A DNA stretch of 64,000 nt, taken from assembly GCA_028554795.2 (NCBI GenBank), contig CM068827.1:138266268-138330267 (forward strand). Direction: 5' to 3'. The position numbers and the translations under genes were made by a program. The notes under the pieces are model-generated. The model did no database searches and was not told the DNA's origin. It saw nothing but the letters and a program-made list of their open reading frames with translations. The DNA is from Sinohyriopsis cumingii. Lineage: Eukaryota; Mollusca; Bivalvia; Unionida; Unionidae. Shown in pieces: positions 1 to 64,000 of this stretch (positions are counted from its first letter, which is position 1; each line of letters opens with the position of its first letter).

Positions 1-938
1 ACGTAAATATATAATCGATGCTTAACGGTTCCCGTGAGAGCAAATCACCAAGAGAACCGCGCTGATCGTGAAATATAACTAATATTTGTGGTCTTGCTGC
101 AGCTACGGTTTGTTGTGACTAGAATCAAGGAAACAACAATTGTAGGTGTACCGCACCAAACGGAGTTGCTCTCGGATATATACCGATTGCAACCAGTGTT
201 AGCAAATTAACGATCAGTAAATTGTTATCGTTGTCGTTCGAAAATAAAATGATCTATGTGGTCGAGTTTGAGACTATTCCGACGGAAATAGAAAATCGCC
301 GTTACTAGCATAAATAAGAAACAACGAGGGTTTACAGAATGTAGAAGCTAAATAATTACAATCTTCATGAAGAGGCATGCATAATGATTGAAATTACAGA
401 AAAGTATTCATTGCATTCGTCTCACGATGTGTATTGATCGGTGCCTTATACAATCACATCTGGTTACATGCGTGGAAAATTAAAATTGATAAACATGCAT
501 GGGTCACATGTAGGCTTAAAACGTCATGGGATCGGTAGACGCCAGATTGGGTGCCAGGGATCCAAAAATGGCCATGGGGCAAAGTGAACACTTCCACACT
601 ACTAATCATGTTGCAACAATATGTGGAAATGAAAACAAAATTCGTTGCGTTCTTTGGTTGTCGTTTTATCATGGGCTTCATAAATGAGATGTTTTGTGTT
701 TGTTTTCAAGTCACTGTTAATTTTTATATGTCAAGAAATAGAAAATAATTTTATGACAATATCCTAAATGAATATTCTTTCAATCAGAACTCATTAATCA
801 TCTGCCCTTAATTATATTCAGTCAACCCAAGCATTGTGTATAATATAAGAAATGTTTTTATGAAACGAGATTTAAATTGATGCCGAAAAATAGCATGCTA
901 AATTGGAATTCAACACACAAAGTTAGTATTTATTACAG
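1..938. other. Non-coding: intron or flank of GalNAc-transferase gene
   Basis: AT-rich sequence with no convincing exon, RNA gene or repeat. It ends in a pyrimidine-poor but usable acceptor (TATTACAG) before the exon at 939. The preceding GalNAc-transferase exon was not found here and probably lies left of the window. Confidence 0.5.
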
Positions 939-1140
939 GTGATCTTGTGCGGTGGACTTCTCATCCATGTGCCATGTTCCCATATTGGCCACATCGCCAG
1001 ATTCCAGCCGTACTCATTTCCAGGAGGAAGACGTCCAATAGAAATGTATAATTATAAGCGTGCAATAGAAGTTTGGATGGAGCCAGACCACAAAATGTTT
1101 GTGTACCACCATTATCCGGAAATGAAGGTTATTTCAGTTA
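939..1140 (+). CDS. GALNT: Polypeptide GalNAc-transferase, internal exon (catalytic domain)
   Basis: The translation reads LCGGLLIHVPCSHIGHIAR, then PYSFPGG, then RAIEVWMEPDHKMFVY. This is the family pattern CGG-x-(I/L)-x-x-x-PCS-x-x-GH-x-x-R followed by an AEVWMD-like block, found in the second half of the catalytic domain of Golgi UDP-GalNAc:polypeptide N-acetylgalactosaminyltransferases, which start mucin-type O-glycosylation. The acceptor is TATTACAG and the donor GTGAGA at 1141. The exon is 202 bp and ends in phase 1, which fits the next exon at 3516. Which GALNT paralogue this is cannot be told from the fragment. Confidence 0.85.
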
Positions 1141-3515
1141 GTGAGAGGCAGAGCGAATCTGAGAGACCGACAGACACGGAGAGAAAAGCACGATATTACT
1201 TCACATCTTTGCGGATAGTGTGATATTGCTTCACAGCTTGGGGCATAGTGTGATATTGCTTCACAGCTTGGGGCATAGTGTGATATTGCTTCACAGCTTG
1301 GGGCATAGTGTGATATTGCTTCACAGCTTGGGGCATAGTGTCATGCTGCATCACAGCTTGGGGCATAGTGTAATATTGCTTCACAGCTTGGGGCAAAGTG
1401 TCATGTTGCATCACAGTTAGGGGTGGAAGTGGGGATTAGTGTGATATTGCTACACTGCTTTCTGGTGTATGCTCTCGTAATGTCAACTAGTACATGTATT
1501 ATCACTACAATAAACATCTTGTAAATGGTCGAAGTGGTTTATAAGGTGTTAAGGAATTTTTATACATATTTGCTTTTGCTTGGTTCACTTAAGACTTTTG
1601 ACGCGATAGTGGTTGGGAAGTGAGATCAAAACTATGTTACGGGTACATACAACGAATTAAGATGAGAGCAAATACACAACCATACAAATTAACTTTTTAA
1701 ATTCTCGACTAATGAAGAATGAAAACTCAGAAGTATTTGATTTTTTACAGTCAGATGTTAACATTATTAAAATGGAAATCTCAATGGAATCTACAGCTGG
1801 TCGTGGTTTTTGTTTTTGACCTGTAAAATTAAAGTTTACACTGAACATATTTGGTCGTACAACAGCTCTCCGCAACACCAAATGAAAAGCTTTATCTGAT
1901 ACGTTACTAAAATAAATCGATCCAAAAGTCACCAAAACATGAAATTATTTTGGTGTCTGAGGATCTACTATTTATAGTTGCTGACTTTAATAAGATTTAA
2001 GTTAAAGTGTACCTTTAGGTTACTCCGAAGTATTAGAAGACTGGGATATAGAACTGGTAATGCGTTCAATTTTGACCTCTAGGTGTGAATAAAATATTTC
2101 AGTATTGTTCGTGCAGAAGATGATATCGATATGTGAACGCTAGCTTCGTATTTTGTTACTCGCTTGCTGTTTCAGACGGAGATAATAAACTGGGCCTTCA
2201 GCCATTCTATCCCTCCATTTTACCCCCATGCGGTATTCGGCTTGATATTAATTAGTTCTTTTCTACGTTTGATTGTCAGCTTTGTACTCCACTGTTGAGC
2301 AGGGGTTTACGTCCTTAATTATGCGGATTACCAATTATATTTCTTTTAATTAAATCACTCGATTTTTATTGGCTTTCAAAGAATTTGATGCTTCATGACA
2401 CCATGGGCTAATTCATTTGTTATCGCTCTGTTTCATCTTTTATTGGAACTATATTCCCTGATTATCAGATTACCTGGTTTTATTTCCAGGCACGACATAA
2501 TTAGTATTGCTTAGGTGCATGATCAGAATCCAACACAACCTTTCAGCAAACGTATGATTTCAATCTGTCCAACTTTTAATTACACCTGACATCCATTTTT
2601 GTGTAGATAATGCGGTTTAAGTTCTTTGACCATCGTTCAATCTTCATTATCAGTTAACATATTTTTAATCTGTGATTGCTGGATCCACTCATTTATTCCT
2701 TCTACTTAACGATACGTATTATTGGATTTCAAGAAAGTTATATATGTAGCTCTATTGACGTAATTCGAACATAACGTGATCTGTAGCTTCCTACATCACC
2801 ACTAATTGGACTCATGGCCTTTGAATGTTTGATCGATTTTTTGCATGCAGTTTTACATCGTCTACATCTCATCCAGGTTCCATTCTCAGCATTCAACGCC
2901 ATCAGTAGTGTCCATTTTTATAAATGAACCTTAATTCAGATTTTATCACCATTTCTACCTGGTCCTGTCCTTTATAAAAGTACATTTTCATACTTCCAAC
3001 TAAAAGCGAGAGTGATCGATTTCTGGAATCTGCTTGGTAGGCTTATTGTGATCATTAACGAAAATATAGTTTATGTGAATTCAAAATTGGTAAGTTACCC
3101 CATATTGCCTTATAGAAGGTAACTAGTACGGTGTAAGAACACATATCTTGATTGATTGATATACGCTTTATGTATTAATGTCTATGTCTTCATCATTCCA
3201 TCGCTTTTGTTATACATGACAGGGTTCTTCTGTGATTTTAATGTATTTACATTACAAAATGCACCCAAAAATTGCAATATAAACTCATTATGCAAATAGT
3301 CGTGTCCATTACGTGAAGATTAAGTATATATTTTGGTTGCTATATATTTATTCGATAATCATTACACAAAATAAACACAATTGTATTTTGCATGAGCCGT
3401 AATGTTTACTTACCTACGAATATTTACATAAATACATTCATTGAAGTAGCCATTTAAAAATATACAATGTTTTCCTTTTTCATCTATTTAGGACCTTGAT
3501 GTTGGAATCTTTCAG
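1141..3515 (+). other. GALNT intron with a 30-bp minisatellite
   Basis: The interval runs from donor GTGAGA to acceptor CTTTCAG. Apart from the tandem repeat at 1205-1418 it is unremarkable AT-rich DNA. The short open frames in it are not conserved-looking. Confidence 0.7.
1205..1418. repeat. 30-bp tandem repeat, about 7 copies
   Basis: The unit reads TGATATTGCTTCACAGCTTG followed by GGGCATAGTG. It repeats with a 30-bp period, and the last copies carry substitutions. Because the period is a multiple of three, both strands stay open; the resulting frames are not taken as genes. Confidence 0.95.
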
Positions 3516-3625
3516 AAAGGCTGGAAATCAAAACGAGACTACAGTGTAAACCTTTTTCCTATTTTCTTGCTAACCACTGGCCTGAACTTTTGGTTTACAA
3601 CCAGAATGTCTATGCATGGGGGTCT
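3516..3625 (+). CDS. GALNT: Polypeptide GalNAc-transferase, next exon
   Basis: After acceptor CTTTCAG the exon begins with two bases that complete the codon left open at 1140. It reads RLEIKTRLQCKPFSYFLANH then WPELLVYNQNVYAWGS. The pattern L-x-C-K-x-F-x-(W/Y)-(F/Y)-L-x-N-x-(W/Y)-PEL marks the end of the GALNT catalytic domain, before the ricin-type lectin domain. The donor is GTAAGT at 3626. No lectin-domain exon is seen downstream, as expected if the scaffold join at 4126-4225 interrupts the locus. Confidence 0.85.
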
Positions 3626-3781
3626 GTAAGTGTTTACCATATCTTTTGTTTGTGTTAATGGTAAAGTTCTTATAGTCTGCTTCCTAGGAATGTACCCACT
3701 ATTAAACTATAATATGTATTCACGTTTTACATTCTGCAGACTTTTTCGGCCATTTAACCTTTACATTTCCATTATATTGTA

Positions 3782-3861
<80 letters not shown>

Positions 3862-4125
3862 CCGGTGTTTTTGCAATGTGTTCCGAATGACGTCGCATAC
3901 GACAAGCATTTATTTTAAACAAGAACTTCTGCTGATACTGTAACGGTACTACGCCTTTAAGTCGTGCAAGGATAACACGTGATTGTTTGTTTGATTGTTT
4001 GTTACTCAAGATTGTGATGTCACGACTTGGATTGTGTTAAAGCGCTGGGCCTAATCGATGTGCCACTTCAAAGTTGATTGCAGATTCAGGTTTTCTTCCA
4101 GAACCTTGGACTGCAGGGATGATTA
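3626..4125. other. GALNT intron start with (TA)n microsatellite
   Basis: This is intron sequence after donor GTAAGT. It carries a TA dinucleotide tract at about 3784-3860 and then ordinary AT-rich DNA up to the assembly gap. Confidence 0.6.
3784..3860. repeat. (TA)n microsatellite
   Basis: About 38 uninterrupted TA dinucleotides. Confidence 0.99.
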
Positions 4126-4225
4126 NNNNNNNNNNNNNNNNNNNNNNNNNNNNNNNNNNNNNNNNNNNNNNNNNNNNNNNNNNNNNNNNNNNNNNNNNNN
4201 NNNNNNNNNNNNNNNNNNNNNNNNN
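4126..4225. other. Assembly gap, 100 N
   Basis: Exactly 100 N, the usual placeholder for a join of unknown size. It cuts the fibre-like gene of element C and separates the GALNT exons from everything to the right. Confidence 0.99.
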
Positions 4226-4635
4226 TCTTCGTCGGATGTTGGATCTCTCAAAACTACTAACTTATTCCCTTTCATACTGAGTTCTCCCGTCATTGTGTCA
4301 CCGGTATTTTTCACGCGATTAGCAACACTTGCTATAATTTGATCTCTGATGGTTGTAAACGATACAGTTGAATCCCTGATTTTTCCGCTGTCAGTAAACA
4401 CAGGGATATTATCCATAACTGCACCGAGTACTCGTCGAATTATATCATTCCATTTAAAATTGCTGGTTTTTAGTTTACCTTATCGATCCTGAAAAATAAC
4501 AACCTCATCTGGGTCAACTCCAGGCAGGTTCATAATATCAGCGAGTTCATCTTTAGTCGCGTACTTCGACAGATCAATGTCATCGGATTTTTTCTTAACT
4601 GTAGAAGAAGATCTTCTTCCGTAAATATCAACCAT
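4226..4635 (-). pseudogene. Element C: tail-fibre-like gene, fossil
   Basis: The part next to the gap contains GDTMTGELSMKGNKLVVLRD followed by PTSDE. This is the (G)DTM-(S/T)-G-x-L-x-M-x-G-N-x-(I/L)-x-x-L-x-DP motif seen at the head of many phage and virus tail-fibre or collar proteins, usually followed by D-A-A-T-K-x-Y-V. The N-terminal part is charged. In such elements this protein is thought to form the spike used for attachment. Broken, and cut off by the gap. Confidence 0.6.
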
Positions 4636-4652
4636 TATATAAGATTTAAGAT

Positions 4653-5000
4653 CTAAGATCTGTTTAAAACGAACTGGTTGCTTCTATAATCATGCACGAC
4701 TTTATGTGGTGGTTTGGCTGATTTTGATATAGCGTTAAGTACATTAATTACTTCACGGCCGCATATTGGCGGATCTGTCATTGTTTGTGTGGGTAGCGTT
4801 GAATACCAAACTTGCGAGTGATGTGGTGCAACATACTTGATAAACTCACGCGGTGGAGCTAACCCGTATGAATCAAAATAAACGATTCCACGTGGATCAA
4901 CCGCGTATGATACCCAAAGAGTACCAGGTCCTGAATTGGAGTCAATATTAATAATACCTGTTTCGAATTCATTCGGTTGTTTCGGTAATTGATCTCGCAT
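4653..5000 (-). pseudogene. PRO: Element C: adenain-like cysteine protease, fossil
   Basis: The translation includes the family signature YFDSYGLAPPREFIKYV after a W-V-S-Y strand, as in adenovirus, Polinton and virophage maturation proteases. This protease family cleaves capsid precursors, typically after G-G or G-x pairs. Broken. It lies between the fibre-like gene and the pX-like gene. Confidence 0.7.
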
Positions 5001-5079
5001 AAAAACACCTCTGAAGTTTTTTTTTCTATTTTTAATCGTTTAGCACCATCAAGTAAATCAAAATCTGATGCTGGAGCAT

Positions 5080-5522
5080 CTAACGAAGTGATCCTGGAAG
5101 CCTCAGACCTCTTCCCCAACGAGATCCTGGTAATCTTAGGCCGCGTCCCTTCTTTTTATATCCATTTCCTGTTGCTTTCTTTAGAGCCATTCCAGCAGCT
5201 GTTCCAACAGCACCTAACGCGGATGCTTTTGCTACGGCTGGAGCGGCAGCAGCTATTAACGCTGGTATTGCTGCAAGAAGTGGAAAAATACCACCGGTTT
5301 TAACTGAGTCCTTAATCGCACACGCAGAGAGATTAAGTTTGACGCCTGGTTTGATTGTTTTGCGCCGTCGAAATGTTTAAGTTATAATGATAATTTATTT
5401 TGACCACCCGTGATCTGATCTCGCTTTAGTGATTTTTTCATTCAGCAGTTTTTTGCTGAATTTGATCGAAGGTTTTTAATCTGACCAGGAGTCAGACTGA
5501 CACTAACGTGATGATATGGCAT
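5080..5522 (-). pseudogene. Element C: pX-like virion peptide precursor, fossil
   Basis: The region starts with MPYHHVSVSLTPGQIKNL, a start recalled from many metazoan virus-like elements. Further on it encodes TGGIFPLLAAIPALIAAAAP and a very basic Gly/Lys/Arg-rich tail. A hydrophobic segment straight after a G-G protease site is the hallmark of the pX class of membrane-active, DNA-binding minor virion proteins. Broken. Confidence 0.55.
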
Positions 5523-5557
5523 TTTATGATAAATACTTGCCACGCTCCAAATAATGA

Positions 5558-6958
5558 TTAAAGATTTTCCACTGGTGCATCAACGACCCTCATTCGACCA
5601 CTACCACCTTCAAGTGACATGGCTTTATCGCTGATTATAACCGCGATTGCTCTGTAATCAACACCACCTGTATTTAACGTTGCTTTAAGATGTATATCAA
5701 CGACAGATTGTTTTGATAGATCAAGATGCTCCAGTGAAAAATAATAAATCGGATACAAAGTTCTGAAATCAGGCTGTGATATTTGCAACTCAGTATCTAC
5801 ATTTTGATCACGTCCCATGAATGACATCAAACGATGATATACACGTCCTATATGATTTTGTTCATAATTTAGTTGTAAATTTTCTGTTGGTTCTTGTTGT
5901 CCATTTATCCGTAAAGAAACATCTGTGATACCTAGTTTATCAAATATCATATGAGAATGAGTTTGTGAGTTTAAACGATCATGATTCTAAAACGCAATAA
6001 AAATATGCCGTGGTGCAGAAACACCTTGTTGTGATGCTATATGCCATGTAAACTGACCGTTAACGTCATTTTGTATACTATCTGTGCTTGTTGTTAACCA
6101 TGACAACAAGGATTTACCACCTGTGTCCATGAAAGAAATCAATTTTTGCTCTTCTGCGATTGTTGGAGTCATTACCGGCATCCACAGTGAAAGTTTCGAT
6201 AATACTACTTTACCAGCATCACCAATAGGTCTCCACAGAGCATCATTATCATCACCCTTTCTTGCAAAAACAACCGTGTGTCTAGCTCCAAAAATAACCT
6301 TTTTAATATTCCTACAAAATCCAAAAATATCCGATAGTGGAATTGTACATGAAAAACTTCTATTGGCTCCTAGCAACATATTTTTACGCGTTGCAAATCT
6401 CAAGTTGAAATCTGGGTTAGCACAATGAACCAGTGGCCACACATCAACATCAGCGTTATTGGCATTGTTTCTTGGTCGTCTTATATTATACGGATCGCTT
6501 TCAGGGTTACCAGAATTATCTTTTATAAACAGCATTGTGGGACCTGCTGATCTTGTATAATCATCAGAATATCTTGCTAGACCAATTACTGTTGTAGCAA
6601 CGTCGACATCATTCTGAATTGATTCAATATTTTTTCCATCGATCATATATGTGGAGCTATCAAATAATGCCATGATCCCGTTGTTGACAAAACCAACTTT
6701 TACTGCATCTGCGTAATTAGTATCATCCGTTTTTACAATTGTACCTTCTACCTCAATAAAAGCCTCAGCCGGTAGAAAATATCTACTTGTGTCATGAACT
6801 TGTAGTTCAATTCTTCCACGTTGATCTGGCATTCGTGCGTCATAAGAATAAAACTGATAATCACGTACCGATTCATCTTTAATGACAGGTGCTTCCATGT
6901 CAAATGATGTGACAGATATGCGCTTGAACATTTTATTGTAATTATTTTCGTCTAACAC
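5558..6958 (-). pseudogene. MCP: Element C: major capsid protein (double-jelly-roll type), fossil
   Basis: Two adjacent frames of 323 and 130 residues carry the capsid-like signatures of this clade: ELQVHDTSRYFLPAEAFIEV and VEGTIVK, then VGFVNNGIMALFDSSTYMI, and near the C end LDLSKQSVVDIHLKA and AVIISDKAM. The middle motif (F-V-N-N-G-I-x-x-L-F-D-x-x-x-Y) recurs in capsid-like proteins of many invertebrate endogenous elements. It shows no obvious similarity to the capsid of A and B. Broken, with few breaks. Confidence 0.7.
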
Positions 6959-7170
6959 GTTGATTACCGCGTTCAGGAAATTCCACTTCGGGAAGTTTCA
7001 CTTCCTGATATCAAACTTTAGATATTATTCCTTGGTTCACCGAGTCCTTGATCTGCTAACGCTACCAGTTTTTGATTTGCAACTAGATTTATTTTTTTTG
7101 CTGACATCTGCGGACATAATTTCAGTACTTGGTAATTTTACTGGTTGTTGTTTTCGTCTTATTAATCGTG
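6959..7170 (-). other. Element C: spacer with decayed sequence
   Basis: AT-rich spacer between the capsid and pVI-like fossils. It contains the inverted pair GAAATTCCACTTC / GAAGTTTCACTTC near 6977-7003 but no gene I can support. Confidence 0.4.
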
Positions 7171-7422
7171 CTAGTCTATCTTTGATCGCCGAGAAACCTT
7201 ACCAGCAACATTGACAATTGCACCAGGAGTTTTTTCACGAACAATATCAATAGCTTTCATCGATAATTGTTTTGCAATAGGCGCTGCTTTGGGGGCTAAC
7301 CTTGTAAATAATCCCTGAATAACATCACCAAGTCCATCTCCGTAAATTGTTCTATAGATTGGTAATCGTGAGTTTACCGCTCTGACCTGTACGGATATAC
7401 GATGATTATTGTGTACGATCAT
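7171..7422 (-). pseudogene. Element C: pVI-like minor capsid protein, fossil
   Basis: An 83-residue frame with IYRTIYGDGLGDVIQGLF then TRLAPKAAP. This matches the Y-R-x-x-x-x-x-G-x-G-L-G-(D/S)-x-(L/I)-x-x-(L/A)-F pattern at the start of the second minor virion protein of Polintons; compare 19375-19800 and 55769-56194. The role is inferred from adenovirus pVI. The piece is short for the family; treat it as a fossil. Confidence 0.55.
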
Positions 7423-7456
7423 CTTATTTTATTTACTATTTATCTAATCTCGGTGA

Positions 7457-7660
7457 CTAATCATCAACGACCTCATCAATAAGTTCCCGGTAAACACTGA
7501 TATCCATGATGCCGCCGGGAAATAAGCGCTAGCAAATATCAGCTGCTTCAATGGTTATTTCTGGTGAATTATTTCCTGCACGTTTTCCCCCTATGAGAAC
7601 TTCTAACCGTGACACGTCATTGAGGATATTATCGGGACAAACAAAATTATTTCCCACTGT
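7457..7660 (-). pseudogene. Element C: small conserved gene (GNNSPE motif), fossil
   Basis: The minus strand encodes RLEVLIGGKRAGNNSPEITI followed by EAADI, then a short acidic end. I recall the L-x-G-x-x-x-A-G-N-N-S-P-E pattern from small genes of related endogenous elements; its function is unknown to me. Broken. Confidence 0.4.
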
Positions 7661-7662
7661 AT

Positions 7663-8085
7663 TCAGGGAAGAAAGACCACTTCCAGTAGCGTCAAAAGAA
7701 TCATCGCCAGGATCTCTTTTTTAACCAGTGAACGTAATTTCTCCCGTTGTTTAGTTTCTATATCTCTGAATATTTCTTCTCTTTGTTTCCATTCTTCTTC
7801 TACTTTTTGCTTCATTTCTTTTGCCATCTGTTTCCTTTTCTCTCTAGATGGTTTCAACATCATCTCTTTCTGCGGTGAAGAAGATTGTTGTTGTTCTATT
7901 TGTTGCAGAGGTGGAGGAAGTTGATATGAAGGTTCCTGCTGGGAGAGTTGTTCTTGTTCTAGTTGTTTTATTTTCTCTCTATAAAGTCTTTTTACTTCTT
8001 TATCAAGATTTTTATATTCTAGATCTCTGGCTTGTTTTTTTGTTTCTATATACGCGCTATATCCATTTGATAAGATTATCATCAC
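7663..8085 (-). pseudogene. Element C: coiled-coil protein with ILSNGYSAY start, fossil
   Basis: A 140-residue frame beginning MMIILSNGYSAYIETKKQAR, followed by long Lys/Glu/Gln-rich heptads. Coiled coil is predicted by composition over most of the length. Its position just upstream of the GNNSPE gene suggests the two are neighbours or one unit. Function unknown. Classed as part of a broken element. Confidence 0.5.
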
Positions 8086-8123
8086 TTATTTTTTCATGAC
8101 GGGGTTTTAAGATATCAGATTTA

Positions 8124-8690
8124 TTAAATATACCAAATAATATTGTTTCGGGTAAATTTTTCTCTTTTAGTATTTCTAATATCTTCGACAAACCCTTTCC
8201 TAAATCTTGCAATCAATTCTAAGTTTTCTTCTATTGGTTTGGGTTCAAGTGCAAGTTCTTTTCTCACGTCGGCGACTTCAGTACGAAGTTTTCCAATATC
8301 TTCAAGTATTTCTTCATCGACAGGTGGAGGTTGAGCCACAGCTATATTAGCTGGAAGATCTCGTAAAATCTTTTTTGTTTGTTTGGTTCTTCTTGCTATT
8401 TTTTCAGTCTGCGCTGCAGTTTGTTCTGATACTGGAAAAATACCCTCTTTCCTCTTCTCATCTTCCTCCGCAATATCTCCACATATAGTTTTTTCAACAG
8501 CCGCTGCAGCTGTCTTAGTAGCTGCAGTGACGTGTTTAAATAGTTTTTTAGTGTCTTCTTCGTACTCAACTTGTGCTTCCTGCTGCGCTTGTAGTTTTTT
8601 TCTAAATGAATCTCTAACAGGAAGAAATTTTTTGATTGCTTCTAATCGTTCTCGAGCTTTCCTTGCAGTATGAGATTCCGGATGTACCAT
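8124..8690 (-). CDS. Element C: charged coiled-coil protein, unknown function
   Basis: A 188-residue open frame. The N terminus is MVHPESHTARKARERLEAIK and the rest is Ala/Glu/Lys-rich helix, with a Pro-rich break (AVAQPPPVDEE) near residue 122. It has no signal peptide and no membrane segment. As the rightmost gene of element C it is presumably an early or accessory gene. This frame looks whole. I do not recognise a family. Confidence 0.5.
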   Translation of the reverse strand: MVHPESHTARKARERLEAIKKFLPVRDSFRKKLQAQQEAQVEYEEDTKKLFKHVTAATKTAAAAVEKTICGDIAEEDEKRKEGIFPVSEQTAAQTEKIARRTKQTKKILRDLPANIAVAQPPPVDEEILEDIGKLRTEVADVRKELALEPKPIEENLELIARFRKGFVEDIRNTKREKFTRNNIIWYI

Positions 8691-8715
8691 TTTATTATAA
8701 CATAATGATTTAATT

Positions 8716-8962
8716 ATAGCAGCAGAGGGTTCGGGACTTCAGGTTGGTTCGTTTTTTGTAATATACTCGCCATCGACAAGTTTTTAGTTGGAGAAATAAC
8801 GTGGACTAACCCCAAGAGGGACTCTTGGAGGAACACTCTTTGAGAGAGTCTCTGTAGTTAGTTATTTTGATTTTTAAAGTTATTAATGCTTTTTTTTTAG
8901 GAAGGCTTATTTCGGTTTTTGGACGCTTCCAAAGTCAGTCTGTTCGCCCCCTCTGCTGCTAT
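8716..8962. repeat. Inverted repeat at the right edge of element C
   Basis: ATAGCAGCAGAGGG at 8716-8729 is exactly inverted at 8949-8962 (CCCTCTGCTGCTAT). Between them lie two hairpins: CCAAGAG-GGA-CTCTTGG and ACTCT-TTGAG-AGAGT, at about 8811-8856. The outer copy may be the terminus of element C. Alternatively, the 247-bp unit is a small inverted-repeat insertion. Confidence 0.5.
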
Positions 8963-9290
8963 GGCATGCATATAATAACATCTGGAGATTTTACAAAATT
9001 AGCAGAGACCAGTCTCTGGATTAATTTGTAGAAATGTGTTATGTGCACAAAATTACATACAAACATATTATTATATTTTGTCCCATTATGATTACAGCTG
9101 AAATTTTACGTTTCGGACCACACCAAACACTATCCATCCCGTCAAATCATTTTTTCGCACGTCTCATTTCATTATGAGAATGTATAATACCGATCTTGAA
9201 TGCATGATCCCTAGATAATTATGTATGTCTACTATGGAGAACTTGAAGTTGAAATAATCGTTTAAAATCGTGCGAATAAAATAAAGGTTT
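8963..9290. other. Intergenic, nothing recognised
   Basis: AT-rich sequence between element C and the ARRDC 3' end. No exon, repeat or RNA gene seen. Confidence 0.5.
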
Positions 9291-9296
9291 TTTATT
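9291..9296 (-). terminator. Candidate poly(A) signal of the ARRDC gene
   Basis: TTTATT on + is AATAAA on the coding strand, about 310 bp after the ARRDC stop codon. It is the best candidate in the expected interval. Other AT-rich hexamers occur nearby. Confidence 0.4.
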
Positions 9297-9602
9297 TTTT
9301 TAAATAATATTCTAGCACGTAATCTATATATGCTTTGTTTCAAGTGAAATAATACACGAGTTAGTCAAAATGACGTCAATGCAAAATATACATGCAATCG
9401 TAGTTCTAAAACTAATCAAGCCAAAAATATTTAAAGCGAGTAAAGACCAGCTTCTCTCGCAAGTAACTCGTTCGACCCTGTTCATAAACTCTGCTACTGA
9501 CAGGATTAAACTCATATGGGTCAAACAGTATTTATGAAGACGACCAACATCGCAACCCTCACTTCCCTTCCACATTCCATTTCATTCCATGTTCAAGTAA
9601 TC

Positions 9603-9763
9603 CTATTCTTGTTCTTTCGCTATCTGAAAGTTGAGGTTCGGATCAGGTTTTTCCCAGTTGTAATACGTGTAGACTGGGGCAAAGTTATGCGACGTCTCAG
9701 CGTTAGCGTTTTCCGCATTCACATTTACTCCTCCCATTGCGCTTTCGGCCATCACTGGTTTCG
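9603..9763 (-). CDS. ARRDC: ARRDC exon 7 (C-terminal tail and stop)
   Basis: After acceptor ATATTCCAG it completes the Pro codon split at exon 6, then reads KPVMAESAMGGVNVNAENAN and ends NFQIAKEQE-stop. The tail is hydrophilic, with the aromatic run PVYTYYNW. Confidence 0.8.
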
Positions 9764-12700
9764 CTGGAATATTTAAATTTAATTGTAATTACGAAAGAGG
9801 AAGATTTATCTTTGCAACTATGGTTACAAAGGTAATGCATTTCATCGAGATTAAGACTATTTTGTAGCTTGCAAAGTAATGAGACATTTGATCTTAGGAA
9901 TAATCAAGATGACAATGGGCTAGAAGAAAGGGGCTAATAGACCCTTTCTATGCAGCGCAGCGCCTTCCAACCCTTTCACCGTCCTCCATACTCCGACCCA
10001 ATGGGTAACGCGTCAAAGTTATTTTATTTTATTTTTGTCACCACACCTTCCCACTGGAGCGTAAATGCAAGAACAACAGCACGACGAATTCATTACGGGT
10101 CTGGTATGACTGTAAAAATTACTCGAGCCACGATACTCGTGGGAAACTGTCAGCGGCTCGTCTGACGATATGTAGTAGTACAAGTTACAGCTTGACCAAT
10201 ATTTGTAGGTTCAAACGACAAAGGTCAACTTTGTCTTCGGATTCGGCCTCGGATGACATGGAAATTCGCATTGGTTACATCTGTGGTTTCAAAGACGAGA
10301 TATTACTGGCTCATGATGAACCCTGACGCTTGCCTTTACCGAAAGTTGCAAGGAAAAGGAGACTCAAAATTCCACGACAACGAGTCTACTGCGCTAATTG
10401 TTGAAGCAATTACTTTTGGTTTGTTATGGTTTGGATCTTTAGCTCCTTGAACGGATAAGATCTACTCGCGCACAGCGAGCAATAGTAGCCGGGCGACGCT
10501 TCAAAAAGTGTTCATTGATTATCAGTGAGCCAAATGTCTGCTTTGTCGAACCTCAGACATCACGACATGATGCTCCTCATACCAGGATATTTTTTAAGAT
10601 TTCCAAGGGCACTAGGAAGAGATTGCCTGTGGGTTTTTTAATTTTAAATACATTCTATTCCTTATCACTACCATCGTTGCACTGCGTAAATCCAATCAAC
10701 CAATCAAAAAACCATCGTTATTTGGATAATCTGAGGTGACATGCCACTGTCAGTGATCTATAGCACTTTTGTTACTTTCAGGTTTGTCAGGATACTCACG
10801 ATGTCCTGCTCGCAGAAGAAAGTCCCGAATCGCTCGCCTTGCGTCGTGTTCTCATCTTGCAGATACTGTTAATCAGCACCAGGCATGACGAACGTTTGTC
10901 GATCTTTTCATTTGGTTGTGTCTGGAGCTGTTCGCGACTTTCCTCCTCATTTTCATTCTCTAAGACTTACCGCATGAAGGCATTGTATCTGTCGAGCTCG
11001 TGTTACCTAGTTTAGTTGTCGACCAGATATCCCATCTGGTTTTGTATGGTCTTTTTAAGTCACTGGAGCTCTGGTAAAGACATTTTTTGTTTGTAACATG
11101 TCCTTTCGTAATGTTAGGTTCCCTTCCAGTATCATGTAGCATGTAACATGTTCACTAAGGCCAGGTTGCCATAGTGGCAAAATACCTGAATCTGACCAAT
11201 ATTACAATCGCAAAGTATCTCACAAACATGCACGCACTAAGGAGTACGTGTGTTCCCATGATGAAGACCCCCTCTACAAAAGAGATGAAGTGTTAAGAGC
11301 GACAGCAAAAACGTAGTTGGCCTTTTGTGCATGCGCCTCTACGTCATCTAGATTGTACTACCCAATATTGAAGATGACAGGTTTCGTACTGCGCTTTACT
11401 AATGCTAAATGCTGTCCACGCTTTTCCAAAGAACCCATTACACGATCATCTTTAAATAACCTGTTGCAGCAAGGTTTCTAGTTCGACCTTTTCGAAATCC
11501 TTTCTCATAGCCAGTTTCAACATAGTATCAGCCTATACTCTACCATCCGCTCGAACAATATATACTAATGACGGAGATTGGTTTAAACGGGTCCAGATAA
11601 TTATATCGTCCACCTGGGGGAGCGGTTTTACGATCGGCTACTGAGTATCTAGGGTATACTAATAATCTATATATATTATCACTGATTGCTGAGCTGCTAA
11701 AGCCCTGAGATAAAGAAAGATTAGGTCTTAGAGCACACTTATTCCGGCCACCATTCAAAAAGAAAATGATCGGGCACTAATGCAGAAAAATTATTATTTC
11801 CCCAGTGCTCTTATGGAGAAGGTCAAATTGATCTGGGTTTTTTCTTCTTTCTTTTTACTGCAAGGATCTCGATAGCTTTGAAAAGTGTCTGCATGCATGC
11901 AAACAGTATCATCCCGACACAAAGAGAAAGGAATAATGTCCATGTTTAAGCATGCTACACTTTTTCAAAGGACCAAGCAAGGTTTGACCTCCAGGTCAAA
12001 AAATATTAATTGAAGGAGGCTTACGACTTGGAGCAAGGCAACGGCAATCGATAGGCTGTCTTGTAAAATACTAATCACAAAGAATATTATCAGGATATTG
12101 TCACATATAGAAGACGACGTAGATAAGGCTTAGCCGTAAAGCGTGATGACAAGAAGCATGCCTTTACCGTGGAGGAGACCTACGACTCAAATCTAAGCGA
12201 CAATATGCAGTAGCTTTGCAAGAGTTTGTCAGGAAATAAACTAACACAAAGCCTACCACTAAGACATCGACACGGGTATAGCACTCATCCCATCACAACT
12301 GCGAGATAATAGTTAAAAGCAAACGAATGACAGTTAAAACTTTAATAAGCTGAAAGCGTACCAAAATATACAGAAAAAAATACAATCTATCCTGTTCATC
12401 ATTATTTTGGATACCCTATCATATTTTTGCACTCATATATTAAACTTAGGCGAAGGATAGGATGTCACGGCATATGTGATAAAGAACAGTGAACTATAAC
12501 GAAGTGCTCCACCAGTTACCGTTATGGATGAATTAAAGCTGTTCAATTTGGCCAAAATGTAAACATAATTGTTGGAGACGTCAAAAGGAGAACGAACCAG
12601 ATCTTTCTACTCGCCTTAAGGATATGTTTGAGACTTTTCCGACTGTAGGAATTTTTGCACGATGGATATTAAGATCCAGTACATCTCCTACAGCCCTAAA

Positions 12701-15700
12701 GGTTATTGGTTCCGTAATAACTCAATAAAAAAAATCTTACCGAATTTTTATATCAACCGGTTAAATTATGTACACTAGGCAGACAGTTTTCTGCTATCAC
12801 CATGATAATGTCCTCCGCATCACAAATAAGTACGCACTAACTGTGGTCGGCGTTTTCAGGAGGTACAAAGATGCCGATCGGCTGACCCACTAGAAGATCA
12901 CATAGATCACCAATATTTTGATCCAAATCTACAAACAGTAATCTATAAAACGGCTTTCCATGCTTTTATGCGTCCTGTGGGCCTTGCGGCCTCTGGTGGG
13001 GGACTTGAGGTTAAGTGTGTTCTAGAGAGGAAATGCCCCTTACAATTTTTCTCCCCTGGGGTTGTAGGCTAAATTAGGGATATCGTAAATATCGGTATAT
13101 TACCCCCTCTCCCATCTGCTTCTGGACTTGAACAACTGTAAATGTTAGGTAGAATATTAGGTCTAAACTTCTTGCATAAAACCCTTATGGATACTTAGCT
13201 TGTACTTACGGATATTGTCTGGAAATTGTTCTGACGGCGGTAGCATTCCCTGCCCGACCACCCCGTAGACATTCTCGGCAGAGGGGATCCCATACATCTG
13301 AGCAACCGTTACAAGGGGGATACTGCCAATGGTCACCTCCATCGGTACGTAAAGGTCAAATGATGGACCCGATGGGTCCACAATAATCTGAAATAAAATG
13401 ATTTGCCACATGAAAATTTGCGCGCACAGTTTTCAGCTGCTACGTGAACGAACTATATTGATCTCATGGCCAGCGTCATCAGATATATATTCTATCTGAC
13501 AGCTATCGATATTTTCAAACATTGACCTTAACATTTTGTATTTTTCCCCAGTGGTATGTAGAATCTCCTCTTCGTAGTGAAACATTGCATGGAACATATG
13601 AATGACCCATTTTTTTAAATGTGAAATGTGTTTCTTCCATTTGTCACTTTGCAATTGGAACATAAGTTATAATTTTGATCATCACCATAATGGATATAAC
13701 AGAATATTTAGATCAGTCGAATTTTAGATAGTACGAATACAATAGCAATGTTCTTAAAAACATATCGTGATATTGTATGAGTTTTCATAAATTCTTCTTG
13801 TTTTTGTTTGTAATCACTGCGGTTATTCAGCACCGTCCCTGGGTAGTATGTCAAGGAAGATAAACAAGCACATAAAAGTACAATGATATCATGTGCAACA
13901 TGATGATACTAATCGACGATAAATATTGCTCTCATAGGCTAACTACAAAGTAATGATAGTCTCATTGGAGTGTATTATTAAGCAGTTAGTAGATTTGTAC
14001 TTAGATGGTAAATCATATACTTATTGGTAGGGTTAGGGTTAAGGCAAATCATATACTTACTGGTAAACACGACGAATTTTTGTTAGGATCAAGCTCATGC
14101 CAACAAAATGTTTTGACCTATGTCAGTATTAAGATAGTTTGTCGATGACCTGTCAGTAGTGAAAGGGGATACCGTAGCCTCAATGGGAATTAACATTACA
14201 GACCCCACCCCCCCGGGACACTATAGCCTCAATGGAAATTTAACATGGAGAAAAATCGTGGGACCATATAGCCTCAAGGGAATTTAACATGGAGAAAAAT
14301 TGTGGGACCATATAGCCTCAAGGGAATTTAACATGGAGAAAAGGGGGACTGTATAGCGTCAAAAGGAATTTAAACAGGGTGGGACTGTATAGCGTCAAGG
14401 GAAATTGAACATGGGATTTTTTTTTTAAATTTTTTTTTAAAAAAGGGGTAGGCAATCGAAGGTCATTCTCTTTTCGAGAAATGTGGGTGGCCTGAAAAGG
14501 GCCTTTGGTTTTCTTCTGCTTCTAATTTCTTCTTTTTCTCCACCAACTTCTTATTTTCTCTCCTACACTCTTTCTCTTCTTTTCTTTCTTTTTTTTTCTC
14601 CTCCTCTTCTTTCTTCTTCTCCTCCTCTTCTTTCTTCCTCTTCTCATTTTCTTCTTCTTTTTCAATTTTTTCATTCCATTCTCTTATCCTTATCCTTTCC
14701 TCTTCATCCTCCTTCTCCTCCTTTATTTCTTTCATCACACCACTTATCATGTCCTTTGCTTTTCTTAAGTTATTAATCTCCATCTTTACTCGATGGGGAC
14801 TATAGGAATAGTGGTCTTCATTTAGTCTCACTAGCATTTGTTCCATCATGCCCAAATTGTCTAGGACGTCTTGCAATGTTTGCATTTTATTCAGGTGGTT
14901 TGAAGCCATCTTCTCTGTAGAATGGTTTGAACGACGAATACTGTGGGTTGTTATACGAAAAGCGCGGATGTGATGGAAAACATCCCCCTAAGACATAAAA
15001 TTGATCTTGCTTAGATCATGACCAAACAACGCGCGGACGTGAAGGAAAACATCCCCTACTTTTCTCATTTCATATGATCTACTATCCACATACGTGAACC
15101 ATCAATAAAGAAACCCCAAATCTACTATTTACACACGCAAATCATTATAACTAAATCCATAATCTACTATCCACACAATCGTACGTGAGCGTTTACAAAA
15201 CCCGAACTATACTCTCCACATACGCTAAGAAACAATAAACAAACCCATAATCTACTATTCACACAAACGTACGTGAGCGCTTACAAACACAAACACACAA
15301 ACACATACCCTCACACAAAAAAGAGTCAGTGTTTATATTCACACTACTCTACCTACACACATTGGCAAATTGATGGCTATTTCTTTTCTAGAGTATTGGG
15401 TAGCCCTTAAAAGGGCTGCTTGTTTTTGAACTCCAGATGCACCTATCTAATGTTGGCACCTTCCTGGCCTGGCACCACACACGCATCTTCTACTCCAATC
15501 TTTCCAGTTGACTTGTTTGACTGGGAGCGCAGAGGGAGGATGATTAGCTTCATCACCCCAATCCTCTGTCTCTGGTATCTTGTAAGCCATCCTCTCTCCT
15601 ATTTTCTTTTCCTCCTCTTCCCTCTGTCTTCTCTCCTCCTCTTCCTTCTTTATTCTTTCCTCTTCTACTATAGCCTCCGCGGCCAGTTCATTTAACAGGC

Positions 15701-18700
15701 GCCTGACATATTCCAGATGCATCTGGAGTTCAAGAAGTTTGCTTATTCTGGTATTCATTCTGGTGTTGATCAATCAACAAGGGTAGCTAGACTGCCCAGC
15801 GAATTTCAATTTATAGTGAAAGCGCGGACGTGAAGGAAAACATCCCCCTAAAAACATAAAATTGATCTTACCTAGATCATAATCAAAACAACGCGCGGAC
15901 CTAAAAGAAACACTCACTCACTTTTTTATACTGCCCATTACTATTCTAAAAAATTTTCATTAATCACTTCAATATACTATTCACATACGCAAAGCAATCC
16001 AATCAAACCCCCAAATCTACTCTCCCCACACCTCTAACAACAAAAAAGACATGATCTTAATCTACTATCCACACCAACGTACGTTAGCACTTACTAACAC
16101 ACAATCTTATACACAAACACATACACTCACACTATAAAAAAGAGTTAGTGTTTATATTCACACTACTCTACCTACACACATTGGCAAATTGATGGTTATT
16201 TCTTTTCTAGAGTATTGGGTAGCCCTGAGAAGGGCTGTTTTTTGTTTGCTATGGCAATCGTTTAGTTTCTAAGAATGCGTCGTCCTCTGAGGATAGACTT
16301 TCTGACGATAGGTCTGCTTCTTCGGAAAGAGAAGAAGAACTCTTTGGTGTCGATACGACAATCGACAAAGCCTCTGTCAGGTTCAGGTTCCTGCTGCTGC
16401 TGCTGTTGTTGTTGTTGTTGTTGCTGTTGCTGTTGCTGCTGTCTCTGAAGTCTGTACTTCTCTGTCCATTCTTCTTTCTCCCTGTTCACTTCTTCTCTGA
16501 AGAGCTCTTCTATCAGGTCTTTAGTGACTTTTAGCATTCTCACATTCTCTATCTCTTCAGCTTTCGGTATCAGACTGTGTCTGACCCTATGCAAATTCAC
16601 GTAGGCTTCGTTTAGCTTAGCTAGTCTGGAGCACATCTTCGTAGGAGGATGAGTCGACAATGGATGGTTAGACTGGAAAACTGCCCCGGTTCTTAAAGTC
16701 AAAGCGCGGACGTGAAGGAAAACATCCCTCCACGATTTTCGAGCCGGAACGTTCAATGAGTGACATGAGAGAGATAGAGAGAAGTCAAAGAGCATGAATC
16801 CACATTCTTATAGCCAAACAAAAGACAAAGACATTTTTTTTTTAAAACACAAAATTTTTTATTCAAAATCACTTAACACTAACCAACAACAACTCCAACA
16901 TTTTTAACAATAATCCAACATTATAACATCAAACATTTTTTTCAAATCACAAACATTTTTTCAATTTACAGTCTACTTTAAACAGGGCTGACAACATTGT
17001 GAATGAAATTGTGATTTCCACTGTTGGAAGTCATTAGGCCATTGATGGACACTACGTTTCCTAGTTAGAGACAAAAGATAAGCATAATGGTCACAGAACC
17101 ATCTATCTGCTTTCACATCGTTTCTAGAAGAAGAACGAGGATCAAAATGAGTCACTAAATGTTCTAAGGAATAGCCCAGGCTGCGATGATGCAGAAAATA
17201 CACACAATATTGTCCACACACCAAGGAATCTGTGCCTTGTAATTTCACATTATTGAATCGGGTGGTCTGAGCATTTCTTCTCATAAAGTCGATGATATCG
17301 TCTTCCAAAGGGGGCAATCCATACGAATCAAAATATTCCACACATCCTTCTTGAGGAAAGTAGACGGCTACCCAGTGGGTTCCTGGGAGATGACTTTCGT
17401 CCGTGTTGATCACATAAGCTAGATGGTTTTGAGGTTTGCGATGAGGGAGTTCATCTTTTGCACAGACGACAGGATTCCAAGAAGACGTATACGAACTGTG
17501 GTTCAAAAGGTAAAAAAGTTCCCAGGTATCCATTGATTTGTGTGTTTTTTCTTCTTCTTCACAGGTAATAATATGTCATCAATTCGATCCTGATTTTTGC
17601 TTGAAAATGTCTGACAAATAACCGTTTCTTCGTTTCGTCTCCTCACTTTGATTCAGGAGAGCTTCGATACGATGGATCTCTTGAGTGGTTAATGGTGGAC
17701 AAGAATGTTCACGCAAGTCTTTATACTACTGGTGAAACACGTATTCGTCCGAGATGAGACACCAAGCCTCGTCCAGATACTCGTCCAATTTTTCTTCTTG
17801 ACTCAACATCAGGCATTTATCGTGTTGAATTTGACTGGGATGATCGTTTTGACATCCATAGCAATTTTTCTTGATCAATTCCGTCATTTTTTCGACCAAG
17901 TGTTTGGCAAAACAGGAGACTAAATGGGCTTCTTGTTCTGGCCATCTTGACTTCATCATGATCACTTCTTCCACAGTCTCCTCACATTTCATCTTTAAGT
18001 TTCTCCACTAGGTAAAGAGGGATAACAGTCTTCCATGGCTTCTAATAGTCTAGAATGACTTCTCTCAAACTGTTGATTTCTATCGTATTGTCAAATTCTG
18101 CATACAGGATGACGTTCACCGTCTCAGTTAGAGCTTCTGCAAACTGAAGTTCCACACGAATCTGACCAGATTTTATAGGGTGGAAATGTCCCTCGTCGCT
18201 GCCTTGGTCTGGAGTGAAATCAAAAGCCCACAAAGCATAGCCTCCTGCATAATCCTCGTACGTAATACCGTGAGTGGTGTTGGTTCCTAACTGCCCCGTG
18301 GCTTCGTACAGGGACAAGTACGACCTCAAGTAATTCTTCTTCTCAAAGTCAGGTTCGAAAGGTCGGGTACACAAGGTTTTGCCATCGCGACTGACTTCAA
18401 TCTTGGACACTTTGTAATGTTTAAACTCAAAAGGATTTTGATCGTGGTATCCGTTGAAGGCTCTATTCTCGACCATACCAAGGATTAAACGTTTAGGTTA
18501 CTGCCCTTGGAACAGATGATCTTCGATCATGGATCGCTGTCCAGCAGGAATGGTGAAGGTTTTCACTTCCACGCGTCGTACGGGATACTTGGCAGTCGTT
18601 CTGCTCAACGTCTGACTAATGTCGTTTCCCACTTTAAGTAACACTTACACACGACGTATGTAGAGTCTGGCTTCTTGGATGATGGTTTTGTAATTGTCAC

Positions 18701-21700
18701 TATCAGCCACTAAATGGAAAGTGACGCTGCTACGATTCAGTCTCAGGCGAACATTCACCCCGTTCAGCAAATACTTTCCTTGCAACCAAATGTCCAAATG
18801 CAAACGATCCATCAGTTCTAAACTCTGGCCATTTTTGATTTTGTCTCTTCGTTCTACAAATCCCTCACTGTAGTCTTTTTTGTATCAATTTCCAATTTGT
18901 CAAACTCGCCTGCATCGTCAGCTTCCCATAACACAGAAGCATTGAGATGAGTGTTTTTGGCGTCTATTCCGTACGTCAAGAGATTTTCCAGGTAGCCACG
19001 GTAAGGGTAAGTATCCATGCTGCTACTGACTAGTTTGTTATTCAAGTACAAGTCCACTCAGCTAAACAAGGAATGCATGAAATTGTTGACGGGAGCTACT
19101 GCTTCATCGGCTACTGGCTCGTCATCTATTACACCGCCTGTTTTATCAAGAACTTTGACTTTCAGGTACAAGTAACTGCTGTTCAAATCGATGTAATCTT
19201 CGGGCTGACCTTTGATTTCAAACTCGATGGGAGCGGAATCCGTCAAAGAGGAGACAGGGTGAAATTCCACCCATTGGGATTCTTCCATGGTCATCATAGT
19301 GGGTGGCATGGCAAACAGATCCAGTTCCGACTTGGAACAGGCGCAAGACTCTCGGTGCATCATTTTTTTGTGTCTCAATAATCGAAAACGTCTAAGTCTC
19401 GAACGGTTTTTCTTTTCTTTGAATTTCTAGCTTTAGACGTGTGAAGTCTGGTGAAAGGGTGTTTTCTTCGTCGTCTCTTTCTGCCTTGTCCTTGCTGAAT
19501 GCCTGACTCGGTAGCGTGCAGGGCATTTATAGGTGTTTCTCGTCGGCTCAAAAGGTCTTTGCCGGTTTGCAACAAGACATTTTTGCCTGCCCTCAAGAAG
19601 GCTCCTTTAGGGTTTTGTTTGTCGATGATGACATTTTGGAGAAATTCTTTGCCGTGTGTCAATGCCGCATCTTTCAAGGCGTGCAATCCGCGTGTCACCA
19701 TTGGTTTCAAGATTGGGGCCACCGAACGAAAGGCTGATTTTAACATATCTCCTAAACCGTGTCCTCGCTGTCGTGCAACCCCTCGGTACACTGGATACAT
19801 GACTTACGAGTCGTGAGAGAATCGTTTTCGAAAATGGAGTTTCACTGTGACTTTCCCTTTGGTGAATGGAATATTTTGTCCCAGATCTCCTTTTATAGCA
19901 ATGTTGACCGTGTCCAAATAAGATTTGCTGACGGGCAAATAGTGAGGATGTACAAATTCGCGGTGGACGTGATAAGTGTTTCCACCTTCCTCGTCAGCGA
20001 GCGTGGCAGAATCCACTTTGAAAGGAATGACACGCAGTAACGGCACGGAGGTGTTCCTCACCATGTTGTACTCCACCACATCGGAGTACACAAACATCAA
20101 ATTCAGTTCTTGGATCAGTTCTACTGGGGTACGAAAGAACTTGCTAAACGAATCGTTGTCGGAAATGACTGGCAATTCGTTTTTCTTCATCATGGCCATC
20201 CTCATGTCCATGTCCCCGCCCAACATGTCAAACAATTCAGGGCAAAATAAGAAAGACAACATTTTGTGCCCCTCAGGAAATTTCATCAGGAAGCGACGAG
20301 CTACTTTGTGGTGCTCCAGGGTGACACTTTTTCTGACACTCTCCAAAGCTTTCAGAAACACGACATTAAACCTAGAACTTATGGTGCTGACCAAATGTTG
20401 ACCACTAAAATAATAGCCTGGGGGAATGATCAAGCGATAGGTTGTCTTTTGAGTTTCTGGGTTATATATTTTGTGATCATATTTGACGTGGGTATTCAAG
20501 TACTGTTGCATTTGCTCGTCATGAACTTCCACTGAAAAAAGATTTTGATTGGGAAGGACATTGAGGACTTCAGTCGGGTGAATGATTTCTACCAAAGCCA
20601 CTTCACAATGGGCTTCGTGATGTATTGGGATGGCCTGAGGTAATTTGGCCGTGTAACAGCACAACGTGTTATTGGGAAACACCTCCATGGAACTGTCACT
20701 GGGTAAGGTTAAGTAAAATTGGTTAGTGTGACTCATAATTCCAGAGTTCTGTGGCTGTCCGAGGGGTTACTGGACGTCAGAGGCGTGTCTCCGCCCAAAA
20801 TGGGGTTGTTGTTCTTGTTGTTTAAGTGGTGACTGGCACTGGCACTGGACACAAGGTTCCCGTGGTTCCCGTTCGAGGAGAATTTCAAGAAGGGATTAGG
20901 AAGCAGGTAACCGATGCAACTGCTCAATAAAATGGTCCACAATTGTTGCAAACTCAAATTGGCAATGGCTGCACCGATGACACAATACACCACGAAGATT
21001 TGGCAGAAAAAGACGATTTGCGTTTTAGGCACACGTTCTCCACACCACACCCACAAGGGTTGTTTTTGTAAATCTTGCAGAGAAGAACTAGGTGAAGGAG
21101 TGGTCGACGTAGCTGCGTCTGTGTGAAAGGACATGATGGTCACTTCTTTTTATAGTCGATGACTTGCGAAGCGTCGATCCAAGAATCAAAACTGGGTGGA
21201 TATCCTTTCCAACGTACTTTGACTTCTTTGACACGTCGTTTGCCCACTTTACGGGTTCTGCGTTCGAGAATGCTTTCGATGTCGTAAACGTCGTCTTCTT
21301 TTTTGGTGACACGTTGTAACTCGGGCAAATAAAACGTTCCTTTGAGTACTTCTCCGTTCATGTCTTCCAATTTATAGACGGCAGGATGACGGCCATGCAC
21401 TCGTCCAGTGACACAAAACAATTCGGTCGTCCAGTTAGGTAAGTAACCTTTGTCGAAAGTGCGTTTGGTTTTGCCAATGCGCACATAATCTCCTACGGTC
21501 AACTCTCCACTTTTCTTGGGGACAGCCCTCGTCGGGGACGTACCAAACAGGCGCTCAAACAGCAGTACTTCGTTGTCGGGAGTCACCTCTTGCGGGGCAC
21601 GTCCGATGCTTCGATGGTAAGATTGGTTGTACGCTTGCACCAGGTGCGGTAAGATGTCGATGTACTTCAGAGTGTGGTGATGCGTAAAATATTTCCACAT

Positions 21701-24700
21701 GCGTTCTTTCAAAGTGCGTTGAAAACGTTCCACGATGCTGGCTTTGGTTTCGGGATTCTCGGTGGTAAAAAATTGAATGTCACGTTTCTTTAATTCTTTT
21801 TGGAAAGCTTGGTTCAGAAATTAGGTGCCTTTGTCCGTTTGCCATCGAAGAGGGTGACGACCGCTTTGTTTCAACACTCGTTGCAGGGCTCGCACTAACT
21901 CGCTGCTGGATTTGGAAGTTAAGGGTACGACCCAGGCAAATTTGGAAAAGACGTCGATGACACAAAACAAATATTTGTAGCCACGATTGTAGCTGGCCAA
22001 ATGAGAGACATCGGCTAAATCGGCTTGCCATTGATGATCAATGCCTTCCACTCGGGTGCGACTTCTGGCGAACTTGCGTCGAATGGGTTTGTGTAAAGTG
22101 TAGGTAGCTTGTTCTTGTAACCATCGTTGCACTTGAGGTAAACGGAGACTTTTCAGTCGAGTTTTGGCAGCACGATACAATTTTTGAACTCCTGCGTAAC
22201 CTGCAGGATGGGAGGGATCGTAGTAAATGCTGGCTAAGACTTTTTCCATTTTTTGTGTTTGTGTGTTAATAAGGCACCCACTCTTGGAAGATGCTACTCT
22301 TCTTCTCTTGGGGTATTTTTTTGGATTGTAATGCTTTGCGTGTGCGACCGGCAATAGGTGTCGAGGAGGAGGAGGATGTGGGAACAGGGGATATCGGTTC
22401 TTGTTTCACTTCTGTCTTCACTTCTGTCTTCACTTCTGTCTTCACTTTCTTTTTCTCTTGTGATGAAGAAGGGGTGGTCATCATCTTTTTAATCCATCCA
22501 ATTCTGGAGGTAGGTGGTGTTGTTAACTTGCGTACGTTTTCTGGTGGAGTTTGAAACCCTTCTTCTTCTTCTTCTCCTTTTTCTGTCTTGGTCATTGGTA
22601 CTGGTACTGGTAATGGTACTGGTGATGTTGCTGGACTTTTCATCAAGGTCTTAAAATCTTTCAGAGTGGGTAGAGGTGTTTCGTCTAAAGCTTTCTGGTG
22701 AAAGAGTTGCAGTCGTTGCAAGAGTTGACCGTACTTTTCCGATTTTTCTGTTTCGGACAAATCTTGGCGATCCATCAAGGACTGCAATTCGTGTTGTAAC
22801 TGGGACATCTCGCTCAAATGGGGATTGGGAGGTAAATGCGGGGTGCGTTGTTCTTACCAACGATGGTATTCCATCCATCGTTTGTAAGGTACTAAACCCA
22901 GTTTTCGTGCTTCCATGGGGATGTCAGGGGTCGATTCTGAGATCTTGGGACTTCCGAGGGTCTTTTTATCTTGCTCCCACCAGTCCTCCCAACATGGTTC
23001 CCAAGACTCCTTTCAGTAAGGGACCTAACAAGAGGGGTAAAATGCCTCCACGTTGGACCAACATCTTCTTCTTTTGACGAATGGGAATTTTCTTTTGAAC
23101 CATTTGGCGAAGAACGTGACTATGTTTGCCTAAGCATTGTTTCTGGTGTTTGGACAAAGGGATCGTGCCTTTCAAGACGTTCAAACAACATTCGCACACG
23201 GTATCGATGACCTCTTTGGAGGCCGATTGAATGAGTTTTTTTCGTAGAGGTGGAGAAGCTTTGGACAGCACAGATAACATGTCCCCATGTTTGACTAAAC
23301 GAGGAGGCAGTCCTTTTCTTTTCTTTCCTTGGGGATGTTTAGAAGAGGGATGTTTTCTGGAGGGTGACATCTTTGAGTCTTCAGGAGCACCAAAAATACT
23401 GATACCCCGACTTGGTCACAGGCCTTTTTTATACTGGAACGCGTCGCCACTGATTGTCTTTACGTCGTATCAGTTTGAGGACAGGCATGACACGTCGTCC
23501 AGGGGTACGCAACGGACTAAATCGAGCCAGTTCTTGCTTGGACAAATCCAGTAAACTTTGTAACATGCCCGGTCTTTCATGGACTTTGATTTTGGGAGAA
23601 GGTACTTTGTGAGCAGCAGCCACTGCCACTAAATTGGAGGGTCCTGCCACTGGGGAAGTTCTTTTTGGGGTCATCAACGGAGAAGTTCTTGGTGTGATCA
23701 ACGTCTCCAAGTACTCTTCAGTTCTTGGTGTCATCAACGGAGAAGTGGATGAACGTGAAGCTGCTGGAGACGCAGTCACCGCCGTGGCAGGTCGTGGTTT
23801 GCGAGTGTAAGGTTGCGTCCTGGCCGAAGTGCCTCTCTTGCGACTAGTTTTCTTCTGTGGACTTTTCTTTTTCTGGGGACTTTTTCTCTGTTTCTTTTTC
23901 TGGGGGCTTCTTTTCTTTTTCCGGGGTGGTGTCTGGTCAGAGGAGGGTCCCGCCACTGGAGAAGTTCTCCTTGGGGACCTGGTCTTTTTCTTCTTCTTGG
24001 GGCTTCGTTTGACTTTTTTCTTGGGGAGAAGTTTGGGGGCATTAGGATCCCACCTTAAGAGAGACCGAATGATGACCCCTCCTAGAGTACCGCTCCCTCC
24101 AGGTTTCAAAATGATTTGTTTTTTGGTTTGAGTGTCGATGCGGGGATCAGCCAGTTGGGTCAAAGCGACTTTGTTTCGATCAAAAAAGCGTTTGGTTTGA
24201 TGAGGAATCTGAATGATCCCTTGTAGTAATCGACGTGCCGTCACCGTGAACCATCGTAAGACTTCTTTGAGACTAGCTTCTAAAACACGAGCTCGTGTTT
24301 GTGGATTTTTTCTCGACTGATGCCATACAAGGCACGAATCAATTTGACGGGAAGATGTGATTGAAGGGACGTCATGTTGACACTGTGTGAGACAGACGAA
24401 AAGGGTCTGAGGTTTTTATAGATTTTTTTGGTGCGGTTAAGTCGAGGACGAAGACGTGTACAGGACAGGCCCTCTGTCTTGACCCCAGTGGTGAAACAAG
24501 TGGGTACGAAATCGCAAATCATCGGGGGTCGTAGGTTTCAAATCGACGAGTAAATAGGCGTGTGGCGTTTGAGTGGCATCGTCGTACGCCTGAGTCAGCC
24601 AAGGCGTTCCTAACTGTTTGGATAAGACTTGCACTTGCGATTTATCTCGAGGGCTTTTAAACAAGACCACGTAAAGCGCATTGAGACTAATGGTGCGATG

Positions 24701-27700
24701 GGCTTTACTTTGTTGAAACAAATTTTGGGTGATGTAAACGACACTGGCATTACGGTGATGCCCTTTGCGCGTAAACCACAGTTTAATTTCTTCTTCGTCT
24801 TCTCCTAACATGTCGTCGAAAATGACCAAATGGGTTTGACGGGAGTCAAAGACGATGCCGTCGTCTTCTTTAGGAATGCCTTCCACAAACACGATGGAAT
24901 CGCCTTGACTTTCTCGCAAGAGGCTGTACGCCGATTGCCACTCTTTGTAACACCACACGATCCGCTGAGGTGGTCGATCGATCAAATGATGTTTATGTTC
25001 GATTAAACGTTTGACAAATTCGGTTTTGCCTGAACCGCTAGGTCCAGCAATGAGCATGTTAAAGGGATGGCGAAGATACAAAGCCTCCCAAGTGGCACGA
25101 TCTAAGTGTTCGTCGATGACTTTGACAGTGGAGGAAGAGGGAGCAGAGACAGCAGAGGTAGCCATAGTGTCAGAAATGTCACTTGTGACACGAAAACAAA
25201 CAAGACAAGAGTTTATATACCTTTTTCAGAACACGTTTATTGAATGTTTTAAACATGAATACAAAAGACAAAAATACATAAAAGCCAAAGGCTTAAGTAC
25301 AAGGATAAAAGGCACATGATAACCATTAACGTGGAATAAACACAAGTGTCTGTACAACATGTTTTGGGTAAAGTTCTGACCAGTTCTATAGTAGGGGGTA
25401 AGGTCACACAAGTGTCCTCCCGAAAGGGTCTTTCAGGCCTGTCCACGACGGTCCTGTCCTGGGTGACGGGTTCTTCTGGCACCGTCACTAACACAGGTTG
25501 AAAAGTAACTTTTTTCCTTGAACAACTCTCGTGCATACTGGGCCACTTCTTGGGTCCAAGCCTCAAAATCTCATTCTTTCCAGGCACGGACATCTGTCCA
25601 ATGGGGGTGTAAGTCACACGCTACACACACATCGTCATACACCTCTTGGGTAGCTAAAAGTTGACGAATCTTTTTTTCCTGTAGAGGTCGAGAAGTATCC
25701 AGATGAAACCGTAAGGCTTTGAGCAAAAGGAGTTTTTCGTGACCATTTAAGGCCATGGGGGTGTGGTAAGTACTGATCGTAAAGAGTCCACAAAGAATCG
25801 GCTGGTAAACGAAATCCCAGAAAACAAGTCACTAAGACACACACTATGTGTCGACCCAAATTGAATGGATACAGCCCTTGTAATAATCGATGGTAATGAT
25901 CCACGGTTTGAATATGGTCATTGAGTTCCTTCCACGGAATCTGTTGGATTACATGTGATAAAAGTCGTGGCATGGCAGCCTGTTTTTATAGTCTCTTTGT
26001 TTCGAAAAGAATACACGTACTTTCTAGCCAGAGATCTTCGTTTTCCAGCGGGGAATTTAAATGTTGCATACTGTAACCGAAACGTCAGAGATCGTTTAGA
26101 AGTTTCCTCTTCCGCTAAGTAGATTCCACGTAAAATATGTCGGTAATCCTTTACCTTGTCTTCTTCAATGTATTGCTGTAGGTGAATCTCGAAGTAACCT
26201 AAATAATCAACACGTGGATCATCGGGGTCATGGAAGTATTGAACAAGGTCTGACCACTGAAACAATTTCTGACGAATCAGCTCTCTTATACCATTCAGGT
26301 ACCAGTGGTTAAAGATCTGGTGACGTAACGGATGCAACTGTTCTTTACGTTTGACTTGTATTTTGACCAGCTCTCGGTAAATGCGTTCTCTCAACTCCAC
26401 AGGTAAAGCACGAATGTTCTCTAGCAAAGTATCCATGAATAGGTCATACTAAATCCTCTTTTGTCTGACACAAGAAATGTACTGTTTGCACAGACATAGT
26501 TTTAATTCATTGTCGAATCGAAATCGTTTAGTCACTAATTTACACATTACAATTCGTTCAGAAGTTTCCTCTTTCACTAAGTTGACATTGTGTAAAAGAT
26601 GTCGGTAATTCGTTAACTCTTCCTCTGGAATTCGATGCAGTACGTTTACATTGTAGAAGATAGAATCATCAATAGCAAACCAATCCTTTTTAAAACCAGG
26701 GGGTTGTTGACCAATGTCTGTCCAATGGAACACTTTCAACTGAATCAGTCCTTTTATAGCATTCAGGTACCAGTGGTTCAAACACCGGTGACGTAACGGA
26801 TGCAATTGTTCTTTACGTTTGACTTGTATTTTGACCAGCTCTCGATAAATGAGTTCTCTCAACTCCACAGGCAAAGCACGAATGTTCTCGTATAAAGTAT
26901 CCATGAACAGATTATGGTAAGTTACTTCAGTGTCTCGGTCCCACTAAGGGTAAGTAATGACAATTCGGTGACCATCGAGCATGTTCTACGTAGGCCGAAT
27001 CTTGCGGTTCCCAGTGGCGAAGTGACACACCGCAACTGAAGCACTTGACTTTATCTCCTTCGCCCAAGTAGAACAATCCGGCTCTGGCTAATTCTTCGGG
27101 GGTCGGTCCTCCCAGATACTTAGACCATTTTCCTTTGAACGATTGAAGACGATTTTCAACGTCGCAGTATTCCGACAAACGCACAGGAAACGAATATTCG
27201 TCTTTCACAGGTTCGTTTCGATGAGGGTTGGGTGACATGAACAGGAGTTTGCTCAGGGCTGGATGACATCCGTAGGGGGGTAAACGTGAAGGTCGACATT
27301 CCCCTTTAAAACGAAACCCAGTAAAATGTCCAAGAGGACGAGTGGCATCGCTTTCGCATCCCTCAGGTTTAACACGCACAGCATCACTTTCCATGATAGG
27401 GGTAGTGAGAACAAAGTTCCCATGATGCTTTACAGCATCGCTAAGGTCACAACGTACAGCATCGTACCCATCGCAAGGCTCACAATCGCACTCGTCTGCA
27501 AACTCTGTTACGCAATTACAATGGTAACCACATGGACAATCGCAGTTTCCTTCCGGACATTTTCCGTCGCAATGCCTGGGTCTTATCCATCCAGTATTAG
27601 TCACACTAGAGGAAGATACAACTTTTTTACAATCCCCAAACTGGAACGATGTCTCATTCAAAGTATTCATCTTGTTCGCTCGGTCTTGGTAGTCACAATG

Positions 27701-30700
27701 AACTATCGATCTTGCCTAGAGTTCCTTTTTATATACAGACCAATACCGACGTGTCCATACGGTAAAGTGAAATGATCGGGAAGTCTCACTCGATTCTGGT
27801 ACACGATTTGATAGATTTTTTCCAAAGGTCGACTGACGATGTGGTGAGTGGGTAAACGTACAATCTTGTTCGGTTGGTGAGTGGTCACTTTAAAGTTTCC
27901 ATCCTCTCCCGATTGCAAGGCTTCTTTCAATACCCAAAAGTTCACCACACGACTGGTACGATAATTCAGAATCAATCCTTTCACTTTACACGTCGTGTGC
28001 ACTTCTCCTTGTGGGTCCTGGTATTCGTAGCCGTAATTTTTGGGACCACCACTGACGAAACTTAGAATCTTGTCGTCGGGATGCTCGTCTGCCCAGGATA
28101 CTAAACGGTCTCCCTCGATGTCAGGGTGCTGTTGACTCGGGTGATGGATGTAAATGCAACTGTCCGTGTCAAAGTACAGGACGCGTTCCCCTAACAGTTC
28201 TAAAGCTTCGTACAATTTTAAGCGAGCATGAGCTGTCACGTAAGCCGCAATGATGACATTTCCAAAAGGGTCGTCTTGTACAAAGTCCAGATCTTCTTCG
28301 TAATTGACCAAGATCAAACCCTCGCGAACGACGTCCACGTGTTTCATGTATTTGGTTTTGTCGTGAATCATCTGGAAGTAGCGGGAAGGTTCTGTCAAAT
28401 ATTCCGTCTTGGGTAAACACGGACGTTGTGCCATTTTACCCCACAAGCAATTTAACATCACTTTGGCAAACGATCGCCTGCCTTCGTTTTTCTCGATGTG
28501 GTCTAAAGAGATGCCTTCTTGTTCATAGTATTTCTCTTTGAATTTTATTTGGTCTTCGGGAGTGTGACACCAGGAAGGATAGCCGCTGGCTTCTTGCTTC
28601 AGTTTCAAAAAGGCATCCACGTAGTCGGCGAAAATGCCTTTCTGACTGGGTTGACCCTTGTGGTATTGTTGTGTCTTGGGAAAGTGACAAATTTCGTACA
28701 CTTCTAACAGTTGGTATCCCATGTCCAGAGCTTTGAACAATTCTACGCTGACCCAGGTTTCCGTCAAGGCCCGTTCTTCCTGGGTGTGCTGACAAGGTTG
28801 GTCTTGGTTGCACGTTTCGGCACAAGTACGACACAAAGGAAACATCAGTTTGCCTTGGCAATGGTGAGGTAAGACGGGATGGTATAGGTTCGTGGGAGGC
28901 AAAACTTTGCACTTGATCAAGCCTTCGTATTGTCGAATGTTTTTCAGGTCGATGTATTCCGTCAACAACTGTGGGTGCCCTGCAGGAAAGCGACAATATT
29001 TGCACACGTAGGGATACATCGAACACACGTCCAAGTATTTGATTTCTTCTCCTTTCTCTTCGTCGGCTTGGTACAGCAAACAGGTGGCATTGGTTCTTCC
29101 TCCGTACAAACTATCCCTCGGGTTCAGCGGGTCCATGAACTGGTAACTTTCCACGAGGTGTTTAAATTCGGGATCGGTTTTCATACGGTGATCGTACTCG
29201 TGTTCCCACATTTCCACCACTTGGTATCCTTCCTGTTCTAAATTTAGGCGTCGTTGACAAGTAGCCTGGTACAAGTCTTCCATGGTTTGTTGTAAAAACT
29301 GATTTTTAGTGCCACGGTCAGGGTAACAGACGGGACATCCGTGAAATAAAGAACCGTTAAACTCGTACACGATCTTGGGGTTTTCTAAGTCCCAGCCATC
29401 GACCGAATGCGTTCCGATGGTCTTTTCGCCTCCTCCGTTGCGGGCATGCTGAATCCATTTGTCTTCCTTTTCGCACAAGTAATGTAACCAACGTAGGGCT
29501 TTGACCGAGTATTGACGTTTGACAAAGTGGATCGTTTGAGGACTGATGACAGCCACGGTCTTTTCAGGCATGAATCGTTGTCGATATACTAAGGAACACG
29601 CTTTGGCAATGGTGCAAGCTTCTTTCAAAGGATCGACCCCTCCGTGTTCCATGAACAGTTCTCGAAATTTTCCACAGCAACGTCGTAAAATGTCCACGTC
29701 GGAACGACAATACTTTAACATTTCTTCCTGAAAGTCGAAAGGGTCGAAGGCGTGAGCCTGGTACCAAGGGTAGATAGCTTCTCGTTGTTCGGTACGCATG
29801 TTGTCGGGGTCGTAATAGTGAGCCTCAGGTAAATGGGGTAGAAAGGCGTGTTGATTGGCTTCCGTATTGAAAAAGTGTGGAAAGTACCCTTTAGCCATTT
29901 CTGTCATTCCAAACGTTTTAGGCATTCGGCTCAAAGGCATGTCCAAGTAACTCATCGAATCTTTAAACTGTACTTGTCCCACTTGCATGAAAATGACTTT
30001 GGCTCCGTTCAAAGTCACTTTAGGACGCACAGTGCCTTGTTCCGTATAGTACCTCAAAAGAAACTGTCCATCGTATCCGGAGAAATTGTGAGCCATCACC
30101 GTGGCATGACGATGACAATCTCCGTAACGTTCGATGTCCTCTTGGCTCCACGTCTTGTCGATGGGGTCTAAAACCCATTTAGCAAAATCGGCTAACGTGT
30201 TCGGTCCCCGAAAGATTTTTTCACGCCCTCCGGGAATCTTGCTGCAGTGAGGGCAATGACTGAAGATAGGTTCTTGAATGCACTTCTCGCACGCTCGATG
30301 AGCCACGCAGAAATTAGGAATGTGAATGCCGGTCTCTTGCATGCATTCGAAATCAAAAAAGATGAAATTGCCTTTCTTCTTGTGACCGTCCTCTTTCTCT
30401 GGTGGAGGTTGGTATTTTTGCACGTAGCATTGGTGTTCCAAGTCCACGATGTGGTGACAAATGTGACATTTTTTCTTTCCTGAACATACGTGTGCCTTGA
30501 CATTATTGGTACATAGGCCTTGTCCACACGTAGGGCACAATCTCAGCAGTTGACAAGCACATTTCTGCTGTGAACCTTGCGTCTTCAAATGTTGTTGGTA
30601 ACAGGTAGGGCCGACAAACGTGCGCAGACAAGTTGAACAAGGCACTGGTTTTTCGCTCAGACAGGGTGAAGAGGCCAAACATCCTGAGCATTTCAATCCG

Positions 30701-33700
30701 CAATGTTTGTGTTGCTCTCGATTATTATAACCATGGTCACCGTATCCCAGGAATGAAGTGATACTGGTAATGGTATCGAAATGGTTATCGTGATAATAGA
30801 CATGAATGTATTTTCCGTCCTTAAAGTCTTTCCCTCGAAATAACAGAGACCCACGCATTTCTTGAGGGTACACTTTCAAGGTGTATCGTGGAGCTAGGAC
30901 ATCTTGCAATTTTTGCATTTCAGGAATGCCATAATGTTTGTCTTTGGGCAAGTCGGCTTGTTGCAACAGGAGTTCTGCTTCGTTTCGTTGTTTGGCTCGG
31001 TCCGATTGTCGAATAGTTTTCCAGGCTCTTTTCCATTCTGTCCTGTCGTTCTTGTTGGCATAGGTTCGTCCCACCACGATGGCTCGGGCTAAACACATCT
31101 GGTCTTGAGGGTTGTGAATTTAGACGAGGCTACGCTTAATGCTGCGAAGCTCGTTCACCAATAACATCTTTTTGCGTCCAGTCCCTTGAGGATGAGAGAC
31201 GTGGGTCATGTCCAGTGTGGCTTTTCCATCGGTGATGTCAAACTGGTCATTAGATTGTTGCACGTGTTGAATTTTGTCCATGACTTTGGAAGTGGTCAAT
31301 TCTGCAGGGGTGCTAAACTCGATCCAAACAGGGGATTTCAAACCGTCGTGTTGTATGGACAGTCTCGAGCGATCGTCTTCTTTGGGTTGACATTGTCGCT
31401 TGAGTGTGGTGAGCAAAGAATCCCACACCCCAGTGATGAACCCTTCTGCTTTCTCTAACGGTACTTCGGCCTTGAAATCTTTAAACTTCAACGTGTATTT
31501 GTAAGCCGTGGTTCTAAATTTTCTAGAGGAGCGCTTTTCCCTCTCTCGAATGGAATAGTATTTTTCAGGGTTGACTAAGGGTGGCGAACTTGGTTTAGAG
31601 GGTTTGAATTCTGGTTCACTCATGTCCTCTTCAAAATCACTGGCATGAATTTGTGCCAAGACTTCAGCCCTGGTACGAGGCGATAGATCACGTTTCTGCC
31701 TCTTACTTTCTTCTTCTTCTTTCTTCTCGAATGAATAGGATCGTTTCATCTTGAGTAAAAAACGTCAAATGACTCAAGTTTAAACACCATGGACTAATTT
31801 ATAGTCATGGCAGACCAGCGTATATAAAAGGGTGTGTGTCTTGTCCTTTCACTATTCATTTCACTCTCTAACCGAGTACAACGATGGAAGAGACTAGCCA
31901 AATCGAACGTTTCATCAGAGCTTTGCGAGGGGTCATTAGAAAATTCTCTTCAGACCAGCCGACGGACTACTCTCCTTCCTTTCGAGATAAAAGTCAAGAT
32001 ACTTGTTATATCTGTCAGAAGAAAGGGCATTGGTCTTCAGAGTGTCCAGATCGTCAAAAAAGATAAAAAGGGGCTAGAAAAGACAAAAGTCAAGATACCT
32101 GTTATTATTGTCATGAAAAAGGACATTGGTCTCCAGATTGCCCAAAAAAGAAACAAGAGGAGTCAGAAGAAAACAGGGATTCTTCAGAAGAAGAGAGGGA
32201 TTCTTCAGAAGAAGAGAGGGATTCTTCAGAGGAAGAAAGCAGACAGGTGAAGAAAAAGAAAGAGGAGAAGAAAAGAAGAAGGGAAGAAAGTGAAGAGGAA
32301 GAGGAGGAAAAGACTGTGACGGTGAAGAAATTGAAAAAACAGAGAGACTAAACCAGGAGACAGAAGAAGTCTATGAACTTTTTAAAGTGTTCTGTTGTGA
32401 ATTGTGAATTGGATTGCAACTATGGATAAAAGAATAAATTAATTATATAAGGTAAGTGTCTTTGAGTTATGATTTTAAAATAAGAAGCTACACTCACGCA
32501 CTCATATAAACGTACTATAGGGGTAAAATGTTTTTTTTTTTTTTTTGTTTTGTTTTTGAGTTATTGGCAATTGAAATTGTATTTCTTTTCGAGAGACGTG
32601 GGTGGCCCTGAAAAGGGCCTTTGGTTTTTTTGGTGTAGGGGTGAGTTTAAGCAATCAACTTTAACTGCCTTAAGCCTTTGCCACCGCCAAGGCCTACTTC
32701 TGGACTGCGTAATGTTGATGATGATGATGATTTGGTTGAAATCACTAAGAGTGGTAAGACAGGCTTAGTCACAGGGTTGACGTGTTTAGCTCGGGAAGGT
32801 CGTATTCTCTTCGGTCGTGATAAAGAAGTCTGATACATTTGTTTCAGACTTCTTAACTCCGCTAAAATGTCTAACAGTATCGTGACCGTTTGATTTTCAC
32901 CCTCTTGTTTCTTTGCTGCTACTTCTTCTTCTTCTTGTTTTTTTCTTACCTCTTCTTCTTGCTGCTGTTGCTGTTGCTGTAGGAGAAAAGCTTGTTCCGC
33001 TTCCTTTTGTCGTTGTATAAATTTCTCCAATTCTTCTTTCTGTCTCTGTCTAAAATTCTCCACTTGCGGTAATGAAGAAGGTGACGAAGGTTCCGGAACA
33101 AATTCTTGCGAGGTAAGAAAATCCACAAAATCCCAATTTACCTCTTCTGAAAGTAAGTCCGAGTTCCCTTGGGCGGTCTCCACTGCTGGTGCACCCCAAT
33201 GGATCGTTTTCTGAGTTTCCGTCATGTTGAATCACTGTCGCATAGATTGACTGCACACAGGCGCTAGCGAATCTATATAGACCACGTGACGTCACAGACT
33301 GCTCTCTTCGGATTGGATGCGGACTGACTGAATTTTGTCACGCGTGTTCGGATTGGTGAATGAACTCAATCCGTTTCAATCCTTCCTCTACCTATAAATA
33401 AGCGCAGTTCACTGCATTGATTCACCTGTTCTCGTCGCCTCCAGATGTGGACTACAGTTGAATCATCCACCCTTGTGTCTTCAATGATGTTTAGGACGGA
33501 CATGCTCATGTATGTCCGGTCCAAGTGGACTGTTGTTGATAGGACAGATACTAGTCTATGGATGAGAAGAGTTTACATAGAAAGACAAGGATGTCTCAAG
33601 AGGGTACTTGTGTATGGACCTGCAGATAGAAGGAGTTTAAGAAGAAGAAGATGTGACAGATGCCATCTATGTTAATATTAATATTAACATAAACCCAAAG

Positions 33701-34695
33701 GCCCTTTTCAGGGCCACCCACATTTCTCGAAAAGAGAATGACTTTCGATTGCCTACCCCATTTTTTTTAAAAAAATTTTTATTTTTTTAAAAAAAAATCC
33801 CATGTTCAATTTCCCTTGACGCTATACAGTCCCACCCTGTTTAAATTCCTTTTGACGCTATACAGTCCCCTTTTTCTCCATGTTAAATTCCCTTGAGGCT
33901 ATATGGTCCCACAATTTTTCTCCATGTTAAATTCCCTTGAGGCTATATGGTCCCACGATTTTTCTCCATGTTAAATTTCCATTGAGGTTATAGTGTCCCA
34001 CGATTTTTCTCCATGTTAAATTTCCATTGAGGCTATAGTGTCCCGGGGGGGTGGTCTGTAACGTTAATTCCCATTGAGGCTACGGTATCCCCTTTCACTA
34101 CTCCTGTCATTGTATTATGCACGAACTATGTGAGTACCTACCGTTACATAGTAATGAATATCAATTATTTTGCATCCAATGAGAAAAGACGGCGGTACAG
34201 GAGGTACATGAAGCTTGTAACCGTCCCAGACATCGGTATCCCCTGCAGGTATATGCGGCCGTTTTATTGCATACAGCACATTTCTTACTGTTCTGGTTTT
34301 ACGTCGCGCATGATAGTGTACTTGCTGAAATATACATACAAGATATTATTGAGTCATCTAAAGTTTCAATGGGAATATGACAATTATAACACCATAAATT
34401 AGAGAGCAAAACAAAATTTGTTGGTCGTATTTGTGATACACACTCAGGTTGATATCTGATGTATATTTAAAACATAAAAGATAATACATTATTATTAATG
34501 TTTGTCTCTGAAGAAAATGGACTTCGGTAGAAGTTTATAATTTACGTGATTTCACAAGCTGCAACAGTTTCTTAACTTTCTTCCAAAGTCTCTTTTTTAA
34601 ATGATTAATGCTAATGTAGGAAAAAGTCTGCAAAACGCTGACATAGCGCAACATCGGTATAGTATGCCACTTAGTTATTCAAAGATATCATCAAG

Positions 34696-34765
<70 letters not shown>

Positions 34766-36176
34766 TGGTACTAAGAAAGACAAGTTACCAACCATGACAA
34801 GCTGTGCCTTCGAGCATTCCATCTGCCGGTTGCTGAGGTTAGTAATTTCCGCCCTGAACTTGATGGCTTCCCCAGGCACGTACCCCAGACGATCGGTAGT
34901 AATATTGGCTCTGATTGGCCCGCTCTTGCAACATAGGCAGCATAACGTTTTCTCGTCTGCAATTGTCCCTCCGTTCTGAAAATTGCAGATTCAAACTTAA
35001 ACCCGTATCGTTTTCTTGTACAATTCACATAGATATTGAGGCATTTATATTCCGCGATAGAAACCGCTTTTTGAGGTTTGTTTGTGACGTTCTGTACCAT
35101 TATATCAAATTTCAACAATGAATACATGTATTGTTGTATGAAAATGTCTGCTAATTTTCAAGCTATTTTTAGTTTTCAATAACCATCAATGTACTCTGGA
35201 AGCGACAATATTTTGATAGACAAGTAGTCGTCTGTCTCACATTTTTATGATGCTTCGTTTGTTCATTACGGAACATATATTATGAACAGATTTATCTGTC
35301 CCAACTTATATAATTTAGCGTCAACTTAATTTTTATACTGAGCGAAGCTGGTGTTCTTATGTGTATAACACATTCACATTTTGTGTTATTTACAGTTCAT
35401 CTGTGTAAAGCTTCTTCGCTCGTGAAAAAAGCAATAGAGTATGCTTGAAGAGCCCTCTAATAAGACGTGCTTGACACAGCCAAAACAATTATCAACCATA
35501 CAGGATGATATACAAAGCCTAGAATGTCTCGCCAAATAATGTAAACAGGAAACTTTCAAAGAGAATGCCCAGAAAAATGTGCTTGAGGGAGTACTGGAGA
35601 CTGAACGTGGTGTAATCTGAAAGAAACTGTCATAACATTAAATAGTTAGGATTCTCACTGAAGCACGCTAGAATCTCACTCCAACACGTGTTGGTACAAA
35701 CTGCATAAATTAGCCGAGAGCAAATTGGGAGGTGAAGCAGATCACTTCGTAGTGTTATGCAATTTAATATATAGCTCAAAACGTGATCAACTTATGATGA
35801 CCCTCTCTAAACTTTTAATTAAAGAAGAGGCCGATTTTGTGTTGGGTCGGGGTCGGGTTAAACATTAGAACTTATTAAATGTGTAAATGTTAAATATAAC
35901 AGGAGTTCTGTACCTAGATAAATTCTTCGTATCTACTTACAGCAACGTTTGGCAGCTTATTTAAGTCCAACAGTGATATAACAGTGAAAGGACCCATCGT
36001 CACAAGATCGAAGGCCCACGGTTTGTCAACCGTCACTACCACGGCGTAACGCACGCGTCCGATCACGGCCTCGTACGAGGACGGAATGTTTAGTGGAAGC
36101 TGAAATTTGAACGGGTAGTTGTAGACACCTTGCGGCAAAATAATATCCCCCGAGTGATCAGCCTCTGAAATATGAA

Positions 36177-36255
<79 letters not shown>

Positions 36256-36626
36256 ATTATCATTATTATTAGTATTATTGTTATTATTATTATTATTATT
36301 AAGTAATTGTGAAGTTAGAATGAAGTAGTTAATTTTTGCTCAGTCAGAAAAAGTCCAACATTAAATGTGAGACCTTAAAATGAAACTGAAACATAACTGC
36401 AGAGTAATTAATGTGCCTGTCTTTAGCAACACGCGTTCAATAATTCGCTGTCATTTAGTCAATCAACAATTATCAGCTTAAAGAATAGGTGTTCAAATGG
36501 TGCTGAACAAACACAATATTTTAATATGCTTTTCGACCCATACTTACTTAAAAATTGCATTGCTAACATTATTATTAATTAGACTTTACCCTCTTATTGT
36601 TACAAAATTGCTCAATATCAAAAAGG

Positions 36627-36667
<41 letters not shown>

Positions 36668-37128
36668 AGGTGGGTGTCGCTTGAAGGTTTACGTTTTTGA
36701 ACCAAATGTACGGTTGTGTTAAAATAGCTTTCATGGTTGCTATATACGACTGTAGTCGTCCCATTCTTTGTTTTTCTTCTCTCTGTCCATCTTACATTAG
36801 CATCACCGGAAAAGGTCAATCTTATCTCTAAAAAAAAAACGCACAATAAATAATATGATATGATGTCTTTAAAATAAAACAAATGTAGATGATGATATCA
36901 ACTGTTACCTTACAAAGGAAGATCTCCTTAGATTACATTTTGGAATTTTGTTGAACTGCAATTATTAAATTTCAAAGCTGAACATTGTACCAAAAAAAAA
37001 ACAGAGTTTCAGAGTACTTTATTGACGCAAGAAAATGCGTTGTTCTTGTCGTCAAAAAAAACAAACTATTGTGACAAACAAAGACATTATTACATAAATC
37101 AATGCGCATCGTTATTATACAAAAAACA

Positions 37129-37194
<66 letters not shown>

Positions 37195-38810
37195 GGCGGT
37201 TCGTAATCTAACATAAAGTTTATATCACACCAATCCAGTCATCAATACCCAAAAGTGATGGTAAACATAGATTAAATCAGGCCATTTCACAGACTTGAAA
37301 TGACAAAAACGAAGGTATTTTAATATGTAGCCTTTTGGGTCGCTTAATCTGTTTATGTAAGAAAGGTTGTTTTGGCATGAGACAGACAGACAGACAGATT
37401 GCCTAACGAACTATCTTCGCAATCTCTTTTAGACATATATCTGATTAAAGAAATGGGGCAGCCAATATTAATTACTCTATGGATATGTTTATTTTCTGGA
37501 TGGAGAGAATATATAGAATACTATGGAAATAATACATTGAATCATAATACACATGGAGACAATACATTGAATCCTTGCATCCATGAATATAATGCATTGA
37601 ATCGTAATACCCATAGAAATAATGCATTGAATCGTAATACCCATAGAAATAATGCATTGAATCGTAATACCCATGGAAATAATACATTGAATCATAATAC
37701 TCATAATATGCATTTAATCCAAATGCCCATGAGAGAAGCAATTGAATCCATATACCCATGGAGAGAATTCATTGAATCTATATACCCATGGAGAGAATTC
37801 ATTGAATCCTTATACCCATGGAGAGAATTCATTGAATCCTTAAACCCATGGAGAGAATTCATTAAATCCTTATACCCATGGAGAGAATTCATTGAATCCA
37901 TATACCCATGGAGAGAATTCATTGAATCCTTAAACCCATGGAGAGAATTCATTGAATCCTTATACCCATGGAGAGAATTCATTGAATCCATATACCCATG
38001 GAGAGAATTCATTGAATCCATATACCCATGGAGAGAATTCATTGAATCCTTAAACCCATGGAGAGAATTCATTGAATCCTTAAACCCATGGAGAGAATTC
38101 ATTGAATCCATATACCCATGGAGAGAATTCATTGAATCCTTAAACCCATGGAGAGAATTCATTGAATCTATATACCCATGGAGAGAATTCATTGAATCCA
38201 TATACCCATGGAGAGAATTCATTGAATCCTTAAACCCATGGAGAGAATTCATTAAATCCTTATACCCATGGAGAGAATTCATTGAATCCATATACCCATG
38301 GAGAGAATTCATTGAATCCATATACCCATGGAGAGAATTCATTGAATCCATATACCCATGGAGAGAATTCATCGAATCCTTATACCCATGGAGAGAATTC
38401 ATCGAATCCTTATACCCATGGAGAAAATTCATTGAATCCTTATACCCATGGAGAGAATTCATTAAATCCTTATACCCATGGAGAGAAGAGATTGAATCCA
38501 TATAACCATCGAGAGAAGAGACTGAATCCATATAACCATGGAAATAATACAATGAATCCTAAAACCCACGGAAATTATACACTGAATCCTGATATTGATG
38601 ATATACATTTATTGTTATTTATCCAATTGTTTGTCTTAATATTTGCCCTTGTTTTCTCCTAAGTTTGTTAACGAAAAACGCAGTAACTTTGTTACCTCTC
38701 ATTTTCAGCGATTCCGCGACTGTAAGTTGCACGTTCCCATCCACAATCTGCCCGGGGTAGAACACCCTGCTGGCATTGTTAAAAATGATGACTACGCTGT
38801 CTTTCCCCAT
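9603..38810 (-). CDS. ARRDC: Alpha-arrestin (arrestin domain-containing protein), 7 exons, 392 aa
   Basis: Exons on the minus strand: 38696-38810, 36693-36827, 35941-36164, 34793-34975, 34142-34324, 13210-13387 and 9603-9763. Phases are 1,1,0,0,0,1, all introns are GT-AG, and the coding sum is 1179 bp. Arrestin-N covers about residues 5-155 (FYPGQIVDGNVQL, ANVRWTE, YSNHESYFN, LPQGVYNYPFKFQLP) and arrestin-C about 170-310 (GPIRANI, GYVPGEAIKFRAEI, VPPVPPSFLIGCKIID, VDPSGPSFDLYVPMEVTIG). Alpha-arrestins are membrane-trafficking adaptors that usually recruit NEDD4-type ubiquitin ligases through C-terminal PPxY motifs. Here the tail has only FAPVYTYYNW and no canonical PPxY. The gene looks whole although intron 5 holds a 20-kb Polinton. 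The start Met gives the usual family N terminus length. Confidence 0.9.
9764..13209 (-). other. ARRDC: ARRDC intron 6 (3.4 kb)
   Basis: Donor GTAAGT, acceptor ATATTCCAG. AT-rich, with no recognisable exon, RNA gene or clear transposon. The scattered short open frames look like chance. Confidence 0.7.
13210..13387 (-). CDS. ARRDC: ARRDC exon 6 (end of arrestin-C)
   Basis: After acceptor TTTATTTCAG it reads IIVDPSGPSFDLYVPMEVTI then GSIPLVTVAQMYGIP. This is the strand pair ending the arrestin-C fold (SFDL then (I/V)-x-(I/V)-G-(S/T)-IPL). The consensus donor GTAAGT follows codon fragment C. Confidence 0.9.
13388..14148 (-). other. ARRDC: ARRDC intron 5, part downstream of element A
   Basis: Remaining intron between element A and exon 6, about 760 bp. 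A 76-residue open frame at 13433-13663 has no recognisable domain and is not called. GTTAGGGTT near 14031 is a short telomere-like match, probably chance. Confidence 0.6.
14149..14154. repeat. Target-site duplication of element A, left copy
   Basis: CCTGTC, identical to 34103-34108. Six-base duplications are the known footprint of Polinton/Maverick integrases. Confidence 0.93.
14155..14510. repeat. Element A left terminal inverted repeat
   Basis: It matches 33694-34102 in inverse orientation, nearly identical over the first 100 bases. The outer part is an array of about five degenerate 45-50 bp subrepeats (core TATAGCCTCAAGGGAATTTA then ACATGG). The inner part is an A/T run, then GGGTAGGCAATCGAA and a histone-type stem-loop. 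Confidence 0.92.
14463..14909 (-). CDS. Element A: terminal coiled-coil protein, 148 aa
   Basis: Starts MASNHLNKMQTLQDVLDNLG; residues 60-135 are almost pure Glu/Lys/Arg heptads, so a long charged coiled coil. No known family. It is the outermost gene and occupies the place of 60409-61069 in element B. Its open frame runs through the histone-type stem-loop, giving a QRPFSG-containing end in both elements. The ATG is preceded by the shared upstream promoter element at 14961-14986. A real but fast-evolving accessory gene seems likely. Confidence 0.55.
   Translation of the reverse strand: MASNHLNKMQTLQDVLDNLGMMEQMLVRLNEDHYSYSPHRVKMEINNLRKAKDMISGVMKEIKEEKEDEEERIRIREWNEKIEKEEENEKRKKEEEEKKKEEEEKKKERKEEKECRRENKKLVEKKKKLEAEENQRPFSGHPHFSKRE
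14488..14503 (-). terminator. Histone-type 3' stem-loop (imperfect copy)
   Basis: On the minus strand: AAAGG, CCC TTTT CAGG, CCACCCAC, with CTCGAAAAGAGA following as the downstream purine element. It is the least perfect of the ten copies in the two elements. Confidence 0.6.
14910..15360 (-). promoter_or_regulatory. Element A: promoter and intergenic repeats of terminal gene
   Basis: Holds two copies of the upstream element (AGCGCGGACGTGAAGG then AAAACATCCC) at 14961-14986 and 15031-15056. Then come repeated motifs CTACTATCCACA(C/T)A and GTACGTGAGCG(T/C)TTAC, each present two or more times in 15066-15290. The repeated motifs may be binding sites for an element-encoded factor or replication iterons. 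Confidence 0.5.
15402..15417 (-). terminator. Histone-type 3' stem-loop
   Basis: Minus strand AGCCCT-TTTA-AGGGCT followed by ACCCA, then TCTAGAAAAGAAAT as the purine-rich downstream element. It lies about 30 nt after the stop of 15447-15773. Confidence 0.75.
15447..15773 (-). CDS. Element A: small coiled-coil protein, 108 aa
   Basis: Helical N-terminal half (MNTRISKLLELQMHLEYVRR, LLNELAAEAIV), then a Glu/Arg/Lys heptad run to about residue 60. The tail has Trp residues and a Cys pair (CVCGARPGRC). No family recognised. The counterpart in B is at 59757-60074. A TATA-like ACTATAAA and the shared upstream element (15821-15846) precede it. The initiator may be either of two Mets five residues apart; the second matches the B copy. 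Confidence 0.6.
   Translation of the reverse strand: MINTRMNTRISKLLELQMHLEYVRRLLNELAAEAIVEEERIKKEEEERRQREEEEKKIGERMAYKIPETEDWGDEANHPPSALPVKQVNWKDWSRRCVCGARPGRCQH
15774..16190 (-). promoter_or_regulatory. Element A: promoter and repeats of the 108-aa gene
   Basis: TATA-type ACTATAAA at about 15810-15817 lies directly next to AGCGCGGACGTGAAGG then AAAACATCCC (15821-15846). A partial second copy is at 15893, followed by CTACT(A/C)TCC(A/C)CAC repeats and ACGTACGT(T/G)AGC. Same layout as 14910-15360. Confidence 0.55.
16221..16236 (-). terminator. Histone-type 3' stem-loop
   Basis: Minus strand AGCCCT-TCTC-AGGGCT then ACCCA and TCTAGAAAAGAAAT. It lies 26 nt after the stop of 16262-16636. Confidence 0.75.
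16262..16636 (-). CDS. Element A: polyglutamine coiled-coil protein, about 125 aa
   Basis: Starts MCSRLAKLNEAYVNLHRVRH; helical and acidic, with a 17-residue Gln run near residue 80 and a very basic C terminus (RRSRPIVRKSILRGRRILRN). The frame is open further upstream, but that stretch contains the shared promoter element (16703-16728), so the internal Met at 16636 is preferred. Counterpart in B at 58935. Function unknown; it may bind nucleic acid through the basic tail. Confidence 0.6.
   Translation of the reverse strand: MCSRLAKLNEAYVNLHRVRHSLIPKAEEIENVRMLKVTKDLIEELFREEVNREKEEWTEKYRLQRQQQQQQQQQQQQQQQQQEPEPDRGFVDCRIDTKEFFFSFRRSRPIVRKSILRGRRILRN
16637..16972 (-). other. Element A: promoter of polyQ gene and 3' end of protease gene
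   Basis: Upstream element AGCGCGGACGTGAAGG / AAAACATCCC at 16703-16728. Then comes an AT-rich 3' flank of the protease gene with an AATAAA (minus strand) at 16858-16863. No further gene. Confidence 0.55.
16858..16863 (-). terminator. Element A: poly(A) signal after the protease gene
   Basis: AATAAA on the minus strand, about 110 bp after the protease stop. Conserved at 58711-58716 in element B. No histone-type stem-loop is found here. Confidence 0.6.
16973..17533 (-). CDS. PRO: Element A: adenain-like maturation protease, 186 aa
   Basis: Family C5-like cysteine protease that processes capsid precursors. Visible signatures in order: LPGTHWVAVYF (His strand), CVEYFDSYGLPPLEDDI (acidic residue of the triad), and LVCGQYCVYFLHHRSLGYS (Gln oxyanion and Cys nucleophile). 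The order His-Asp/Glu-Gln-Cys and the length are typical of Polinton proteases. It follows the small Cys protein gene and is the last gene before the coiled-coil cassettes. This frame looks whole. Confidence 0.88.
   Translation of the reverse strand: MDTWELFYLLNHSSYTSSWNPVVCAKDELPHRKPQNHLAYVINTDESHLPGTHWVAVYFPQEGCVEYFDSYGLPPLEDDIIDFMRRNAQTTRFNNVKLQGTDSLVCGQYCVYFLHHRSLGYSLEHLVTHFDPRSSSRNDVKADRWFCDHYAYLLSLTRKRSVHQWPNDFQQWKSQFHSQCCQPCLK
17579..18036 (-). pseudogene. Element A: small CYGC-x-HPSQ protein, fossil
   Basis: Encodes CYGCQNDHPSQIQHDKCLML in an acidic helical context. This Cys/His cluster, which may bind a metal, I recall from small proteins next to capsid genes in cnidarian and mollusc Polintons. 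Role unknown. Broken here; see 57539-58018 for the B copy. Confidence 0.65.
18042..19363 (-). pseudogene. MCP: Element A: major capsid protein, fossil
   Basis: Collinear with the 440-residue capsid gene of B (56211-57533): the same N terminus with a CACSKSELDLFAMPP segment, EDYIDLNSSYLYLKVKV and DLYLNNKLVSSSMDTYPYR, and the same C end (EINSLREVILDY). Double-jelly-roll hexon-like protein that builds the icosahedral shell. Broken in several places. Confidence 0.88.
19375..19800 (-). CDS. Element A: pVI-like minor virion protein, 141 aa
   Basis: Begins MYPVYRGVARQRGHGLGDML then KSAFRSVAPIL. This is the YRG-x-x-x-QRGHGLG start common to Polinton minor virion proteins, with an amphipathic helix next to it. 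The C-terminal half is very basic (GRKRRRRKHPF), suggesting DNA contact. Located between penton and major capsid genes as in other Polintons. Whole frame. Confidence 0.75.
   Translation of the reverse strand: MYPVYRGVARQRGHGLGDMLKSAFRSVAPILKPMVTRGLHALKDAALTHGKEFLQNVIIDKQNPKGAFLRAGKNVLLQTGKDLLSRRETPINALHATESGIQQGQGRKRRRRKHPFTRLHTSKARNSKKRKTVRDLDVFDY
19804..20736 (-). CDS. Element A: penton-like minor capsid protein, 310 aa
   Basis: Starts MSHTNQFYLTLPSDSSMEVF then PNNTLCCYTAKLP, the Polinton penton (minor capsid, single jelly-roll) start. Other family marks are WEVALVEI-like CEVALVEIIHP, LMFVYSDVVEYNMV, PLLRVIPF, and the C end KGKVTVKLHFRKRF. It forms the capsid five-fold vertices. Its ATG overlaps the end of the membrane-protein gene. 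Whole frame. Confidence 0.82.
   Translation of the reverse strand: MSHTNQFYLTLPSDSSMEVFPNNTLCCYTAKLPQAIPIHHEAHCEVALVEIIHPTEVLNVLPNQNLFSVEVHDEQMQQYLNTHVKYDHKIYNPETQKTTYRLIIPPGYYFSGQHLVSTISSRFNVVFLKALESVRKSVTLEHHKVARRFLMKFPEGHKMLSFLFCPELFDMLGGDMDMRMAMMKKNELPVISDNDSFSKFFRTPVELIQELNLMFVYSDVVEYNMVRNTSVPLLRVIPFKVDSATLADEEGGNTYHVHREFVHPHYLPVSKSYLDTVNIAIKGDLGQNIPFTKGKVTVKLHFRKRFSHDS
20733..21134 (-). CDS. Element A: two-segment membrane protein, about 133 aa
   Basis: Two hydrophobic stretches: IVFFCQIFVVYCVIGAAIAN, then LWTILLSSCIGYLLPNPFLK. The pairing VFFCQ...LWTxLLSSCxGYxLPxPxxK I recall from one small protein of many Polintons; its role is unknown (perhaps a virion or entry membrane protein). 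The Ser/Thr/Asn-rich ends are soluble. The first ATG in frame is at 21134. The gene overlaps the penton start. Whole frame. Confidence 0.75.
   Translation of the reverse strand: MSFHTDAATSTTPSPSSSLQDLQKQPLWVWCGERVPKTQIVFFCQIFVVYCVIGAAIANLSLQQLWTILLSSCIGYLLPNPFLKFSSNGNHGNLVSSASASHHLNNKNNNPILGGDTPLTSSNPSDSHRTLEL
21140..22249 (-). pseudogene. INT: Element A: retroviral-type integrase with chromodomain, fossil
   Basis: Collinear with the 369-residue integrase of B (53572-54681): H-H-C-like N-terminal region, RVE catalytic core and C-terminal chromodomain (YDIESILERR, VRWKGYPPSFDSWI). Broken, with a few breaks. The intact target duplication around A shows an integrase of this type acted at insertion. 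Confidence 0.9.
22266..22916 (-). pseudogene. Element A: Ser/Pro/Thr-rich protein of the LVPYxRW type, fossil
   Basis: The N-terminal region is collinear with 52855 in B (LVPYKRWMEYHRWQEQR); then a helix (LQHELQSLMDRQDLSETEK), a long Pro/Ser/Thr/Lys-rich linker with direct repeats KTEVKTEV, and a C end in EWVPY. Genes starting with (L/V)-V-P-Y-x-x-(W/Y) sit next to pX in many Polintons; I know no function. Broken. Confidence 0.55.
22966..23370 (-). CDS. Element A: pX-like membrane-active virion protein, 134 aa
   Basis: A basic N terminus is followed by KEVIDTVCECCLNVLKGTIP (a conserved Cys cluster), then LVQRGGILPLLLGPLLKGVL and GTMLGGLVG. The Q-R-G-G site followed by a hydrophobic Gly/Leu segment is the typical maturation site and membrane-active peptide of this family. 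It lies between the core-protein and LVPYxRW genes, as in other Polintons. Whole frame. Confidence 0.75.
   Translation of the reverse strand: MSPSRKHPSSKHPQGKKRKGLPPRLVKHGDMLSVLSKASPPLRKKLIQSASKEVIDTVCECCLNVLKGTIPLSKHQKQCLGKHSHVLRQMVQKKIPIRQKKKMLVQRGGILPLLLGPLLKGVLGTMLGGLVGAR
23429..24375 (-). pseudogene. Element A: Lys/Arg/Ser/Pro-rich DNA-condensing core protein, fossil
   Basis: The N-terminal 90 residues are a folded-looking domain (ALYGISRE, LLQGIIQIPHQTKRFFDR, KQIILKPGGSGTLGGVIIRS). A long tail follows with KKKSPQKK-type repeats and TSPVAGPS / SPLMTPRT repeats, resembling histone H1 or adenovirus core proteins. The G-G in KPGGSGTLGG is a possible protease site. Probably packages the genome. 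Broken. Confidence 0.6.
24437..25165 (-). CDS. ATP: Element A: packaging ATPase (FtsK/HerA, A32-like), 242 aa
   Basis: Walker A GPSGSGKT at residues 41-48 after HPFNMLIA; Walker B LVIFDDML near 110; a downstream sensor region VVYITQNLFQQ. This is the order of the A32-type genome-packaging ATPases of Polintons, virophages and large DNA viruses. It pumps DNA into the capsid. Length is normal. It has its own upstream region, and an AATAAA of the next gene lies 71 bp from its start. Whole frame. Confidence 0.9.
   Translation of the reverse strand: MATSAVSAPSSSTVKVIDEHLDRATWEALYLRHPFNMLIAGPSGSGKTEFVKRLIEHKHHLIDRPPQRIVWCYKEWQSAYSLLRESQGDSIVFVEGIPKEDDGIVFDSRQTHLVIFDDMLGEDEEEIKLWFTRKGHHRNASVVYITQNLFQQSKAHRTISLNALYVVLFKSPRDKSQVQVLSKQLGTPWLTQAYDDATQTPHAYLLVDLKPTTPDDLRFRTHLFHHWGQDRGPVLYTSSSST
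25236..25241 (-). terminator. Element A: poly(A) signal after the tail-anchored gene
   Basis: AATAAA on the minus strand, just after the tail-anchored gene and before the ATPase promoter. Conserved at 50265-50270 in element B. Confidence 0.55.
25249..25973 (-). pseudogene. Element A: tail-anchored helical protein, possibly Bcl-2-like, fossil
   Basis: The N-terminal part reads VIQQIPWKELNDHIQTVDHY and LYPFNLGRHIVCVLVTCFLG. The FNLGRHIV stretch resembles the BH1 motif (N-W-G-R-I-V) of Bcl-2 proteins. Further on are all-helical segments and at the end a single hydrophobic segment (CLLSLYLSLWLLCIFVF), as in tail-anchored Bcl-2 proteins. The Bcl-2 call is an inference from one motif plus topology. 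The gene overlaps the end of the F-box-like gene by 56 bp. Broken. Confidence 0.35.
25918..26436 (-). CDS. Element A: F-box-like protein 2, 172 aa
   Basis: Starts MDTLLENIRALPVELRERIY then RELVKIQVKRK. LPVELRERIYRELV resembles the first helices of an F-box (LPxEL-x-x-x-I-x-x-x-L). The rest is helical with Tyr/His-rich blocks, and no known domain. It is a paralogue of the gene at 26449-26904, in tandem, with nearly the same first 40 residues. An F-box protein would target host proteins to an SCF ubiquitin ligase; this is inference. Whole frame. Confidence 0.6.
   Translation of the reverse strand: MDTLLENIRALPVELRERIYRELVKIQVKRKEQLHPLRHQIFNHWYLNGIRELIRQKLFQWSDLVQYFHDPDDPRVDYLGYFEIHLQQYIEEDKVKDYRHILRGIYLAEEETSKRSLTFRLQYATFKFPAGKRRSLARKYVYSFRNKETIKTGCHATTFITCNPTDSVEGTQ
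26449..26904 (-). CDS. Element A: F-box-like protein 1, 151 aa
   Basis: Paralogue of 25918-26436, 12 bp away. It shares ENIRALPVELRE-x-IYRELVKIQVKRKEQLHPLRH, then diverges (FHWTDIGQQPPGFKKDW). Same F-box-like start. Tandem duplication with divergence suggests different targets. Whole frame. Confidence 0.6.
   Translation of the reverse strand: MDTLYENIRALPVELRELIYRELVKIQVKRKEQLHPLRHRCLNHWYLNAIKGLIQLKVFHWTDIGQQPPGFKKDWFAIDDSIFYNVNVLHRIPEEELTNYRHLLHNVNLVKEETSERIVMCKLVTKRFRFDNELKLCLCKQYISCVRQKRI
26927..27670 (-). CDS. Element A: IAP-like protein with C-terminal BIR domain, 247 aa
   Basis: Residues about 170-243 form a BIR domain: GLFYLGEGDKVKCFSCGVSL, then RHWEPQDSAYVEHARW and SPNCHYL, with spacing C-x2-C-x16-H-x6-C exactly as in inhibitor-of-apoptosis proteins. 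The N-terminal part has a Cys-rich cluster (CPEGNCDCPCGYHCNC, CDCEPC) and repeats of DAVR. No RING finger follows. BIR proteins bind caspases or IAP antagonists, so the likely role is to keep the host cell alive. It sits just after the polymerase gene. Whole frame. Confidence 0.85.
   Translation of the reverse strand: MNTLNETSFQFGDCKKVVSSSSVTNTGWIRPRHCDGKCPEGNCDCPCGYHCNCVTEFADECDCEPCDGYDAVRCDLSDAVKHHGNFVLTTPIMESDAVRVKPEGCESDATRPLGHFTGFRFKGECRPSRLPPYGCHPALSKLLFMSPNPHRNEPVKDEYSFPVRLSEYCDVENRLQSFKGKWSKYLGGPTPEELARAGLFYLGEGDKVKCFSCGVSLRHWEPQDSAYVEHARWSPNCHYLPLVGPRH
27703..31749 (-). pseudogene. POLB: Element A: protein-primed family B DNA polymerase, fossil
   Basis: A 1131-residue frame and an upstream N-terminal frame. 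Motifs: 3'-5' exonuclease I FFDFE, exonuclease II HNFSGYDGQF, exonuclease III YCRSDVDIL; polymerase [35 protein letters not shown] Cys/His-rich region resembling zinc fingers precedes the exonuclease domain. Protein-primed polymerases of this type replicate the linear Polinton genome. It faces the zinc-knuckle gene across a short divergent promoter. Broken, but only slightly. Confidence 0.93.
31750..31883. promoter_or_regulatory. Element A: divergent promoter POLB / zinc-knuckle gene
   Basis: Strong TATA box TATATAAAAG at 31821-31830 for the + gene; TATAAATT at about 31797-31804 on the minus strand for the polymerase gene. The same pair occurs at 44126-44259 in B. Confidence 0.65.
31884..32349 (+). 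pseudogene. Element A: CCHC zinc-knuckle protein, fossil
   Basis: Starts MEETSQIERFIRALRGVIRK. Two retroviral-type zinc knuckles follow: CYICQKKGHWSSEC and CYYCHEKGHWSPDC (C-x2-C-x4-H-x4-C), then an acidic and Lys-rich tail with DSSEEER repeats. Likely a single-stranded nucleic acid binder. It is transcribed away from the polymerase gene. Broken. Confidence 0.75.
32433..32438 (+). terminator. Element A: poly(A) signal of the zinc-knuckle gene
   Basis: AATAAA about 85 bp after the stop, conserved at 43603-43608 in B. Confidence 0.6.
32604..32619 (-). terminator. Histone-type 3' stem-loop
   Basis: Minus strand: CCAAA, GGCCCT-TTTC-AGGGCC, ACCCAC, then TCTCGAAAAGAAAT. It lies 28 nt after the stop of 32647-33225. 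It matches the metazoan histone stem-loop consensus in both stem and flanks. Confidence 0.85.
32647..33225 (-). CDS. Element A: Gln/Glu-rich coiled-coil protein, 192 aa
   Basis: Starts MTETQKTIHWGAPAVETAQG; acidic WDFVDFLTSQEFVPEPSSP; a Gln/Glu/Lys coiled coil from about residue 58 to 110; helix LLDILAELRSLKQMYQ; and a basic tail (RPKRIRPSRAKH, GLRQLKLIA). No known family. Transcribed divergently from 33445-33675 and ended by a histone-type stem-loop. Counterpart at 42853-43398. The acidic-aromatic N terminus could act as a transactivation region; that is a guess. Whole frame. Confidence 0.65.
   Translation of the reverse strand: MTETQKTIHWGAPAVETAQGNSDLLSEEVNWDFVDFLTSQEFVPEPSSPSSLPQVENFRQRQKEELEKFIQRQKEAEQAFLLQQQQQQQEEEVRKKQEEEEVAAKKQEGENQTVTILLDILAELRSLKQMYQTSLSRPKRIRPSRAKHVNPVTKPVLPLLVISTKSSSSSTLRSPEVGLGGGKGLRQLKLIA
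33226..33444. promoter_or_regulatory. Element A: divergent promoter with CRE, E-box and two TATA boxes
   Basis: CTATATAG at 33273-33280 serves the minus-strand gene; E-box CACGTG (33283-33288) overlaps the CRE TGACGTCA (33287-33294); TATAAATA at 33393-33400 serves the plus-strand gene, 45 bp before its ATG. All are conserved at 42634-42852 in B. Confidence 0.7.
33445..33675 (+). CDS. Element A: small basic protein, 76 aa
   Basis: Starts MWTTVESSTLVSSMMFRTDM; contains VRSKWTVVDRT and VYIERQGCLKRVLVYG, and ends in an Arg-rich stretch with Cys (RRSLRRRRCDRCHLC). Compact, beta-strand-like pattern, no known family. Counterpart at 42403-42633 with the same length and about 75% identity by eye, which supports a real gene. 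TATA box 45 bp upstream, histone-type stem-loop 25 bp downstream. Confidence 0.65.
   Translation: MWTTVESSTLVSSMMFRTDMLMYVRSKWTVVDRTDTSLWMRRVYIERQGCLKRVLVYGPADRRSLRRRRCDRCHLC
33694..34102. repeat. Element A right terminal inverted repeat
   Basis: Inverse of 14155-14510, with one extra subrepeat of about 50 bp, which makes it longer. Outer end TTTCACTACT. Confidence 0.92.
33700..33715 (+). terminator. Histone-type 3' stem-loop (best copy)
   Basis: CCAAA, GGCCCT-TTTC-AGGGCC, ACCCA, then CTCGAAAAGAGAATGAC as downstream element. It lies 25 nt after the stop of 33445-33675, inside the terminal repeat. Confidence 0.88.
34103..34108. repeat. Target-site duplication of element A, right copy
   Basis: CCTGTC, identical to 14149-14154. 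Confidence 0.93.
34142..34324 (-). CDS. ARRDC: ARRDC exon 5 (arrestin-C core)
   Basis: Acceptor TATATTTCAG, donor GTAGGT. Reads QVHYHARRKTRTVRNVLYAI, then RPHIPAGDTDVWDGYKLHVP and PVPPSFLIGCKIIDIHYYVT, the canonical arrestin-C strand with the LPPS-x-L-x-x-C-x-I-I-x-(V/I)-x-Y signature. 183 bp, phase 0 at both ends. Element A begins 39 bp into the following intron. Confidence 0.9.
34325..34792 (-). other. ARRDC: ARRDC intron 4 with (CT)n(CA)n microsatellite
   Basis: Donor GTTGGT. It holds a compound TC/CA tract at 34696-34764 close to the donor; otherwise AT-rich. Confidence 0.75.
34696..34764. repeat. (TC)n(CA)n compound microsatellite
   Basis: About 12 TC followed by about 22 CA dinucleotides. 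Confidence 0.98.
34793..34975 (-). CDS. ARRDC: ARRDC exon 4 (start of arrestin-C)
   Basis: Reads NGGTIADEKTLCCLCCKSGP, then IRANITTDRLGYVPGEAIKF and RAEITNLSNRQMECSKAQLV. The CC-x-CC-x-SGPI and GYVPGE motifs are diagnostic of alpha-arrestins. Acceptor ATTTTCAG. The donor GTTGGT is chosen over a nearby GTAACT because only it keeps the frame with exon 5. Confidence 0.9.
34976..35940 (-). other. ARRDC: ARRDC intron 3
   Basis: 965 bp, donor GTAAGT, acceptor ATTTTCAG. Nothing else recognised. Confidence 0.75.
35941..36164 (-). CDS. ARRDC: ARRDC exon 3 (arrestin-N, second half)
   Basis: Reads ADHSGDIILPQGVYNYPFKF, QLPLNIPSSYEAVIGRVRYA and VVVTVDKPWAFDLV, then LLDLNKLPNVA. The LPxGxYxxPFxFxLPxxxPSS block is typical of arrestin-N. 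Acceptor ATATTTCAG, donor GTAAGT. Confidence 0.92.
36165..36692 (-). other. ARRDC: ARRDC intron 2 with microsatellites
   Basis: Carries (TA)n at 36179-36251, an ATT-rich tract to 36301 and (CT)n at 36629-36668. No gene inside. Confidence 0.8.
36693..36827 (-). CDS. ARRDC: ARRDC exon 2 (arrestin-N, middle)
   Basis: Reads IRLTFSGDANVRWTERRKTK, NGTTTVVYSNHESYFNTTVH, LVQK. The A-x-V-x-WTE and Y-x-N-x-E-x-YF motifs are typical. Acceptor TTTTTTTAG, donor GTAAAC, phase 1 at both ends. Confidence 0.88.
36828..38695 (-). other. ARRDC: ARRDC intron 1 with AT tract and 30-bp minisatellite
   Basis: 1.87 kb. Holds (AT)n at 37131-37192 and a large 30-bp tandem array (about 37521-38600). No other gene. 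Confidence 0.8.
37521..38600. repeat. 30-bp minisatellite, about 26 good copies plus degenerate flanks
   Basis: Unit GAGAGAATTCATTGAATCCT then TATACCCATG; each unit carries GAATTC and CCATGG. Copies at 37731-38510 are nearly identical. The flanks at 37521-37730 and 38511-38600 hold older variants (AATAATACATTGAATC type). Because 30 is a multiple of three, the array stays open on both strands; these frames are not genes. Confidence 0.97.
38696..38810 (-). CDS. ARRDC: ARRDC exon 1 (start codon)
   Basis: Reads MGKDSVVIIFNNASRVFYPG then QIVDGNVQLTVAESLKMR, the arrestin-N first strands (F-x-N-x-x-x-x-(Y/F)-x-P-G-x-x-(V/I)-x-G). Donor GTAACA after one base of a split Glu codon. Confidence 0.88.
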
Positions 38811-40232
38811 ATCTGCCCGATAGTCAGACTCGATCTCGTAACCAGCTCTTCAATCAGATCATTGAAATATGAGCATCTATTAAAGATGAAAAACTTCAAA
38901 AAGATGATTTTTATTGATCATTATGGCCTACCCAATATAGGTTCGTCTGTTTCTCCGACACAATGCATTGTTTAGTCGCAATTCTATTTGTAGAAATGAC
39001 AAAACTGCTTTTTAATATTGACGAAGAAACATACGATGTATAGTTTATATCTTTCTAACTCCAATACTAATTGTATAATTTGAATATATTGAGAAGGGTT
39101 AGCATTTAACGACAGACTACTCTCTGCGTCAAGCGGGATCATGGTCACTACTGACCGCACAGATTTCTGTTTTTTATACTACTGGTATGTATGTTTATAT
39201 TGTGTTTTGACTGGTCTATTTTAGAAAATTACTTTGATAGATAGATAGATAGATAACACATGTACAATTATATATGCACAAATATATCAATACAAACTGA
39301 TATTTTTGTATACATACATAGAACTGCATAGCAATATACACGATACCAGATATTTAACAAAAGGTACATTTTCAGATGTTGTTTGCAGTGTTTCCTAATA
39401 AATGTATACGAATAGTGGCGCTATTTGATAATAGTGGTAGATTTTTTGTTGTTAAAATGTTCTTTCCTTACAGTTTAAAGTTGAGCAATAGTGATTAAAA
39501 ATGTATTATATATATTTAATAGCAATATGCTGAAATGTATCAGTGCGAGAAAAATGATATCGCCACAGTGGCGATATTACTTTTGGAACTACTTTTTCTC
39601 CATTTTGGAAATATATCTACTCGTGTGCATGTTATTTAAACCCGTATTGCCAGGTGTATGACTATTTCATTCTCATTCTTCTTCTGCTCATTCGCTCTTA
39701 CTCTTTTCATCCCAGGACGTAGAGATCTTAAATTGTATCAGCAATAGACCCTCTAACATACACGCATGCAGTCGCCGTGGTGCCATCACGAAATACCTAA
39801 AACCCAACTCCAAACAGCAAATGTTGACTTCTATTACTTTTCTATGACTTGTTTTCTATTGGAATAACGGAAACTCACAGTGACTGAACCTGTATGACCT
39901 GCTGCGATGTGTTACCCATACAGTATACATGTACTAACACTGTACGGCAACGGGTACACATTTTATAGACGCAAAAGCTCGTGATTATATAGCAATACAG
40001 TTTATTACGCAGCAGTTTTAACACTCATAACAACTGTGTTTGAAAACAATGGGTAGATCGTGCGTTTATAATTGATGATTGCAAACCAAAATCAGGGGAC
40101 AATCTGCTACCGATGTAGACTACAAACTTGCCAATGTCACACAAAAATTATGTTTGAATATAGAAACATACAAAATAAAGAACGAAAATCTTTGCAAGTA
40201 CGTTCACAATCATTAAAATGTGTTGTTCAAAT

Positions 40233-40502
40233 AGATTTACGCTCTGAATTCTGTCAGTAGATTTACGCTCTGAATTCTGTCAGTCGCAGCCGCTGTGTGA
40301 TGTCTCTACATTGGGCCTACCCCACCCCCAACAGTATAAATCACCGCTGGGATGTTTCTACATTGGGCCTACCCCACTCCAAGCAATATCAACCACCGCT
40401 TTGTGATGTTTCTACATGTGGGCCTACCCCACGCCAAGCAATATCAATCACCGCTGTGATGTTTCTAAATTAGACCTAACCCACCCCCAACAGTATCGAT
40501 CA
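40233..40502. repeat. Two adjacent tandem repeats (26 bp x2; about 62 bp x4)
   Basis: GATTTACGCTCTGAATTCTG occurs twice 26 bp apart (40233, 40259). Then comes an imperfect repeat of about 62 bp (GTGATGTTTCTACATTGGGC, CTACCCCAC, CAATATCAATCACCGCT), about four copies from 40290 to 40502. Confidence 0.85.
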
Positions 40503-40599
40503 TAAATTGTGTTAGGGAAAATAAAAACTCTTTCTTTTGTATGAAAACAGTCGTTATTTTTACAAAATACTCAATCTAATGCGATGGGGCGGTGGTTCT

Positions 40600-40720
40600 T
40601 TCAGAGGTTTACCGGGTTTTTCCTCCACCATTTATACAAGCCGCCATGTATAACAAATCCCTATATTGTGCCGAAAATGGCGTTAAACCCTATAAAACCA
40701 ACAAAAACAACAATCTGATA
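40600..40720 (+). repeat. SINE-tail-like sequence
   Basis: GGTTTACCGGGTTTTTCCTC, CACCATTTATACAAGCCGCC, GTGCCGAAAATGGCGTTAAA then CCCTATAAAACC. It resembles the conserved 3' region of SINEs frequent in mollusc genomes (TTTCCTCCCACC..., GCCGCC..., GGCGTAAAAC). Recognition is from memory of the pattern; no A/B box was seen, so it is a fragment. Confidence 0.4.
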
Positions 40721-40891
40721 GGTAAATTTTGCAAAACATCTCAACCCAAAATTATTCCAAACTTTATAATCTCTTTTTATCGATGTAGTAACTGCATTGA
40801 CGCAGAATAGATATGAGTCGACGGATTTCGCTTTCAAAAATATATAATAAAAAGATAATCTGCGTTTTTGGATAAGATATACGTAAATATG

Positions 40892-41034
40892 TCACGAGTG
40901 AAGTGGAAACATTGTATTGTCATGAGTGGCGACAAGGAAGCCATTCATGATAATGAAATGTTTCCACTTCATTTGTAATAATGCAATGTCTCCGCCCCAC
41001 TCGTTATTTTACAATATTTCCTCTTCCCTCGTGA
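40892..41034. repeat. MITE-like inverted repeat, 143 bp
   Basis: The ends TCACGAGTGAAGTGGAAACA (40892) and TTTCCTCTTCCCTCGTGA (to 41034) are imperfect inverted repeats of about 38 bp. An inner pair AAGTGGAAACATT / AATGTTTCCACTT is exact. No coding content; could form a long hairpin. Confidence 0.55.
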
Positions 41035-41982
41035 AAATGAAAGATGTCCTTATATCTGCTCAAAATACGTAGCTGTCTTCTCTATAACAACCGGGGGAGG
41101 GGAGTGTTAGGGATAAATAAAACTGACATACGTAAAACGTAAACAATAACCTGTTATGAAATATGTCCCGATATATTTTATGAACGAAGTACAATGGTGA
41201 GGAAAGATAAGTACGGGTAATACGTTTGCATAACACATTTACGTAGCTTTATAATTAGAGTTAAGTATATGCTAGCTAAATAAACTTAAACAAACTTTGA
41301 GATATAGTGTTTATGGTTTAGAGGATTTAGCCCATACCTGTAAACACTAACTGCGGTGTACAGCCATCACTTTACAGTCAATGATTCGGAGTGCTGCCGC
41401 GCGTTAAGGCCTAAATACGACACACATCATGCAAAATGTTTAGCATTGAGGTCACAATACATTTTGACTCATACCGACTTTGTATACCAAAGTTGTGGCG
41501 GTGGCCACAACAACCACATTATACAAGTTAAATACAAACATGAGTAATTGCCACTTATAGAATATTAAGGATTATAGCTTTTGTATTTACAATTGAAAGA
41601 AGATAAAAGACTATGTATATCACGACTCGTTGGTTTTGCTAGGTATTATAATGTCATTGTTATGTATGATTTGTTTTGGCTACTGAATACATTTTGATTA
41701 TGGTTAGGAGCTCCTTAATTATGTAATGGTATGCAGAATAAACGAGAAAAATAATATATGCAAGTTCGAGTATATTGGCATGGAGAAAAATCTGTGAGAT
41801 AAATATATTTTGTTCATTCAGTATCAGTCCCCACTGAAGTCCATGCATTGAATGACATAACTTGCTAGGATAAATATCAATTTAACAATTTTCACTTCTT
41901 ATCGAGACAGAAATAGTTACATCACATTCGGTGATGTATCGCATTCGATCGATTGATCGACGTTAGGCATTCGACCGACACC

Positions 41983-42383
41983 AGTAGTGAATGGGGCACT
42001 TTAGTCTCAATGGGAATTAGCATTAAAAACACCCCTGGGTCACTTTAGCCTCAATGGGAAATTTAACATTACGAAAACACCTGGGTCACTTTAGCCTCAA
42101 GGGGAATTTAACATGGGAAAATTTTTTGGGTCTGTTGAGCCTCAATGGGAATTTAACATGGGAAAAAATGTTGGGTCTGTTGAGCCTCAAGGGGAATTGA
42201 ACATGGAAAATAATCTTGGGTCTGTTGAGCCTCAAGGGAAATTGAACATAGGGAATAAATCGTGGGACTGTCTAGGGACAAGGGGAATTGAACAGAGGAT
42301 TTTTTTAAAAATTAAAAAAAAATGGGGTAGGCAATTGAAAGTCTATCTCTTTTCGAGAGATGTGGGTGGCCCTGAAAAGGGCC
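41983..42383. repeat. Element B left terminal repeat
   Basis: An array of six to eight subrepeats of about 40-45 bp (core GCCTCAAGGGGAATTTAACA). Then come an A/T run, GGGGTAGGCAATTGAAAG, a palindromic CTCTTTTCGAGAG and the stem-loop. The inner part matches 61028-61105 inverted; the outer part does not match the right end well. Confidence 0.8.
42368..42383 (-). terminator. Histone-type 3' stem-loop
   Basis: Minus strand CCAAA, GGCCCT-TTTC-AGGGCC, ACCCAC, then TCTCGAAAAGAGATAGAC. It lies 20 nt after the stop of 42403-42633. Confidence 0.88.
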
Positions 42384-42402
42384 TTTGGGTTTATATATGC
42401 CC

Positions 42403-42633
42403 TTAATATAAAGGGCATCTGTGACTTCTTCTTGTCCTTAGGCTTCGTCTCACTGTAGGACCGTATATCAGGACTCTTTTGAGGCATCCTTGCCTCTCTA
42501 CGTAAATCCTACGTATCCATAGGTTGCTGGGGGTCCTATGGACAACTGTCCATTCGGATCGGACATACATCGGTATGTCCGTCCTGAACATCACTGTTGA
42601 CACAAGGGTGGAAGATTCAACGTCAGTCCACAT
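42403..42633 (-). CDS. Element B: small basic protein, 76 aa
   Basis: Counterpart of 33445-33675: MWTDVESSTLVSTVMFRTDI, then VYVERQGCLKRVLIYG, Arg-rich end. Equal length and conservation of core residues across two independent insertions argue for purifying selection while the family was active. Ended by a histone-type stem-loop. Unknown function. Whole frame. Confidence 0.65.
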   Translation of the reverse strand: MWTDVESSTLVSTVMFRTDIPMYVRSEWTVVHRTPSNLWIRRIYVERQGCLKRVLIYGPTVRRSLRTRRSHRCPLY

Positions 42634-42852
42634 GCTGCGGCGACGAGAACAGGTAAATCAATGCAGTGAACTGCGCTTATTTATAGGTAGAGGAAGGATT
42701 GAAACGGATTGAGTTCATTGACCAATCCAAACACGCGTTACAAAATTCAGTCAGCTCGCATCCAAACCGAAGACAACAGTCTGTGACGTCACGTGGTCTA
42801 TATAGATTCGCTAGCGCCTGTGTGCAGTCAATCTATGCGACAGTGATTCAAC
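42634..42852. promoter_or_regulatory. Element B: divergent promoter with CRE, E-box and two TATA boxes
   Basis: TATAAATA on minus (42678-42685), CRE TGACGTCA (42784-42791) overlapping E-box CACGTG (42790-42795), and CTATATAG at 42798-42805 for the plus gene. Same order and spacing as 33226-33444. Confidence 0.7.
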
Positions 42853-43398
42853 ATGACGGAAACTCAGAAAACGATCCATTTGGGTGCACCAGCAGTGGAA
42901 ACCACCCAAGTGAACCCGGACTTACTTTCAGAAGAGGTAAATTGGGATTTTGTGGATTTTCTTACCTCGCAAGAATTTGTTCCGGAACCTTCGTCACCTT
43001 CTTCATTACCGCAAGTGGAGAATTTTAGACAGAGACAGAAAGAAGAATTGGAGAAATTTATACAACGACAAAAGGAAGCGGAACAAGCTTTTCTTTTACA
43101 GCAACAACAGCAAGAAGAGGTAAGAAAAAAACAAGAAGAAGAAGCAGCAAAGAAACAAGAGAGTGAAAATCAAACGGTCACGGTACTGTTAGACATTTTA
43201 GCGGAGTTAAGAAGTCTGAAACAAATGTATCAGACTTCTTTATCACGACCGAAGAGAATACGACCTTCCCGAGCTAAACACGCCAACCCTGTGACTAAGC
43301 TTACCGTACCACCCTTAGTGATTTCAACCAAATCATCATCATCAGAAGTAGGCCTCGGCCGTGGCAAAGGCTTAAGGCAGTTAAAGTTGATTGCTTAA
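42853..43398 (+). CDS. Element B: Gln/Glu-rich coiled-coil protein, 181 aa
   Basis: Counterpart of 32647-33225. N terminus MTETQKTIHLGAPAVETTQV; shared VNWDFVDFLTSQEFVPEPSS; a coiled coil rich in Gln/Glu/Lys; LLDILAELRSLKQMYQTSLS; a basic tail ending GLRQLKLIA. Differences fall mainly in the Gln tract and Ser run. Promoter with CRE/E-box upstream, histone-type stem-loop 26 nt after the stop. Whole frame, unknown function. Confidence 0.68.
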   Translation: MTETQKTIHLGAPAVETTQVNPDLLSEEVNWDFVDFLTSQEFVPEPSSPSSLPQVENFRQRQKEELEKFIQRQKEAEQAFLLQQQQQEEVRKKQEEEAAKKQESENQTVTVLLDILAELRSLKQMYQTSLSRPKRIRPSRAKHANPVTKLTVPPLVISTKSSSSEVGLGRGKGLRQLKLIA

Positions 43399-43423
43399 AC
43401 TCACCCCTACACCAAAAACCAAA

Positions 43424-43439
43424 GGCCCTTTTCAGGGCC
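43424..43439 (+). terminator. Histone-type 3' stem-loop
   Basis: ACCAAA, GGCCCT-TTTC-AGGGCC, ACCCAC, then TCTCTCGAAAAGAGATAGAC. It lies 26 nt after the stop of the preceding gene. Confidence 0.88.
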
Positions 43440-43602
43440 ACCCACTTCTCTCGAAAAGAGATAGACTTTCAATTGCCAATAACTGAAAAAAAAACCCACA
43501 AAAAAAAAACCATTTCATCCCTATAGTACGTGTATATGAGTGCGTGAGTGTAGCTTCTTATTTAAAATCAAAACTCAAAGACACTTACCTTTTTATACCT
43601 AA

Positions 43603-43608
43603 TTTATT
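43603..43608 (-). terminator. Element B: poly(A) signal of the zinc-knuckle gene
   Basis: AATAAA on the minus strand, about 100 bp after the stop at 43706. Conserved at 32433-32438 in A. Confidence 0.6.
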
Positions 43609-43705
43609 CTTTGATAAATAGTTACAATCCAATTCACAATTCACAACAGAGCACTTTAAAAAGTACATTCACTTCTTCTGTCTCACTGTTTAGTCTCTCT
43701 GTTTT

Positions 43706-44125
43706 TTAAATTTCTTCACCGTCAGTCTTTTCCTCACTTTCTTCCCTTCTTCTTTTCTTCTCCTGTTTCTTTTTCTTTACCTGGCTGCTTTCTTCCTCTG
43801 AAGAATCCCTCTCTTCTTCTGAAGAATCCCTCTCATCTTCTGACTCCTCTTGTTTCTTTTTTGGGCAATCTGGAGACCAATGTCCTTTTTCTTGACAATA
43901 ATAACAACAGGTATCTTGACTTTTGTCTCTTTTCACCCCTGTTATTCTTTTTTGACGGTCTGGACACTCTGAAGACCAATGCCCTTTCTTCTGAAAGATA
44001 TAGCAAGTATCTTCACTTTTATCTCGAAAAGAAGGAGAGTAGTCCGAAGGCTGGTCTGAAGAAAATTTTCTAATGACCCCTCTCAAAGCTCTGATGAAAC
44101 GTTCGATTTGGCTAGTTTCTTCCAT
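43706..44125 (-). CDS. Element B: CCHC zinc-knuckle protein, 139 aa
   Basis: MEETSQIERFIRALRGVIRK, then two zinc-knuckle repeats (second CYYCQEKGHWSPDC), each introduced by DKS(E/Q)DTC. A highly charged tail with two DSSEEER repeats and Lys-rich stretches follows. Zinc knuckles bind single-stranded RNA or DNA; in a protein-primed replicon the protein could coat displaced single strands (inference). Divergent from the polymerase gene. One open frame. Confidence 0.72.
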   Translation of the reverse strand: MEETSQIERFIRALRGVIRKFSSDQPSDYSPSFRDKSEDTCYIFQKKGHWSSECPDRQKRITGVKRDKSQDTCCYYCQEKGHWSPDCPKKKQEESEDERDSSEEERDSSEEESSQVKKKKQEKKRRREESEEKTDGEEI

Positions 44126-44259
44126 CGTTGTGCTCGGTTAGAGAGTGAAATGAATAGTGAAAGGACAAGACACACACCCTTTTATATACGCTGGTCTGCC
44201 ATGACTATAAATTAGTCCATGCTGTTTAAATTTTAGTCATTTGACGTTTTTCACTCAAG
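44126..44259. promoter_or_regulatory. Element B: divergent promoter POLB / zinc-knuckle gene
   Basis: CTTTTATATA on + is a TATA box for the minus-strand gene; CTATAAATTAG near 44203 serves the polymerase gene. The same layout as 31750-31883. Confidence 0.65.
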
Positions 44260-47200
44260 ATGAAACGATCCAATTCATTTGAGAAGAAAGAAGAAAGTAA
44301 GAGGCAGAAACGTGATCTATCGCCTCGTACCAGAGCTGAAGTCTTGGCACAAATTCATGCCAGTGATTTTGAAGAGGACATGAGTGAACCAGAATCCGAA
44401 CCCTCTAAACCAAGTTCACCACCCTTAGTTAACCCTGAAAAGTACTATTTCATTCGAGAGACAGAAAAGCGCTCCTCTAGAAAATTTAGAACCACGGCTT
44501 ACAAATACACGGTGAAGTTTAAAGATTTCAAGGCCGAAGTACCGTTAGAGAAAGCAGAAGGATTCGTCACCGGGGTGTGGGATTCTTTACTCACCACACT
44601 CAAGCGACAATGTCAACCCAAAGAAGACGATCGCTTGAGACTTTCCATACAACACAACGGTTTGAAATCCCCTGTTTGGATCGAGTTTAGCAGCCCTGCA
44701 GAATTGACCACTTCCAAAGTCATGGACAAGATTCAACACGTGCAACAATCCAATGACCAGTTTGACATCACCGATGGAAAAGCCACATTGGACATGACCC
44801 ACGTTTATCCTCCTCAAGGGACTGGACGCAGAAAGATCTTATTGGTGAACGACCTTCGCAGCACGAAAAAGAGTCTCGTCCGAATTAACAACCCACAAGA
44901 CCAGATGTGTTTAGCCAGGGCTATCGTGGTGGGACGAACTTATGCCAACAAGAATGACACGGCAGAATGGAAAAGAGCCTGGAAAACTATTCGACAATCG
45001 GACCGAGCCAAACAACGAAGTGAAGCAGAACTCCTGTTGCAACAAGCCGGCCTATCCAAAGACACACCCTGTGGCATTCCTGAAATGCAAAAATTGCAAG
45101 ATGTCCTAGCTCCACGCTACACCTTGAAAGTGTACCCTCAAGAAATGCGTGGGCCTCTGTTGTTTCGAGGGAAAGACTTTAAGGACGGAAAATACATTCA
45201 TGTCTATTATCACGATGACCATTTCGATACCATTACCAGTATCACCGCATTCCTGGGATATGCTTATTACTGTGAGAAATGTGACCATGGCTATAACAAT
45301 CAAGAACAACACAAACATTGTGGATCGAAATGCTCAGGATGTTTGGCCTCTCCACCCTGTCTGAACGAACGGCAAGAACCAGTGCATTGTTCTGCTTGTC
45401 TGCGCACGTTTGTCAGCCCTACCTGTTACCAACAACATCTGAAGACGCAAGGTTCACAGCAGAAATGTACTTGTCAACTCCTGAGATTGTGCCCTACGTG
45501 TAGAAAAGGCATACGTACCAACAGTACCAAGGCACACGTATGTTCAGGAAAGAAAAAATGTCACATTTGTCACCACATCGCGGACTTGGAACACCAATGC
45601 TACGTGCAAAAATACCAACCCCAACCAGAGAAAGAGGATGGTCACAAGAAGAAAGGCAATTTCATCTTTTTCGATTTCGAACGCATGCAAGAGACCGGAA
45701 TTCACATTCCTAATTTCTGCGTGGCTCATCGAGCGTGCGAGAAGTGCATTCAAGAACCTATTTTCAGTCATTGCCCTCAATGCAGCAAGATTCCCGGAGG
45801 AAAAAAATCTTTCGGGGACCGAACACGCTAGCCGATTTTGCCCAATGGGTCTTAGACTCCATCGACAAGACGTGGAGGCAAGAGGACATCGAACGTTACG
45901 GAGATTATTATCGTCATGCCATTGTGATGGCTCACAATTTCTCCGGATACGATGGACAGTTTCTTTTGAGATACTATACGGAACAAGGCACCGAGCGTCC
46001 TAAAGTCACTTTAAATGGAGCCAAAATCATTTTCATGCAAGTGGGACAAGTACAGTTTAAAGATTCGATTAGTTACTTGGCCATGCCTTTGAGCCGAATG
46101 CCTAAAACATTTAGAAAGACAGAAATGGCTAAAGGGTACTTTCCACACTTTTACAATACGGAAGCCAATCAACACGCCGTTCTACCCCATTTACCTGAGG
46201 CTCACTATTACTACCCCGACAACATGCGTACCGAACAACAAGAAGCTTTCTACGCTTGGTACCAGGCTCACGCCTCGGACCCTTTCGACCTTCAGGAAGA
46301 AATGTTAAAGTATTATCGTTCCGACGTGGACATTTTACGACGTTGCTGTGGAAAATTTCGAGAACTGTTCATGGAACACGGAGGGGTCGATCCTTTGAAA
46401 GAAGCTTGCACCATTGCCAAAGCGTGTTCCATAGTGTACCGCCAACTATGCATGCCCTAACACACTCTGGCTGTCATCAGTCCTCAAACGACCAACTATG
46501 TCAAACGTCAATACTCGGTCAAAGCCCTACGCTGGTTACATTACTTGTGCGACAAGGAAGACAAATGGATTCAGCATGCCCGCAACGGAGGGGTCGAAAA
46601 GACCATCGGAACGCATTCGGTCGATGGCTGAGACTTAGAAAACCCCAAGATCGTGTACGAGTTTAACGGTTGCTTATTTCACGGATGTCCCGTCTGTTAC
46701 CCTGACCGTGGCTCTAAAAATCAGTTTTTACAACGAACCATGGAAGACTTGTACCAGGCCACTTGTCAGCGACGCCTAAAGTTAGAACAGGAAGGATACC
46801 AAGTGGTGGAAATGTGGGAACACGAATACCATCACCGTTTGAAAACCGATCCCGAGTTTAAACGCCTCGTGGAAAGTTACCAGTTCATGGACACCCTGAA
46901 CCCAAGGGATAGTTTGTATGGAGGAAGGACCAATGCCACTTGTTTGCTGTACCAAGCCGAAGAAGAGAAAGGAGAAGAAATCAAATACTTGGACGTGTGT
47001 TCGCTGTGTCCCTTTTTGAAACTGAAACAAGAAGCCAGTGGCTCTCCTTCCTGGTGTCACACTCCCGAAGAACAAAAGATATTCAAAGAGAAATACTGGC
47101 CACAAGAAAGCATTACTTTAGATCACATCGAGAAAAACGAAGGCAGGCGATCGTTTGCCAAAGTGATGTTAAATTGCTTGTGGGGTAAAATGGCACAACG

Positions 47201-47920
47201 TCCGTGTTTACCCAAGACGGAATATTTGACAGAACCTTCCCGCTACTTTCAGATGATTCACGACAAAAGCAAATTCAAGAACACGTGGACGTCGTTCGCG
47301 AGGATTTGATCTTGGTCAATTACGAAGAAGATCTGGACTTTGTACAAGACGACCCTTTTGGAAATGTCATCATTGCGGCTTACGAGACAGCTCATGCTCG
47401 CTTAAAATTGTACGAAGCTTTAGAACTGTTAGGGGAACGTGTCCTGTACTTTGACACGGACAGTTGCATTTACATCCATCACCCGAGTCAACAGCACCCT
47501 GACATCGAAGGAGACCGTTTAGGAGCCTGGACAGACGAACATCCCGACGACAAGATTCTAAGTTTCGTCAGTGGCGGTCCAAAAAATTACGGCTACGAAT
47601 ACCGGGACCCACAAGGAGAAGTGCACACGAAGTGTAAAGTGAAAGGATTGACTCTGAATTATCGTACCAGTCGTGTGGTCAACTTTGGGGTATTGAAAGA
47701 AGCCTTGCAATCGGGAGAGGATGAACACTTTAAAGTGACCACCTATCAACCCAACAAGATTGTACGTTTACCCACTCACCACATCGTCAGTCGACCCTCG
47801 GAAAAAGTCTATCAAATCGTGTACCAGAAGTGAGTGCGACTTCCCAATCATTTCACCTTGCCGTATGGACACGCCGGTATTGGTCTGTATATAAAAAGGA
47901 ACCCTAGGCAAGATCGATAG
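44260..47920 (+). pseudogene. POLB: Element B: protein-primed family B DNA polymerase, fossil
   Basis: Same gene as 27703-31749. Its N-terminal frame of 523 residues shows the charged start (MKRSNSFEKKEESKRQKRDL), a domain of about 200 residues not known to me, the Cys/His-rich region and the exonuclease I motif. Polymerase motifs B and C ([20 protein letters not shown]) follow downstream. More damaged than the copy in A. Confidence 0.9.
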
Positions 47921-47952
47921 TTCATTGTGACTACCAAGACCAAGTGAACAAG

Positions 47953-48593
47953 ATGAATACTTTCAGAGAAACACAAAACAAGTTTAGAATGGCACAATTC
48001 AAGTTTGGGGCTTTTGAAGTGGAATGCGATTGTGAGCCTTGCTATGGGAACGATGCTGTACGCTGTGACCTTAGTGATGCCGTAAAGCATCATAGGAACT
48101 TTGTTTTCACTACCCCTATAATGGAAAGTGATGCTGTGCGTGTCAAACCTGAGGGATGCGAAAGCGATGCCGCTCGTCCTCTTGGACACTTTACTGGGTT
48201 TCGTTTTAAAGGTGGATGTTCACCTTCACGTTTACCCCCCCCCCCACAGATGTCATCCAGCCCTGAGCAAACTCCTGTCCATGTCACCCAACCCTCATCG
48301 AAACGAACCTGTGAAAGACGAATATTCGTTCCCTGCACGTTTGTCGGAATACTGCGACTTTGAAAATCGTCTTCAATCGTTCAAAGGAAAATGGCCTAAA
48401 TATCTGGGAGGACCGACCCCCCGAAGAATTAGCCAGAGCCGGATTGTTCTACGTGGGCGAAGGAGATAAAGTCAAGTGCTTCAGTTGCGGTGTGTCACTT
48501 CACCACTGGGAACCACAAGATTCGGCCTACGTAGAACATGCTCGGTGGTCACCGAATTGTCATTACTTACCCTTAGTGGGACCGAGACATTGA
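47953..48593 (+). pseudogene. Element B: IAP-like BIR protein, fossil
   Basis: Counterpart of 26927-27670. The C-terminal BIR is visible (GDKVKCFSCGVSLHHWEP, YVEHARWSPNCHYLP), as is the DAVR-repeat middle region. Broken. Confidence 0.8.
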
Positions 48594-48615
48594 AGTAACT
48601 TACCATAATCTGTTT

Positions 48616-49071
48616 ATGGATACTTTACAAGAGAACGCTCGCACTTTACCTGTGTAGTTGAGAGAAAGGATTTACCGAGAGTTGGTCAAAATACAAGTGA
48701 AACGTGAAGAAAAATTGCATCCGTTACGTCACCAGATGTTTAATCACTGGTACCTGAATACTATAAAAGGACTGACTCAGTTGAAAGTGTTCCATTGGAC
48801 AGACATTGATCAACAACCCCCTGGTTTTAAAAAGGATTGGTTTGCTATTGATGATTCTATCTACTACAATGTAAACTTACTGCATCGAATTCCAGAGGAA
48901 GAGTTAACCAATTACCGACATCTTTTACACAATGTCAACCTAGTGAAAGAAGAAACTTCTGAACGAATTGTAATGTGTAAATTAGTGACTAAACGATTTA
49001 AATTTGACACTGAAGTAAAACCATGTCTGTGCAAACGGTACATTTCTTCTGTCAGACAAAAGAGGATTTAG
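48616..49071 (+). pseudogene. Element B: F-box-like protein 1, fossil
   Basis: Counterpart of 26449-26904 (RIYRELVKIQVKREEKLHPL, FHWTDIDQQPPGFKKDW). Broken. In tandem with 49084-49602. Confidence 0.6.
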
Positions 49072-49083
49072 TATGACCTGTTT

Positions 49084-49602
49084 ATGGATACTTTACAAGA
49101 GAACATTCGTGCTTTGCTTGTGGAGTTGAGAGAACGCATTTACCGAGAGCTGGTCAAAATACAAGTCAAACGTAAAGAACAGTTGCATCCGTTACGTCAC
49201 CAGATTTTTAACCACTGCTACCTGAATGGTATAAAAGAACTGATTCGTCAGAAATTATTTCAGTGGCCAGACCTTGTTCAATACTTCCAGGCCCCCGATG
49301 ATCGACGTGTTTATAATTTTTTTTACTTCGAGATTCACCTAGTGAAACGCATTCAGGAAGACGAGTTAAAGGATTACCAACATATTTTACGAGGAATCTA
49401 CTTAGCGGAAGAGGAAACATCTAAACGAACTCTGACGTTTCAGTTACAGTATGCAAGATTTAGATTCCCCGTTGGAGAACGAAGATCTCTGGCTAGAAAG
49501 TACTTGTATTGTTTCCGAAACAAAGAGACTATAACAACAGGCTGCCATGCCACGACTTATGTCACATGTGATCCAACAGATTCCGTGGAAGGAACTCAGT
49601 GA
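49084..49602 (+). CDS. Element B: F-box-like protein 2, 172 aa
   Basis: Counterpart of 25918-26436 with equal length: MDTLQENIRALLVELRERIY, RELVKIQVKRKEQLHPLRHQ, then divergent helical body. The end overlaps the start of the tail-anchored gene, as in A. Whole frame. The F-box reading rests on the N-terminal 20 residues only. Confidence 0.55.
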   Translation: MDTLQENIRALLVELRERIYRELVKIQVKRKEQLHPLRHQIFNHCYLNGIKELIRQKLFQWPDLVQYFQAPDDRRVYNFFYFEIHLVKRIQEDELKDYQHILRGIYLAEEETSKRTLTFQLQYARFRFPVGERRSLARKYLYCFRNKETITTGCHATTYVTCDPTDSVEGTQ

Positions 49603-50257
49603 CCATATTCAAACCGTGGATCATTACCATCGATTATTACAAGAACTGTATCCATTCAATTTGGGTCGACACATAGTGTGTGTCTTAGTGACTTGTTTTC
49701 TGGGATTTCGTTTACCAGCCGATTCTTTGTGGACTCTTTACGAACAGTACTTACCACCCCAATGGCCTTAAGACTCCTTTTGCTCAAAGCCTTGCGTTTT
49801 CATCTGGATACTTCTCGACCTCTACGGGAAAAAAAGATTCGTCAACTTTTAGCTACCCAAGACGTGTATGACGATGTGTGTGTAGCTTGTGACTTACACC
49901 CCCATTGGACAGATGTCCGTGCCTGGAAAGAATGGGATTTTGAGGCTTGGACCCAAGAAGTGGCCCAGTATGCACGAGAGTTGTTCAAGGAAAAAAGTCA
50001 CTTTTCAACCTGTGTTTGTGACAGTACCAGAAGAAGAACTCGTCACCGAGGACAGGACTGTCGAGGACATGCCTGAAAGACCCTTTCGGGAGGACACTTG
50101 TGTGACCTTACCCCCTATAGAACTGGTTAGAACCTTACCCAAAACCTGTTGTACAGACACTTGTGTTTATTCCACGTTGATAATGTCGATGTGCCTTTTA
50201 TCGTTGTACTTAAGTCTTTGGCTTTTATGTATTTTTGTCTTTCGTATTCATGTTTAA
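49547..50257 (+). pseudogene. Element B: tail-anchored helical protein, possibly Bcl-2-like, fossil
   Basis: Counterpart of 25249-25973: LYPFNLGRHIVCVLVTCFLG near the start, DVYDDVCVACDLHPHW in the middle, hydrophobic anchor MCLLSLYLSLWLLCIFVF at the end. Conservation of the BH1-like stretch and the anchor in both copies supports the topology, not the family. Broken. Confidence 0.35.
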
Positions 50258-50264
50258 AACATTC

Positions 50265-50270
50265 AATAAA
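50265..50270 (+). terminator. Element B: poly(A) signal after the tail-anchored gene
   Basis: AATAAA 8 bp after the end of the gene, conserved in A. Confidence 0.55.
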
Positions 50271-50340
50271 CGTGTCCTGAAAAAAGTATATAAACTCTTG
50301 TCTTGTTTGTTTTCGTGTCACAAGTGACATTCCTAACACT

Positions 50341-51059
50341 ATGGCTACTTCTGCTCCCTCTTCCTCAACTGTCAAAGTCATCGACGAACACTTAGATCGT
50401 GCCACTTCGGAGGCTTTGTATCTTCGCCATCCCTTTAACATGCTCATTGCTGGACCTAGCGGTTCAGGCAAAACCGAATTTGTCAAACGTTTGATCGAAC
50501 ATAAACATCATTTGATCGATCGTCCACCCCAACGCATCATGTAGTGTTACAAAGAGTGGCAATCGGCGTACAGTCTCTTGCGAGAAAGTCAAGGCGATTC
50601 CATCGTGTTTGTGGAAGGCATTCCTAAAGAAGACGATGACATCATCTCTGACTCCCGTCAAACCCATTTGGTCATTTTTGGCGACATGTTAGGAGAAGAC
50701 GAAGAAGAAATTAAACTGTGGTTCACGCGCAAAGGGCATCATCGTAATGCCAGTGTCGTTTACATCACTCAAAATTTGTTTCAACAAAGTAAAGCAAATC
50801 GCATCATCAGTCTCAATGCGCATTACGTGGTCTTGTTTAAAAGCCCTCGAGATAAATCGCAAGTGCAAGTCTTAGCCAAACAGTTAGGAACGCTTTGGCT
50901 GAGTCAGGCGTACGACGATGTCACTCACACTCCACACGCCTATTTACTCGTCGATTTGAAACCTACGACCCCGATGATTTGCTATTTCGTACCCACTTGT
51001 TTCACCACTGGGGTCAAGACGGAGGGCCTGTCCTGTACACGTCTCCGTCTTCGACTTAA
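50341..51059 (+). pseudogene. ATP: Element B: packaging ATPase, fossil
   Basis: Counterpart of 24437-25165 with Walker A GPSGSGKT and the VVYITQNLFQQ region. Broken. Confidence 0.88.
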
Positions 51060-51122
51060 CTTCACTCAAAAAAAATCTATAAAAACCTCAGACAGTTTTC
51101 GTCTGTCTCACACAGTGTCAAC

Positions 51123-52118
51123 ATGACGTCCCTTCAATCATATCTTCCCGTATAATTGATTCGTGCCTTGTATGGCATCAGTCGAGAAAAAAATCCACAA
51201 ATACGAGCTCGTGTCTTAGAAGCTAGTCTCAAAGAAGTCTTACGATGGTTCACGGTGACAGCACGTCAATTACTCCAAGGAATCATTCAGATTCCTCATC
51301 AAACCAAACGCTTTTTCGATCGAAACAAAGTCGCTTTGACCCAACTGGCCGATCCCCGCATCGACACTCAAACCAAAAAACAAATCATTTTGAAACCTGG
51401 AGGGAGCGGTACTCTAGGAGGGGTCATCATTCGCTCTCTCCTAAGATGGGATCCTAATGCTCCCAAAGTTCTCCCCAAAAAAAAAGAAGTCAAACGAAGA
51501 TCCAAGAAAAAGAAAAAGAAAAAGACCAGGTCCCCAAAGAGACCCGTGTCTCCCAGAACTTCTCCAGTGGCGGGACCTTCCTCTTACCAGACACCACCCA
51601 GGAAAAAGAAAAGCCCCCAGAAAAAGAAACAGGGAAAAAGTACCCAGAAAAAGAAAAGTCCACAGAAGAAAACTAGTCGCAAGAGAGGTACTTCAGCCAG
51701 GACGCAACCTTACACTCGCAAACCACGACCTGCAACGGCGGTGACCGCGTCTCCGGTAGCCTCAGGTTCAGTCACTTCTCCGATGATGTCACCAAGAACT
51801 GAACAGTACTTGGAGACGCTGATCACACCAAGAACTTCTCCGTTGATGACCCCAAGAATTTTCCCAGTGGCAGGACCCTCCCATTTAACGTCAGTGGCTG
51901 CGGCACACAAAGTACCTGCTCCCAAAATCAAAGTCCAAGAAAGATCGGGCATGTTACAAAGTTTGCTGGATTTGTCCAAGCAAGAACTGGCTCGATTTAG
52001 TCCGTTACGTACCCCTACACGACGTGTCATGCCTGTGATCAAGTTGATAGCCGTAAAGACAATCAGTGGCTGCGAGTTCCAGTATAAAAAAGGCCTGGAC
52101 CAAGTAGGGTATCAGTGA
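51123..52118 (+). pseudogene. Element B: Lys/Arg/Ser/Pro-rich core protein, fossil
   Basis: Counterpart of 23429-24375: the N-terminal domain with ALYGISRE and KPGGSGTLGGVIIRS, then KKKSPQKK and SP-M(M/T)-(S/T)PRT repeats. Repeat copy number differs from A. Broken. Confidence 0.6.
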
Positions 52119-52129
52119 ACTTCCAAAAG

Positions 52130-52318
52130 ATGTCACCTCCAAGAAGTCAAAAAAGAAAGAGACAAAGGCATACTCGTCATCCGAGAAAGCGCTTAGCCAA
52201 GCATCGACGTTACCCTAAGAAAAGACACAGTCGTTCCAAGAAAAAGAGGCGTCACCAAAGGGGAGGATACCTTGGCGATTTTGGAAAAAACGTTGTCTCC
52301 TTTATGACCAAGCGATAG
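52130..52318 (+). CDS. Element B: very basic small peptide, about 62 aa, absent from A
   Basis: MSPPRSQKRKRQRHTRHPRK, then RLAKHRRYPKKRHSRSKKKR and HQRGGYLGDFGKNVVSFMTK. About half of the residues are Lys, Arg or His, followed by an R-G-G site and a short apolar end. It resembles a protamine or adenovirus mu/pX-type core peptide with a protease site. The ATG at 52130 is the first in frame. Element A goes straight from the core gene to the pX-like gene. Both genes start M-S-P, so it may be a diverged duplicate of the pX start. Confidence 0.55.
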   Translation: MSPPRSQKRKRQRHTRHPRKRLAKHRRYPKKRHSRSKKKRRHQRGGYLGDFGKNVVSFMTKR

Positions 52319-52404
52319 TCCCCCCAAAAAAAGATAAAAGGGCGTGTGTTAAGTCATCGATGTTAGTGTCTGTTTGGTGAATGTCCCGGAACCCACAAGC
52401 AAAG

Positions 52405-52806
52405 ATGTCCCCCTCCAGAAAACATTCCTCTTCTAAACCCCATGGAAATAAAAGGAAATGACTGCCTCCACGTTTAGTCAAAAATGGGGACATGTTATCT
52501 GTCCTGTCCAAAGCTTCTCCACCCCTACGAAAAAAACTCATTCAAACGGCCTCCAAAGAGGTCATCGATACCGTGTGCGAATGTTGTTTGAACGTCTTGA
52601 AAGGCACGATCCCTTTGTCCAAACACCAGAAACAATGCTTAGGCAAACATCGTCACGTTCTTCGCCAAATGGTTCAAAAGAAAATTCCCCTTCGTCAAAA
52701 AAAGAAGATGTTGGTCCAACGTGGAGGAATTTTACCCCTCTTGCTAGGTCCCTTACTGAAAGGAGTCTTGGGAACCGTGTTGGGAGGACTGATGGGAGCA
52801 AGATAA
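52405..52806 (+). pseudogene. Element B: pX-like virion protein, fossil
   Basis: Counterpart of 22966-23370: KEVIDTVCECCLNVLKGTIP and LVQRGGILPLLLGPLLKGVL. Broken near its start; most of it is open. Confidence 0.72.
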
Positions 52807-52854
52807 AAAGGCCCTCTGGAGTCCCAAGATCTCAGAATCGACCTCTGACATCCC

Positions 52855-53555
52855 ATGGAAGGACGAAAATTAGCTTTAGTGCCTTACAAACGATGGATGG
52901 AATACCATCGTTGGCAAGAACAACGCACCCCGCATTTACCTCCCAATCCCAATTTGAACGAGATGTCCCAGTTACAACACGAATTGCAGTCCTTAATGGA
53001 TCGCCAAGATTTGTCCGAAACAGAAAAATCGCAAAGTACGGTCAACTCTTGCAACGACTGCAACTCTTTCACCAAAAAGCTTTAGACGAAACAGCTCTTC
53101 CCACTCTGAAAGATTTTAAGACCTTGATGAAAAGTCCATCCCCCACACCATCACCACTACCACCACCACTGCTACCATCCCCAAAGGTCACCAGAGATGC
53201 TACCCCACGAAGGTCTGAGGAAGAAGAGATACGAGAACTGTTTCAAACACCGTCAGCAGCTCCTATGTCTAGTAAGATTGCAGCATCCTTGTTGACCCCG
53301 TCCCCCACACCCCAACGAGAAGAAATGAAAGCTTGGGTTAAAAAGATGGTGTCCACTCCTCCTTCGACAGAAGTAAAAAACAAAGAAGGGAAACCAGAAG
53401 TGAAAAAAGAAAAGAAGACCAAAGCCATTCCATTGGCACCTCCACCACTACCTTCGACTTCTACTCCCGTAGCCCATCGGACACGTAAACACGTTTCCAA
53501 ACCAAACTTTCGTCCCACCCAAAGTAACATCACCGAAGAGTGGGTGACTTATTAA
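52855..53555 (+). pseudogene. Element B: LVPYxRW-type Pro/Ser-rich protein, fossil
   Basis: Starts MEGRKLALVPYKRWMEYHRW. The same helix as in A follows, then a Pro/Thr/Ser/Lys-rich linker quite different in detail from A and a C end EEWVTY. The linker is the fastest-changing coding segment between A and B. Broken. Confidence 0.55.
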
Positions 53556-53571
53556 CACATACACACACAAA

Positions 53572-54681
53572 ATGGAGAAGGTGTTAGCCAGCATTTACTA
53601 CGATCCCTCCCATCCTGCAGGTTACGCAGGAGTACAAAAATTGTATCGTGCTGCCAAAACTCGACTGAAAAGTCTCCGTTTACCTCAAGTGCAACGATGG
53701 TTACAAGAACAAGCTACCTACACTTTACACAAACCCATTCGACGCAAGTTCGCCAGAAGTCGCACCCGAGTGGAAGGCATTGATCATCAATGGCAAGCCG
53801 ATTTAGCCGATGTCTCTCATTTGGCCAGCTACAATCGTGGCTACAAATATTTGTTTTGTGTCATCGACGTCTTTTCCAAATTTGCCTGGGTCGTGCCCTT
53901 GACTTCCAAATCGAGCAGCGAGTTAGTACGAGCCCTGCAACGGGTGTTGAAACAAAGCGGTCGTCACCCTCTTCGATGGCAAACGGACAAAGGCACCGAA
54001 TTTCTGAATCAAGTTTTCCAAAAAGAATTAAAGAAACGTGACATTCATTTTTTTACCACCGAGAATCCTGAAACCAAAGCCAGCATCGTGGAACGTTTTC
54101 AACGCACTCTGAAAGAACGCATGTGGAAATATTTTACGCATCACCACACTCTCAAGTACATCGACATCTTACCGTACCTGGTGCAAGCGTACAACCAATC
54201 TTACCATCGAAGCATTGGACGTGCCCCGCAAGAGGTGACCCCTGACAACGAAGTGTTGGTATTTGAGCGCCTGTTTGGTACGTCCCCGACGAGGGCTGTC
54301 CCCAAGAAAAGTGGAGTGTTAACCGTAGGAGATTGGGTGTGCATTGGCAAAACCAAACGCACTTTCGACAAAGGTTACTTACCTAACTGGACTACCGAAT
54401 TGTTTCGTGTCACTGGACGAGTGCATGGCCGTCATCCTGCCGTCTATAAATTGGAAGACATCGACGGAGAAGTGTTAAAAGGAACGTTTTATTTGCCCGA
54501 GTTACAACGTGTCACCAAAAAAGAAGACGACGTGTACGACATCGAAAGCATTCTCGAACGCAGAACCCGTAAAGTGGGCAAACGACGTGTCAAAGAAGTC
54601 AAAGTACGTTGGAAAGGATATCCACCCAGTTTTGATTCTTGGATCGACGCTTCGCAAGTCATCGACTATAAAAAGAAGTGA
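53572..54681 (+). CDS. INT: Element B: integrase with chromodomain, 369 aa
   Basis: RVE-type DDE integrase: first Asp in HQWQADLADVSHL (residue 77), second in RWQTDKGTEF (139), Glu in KASIVERFQRTLKER (174), the last two about 34 residues apart. C-terminal chromodomain (about 322-365) with YDIESILERRTRKVG and VKVRWKGYPPSFDSWIDA. Such chromodomains may guide insertion to marked chromatin. The gene lies between the LVPYxRW and membrane-protein genes. Looks whole. Confidence 0.93.
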   Translation: MEKVLASIYYDPSHPAGYAGVQKLYRAAKTRLKSLRLPQVQRWLQEQATYTLHKPIRRKFARSRTRVEGIDHQWQADLADVSHLASYNRGYKYLFCVIDVFSKFAWVVPLTSKSSSELVRALQRVLKQSGRHPLRWQTDKGTEFLNQVFQKELKKRDIHFFTTENPETKASIVERFQRTLKERMWKYFTHHHTLKYIDILPYLVQAYNQSYHRSIGRAPQEVTPDNEVLVFERLFGTSPTRAVPKKSGVLTVGDWVCIGKTKRTFDKGYLPNWTTELFRVTGRVHGRHPAVYKLEDIDGEVLKGTFYLPELQRVTKKEDDVYDIESILERRTRKVGKRRVKEVKVRWKGYPPSFDSWIDASQVIDYKKK

Positions 54682-54686
54682 CCATC

Positions 54687-55097
54687 ATGCCCTTTCACAC
54701 AGACGCAGCTACGTCGACCACTCCTTCACCTAGTTCTTCTCTGCAAGATTTACAAAAACAACCCTTGTGGGTGTGGTGTGGAGAACGTGTACCTAAAAGG
54801 CAAATCGTCTTTTTCTGTCAAATCTTCGTGGTGTATTGCGTCATCGTGGCAGCCATTGCCAATTTGAGTTTGCAACAAGGAGACAAACAATTGTGGACCA
54901 TTTTATTGAACAGTTGCATCGGTTACCCGCTTCCTAATCCCTCCCTGAAATTCACCTCGAACGGGAACAACGGGAACCTTGTGTCCAGCGCCAGTGCCAG
55001 TCACCACTCCAACAACAACAACAATCCAATTTTGAGCGGAGACACGCCTCTGACGTCCAGTAAACCCTCGGACAGCCACAGAACTCTGGAATTATGA
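54687..55097 (+). CDS. Element B: two-segment membrane protein, about 136 aa
   Basis: Counterpart of 20733-21134: IVFFCQIFVVYCVIVAAIAN, LWTILLNSCIGYPLPNPSLK, then Ser/Asn-rich tail. Overlaps the start of the penton fossil. The first in-frame ATG is at 54687. Whole frame, unknown role. Confidence 0.75.
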   Translation: MPFHTDAATSTTPSPSSSLQDLQKQPLWVWCGERVPKRQIVFFCQIFVVYCVIVAAIANLSLQQGDKQLWTILLNSCIGYPLPNPSLKFTSNGNNGNLVSSASASHHSNNNNNPILSGDTPLTSSKPSDSHRTLEL

Positions 55098-55767
55098 GTC
55101 ACTAAAACCAATTTTACTTAACCTTACCTAGCGACAGTTCTATGGAGGTGTTTCCCAACAACACGTTGTGCTGTTACACAGCCAAATTACCTCAACCCAT
55201 CCCATTAGATCACGAAGCCCATTGGGAAGTGGCTTTGGTAGAAATCATTCACCCAACCCAAGTCCTCAATGTCCTTCCCAATCAAATTTTTTTTTCAGTG
55301 GAAGTTCATGACCAACAAATGCGAGAGTACTTGGATAAGCAAGGCAAAAATCTCATAAAAAACCCTATCGCAAAGAACAACAAAAAGGCGAATCAGCAGT
55401 CATTTTCGACAACAAAAATTTTGCCAAGTATTTTCGTACCCCGGTAGAATTGAACGAAGGACTGAATTTGATGTTTGTGTATTCCGATGTGGTGGAGTAT
55501 AACGTGGTGGGACACACCTCCGTGCCATTACTGCGTGTCATTCCTTTCAAAGTGGATTCTGTCACGGCCGCTGACGAGGAAGGTGGAAACACTTATCACG
55601 TACACCGCGAATTTGTACATCCTCATTATTTGCCTGTCAGCAAGTCGTATTTGGACACGGTCAACATTGCTATAAAAGGAGATCTGGGACAAAATATTCC
55701 ATTCACCAAAGGAAAAGTCACGGTGAAACTCCATTTTCGAAAACGGTTCTCTCACGATTCGTTAAGT
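55094..55767 (+). pseudogene. Element B: penton-like minor capsid protein, fossil
   Basis: Counterpart of 19804-20736: MEVFPNNTLCCYTAKLPQPI near the start and KGKVTVKLHFRKRF at the end. Shorter than the A copy and broken. Confidence 0.8.
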
Positions 55768-55768
55768 C

Positions 55769-56194
55769 ATGTATCCAGTGTACCGAGGGGTTGCACGACA
55801 GCGAGGACACGGTTTAGGAGATATGTTAAAATCAGCCTTTCGTTCGGTGGCCCCAGTCTTGAAACCGATAGTGACACGCGGATTGCACGCCTTGAAAGAT
55901 GCGGCATTGACACACGGCAAAGAATTTCTCCAAAATGTCATCATCGACAAACAAAACCCTAAAGAAGCTTTCTTGAGGGCAGGCAAAAATGTCTTGCTGC
56001 AAACGGGTAAAGACCTTTTGGGTCGACGAGAAACACCTATAAATGCCCTGCACGCTAGCGAGTCAAGCATTCAGCAAGGACAAGGCAGAAAGAGACGACG
56101 AAGAAAACACCCTTTCACCAGACTTCACACTTCTAAAGCAAGAAAGACTAAGAAAAGAAGAACCGTTCGAGACTTAGACGTTTTCGATTATTGA
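55769..56194 (+). CDS. Element B: pVI-like minor virion protein, 141 aa
   Basis: MYPVYRGVARQRGHGLGDML start, KSAFRSVAPVLKP, basic C-terminal half GRKRRRRKHPF, end VRDLDVFDY. Almost identical to 19375-19800. Whole frame. Confidence 0.75.
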   Translation: MYPVYRGVARQRGHGLGDMLKSAFRSVAPVLKPIVTRGLHALKDAALTHGKEFLQNVIIDKQNPKEAFLRAGKNVLLQTGKDLLGRRETPINALHASESSIQQGQGRKRRRRKHPFTRLHTSKARKTKKRRTVRDLDVFDY

Positions 56195-56210
56195 AAAAAA
56201 ACAGAAAAAA

Positions 56211-57533
56211 ATGATGCACCGAGGGTCTTGCGCTTGTTCCAAGTCGGAACTGGATCTGTTTGCCATGCCACCCACCATGATGACAATGCAAGAATCCCAA
56301 TGGGTGGAATTTCATCCCGTCTCCTCTTTGACGGATTCTGCTCCCATCGAGTTTGAAATCAAAGGACAGCCCGAAGATTACATCGATCTGAATAGCAGTT
56401 ACCTGTATTTGAAAGTGAAAGTGTTCGAACCACCCAACACTAACCTAGACGCTGAGGATGTAGTAGCTCCCGTCAATAATTTCATGCATTCCTTGTTCAG
56501 CGAAGTGGATTTGTACTTGAATAACAAACTGGTCAGCAGCAGCATGGATACTTACCCTTATCGAGCCTACCTGGAAAATCTCTTGACGTATGGAAAAGAA
56601 GCCAAGAACACTCATCTGGATGCTTGTGTGGTATGGAAACCTGACAAAGCGTCTAAGTTCGACAGCATTACAGTTGCTGGGGATGCTACAAATTCAACGG
56701 GGTTTGTAGAACGAAGAAAGAAAATTGCACTAAGTCGTAGTTTAGAACTGATGGATCGCTTGCATTTAGACATGTGGTTGCAAGAAAAGTATTTGCTGAA
56801 CGGAGTGGATATCCGCCTGAGACTGAATCGCAGCAGTGCCGCTTTCCATTTGATAGCTGCTCATGATGCCACTTACAAAACCAAAATCGAAGAAGCCAGA
56901 CTCTACGTGCGTCGTGTGGAAGTGTTGCCTAAAGTGGGAAACGACATCAGTCAGATGTTGAGTAGAACGACCTCCAAGTATCCCATACGACGTGTGGAAG
57001 TGAAAACGTTCACCATTCCTGCTGGACAGCGATCCATGATCGAAGATCATCTGTTCCAAGGACAGTTACCCAAACGTTTGATTGTTGGTATCGTCAAGAA
57101 TTCAGCCTTTAACGGAGCTTACCAAGAAAACCCTTTCAACTTTCAACACTACAAAGTGTCCAAAATCGAAGTCAGTCGCGATGACAAGGCCTTGTGTACC
57201 AGACCTTTTGAACCTGACTTTGTTAACGCAAAGAATTACTTGAGGTCGTACTTGTCTCTGTACGAAGCCACCGGACAGTTAGGAACCAACACCAGTCACG
57301 GTATTACGCACGAAGATTATCCAGAAGGCTACGCTTTGTGGGCTTTTGATTTCACTCCAGACCAAGGCAGCGACGAGGGACATTTCCACCCTATAAAATC
57401 AGGCCAGATTCGTGTGGAAATTCAGTTTGTGGGTACACTGGAAGTAGGGCACACAGTGAACGTCATCCTGTATGCAGAATTTAATAATACGATAGAAATC
57501 AACAGTTTGAGAGAAGTCATTCTAGATTATTAG
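56211..57533 (+). CDS. MCP: Element B: major capsid protein (double jelly-roll), 440 aa
   Basis: N terminus with CACSKSELDLFAMPP; ESQWVEFHPVSSLTDSAPIE; EDYIDLNSSYLYLKVKV; FSEVDLYLNNKLVSSSMDTY with PYRAYLENLLTYG; the middle YVRRVEVLPKVGND and RRVEVKTFTIPAGQRS; then KNYLRSYLSLYEATGQ and YALWAFDFTPDQG. This is the typical Polinton hexon-like capsid pattern. Length is slightly short of the common 450-700 range. Downstream of pVI-like and upstream of the small Cys gene, in usual order. Looks whole. Confidence 0.92.
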   Translation: MMHRGSCACSKSELDLFAMPPTMMTMQESQWVEFHPVSSLTDSAPIEFEIKGQPEDYIDLNSSYLYLKVKVFEPPNTNLDAEDVVAPVNNFMHSLFSEVDLYLNNKLVSSSMDTYPYRAYLENLLTYGKEAKNTHLDACVVWKPDKASKFDSITVAGDATNSTGFVERRKKIALSRSLELMDRLHLDMWLQEKYLLNGVDIRLRLNRSSAAFHLIAAHDATYKTKIEEARLYVRRVEVLPKVGNDISQMLSRTTSKYPIRRVEVKTFTIPAGQRSMIEDHLFQGQLPKRLIVGIVKNSAFNGAYQENPFNFQHYKVSKIEVSRDDKALCTRPFEPDFVNAKNYLRSYLSLYEATGQLGTNTSHGITHEDYPEGYALWAFDFTPDQGSDEGHFHPIKSGQIRVEIQFVGTLEVGHTVNVILYAEFNNTIEINSLREVILDY

Positions 57534-57538
57534 AAGCT

Positions 57539-58018
57539 ATGGAAGACTGTTATCCCTCTTTACCTTGTGAAGAAACTTTGGACATGAAATGTGAGGAGAC
57601 CGTAGAAGAATCCCAAGACAAAGACGAAGAAGTTGTCATGATAAAGTCGAGATGGCCAGAACAAGAAGCCCATTTAGTCTCCTGTTTTGCCAAACACTTG
57701 GTCGAAAAAATGACGGAATTGATCAAGAAAAATTGCTATGGATGTCAAAATGATCATCCCAGTCAAATTCAACACGATAAATGCCTAATGCTGAGTCAAG
57801 AAGAAAAATTGGACGAGTATCTGGACGAAGCTTGGAGTCTCATTTCGGACGAAGACGTGTGGCACCAGTGGTATAAAGACTTGCGTGAACATTCTTGTCC
57901 ACCATTAACCACTCAAGAGATCCATCGTATCGAAGCTCTCCTGAATCAGAGTGGGGAGACGAAGCGAAGAAACGGTTATTTGTCAGACATTTTCAAGCAA
58001 AAGTCAGGATCGAATTGA
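57539..58018 (+). CDS. Element B: small CYGC-x-HPSQ protein, 159 aa
   Basis: The acidic N terminus is followed by SRWPEQEAHLVSCFAKHLVE, then CYGCQNDHPSQIQHDKCLML and EYLDEAW helices. The cluster C-x2-C-x3-H-x5-H-x2-C could hold a metal. I recall similar small proteins beside capsid genes in invertebrate Polintons. Starts 5 bp after the capsid stop. Whole frame; function unknown. Confidence 0.7.
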   Translation: MEDCYPSLPCEETLDMKCEETVEESQDKDEEVVMIKSRWPEQEAHLVSCFAKHLVEKMTELIKKNCYGCQNDHPSQIQHDKCLMLSQEEKLDEYLDEAWSLISDEDVWHQWYKDLREHSCPPLTTQEIHRIEALLNQSGETKRRNGYLSDIFKQKSGSN

Positions 58019-58064
58019 TAACTTATTACTACCTGTGAAGAAGAAGAAAAAACCCACACAAAAC

Positions 58065-58600
58065 ATGGATACCTGGGAACTTTATTACCTTTTGAACCAC
58101 AGTTCGTACACTGCTTCTTGGAATCCTGTCGTCGGTACTAAAGATGAACTCCCTCATCGCAAACCTCAAAACCATCTAGCTTATGTGATCAACACGAACG
58201 ACAGTCATCTCCCAGGAACCCACTGGGTAGCCGTCTACTTTCCTCAAGAAGGATGTGTGGAATATTTCGATTCCTATGGATTGCCTCCTTTGGAAGACGA
58301 TATCATTGACTTTATGAGAAGAAATGCTCAGACCACCCGATTCAATAATGTGAAATTAAAGGCACAGATTCCTTGGTGTGTGGACAATATTGCCTGGGCT
58401 ATTCCTTAGAACATTTAGTAACTCATTTTGATCCTCGTTCTTCTTCTAGGAACGATGTGAAAGTAGATCGATGGTTTTGTGACCAGTATGCTTATCTTTT
58501 GTCTCAAGCTAGGAAACATAGTGTCCATCAATGGCCAAATGACTTCCAACAGTGGAAATCACAATTTCATTCACAATGTTGTCAGCCCTGTCCAAAATAA
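58065..58600 (+). pseudogene. PRO: Element B: adenain-like protease, fossil
   Basis: Counterpart of 16973-17533 (GTHWVAVYFPQEGCVEYFDS, YGLPPLEDDIIDFM). Broken. Confidence 0.85.
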
Positions 58601-58934
58601 TGTGTGAATTGAAAAAAAATGTTTGGTATTTGAAAAAAATGTTTGATGTTATATTGTTTTTGATTATTGTTAAAAATGTTAGAGTTGTTTGTTAGTGTTA
58701 AGTGATTTTGAATAAAAAATGTTGTGTTTTGAAAAAAAATGCCTTTGTCTTTTGTTTTGCTACAAGAATTTTGATTCATGCGCTTTGACTTCTCTCTATC
58801 TCTCTCATGACACTCTTTAAACGTTCCGACTCGAAAACCGTGTAGGGATGTTTTCCTTCACGTCAGCGCTTTAACTTTAAGAACCGGGTAGTTTCCAATC
58901 AAACCATTCATTGTCGACTCATCCTCCTACGAAG
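58601..58934 (+). promoter_or_regulatory. Element B: protease 3' end and promoter of polyQ gene
   Basis: AATAAA at 58711-58716, then the shared upstream element GGGATGTTTTCC / TTCACGTCAGCGCT at 58845-58870, about 65 bp before the ATG. Confidence 0.55.
58711..58716 (+). terminator. Element B: poly(A) signal after the protease gene
   Basis: AATAAA, 110 bp after the protease end. Conserved in A at 16858-16863. Confidence 0.6.
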
Positions 58935-59310
58935 ATGTGCTCCAAACTAGCTAAGCTAAACGAAGCCTACGTGAATTTGCATAGGGTCAGACACAGTCTG
59001 ATACCGAAGCCAGAAGAGGTAGAGAATGTGAGAATGTTAAAAGTCACTGAAGACCTGATAGAAGAGCTCTTCAGAGAAGAAGTGAACAGGGAGAAAGAAG
59101 AATGGACAGAGAAGTACAGACTTCAGAGACAGCAGCAACAACAGCAACAACAACAACAACAATAGCAGCAGCAGCAGCATCCTGAACCTGACAGAGGCTT
59201 TGTCGATTGTCGTATCGAAACCAAAGAGTTCTTCTTCTCTTTCCGAAGAAGCAGACCTATCGTCAGAAAGTCTATCCTCAGAGGACATCGCATTCTTAGA
59301 AACCAAAAGA
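58935..59310 (+). pseudogene. Element B: polyQ coiled-coil gene, fossil
   Basis: Counterpart of 16262-16636: MCSKLAKLNEAYVNLHRVRH, acidic helix, Gln tract, basic end (FRRSRPIVRK-like reading). Broken. Confidence 0.55.
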
Positions 59311-59345
59311 TTGCCATAGCAAACAAAAAATCAAAAACAAAAAAC

Positions 59346-59361
59346 AGCCCTTTTCAGGGCT
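59346..59361 (+). terminator. Histone-type 3' stem-loop
   Basis: AAAACAGCCCT-TTTC-AGGGCT, ACCCA, then TCTAGAAAAGAAAT. About 30 nt after the end of the polyQ gene. Confidence 0.78.
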
Positions 59362-59404
59362 ACCCAATACTCTAGAAAAGAAATAACAATCGATTTGCCA
59401 ATGT

Positions 59405-59756
59405 GTGTATGTAGAGTAGTGTGAATATAAACACTGACTCTTTTTTCTTGGGTTTGTGAGTTTGTGTGTTTGTAAGCGCTCACGTACGTTTGTGTAGATA
59501 GTAGATTATTGGGTTTGATTTAATAGCTTTGCGTATGTGGATAGTATATTGAAGTGATTAATGAAAATTTTTAAATTAGTAATGGGTAGTATAAAAAAGT
59601 GAGTGAGTGTTTCTTTTAGGTCCGCGCGTTGTTTGGTCATGATCTAGATAATATCAATTTTGTCTTAGGGGATGTTTTCCTTCACGTCCGCGCTTTCACT
59701 ATAAATTAAAAATTGCTCGGCAGTCTAGCTACCTTTGTTGATTGATCAACACCAGA
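59405..59756 (+). promoter_or_regulatory. Element B: intergenic repeats and promoter of small coiled-coil gene
   Basis: GATAGTAGATTA-type repeats and GCTCACGTACGTTTG, a partial element GTCCGCGCGTTG near 59622, then the full element GGGATGTTTTCC / TTCACGTCCGCGCT at 59669-59694. ACTATAAATTAAA follows directly (TATA box at about 59700) and the ATG is at 59757. Confidence 0.65.
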
Positions 59757-60074
59757 ATGAACACCAGACTAGCGAAACTGCTTGAATTTCATGTACACCT
59801 GGAATATGCCAGGCGTATAGTGAATGAGCTGGCTGCAGAGGCCATAGTAGAAGAGGGAAGAATGTAAGAGGAGGCGAGAAGAAACAAAGAAGAGGAGGAG
59901 AGAAGAAACAAAGAAGAGGAAGAAAAGGAGAGAGGAAATTTCAGAATCCCAGAGACAGAAGATTGGGATTCTGAAGCCACTTATCCCGCCTCTGCTCTCC
60001 CCCAAAAAATAGTGAAAGGAGACTGGGGAAGAAGATGTGTGTGTGGTGCCAGGTCTGGAAGGTGCCATCATTAA
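59757..60074 (+). pseudogene. Element B: small coiled-coil gene, fossil
   Basis: Counterpart of 15447-15773 (MNTRLAKLLEFHVHLEYARR, WGRRCVCGARSGRC-like end). Broken. Confidence 0.55.
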
Positions 60075-60103
60075 CCAGGTGTCATGGAGTTCAAAAAACA
60101 AAC

Positions 60104-60119
60104 AGCCCTTTCCAGGGCT
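60104..60119 (+). terminator. Histone-type 3' stem-loop
   Basis: ACAGCCCT-TTCC-AGGGCT, ACCCA, then TCTAGAAAAGAAAT. It lies 30 nt after the stop at 60074. Confidence 0.75.
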
Positions 60120-60164
60120 ACCCAATACTCTAGAAAAGAAATAGTAATCGATTTGCCAATGTGT

Positions 60165-60408
60165 GTATAGTTTGGGTTTTGTAACCGCTCACGTACCTTT
60201 GTGTGGATAGTAGATTAGGATTTGATTTTGATGCTTGGCTTGTGTGAATGGTAGATTTTGGTTTGTTTCTTGCTACTTGGCGAATGTGGATAGTAGATAA
60301 TATGAGATAAGAAAAGTAGGGGATGTTTTCCTTCACGTCCGCGCTTTAACTATAAAACTAACAGTGTTTGCCATTGGAGCCCATTCCACGGAATAAGCAA
60401 ACAAGAAG
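60165..60408 (+). promoter_or_regulatory. Element B: intergenic repeats and promoter of terminal gene
   Basis: GGATAGTAGAT(T/A) and GCTCACGTACCTTTG repeats; GGGATGTTTTCC / TTCACGTCCGCGCT at 60320-60345; TATAAAA at 60351-60357; ATG at 60409. The element-to-TATA spacing equals that at 59669-59706. Confidence 0.65.
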
Positions 60409-61069
60409 ATGCCAGCAGCTTCAGCTTTGTATAACAGCTTTGTATAACAACCTTATGGGAAGTTGGTACTGGATGGTGGATGGATTGAATGTAGCAGATA
60501 GGCTTGAACAGGAATGGAGGCATGCAGTGACAAAAGACTTCGTCTCAAGACAAGTAACAAGCCTCCACTTAGCAATCGATGTTGTGAAAGAAATGATAGA
60601 GGATGAGGAGAAGAGAATCAGAGGTTTCATTAACCCACCGTATGTGAAAGTGGGCAAGTTGAAAGAAGCCATAGTTTATGTGACGAGTGTAAGGTGTTTT
60701 TAAGAAGACATTGTAGAATGGACAGATTGGTCTTTTGTGAAGTGGGGTTTAGACAAACTTAAGAAAACGGAAGAAGTAATGAGGAAAGTGCTGACCGAAG
60801 AGGTCAAGAACATCAAAGAAAAGTGGTCTAAGGAAAGAAAAGAAGAAGAAAATAGAAAGAAAAAGGAAGAAGTAAAGAAACTAAACGCTAACTGGATGAA
60901 AATCCAACAGAAGTTCCGAGCCATGGGTCACCCGGACTGGATACCGGAAAAAGAAAAGAAGAAGAAGAAAGGAATGATGGAAAAAATAAGGGGATGGATA
61001 AAGGAGTTAGAAGAAGAAGAAGCCCAAAGGCCCTTTTCAGGGCCACTCCAATCTCTCGAAAAGAGATAG
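60409..61069 (+). pseudogene. Element B: terminal coiled-coil gene, fossil
   Basis: Occupies the place of 14463-14909. Segments with LEQEWRHAVTKDFVSRQVTS and VRKVLTEEVKNIKEKWSKER, then a Lys/Glu coiled coil. The end runs through the stem-loop (AQRPFSGPLQSLEKR). Longer than, and only distantly like, the A gene. Broken. Confidence 0.5.
61028..61043 (+). terminator. Histone-type 3' stem-loop
   Basis: CCCAAA, GGCCCT-TTTC-AGGGCC, ACTCCA, then TCTCTCGAAAAGAGATAGAC. It overlaps the open frame of the terminal gene. Confidence 0.82.
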
Positions 61070-61342
61070 ACTTTCAATTGCCAACCCTATTTTTGTTTTA
61101 AAAAAAAAACAAAAAACAAATCCCATGTTAAATTCTCCTTGTCCCTAGAATTGCTTTTTTTCTCCCATGTTAAATTTCCCTTGTCCGTAGACTAACCCAA
61201 AATAGATTTCCATTTCAATTCCCATTGTCCCCAGAGGGCCGCAACAATATCTCCCATGTTAAATTTACATAGTCCCCAGAGGGCCGCGACCCTGTTTTTA
61301 ATGGTAAGTCCCATTGTCCCTAGATCGCCCCACTTTACTACT
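61028..61342. repeat. Element B right terminal repeat
   Basis: The inner part (stem-loop, CTCGAAAAGAG, TTGCCAACCC, A run) is the inverse of the left end. The outer part has subrepeats of another type (CCCATGTTAAATTT, CCATTGTCCCCAGAGGGCCG). Ends TTTACTACT. Confidence 0.75.
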
Positions 61343-64000
61343 CATATTGCCATGTTGCCAACTACATTACCGAATTTCTTACTATGTTGCCTTATTTCCA
61401 ACAATCTTGTCCTGTTGCCGTGTACGAGGCTATGGCGCGACTCACGTTGCCCCTTTTGCTACTCGGAGACCAAGCTGTCAGCTACATCGCCCTTATGCCA
61501 GCAGACAGAGGTGAGATGGCAGTGATCCGTGACGGAGAGCGCTCTAGACCACTGATCCACTCGGGGCCCCTGAATAACGTATTGTAGAATATTCAGTATG
61601 GCATAGCAAGCCTTGTTTTGGAAAGCGAGTTAATTCAAATGTTGTTAAACCTCACAACAACAATTTCTTTCAGTTTATGTGAGGAACATTTCAAACGTTC
61701 TCCAGTAGACTGAGAAAGCTCCGAGTGTGATTCACATAGGCTCACGTTAAAATATTTTTAAAAAAATGAAATCCACAATATAAAAAAAACATGTCATCTA
61801 CATATACATTGCATTAACTTTCTACTTCAATATAAATATGTTGAAAAGTAAAGTGACTATTATGTTTGTCCCAAACCCGGTATAATGTACCGAAAGTCCT
61901 AATATCCAAGATAGAAACTGAAATAGTAGATCCAGACGAGAGTGTGTAATTGTTTACAAATGATAATAAGATATTTAGTGCAGGATGTACATGTTATTGA
62001 GAACCTGATTTAGGCAATAAGTGTCTGTTTAAAATTTTATTAAATGTTTTATCCATGAATTATATACCAGTAAGTGTTCACTCTTCCAGGTAATGGGTTA
62101 CGTAGATTTCTAGCACGTGACGTTTTCGTTTTAGATGTAATATCATTTAAAATTCGACATTTATCATGGGCAGAAACTGTGACATGGATTTCATCTAGAA
62201 TTGTCATGTAGTTGGTCATTTAAACAAAATGGTCAGTGTACATGCCGATCTCTTCATCGAGAAAATCCTGGATGTTTTATATGTATGCTCTTGTTCGTTC
62301 ATGCTTTTCGTCGTTCTATAGGTGCAACAACACACGACACTCGTACCTTGGATGGATAATTTGAATTAAGTTAGAATTACATATATTTATATGGCATGTT
62401 TTAAAATAATAGTTAATAGCTGTAGATGAAAACACCCCAGTTTGGAATGAGCCTAGTGACAAGGTATCAAAGTTAAGCCAATGCAAGGAGAACCTGCATT
62501 TTGTAAGTTTGGATGTTGTCTCCGAGTAAAAACAGTTGTATTCACTACAAAAACCTCAGGTAATAAATGTGTTCTTTTATCATTCATTTTAAATTTTAAT
62601 ATGAAAGTTTATTTGTACTTATCATTAAAATCTGCCCCAGTCATTGTAAAAGTCAATCTATATTTCATTGATTCTGCCGAAGAAAGTTTATAATAAAAAA
62701 ATTGTCATGTTTCGTTATGTTCAATGTTCGATGCTCAATGGAAAGCGGTAATAGATTGGTAGGTAATTTAAACAGAGTATCGATATTGGTTAACTACAGA
62801 CTCCTTGAACTTTAATACCAGCTGCAAAAAATTAAATTTCCACTTTGATGTATCCTATATAATCAATAAAAACTCACTGGTTGAAAGATAAAACCTAATC
62901 ATGTGGACTACAATTAAACGTAAGACAAGACAAGTTTCAAATGTTCTTGGAGAGGATTATTTTTGTACGGTGATTTGCTCACATTCATGATAAGTCAGTT
63001 GAATGATGCTAAATTTGCCTTCTGCCGCTTTCAATTTTTTTATTCTAGAGCTAAATATATTCGTGGTATGTATTTAAGAAAAAAGACACCTTAAGATATG
63101 TGACTCTGAGTGTATGATTGTTGCATTAGATTTGACATGACAAACGGGTATGTTCCATTCATGTTTATCGACACTCCCGTAAGAGAAAAGACATATGCTA
63201 TATAGGAATTTAAATTTAAACATACTGCCGTATACGTTTAATTATGATTGGATATAAACACTGAAGTGATATGTCTACGTTTAATTATGATCGGATATAA
63301 ACACTGAGGCGATACGCCTAAGTTTAATTATGGTTGGATGTTAACACTGAGGTGATACGTATAAGTTTAATTATGATTGGATGTAAACACTGAGGTGATA
63401 CGTTAAAGTTTAATTATGATTGGATATAAACACTGAGGTGATACGTATAAGTTTAATTATGATTGGATATTCTTATGTCACTTGTTTAGGCACGAATAAA
63501 CAGTAACACAAGAAAGAGTGAAAACAACAAGGTTTTAAAAATACAATAATTTATTTACCTGAAAAATATCTGTTCGGTTTTATAGAATCAAATCCAAAAA
63601 CAATCCGAGAATTATCCAAGAATAAAATTTTAGTAGACCTAATAACAAAATGTTCTACTGATTTCACGTTGGAATCACGAAGAAGAATCCAAGATAGAAG
63701 TCAATGACGTATGCTACAATCTGTAGTGTTGAAGTCTACTGTTCCTTGTAGAAATAAGAATTATCACTTCGGTTTCTGATAGCTGAATATTTTTTTAATA
63801 AAAAAGTGTCTTTGTTCCACATTATTACACGAGCACACGTATTTTCCAGAAAAATAACAGAATTAATCTTTTTGAATCCAAGGAATTTGAAATAACTCCA
63901 AACCAAGTAATTTGAAATAACTCCAAACAGCACAAAATAAAACGATCAGTTTAACGGTCCAACTTCTACTGAGATTAATTCTCCAAATGAATAGGTTATA
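61343..64000. other. Right flank, intergenic
   Basis: No convincing exon, RNA gene or promoter. It contains a 43-bp tandem repeat (63230-63470). The first 60 bp after element B are rich in TGTTGCC(A/T)-type words. The rest is AT-rich. Confidence 0.55.
63230..63470. repeat. 43-bp tandem repeat, 5-6 copies
   Basis: Unit AAGTTTAATTATGATTGGAT, ATAAACACTGAGGTGATACG, TAT. Period 43 bp, with substitutions between copies. Non-coding. Confidence 0.93.

Follow-up and report, generated by a model that had tools for sequence, protein, structure and literature searches.

The small genes at the ends of two Polintons, A and B, which lie in a window of 64,000 nucleotides of the Sinohyriopsis cumingii genome, carry the complete 3'-processing signal of animal replication-dependent histone genes (Table 1). 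In animals this hairpin signal has been regarded as exclusive to histone genes, and a search of the literature found no published report of histone-type 3' ends in Polintons. A virus-like transposon family has apparently taken over the entire histone 3' signal for non-histone genes, and the elements may have tied their terminal genes to the host cell-division cycle. We propose, with a probability of about 0.85, that these terminal genes are processed by the host SLBP and U7 without poly(A), in a manner linked to S phase or to oocytes and embryos.

Terminal inverted repeats with AG...CT ends and a 6-bp target-site duplication are hallmarks of Polintons. The elements of the window resemble Polintons/Mavericks in their family-B polymerase, rve-chromo integrase, A32-like ATPase, inverted repeats and AG...CT ends and, for A, in the 6-bp duplication (CCTGTC, at 14149-14154 and 34103-34108); the 6-mers flanking B are unequal (GACACC and CATATT), and its inverted repeats and ends are present. 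Unlike in known Polintons/Mavericks, five terminal genes here possess histone-type 3' ends. For the polymerase, 983 homologs were found at E<=0.001, while the adenain-like protease frame scored 14.3 bits against PF00770, below the cut-off of 21.3. The g1 proteins of A and B differ from each other, g4 of A matches no Pfam family above cut-off, and the 19 proteins homologous to g4 all come from contigs of 0.9-2.3 kb.

Table 1. Polintons, their genes and the histone-type 3' cassettes in the window (positions on the window; cassette scores are for Rfam Histone3).
Feature	Position	Strand	Description	Score
Polinton A, whole	14155..34102	-	starts AGTAGTG, ends CACTACT	
g1 (A)	14463..14909	-	148-aa frame, Glu/Lys-rich; stop beyond hairpin	
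g1 (A) cassette	14464..14508	-	3' arm shortened by one base; open frame continues across hairpin	27.3 bits, E 0.0015
shared element GCGCGGAYGTGAWGGAAAACATCC (+ strand letters)	14960..14987	-	one of seven core copies in A and B	
g2 (A) cassette	15377..15422	-	29 nt past stop; AGCCCT/AGGGCT stem, loop TTTA	28.8 bits, E 4.1e-4
g2 (A)	15447..15758	-	103 aa, Glu/Lys/Arg-rich, Cys-containing tail	
g3 (A) cassette	16196..16241	-	25 nt past stop; loop TCTC	30.1 bits, E 1.3e-4
g3 (A)	16262..16795	-	177-aa frame with poly-Gln	
adenain-like protease frame	16976..17575	-	AATAAA 109 nt past frame, no hairpin	
rve integrase and chromodomain	21143..22405	-	two neighbouring frames in A	PF00665 E 1.2e-9, PF00385 E 4.7e-8
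A32/FtsK-like packaging ATPase	24440..25225	-		PF04665 E 1.6e-7
protein-primed family-B DNA polymerase	27706..31119	-	1138 codons open	PF03175 E 9.6e-42
g4 (A) cassette	32579..32624	-	27 nt past stop of 192-aa ORF	37.3 bits
g4 (A)	32647..33225	-	192 aa, Glu/Lys/Gln-rich	
g5 (A)	33445..33675	+	76 aa, arginine-rich C-terminus; divergent from g4	
g5 (A) cassette	33695..33740	+	24 nt past stop; terminal inverted repeat inner edge	40.8 bits, E 1.4e-8
Polinton B	41983..61342	+	in opposite orientation to A; ends AGTAGTGAATGGGG / CCCCACTTTACTACT	
g5 (B) cassette	42343..42388	-	19 nt past stop	40.3 bits
g4 (B) cassette	43419..43464	+	25 nt past stop	39.2 bits
g3 (B) cassette	59341..59386	+	26 nt past open-frame stop	31.0 bits
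g2 (B) cassette	60099..60145	+	29 nt past open-frame stop; loop TTCC	24.7 bits, E 0.014
g1 (B) cassette	61024..61069	+	frame runs through	35.9 bits

The original prediction, made from the letters of the window, had listed ten histone-type hairpins. Their presence was confirmed with small corrections. In a covariance-model search against all of Rfam all ten sites gave significant matches to Histone3 (E from 1.4e-8 to 0.014); the last hairpin lies at 61029-61044 instead of 61028-61043, and the hairpin at 14488 has a damaged stem because its 3' arm is one base shorter than the others. Five sites score above the gathering score of 34 bits for RF00032 (35.9 to 40.8 bits), and the other five fall below it (24.7 to 31.0 bits), yet with E<=0.014. 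The same search gave no further site in the window at E<=5 and no hairpin in its third virus-like element. The pattern RGCCCTNNNNAGGGCY, with up to two mismatches, matched the window 15 times against 2.71 expected in shuffles. It should be noted that the ten sites are not independent cases, because they form five homologous pairs in two elements that mostly share 89-95% identity in their main pieces.

The hairpins had been described as lying mostly shortly after a stop on the coding strand, and indeed eight of the ten are found 19-29 nt past the stop of a same-strand open frame. The two exceptions, at 14488 and 61029, stand behind the left-end gene g1, whose frame stays open across the hairpin in A and in B alike; in 16 g1-type sites elsewhere in the genome, a stop precedes the hairpin by 15-24 nt in 11 cases and the arrangement is otherwise in 5. 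The expected U7-type downstream tract was also recovered: nine of the ten window sites have a GAAAAG that starts at position +14, counted from the stem, and the tenth (14488) has it there too if its stem end is set by alignment.

The host's own histone 3' ends, proposed as a comparison, turned out to have the same hairpin, the same downstream element (HDE) and the same spacing: in the H3, H4, H2A, H2B and H1 genes the hairpin scores 35.0-39.4 bits and GAAAAG is found at +14/+15. The Polinton cassettes are like the 3' end of replication-dependent histone mRNAs in stem, loop, CCAAA/ACCCA flanks, HDE at +14 and nearness to stops, but they belong to non-histone genes in a mobile virus-like element. 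Polintons and most host histone genes seemingly also have a further block in common farther downstream, TTGYC near +34. Since the host histone genes have hairpin and HDE, an SLBP/U7 pathway is implied in the host. U7 snRNA was not found in the host genome by an Rfam search whose controls also gave no match; a U7-like pattern had 25 matches versus 18 for its reversed control, and none of four loci with such a pattern was convincing as U7, one of them (L110) having a foldable stretch after an Sm-like site. SLBP was not found by a six-frame Pfam search whose controls were also without match, and introns may split the domain.

The 2.9-Gb genome of the species holds at least 75 Histone3 matches, all above the gathering score. 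These are the best 75 of 589,472 first-look candidates, and the list is silent on the number of histone hairpins because only these 75 were scored and the host's own histone ends are absent from it, though those score above the cut-off. Sixty-eight of the 75 were examined and all 68 terminate the same classes of non-histone Polinton genes; these loci also contain a few extra hairpins, two of them in L047, without a nearby gene match. The encoded proteins had been said not to be histones, and this is borne out: the Pfam matches of g1-g4 of A include no histone family, and tblastn with H2A, H2B, H3 and H4 found none of them near any of the 68 loci, ruling out real histone genes of these four types as neighbours of those hairpins. 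When hairpins other than the search match itself were considered, 30 of 30 were recognisable and 24 were perfect. The motif RGCCCTTTTCAGGGCYACCCA occurs 28,695 times in the genome and its reversed control 0 times, a count which suggests that the Polinton family with hairpins is present in thousands of copies. Covariance-model scores, the excess over shuffles and this genome-wide count against the reversed control together rule out a chance origin of the hairpins. Among those listed, polymerase places and the 100 hairpin places in the genome did not overlap.

Other Polintons were searched for the motif after stops, and an independent one has it. This contig (L004, CALIZB010000033.1), likely a contaminant in a Bacteroidia assembly, carries a hairpin of 35.8 bits 28 nt past a stop, with AAAAAG at +14. 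It is similar to the window's elements in having polymerase, integrase, capsid-like and protease-like frames on one contig and a hairpin behind a small gene close to the contig end, with AAAAAGAGA at +14, but its hairpin gene encodes a C2H2 zinc finger, its loop is TATC and its polymerase is only 37% identical to the window's. The window frame that we take to be the capsid has no Pfam match and 31% identity to a frame of L004. Another Polinton contig (L003) is without hairpin. In IMG/VR, the polymerase query gave one weak match that is not Polinton-like (L002), the hairpin query one match inside a phage-like open frame (L001), and the capsid query no useful match.

From these signals we infer that the transcripts are bound and cleaved, lack poly(A) and are timed to S phase or the germline. 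In order, the signal comprises CCAAA, a 6-bp stem with 4-nt loop, ACCCA as the expected place of cleavage and a purine-rich HDE from +14. Most likely, host SLBP would bind the hairpin, host U7 snRNP would base-pair with GAAAAG(A/G)A, and cleavage would follow ACCCA/ACCCACA. The resulting mRNA would have no poly(A) tail and would persist and be translated chiefly during S phase or, as an alternative timing, in SLBP-rich oocytes and embryos; the products of the terminal genes would perhaps be early or regulatory proteins. One account gives AAAGAG as the purine core of the HDE and CUCUUU in U7 (PMC7026596), and another places the cleavage of histone mRNAs after ACCCA/ACCCACA (PMC6303110). Histone-type hairpins are absent from the structural and replication block, and in both elements an AATAAA, again without hairpin, lies about 110 nt past the protease frame; the structural block therefore likely ends in an ordinary poly(A) signal, which its last gene would use. 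Chances are about even that animal Polintons have two classes of 3' ends, poly(A) for the structural and replication genes and histone-type ends, linked to replication or to germline and embryo, for terminal regulatory genes, with possible competition for SLBP and U7.

The life cycle of Polintons in animals is poorly known. If histone-type processing of the terminal genes is true, it offers a testable S-phase or germline link for these elements, and the histone-type ends would explain why such genes might escape RNA data sets selected for poly(A). The genes also form a natural set of non-histone substrates for learning what SLBP and U7 require. With 28,695 exact hairpins versus at least 150 scored histone-gene matches in the genome, Polinton transcripts could compete with histone mRNAs for SLBP and U7, and the supply of histone 3'-end processing would then be a battleground of host and mobile element.

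It could be supposed that SLBP does bind the hairpin, in the service of storage, transport or translation, and that the mRNAs are nevertheless polyadenylated downstream. We consider this unlikely. The L004 hairpin, which is followed by an AATAAA after about 70 nt, would suit it, whereas no AATAAA or ATTAAA occurs on the coding strand within 300 nt downstream of any of the ten window sites. Moreover, the HDE serves cleavage and not SLBP binding, and its spacing is fixed and equal to that of the host, (G/A)AAAAG standing at +14 in 93 of 97 Polinton sites, while GAAAAG turns up at +13 to +15 in a fraction of 0.0009 of shuffles.

Conservation bears on a second, still less probable explanation, by which a histone 3' end, acquired by a Polinton ancestor, was passively amplified with the element as a relic without function. 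In g5 the block of CCAAA and hairpin has a pairwise identity of 0.993, exceeding all 198 non-overlapping windows, and the HDE reaches 0.952 where downstream windows average 0.67 (4 of 88 are equally high); hairpin and HDE are thus far above coding and flanking sequence, against what is expected of a relic. The g4 hairpin does not stand out from its flanks in conservation (54 of 198 windows match or exceed it), and this, like the resemblance of host histone ends in hairpin and HDE, speaks for a relic. On the other hand, one cassette stands behind several unrelated genes, including the differing g1 of A and B, and it recurs in the distant L004. It is also unlikely that the cassette was copied recently from a histone end of the host, because after the stem the Polintons mostly have ACCCA and this host's histones ACACA, ATACA, ACAAA or ACTTT. 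It is very improbable that the hairpins work as DNA structures, in replication, packaging or termination, and only look like histone ends. In each element two of the five do sit at the inner edge of a terminal inverted repeat, but three lie outside the repeats, the sites follow genes on the coding strand, and CCAAA, ACCCA and HDE match the histone element and are needless for a DNA hairpin.

Within the 6-bp stem, closed by its 4-nt loop, 97.3% of the cells are paired. The second pair is G-C in 73 of 74 distinct rows with letters, and a G-C at this pair is important for SLBP. The first pair is G-C in 51 rows and A-U in 17, a switch that divides the cassettes into two paralogous classes and may have arisen only once. 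For two of five covariation measures (both-side changes and further pair types) the stem did not rise above shuffles (500 of 500 as high).

The core of a shared element occurs seven times, always close to the 5' end of a hairpin gene at the left end, four times in A (14967, 15036, 15827 and 16709, the last inside the g3 frame) and three times in B (58864, 59688 and 60339). The promoters of g4 and g5 contain CCAAT, TGACGT and TATA, and that of the L004 gene CCAAT and TGACGT; in five host histone promoters TGACGT is found in none and CCAAT in two.

The original prediction placed ten hairpins of the histone mRNA type in the two Polintons of the window, A and B, and the covariance-model search bore this out: the Rfam Histone3 model (RF00032) matches all ten, each at E<=0.014 against the whole library, and finds no further place within the 64-kb window at E<=5. 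The curated gathering score was reached by five of them, the other five lying under it at 24.7-31.0 bits. The ten hairpins are five homologous A/B pairs, belonging to the small terminal genes here called g1 to g5. Eight are found on the coding strand, 19-29 nt past the stop of an open frame (20-30 nt had been claimed), the neighbouring and divergently oriented g4 and g5 among them. The g1 hairpin of either element is inside an open frame, which runs on through it; the g1 proteins of A and B differ, and the g1 hairpin of A has a 3' arm one base short. At 16 other g1-type sites read in the genome, a frame of 38-231 codons stops 15-24 nt before the hairpin in 11 and does not in 5; the g1 frames of the window therefore look decayed.

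The main aligned pieces of A and B are mostly 89-95% identical (one piece, 82%). Their coding content comprises a protein-primed DNA polymerase, an rve-chromo integrase, an A32-like ATPase and BIR domain proteins, and the adenain-like protease is a weak match. A CCHC zinc-knuckle frame is also present; in B its Pfam match is 14.5 bits, under the cut-off, and a comparable frame occurs in another locus (L007).

Positions of the features in the window
Feature	Position	Remark
Polinton A	14155-34102	opposite orientation to B; 6-bp duplication CCTGTC
Polinton B	41983-61342	opposite orientation to A; flanks without matching duplication
g1 hairpin pair	A 14488 / B 61029	homologous
g2 hairpin pair	A 15402 / B 60104	homologous
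g3 hairpin pair	A 16221 / B 59346	homologous
g4 hairpin pair	A 32604 / B 43424	homologous
g5 hairpin pair	A 33700 / B 42368	homologous
Shared element GCGCGGAYGTGAWGGAAAACATCC	14960-16728 and 58864-60345	
Promoter region from which g4 and g5 diverge	33226-33444	CCAAT, TGACGT, TATA
BIR (inhibitor of apoptosis) domain frames	26930-27715 and 48315-48590	within both Polintons
CCHC zinc-knuckle frame	31880-32350 and 43889-44125	between polymerase and g4, opposite to main block
Tandem repeat	37611-38690	30 bp; beside or between elements
Tandem repeat	1162-1453	30 bp; beside or between elements
Tandem repeat	63186-63514	43 bp; beside or between elements
Third, different virus-like fragment	4123-8738	- strand; partial

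A search of the 2.9-Gb host assembly listed at least 75 Histone3 matches, all above the cut-off and drawn from the best-scored candidates only. Of these 75 we read 68 loci (48 + 20), and by tblastn every one of the 68 matches is at the end of a g1-g5 gene. The loci also hold a few extra hairpins (two in locus L047, for example) with no gene match nearby. The claim that the encoded proteins are not histones is upheld for the core histones, none of the 68 loci matching H2A, H2B, H3 or H4, the four compared by tblastn at 1e-4. As the list was selected by the hairpin itself, neighbouring g4 and g5 hairpins that were not the match were considered in order to lessen the bias, the gene end being located by tblastn. 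A hairpin was recognisable at 16/16 g4 and 14/14 g5 gene ends and was perfect in 24 of the 30; three, with one or two stem changes, were missed by the pattern and recognised by eye in the sequence.

The exact sequence RGCCCTTTTCAGGGCYACCCA occurs in 28,695 copies (14,147 + 14,548) in the host genome and its reversed control pattern in none. For the first 100 places, a same-strand G-type site lies 12.5-20 kb upstream of 47 of the 57 A-type sites, which is what the layout of the elements predicts, against 5/57 for a site downstream and 4/57 for one on the opposite strand. Polymerase matches (41 scored of 46,650 first-look candidates) are 93-100% identical, one being the window's own, and 36 of the 41 have no internal stop. 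The family thus looks very abundant and fairly young.

Conservation was evaluated at the non-selected sites. For g5 (14 sites) the block formed by CCAAA and the hairpin has a pairwise identity of 0.993, reached by none of 198 non-overlapping 21-nt windows (mean 0.736), and the histone downstream element (HDE) one of 0.952, where the downstream mean is 0.67 and 4/88 windows are as high. For g4 (16 sites) the HDE reaches 0.934, equalled by 2/88 windows, and the hairpin block 0.939; since 54/198 windows equal the latter, it adds no support on this measure. Across 107 hairpins from the window, the distant contig L004 and the loci of the same genome (75 distinct rows), 97.3% of stem cells are paired, a value attained in none of 500 shuffles; two of five covariation measures, namely both-side pair changes and further pair types, are not above shuffles. 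Stem pair 2 is G-C in 73/74, and pair 1 is G-C in 51, A-U in 17, G-U in 2 and unpaired in 4. The A-U type occurs mostly in g2 and g3 and may therefore derive from a single ancient change.

The histone genes of the host form arrays with a repeat unit of about 8.3 kb (150 matches scored). The host is probably a mollusc: of at least 120 matches to its histone H1, those labelled with an animal are molluscan, one is labelled as bacterial (a Sedimenticola bin), and the nearest of those listed is 97% identical. In one unit, L083, a Histone3 hairpin scoring 35.0-39.4 bits closes each of the genes for H3, H4, H2B, H2A and H1, and GAAAAG comes after it at +14 (H3, H4, H2B) or +15 (H2A, H1) from the stem. 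Of 97 Polinton sites that a hairpin pattern picked out in the window and in 48 loci, 93 have (G/A)AAAAG at +14 and 82 have GAAAAG at +13 to +15, the latter expected in 0.0009 of shuffled sequences. The HDE core at the sites read is mostly AAAGAG in g1 and g5, AAAGAG or AAAGAA in g4 and mostly AAAGAA in g2 and g3. A second block, TTGYC, noticed after looking and thus tested informally, is at +33 to +36 in 93/97 Polinton sites; in L083, starting at +34 to +36, H3 has CTGCC, H4 and H1 TTGTC and H2A TTTTGCC, while H2B has TTTTG without YC. The block near +34 seems to be common to the Polintons and most host histone genes, and we know of no such second downstream element. Immediately after the stem the Polintons mostly have ACCCA, as described at vertebrate cleavage sites, whereas the histones of this host have ACACA, ACAAA, ATACA or ACTTT. 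In another bivalve the palindrome has been reported for histone mRNAs, with a purine-rich element in some (PMC6210712).

Histone pre-mRNA is described as cleaved 5 or 7 nt past the hairpin (ACCCA, ACCCACA; PMC6303110), and CUCUUU of U7 as pairing with the HDE core AAAGAG (PMC7026596). We propose that the 3' ends of g1-g5 mRNAs would be made by host SLBP and U7, and that production of the proteins would coincide with that of histone mRNAs, during S phase or in early development. The products (Glu/Lys-rich chains, an arginine-rich peptide and, in L004, a zinc finger) could be candidate regulators. Our literature search, which had most subscription papers and bioRxiv preprints outside its scope, gave no report of a histone-type stem-loop or SLBP in Polintons among the papers listed.

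No AATAAA or ATTAAA was found within 300 nt downstream of any of the ten window hairpins. An AATAAA is located about 110 nt past the end of the protease in A, the last gene of the block on its strand, with a counterpart in B. A has 17 gene ends that lack a hairpin, counting the protease, and 3 of them show either signal within 400 nt, so long transcripts may cover the main gene block. The element GCGCGGAYGTGAWGGAAAACATCC is confined, within the Polintons, to the vicinity of the 5' ends of g1-g3, which suggests a common 5' control of the hairpin genes of the left end.

The hairpin is not universal among virus-like elements, being absent from the contig L003 and from the third fragment of the window. 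This fragment, without a histone-type hairpin in the Rfam search, contains double-jelly-roll capsid frames (PF21738, E 3.4e-9), Glu/Lys-rich frames and one frame that is protease-like by eye, without a Pfam match. L003, which has none, is a Polinton contig of 8.5 kb (polymerase 34% identical) whose ends may be missing. The contig L004, found by a profile of 20 polymerases, measures 8.9 kb and is probably a contaminant of the Bacteroidia assembly that contains it; its polymerase is 37% identical to the window's, and its frames include polymerase, chromo-integrase, capsid-like and protease-like ones. There, near the contig end, a gene for a C2H2 zinc finger is followed, 28 nt past its stop, by a Histone3 hairpin that scores 35.8 bits and so exceeds the gathering score, with AAAAAGAGA beginning at +14 and AATAAA about 70 nt beyond the hairpin. 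CCAAT and TGACGT, present in the promoter region of g4 and g5, are also found at this gene.
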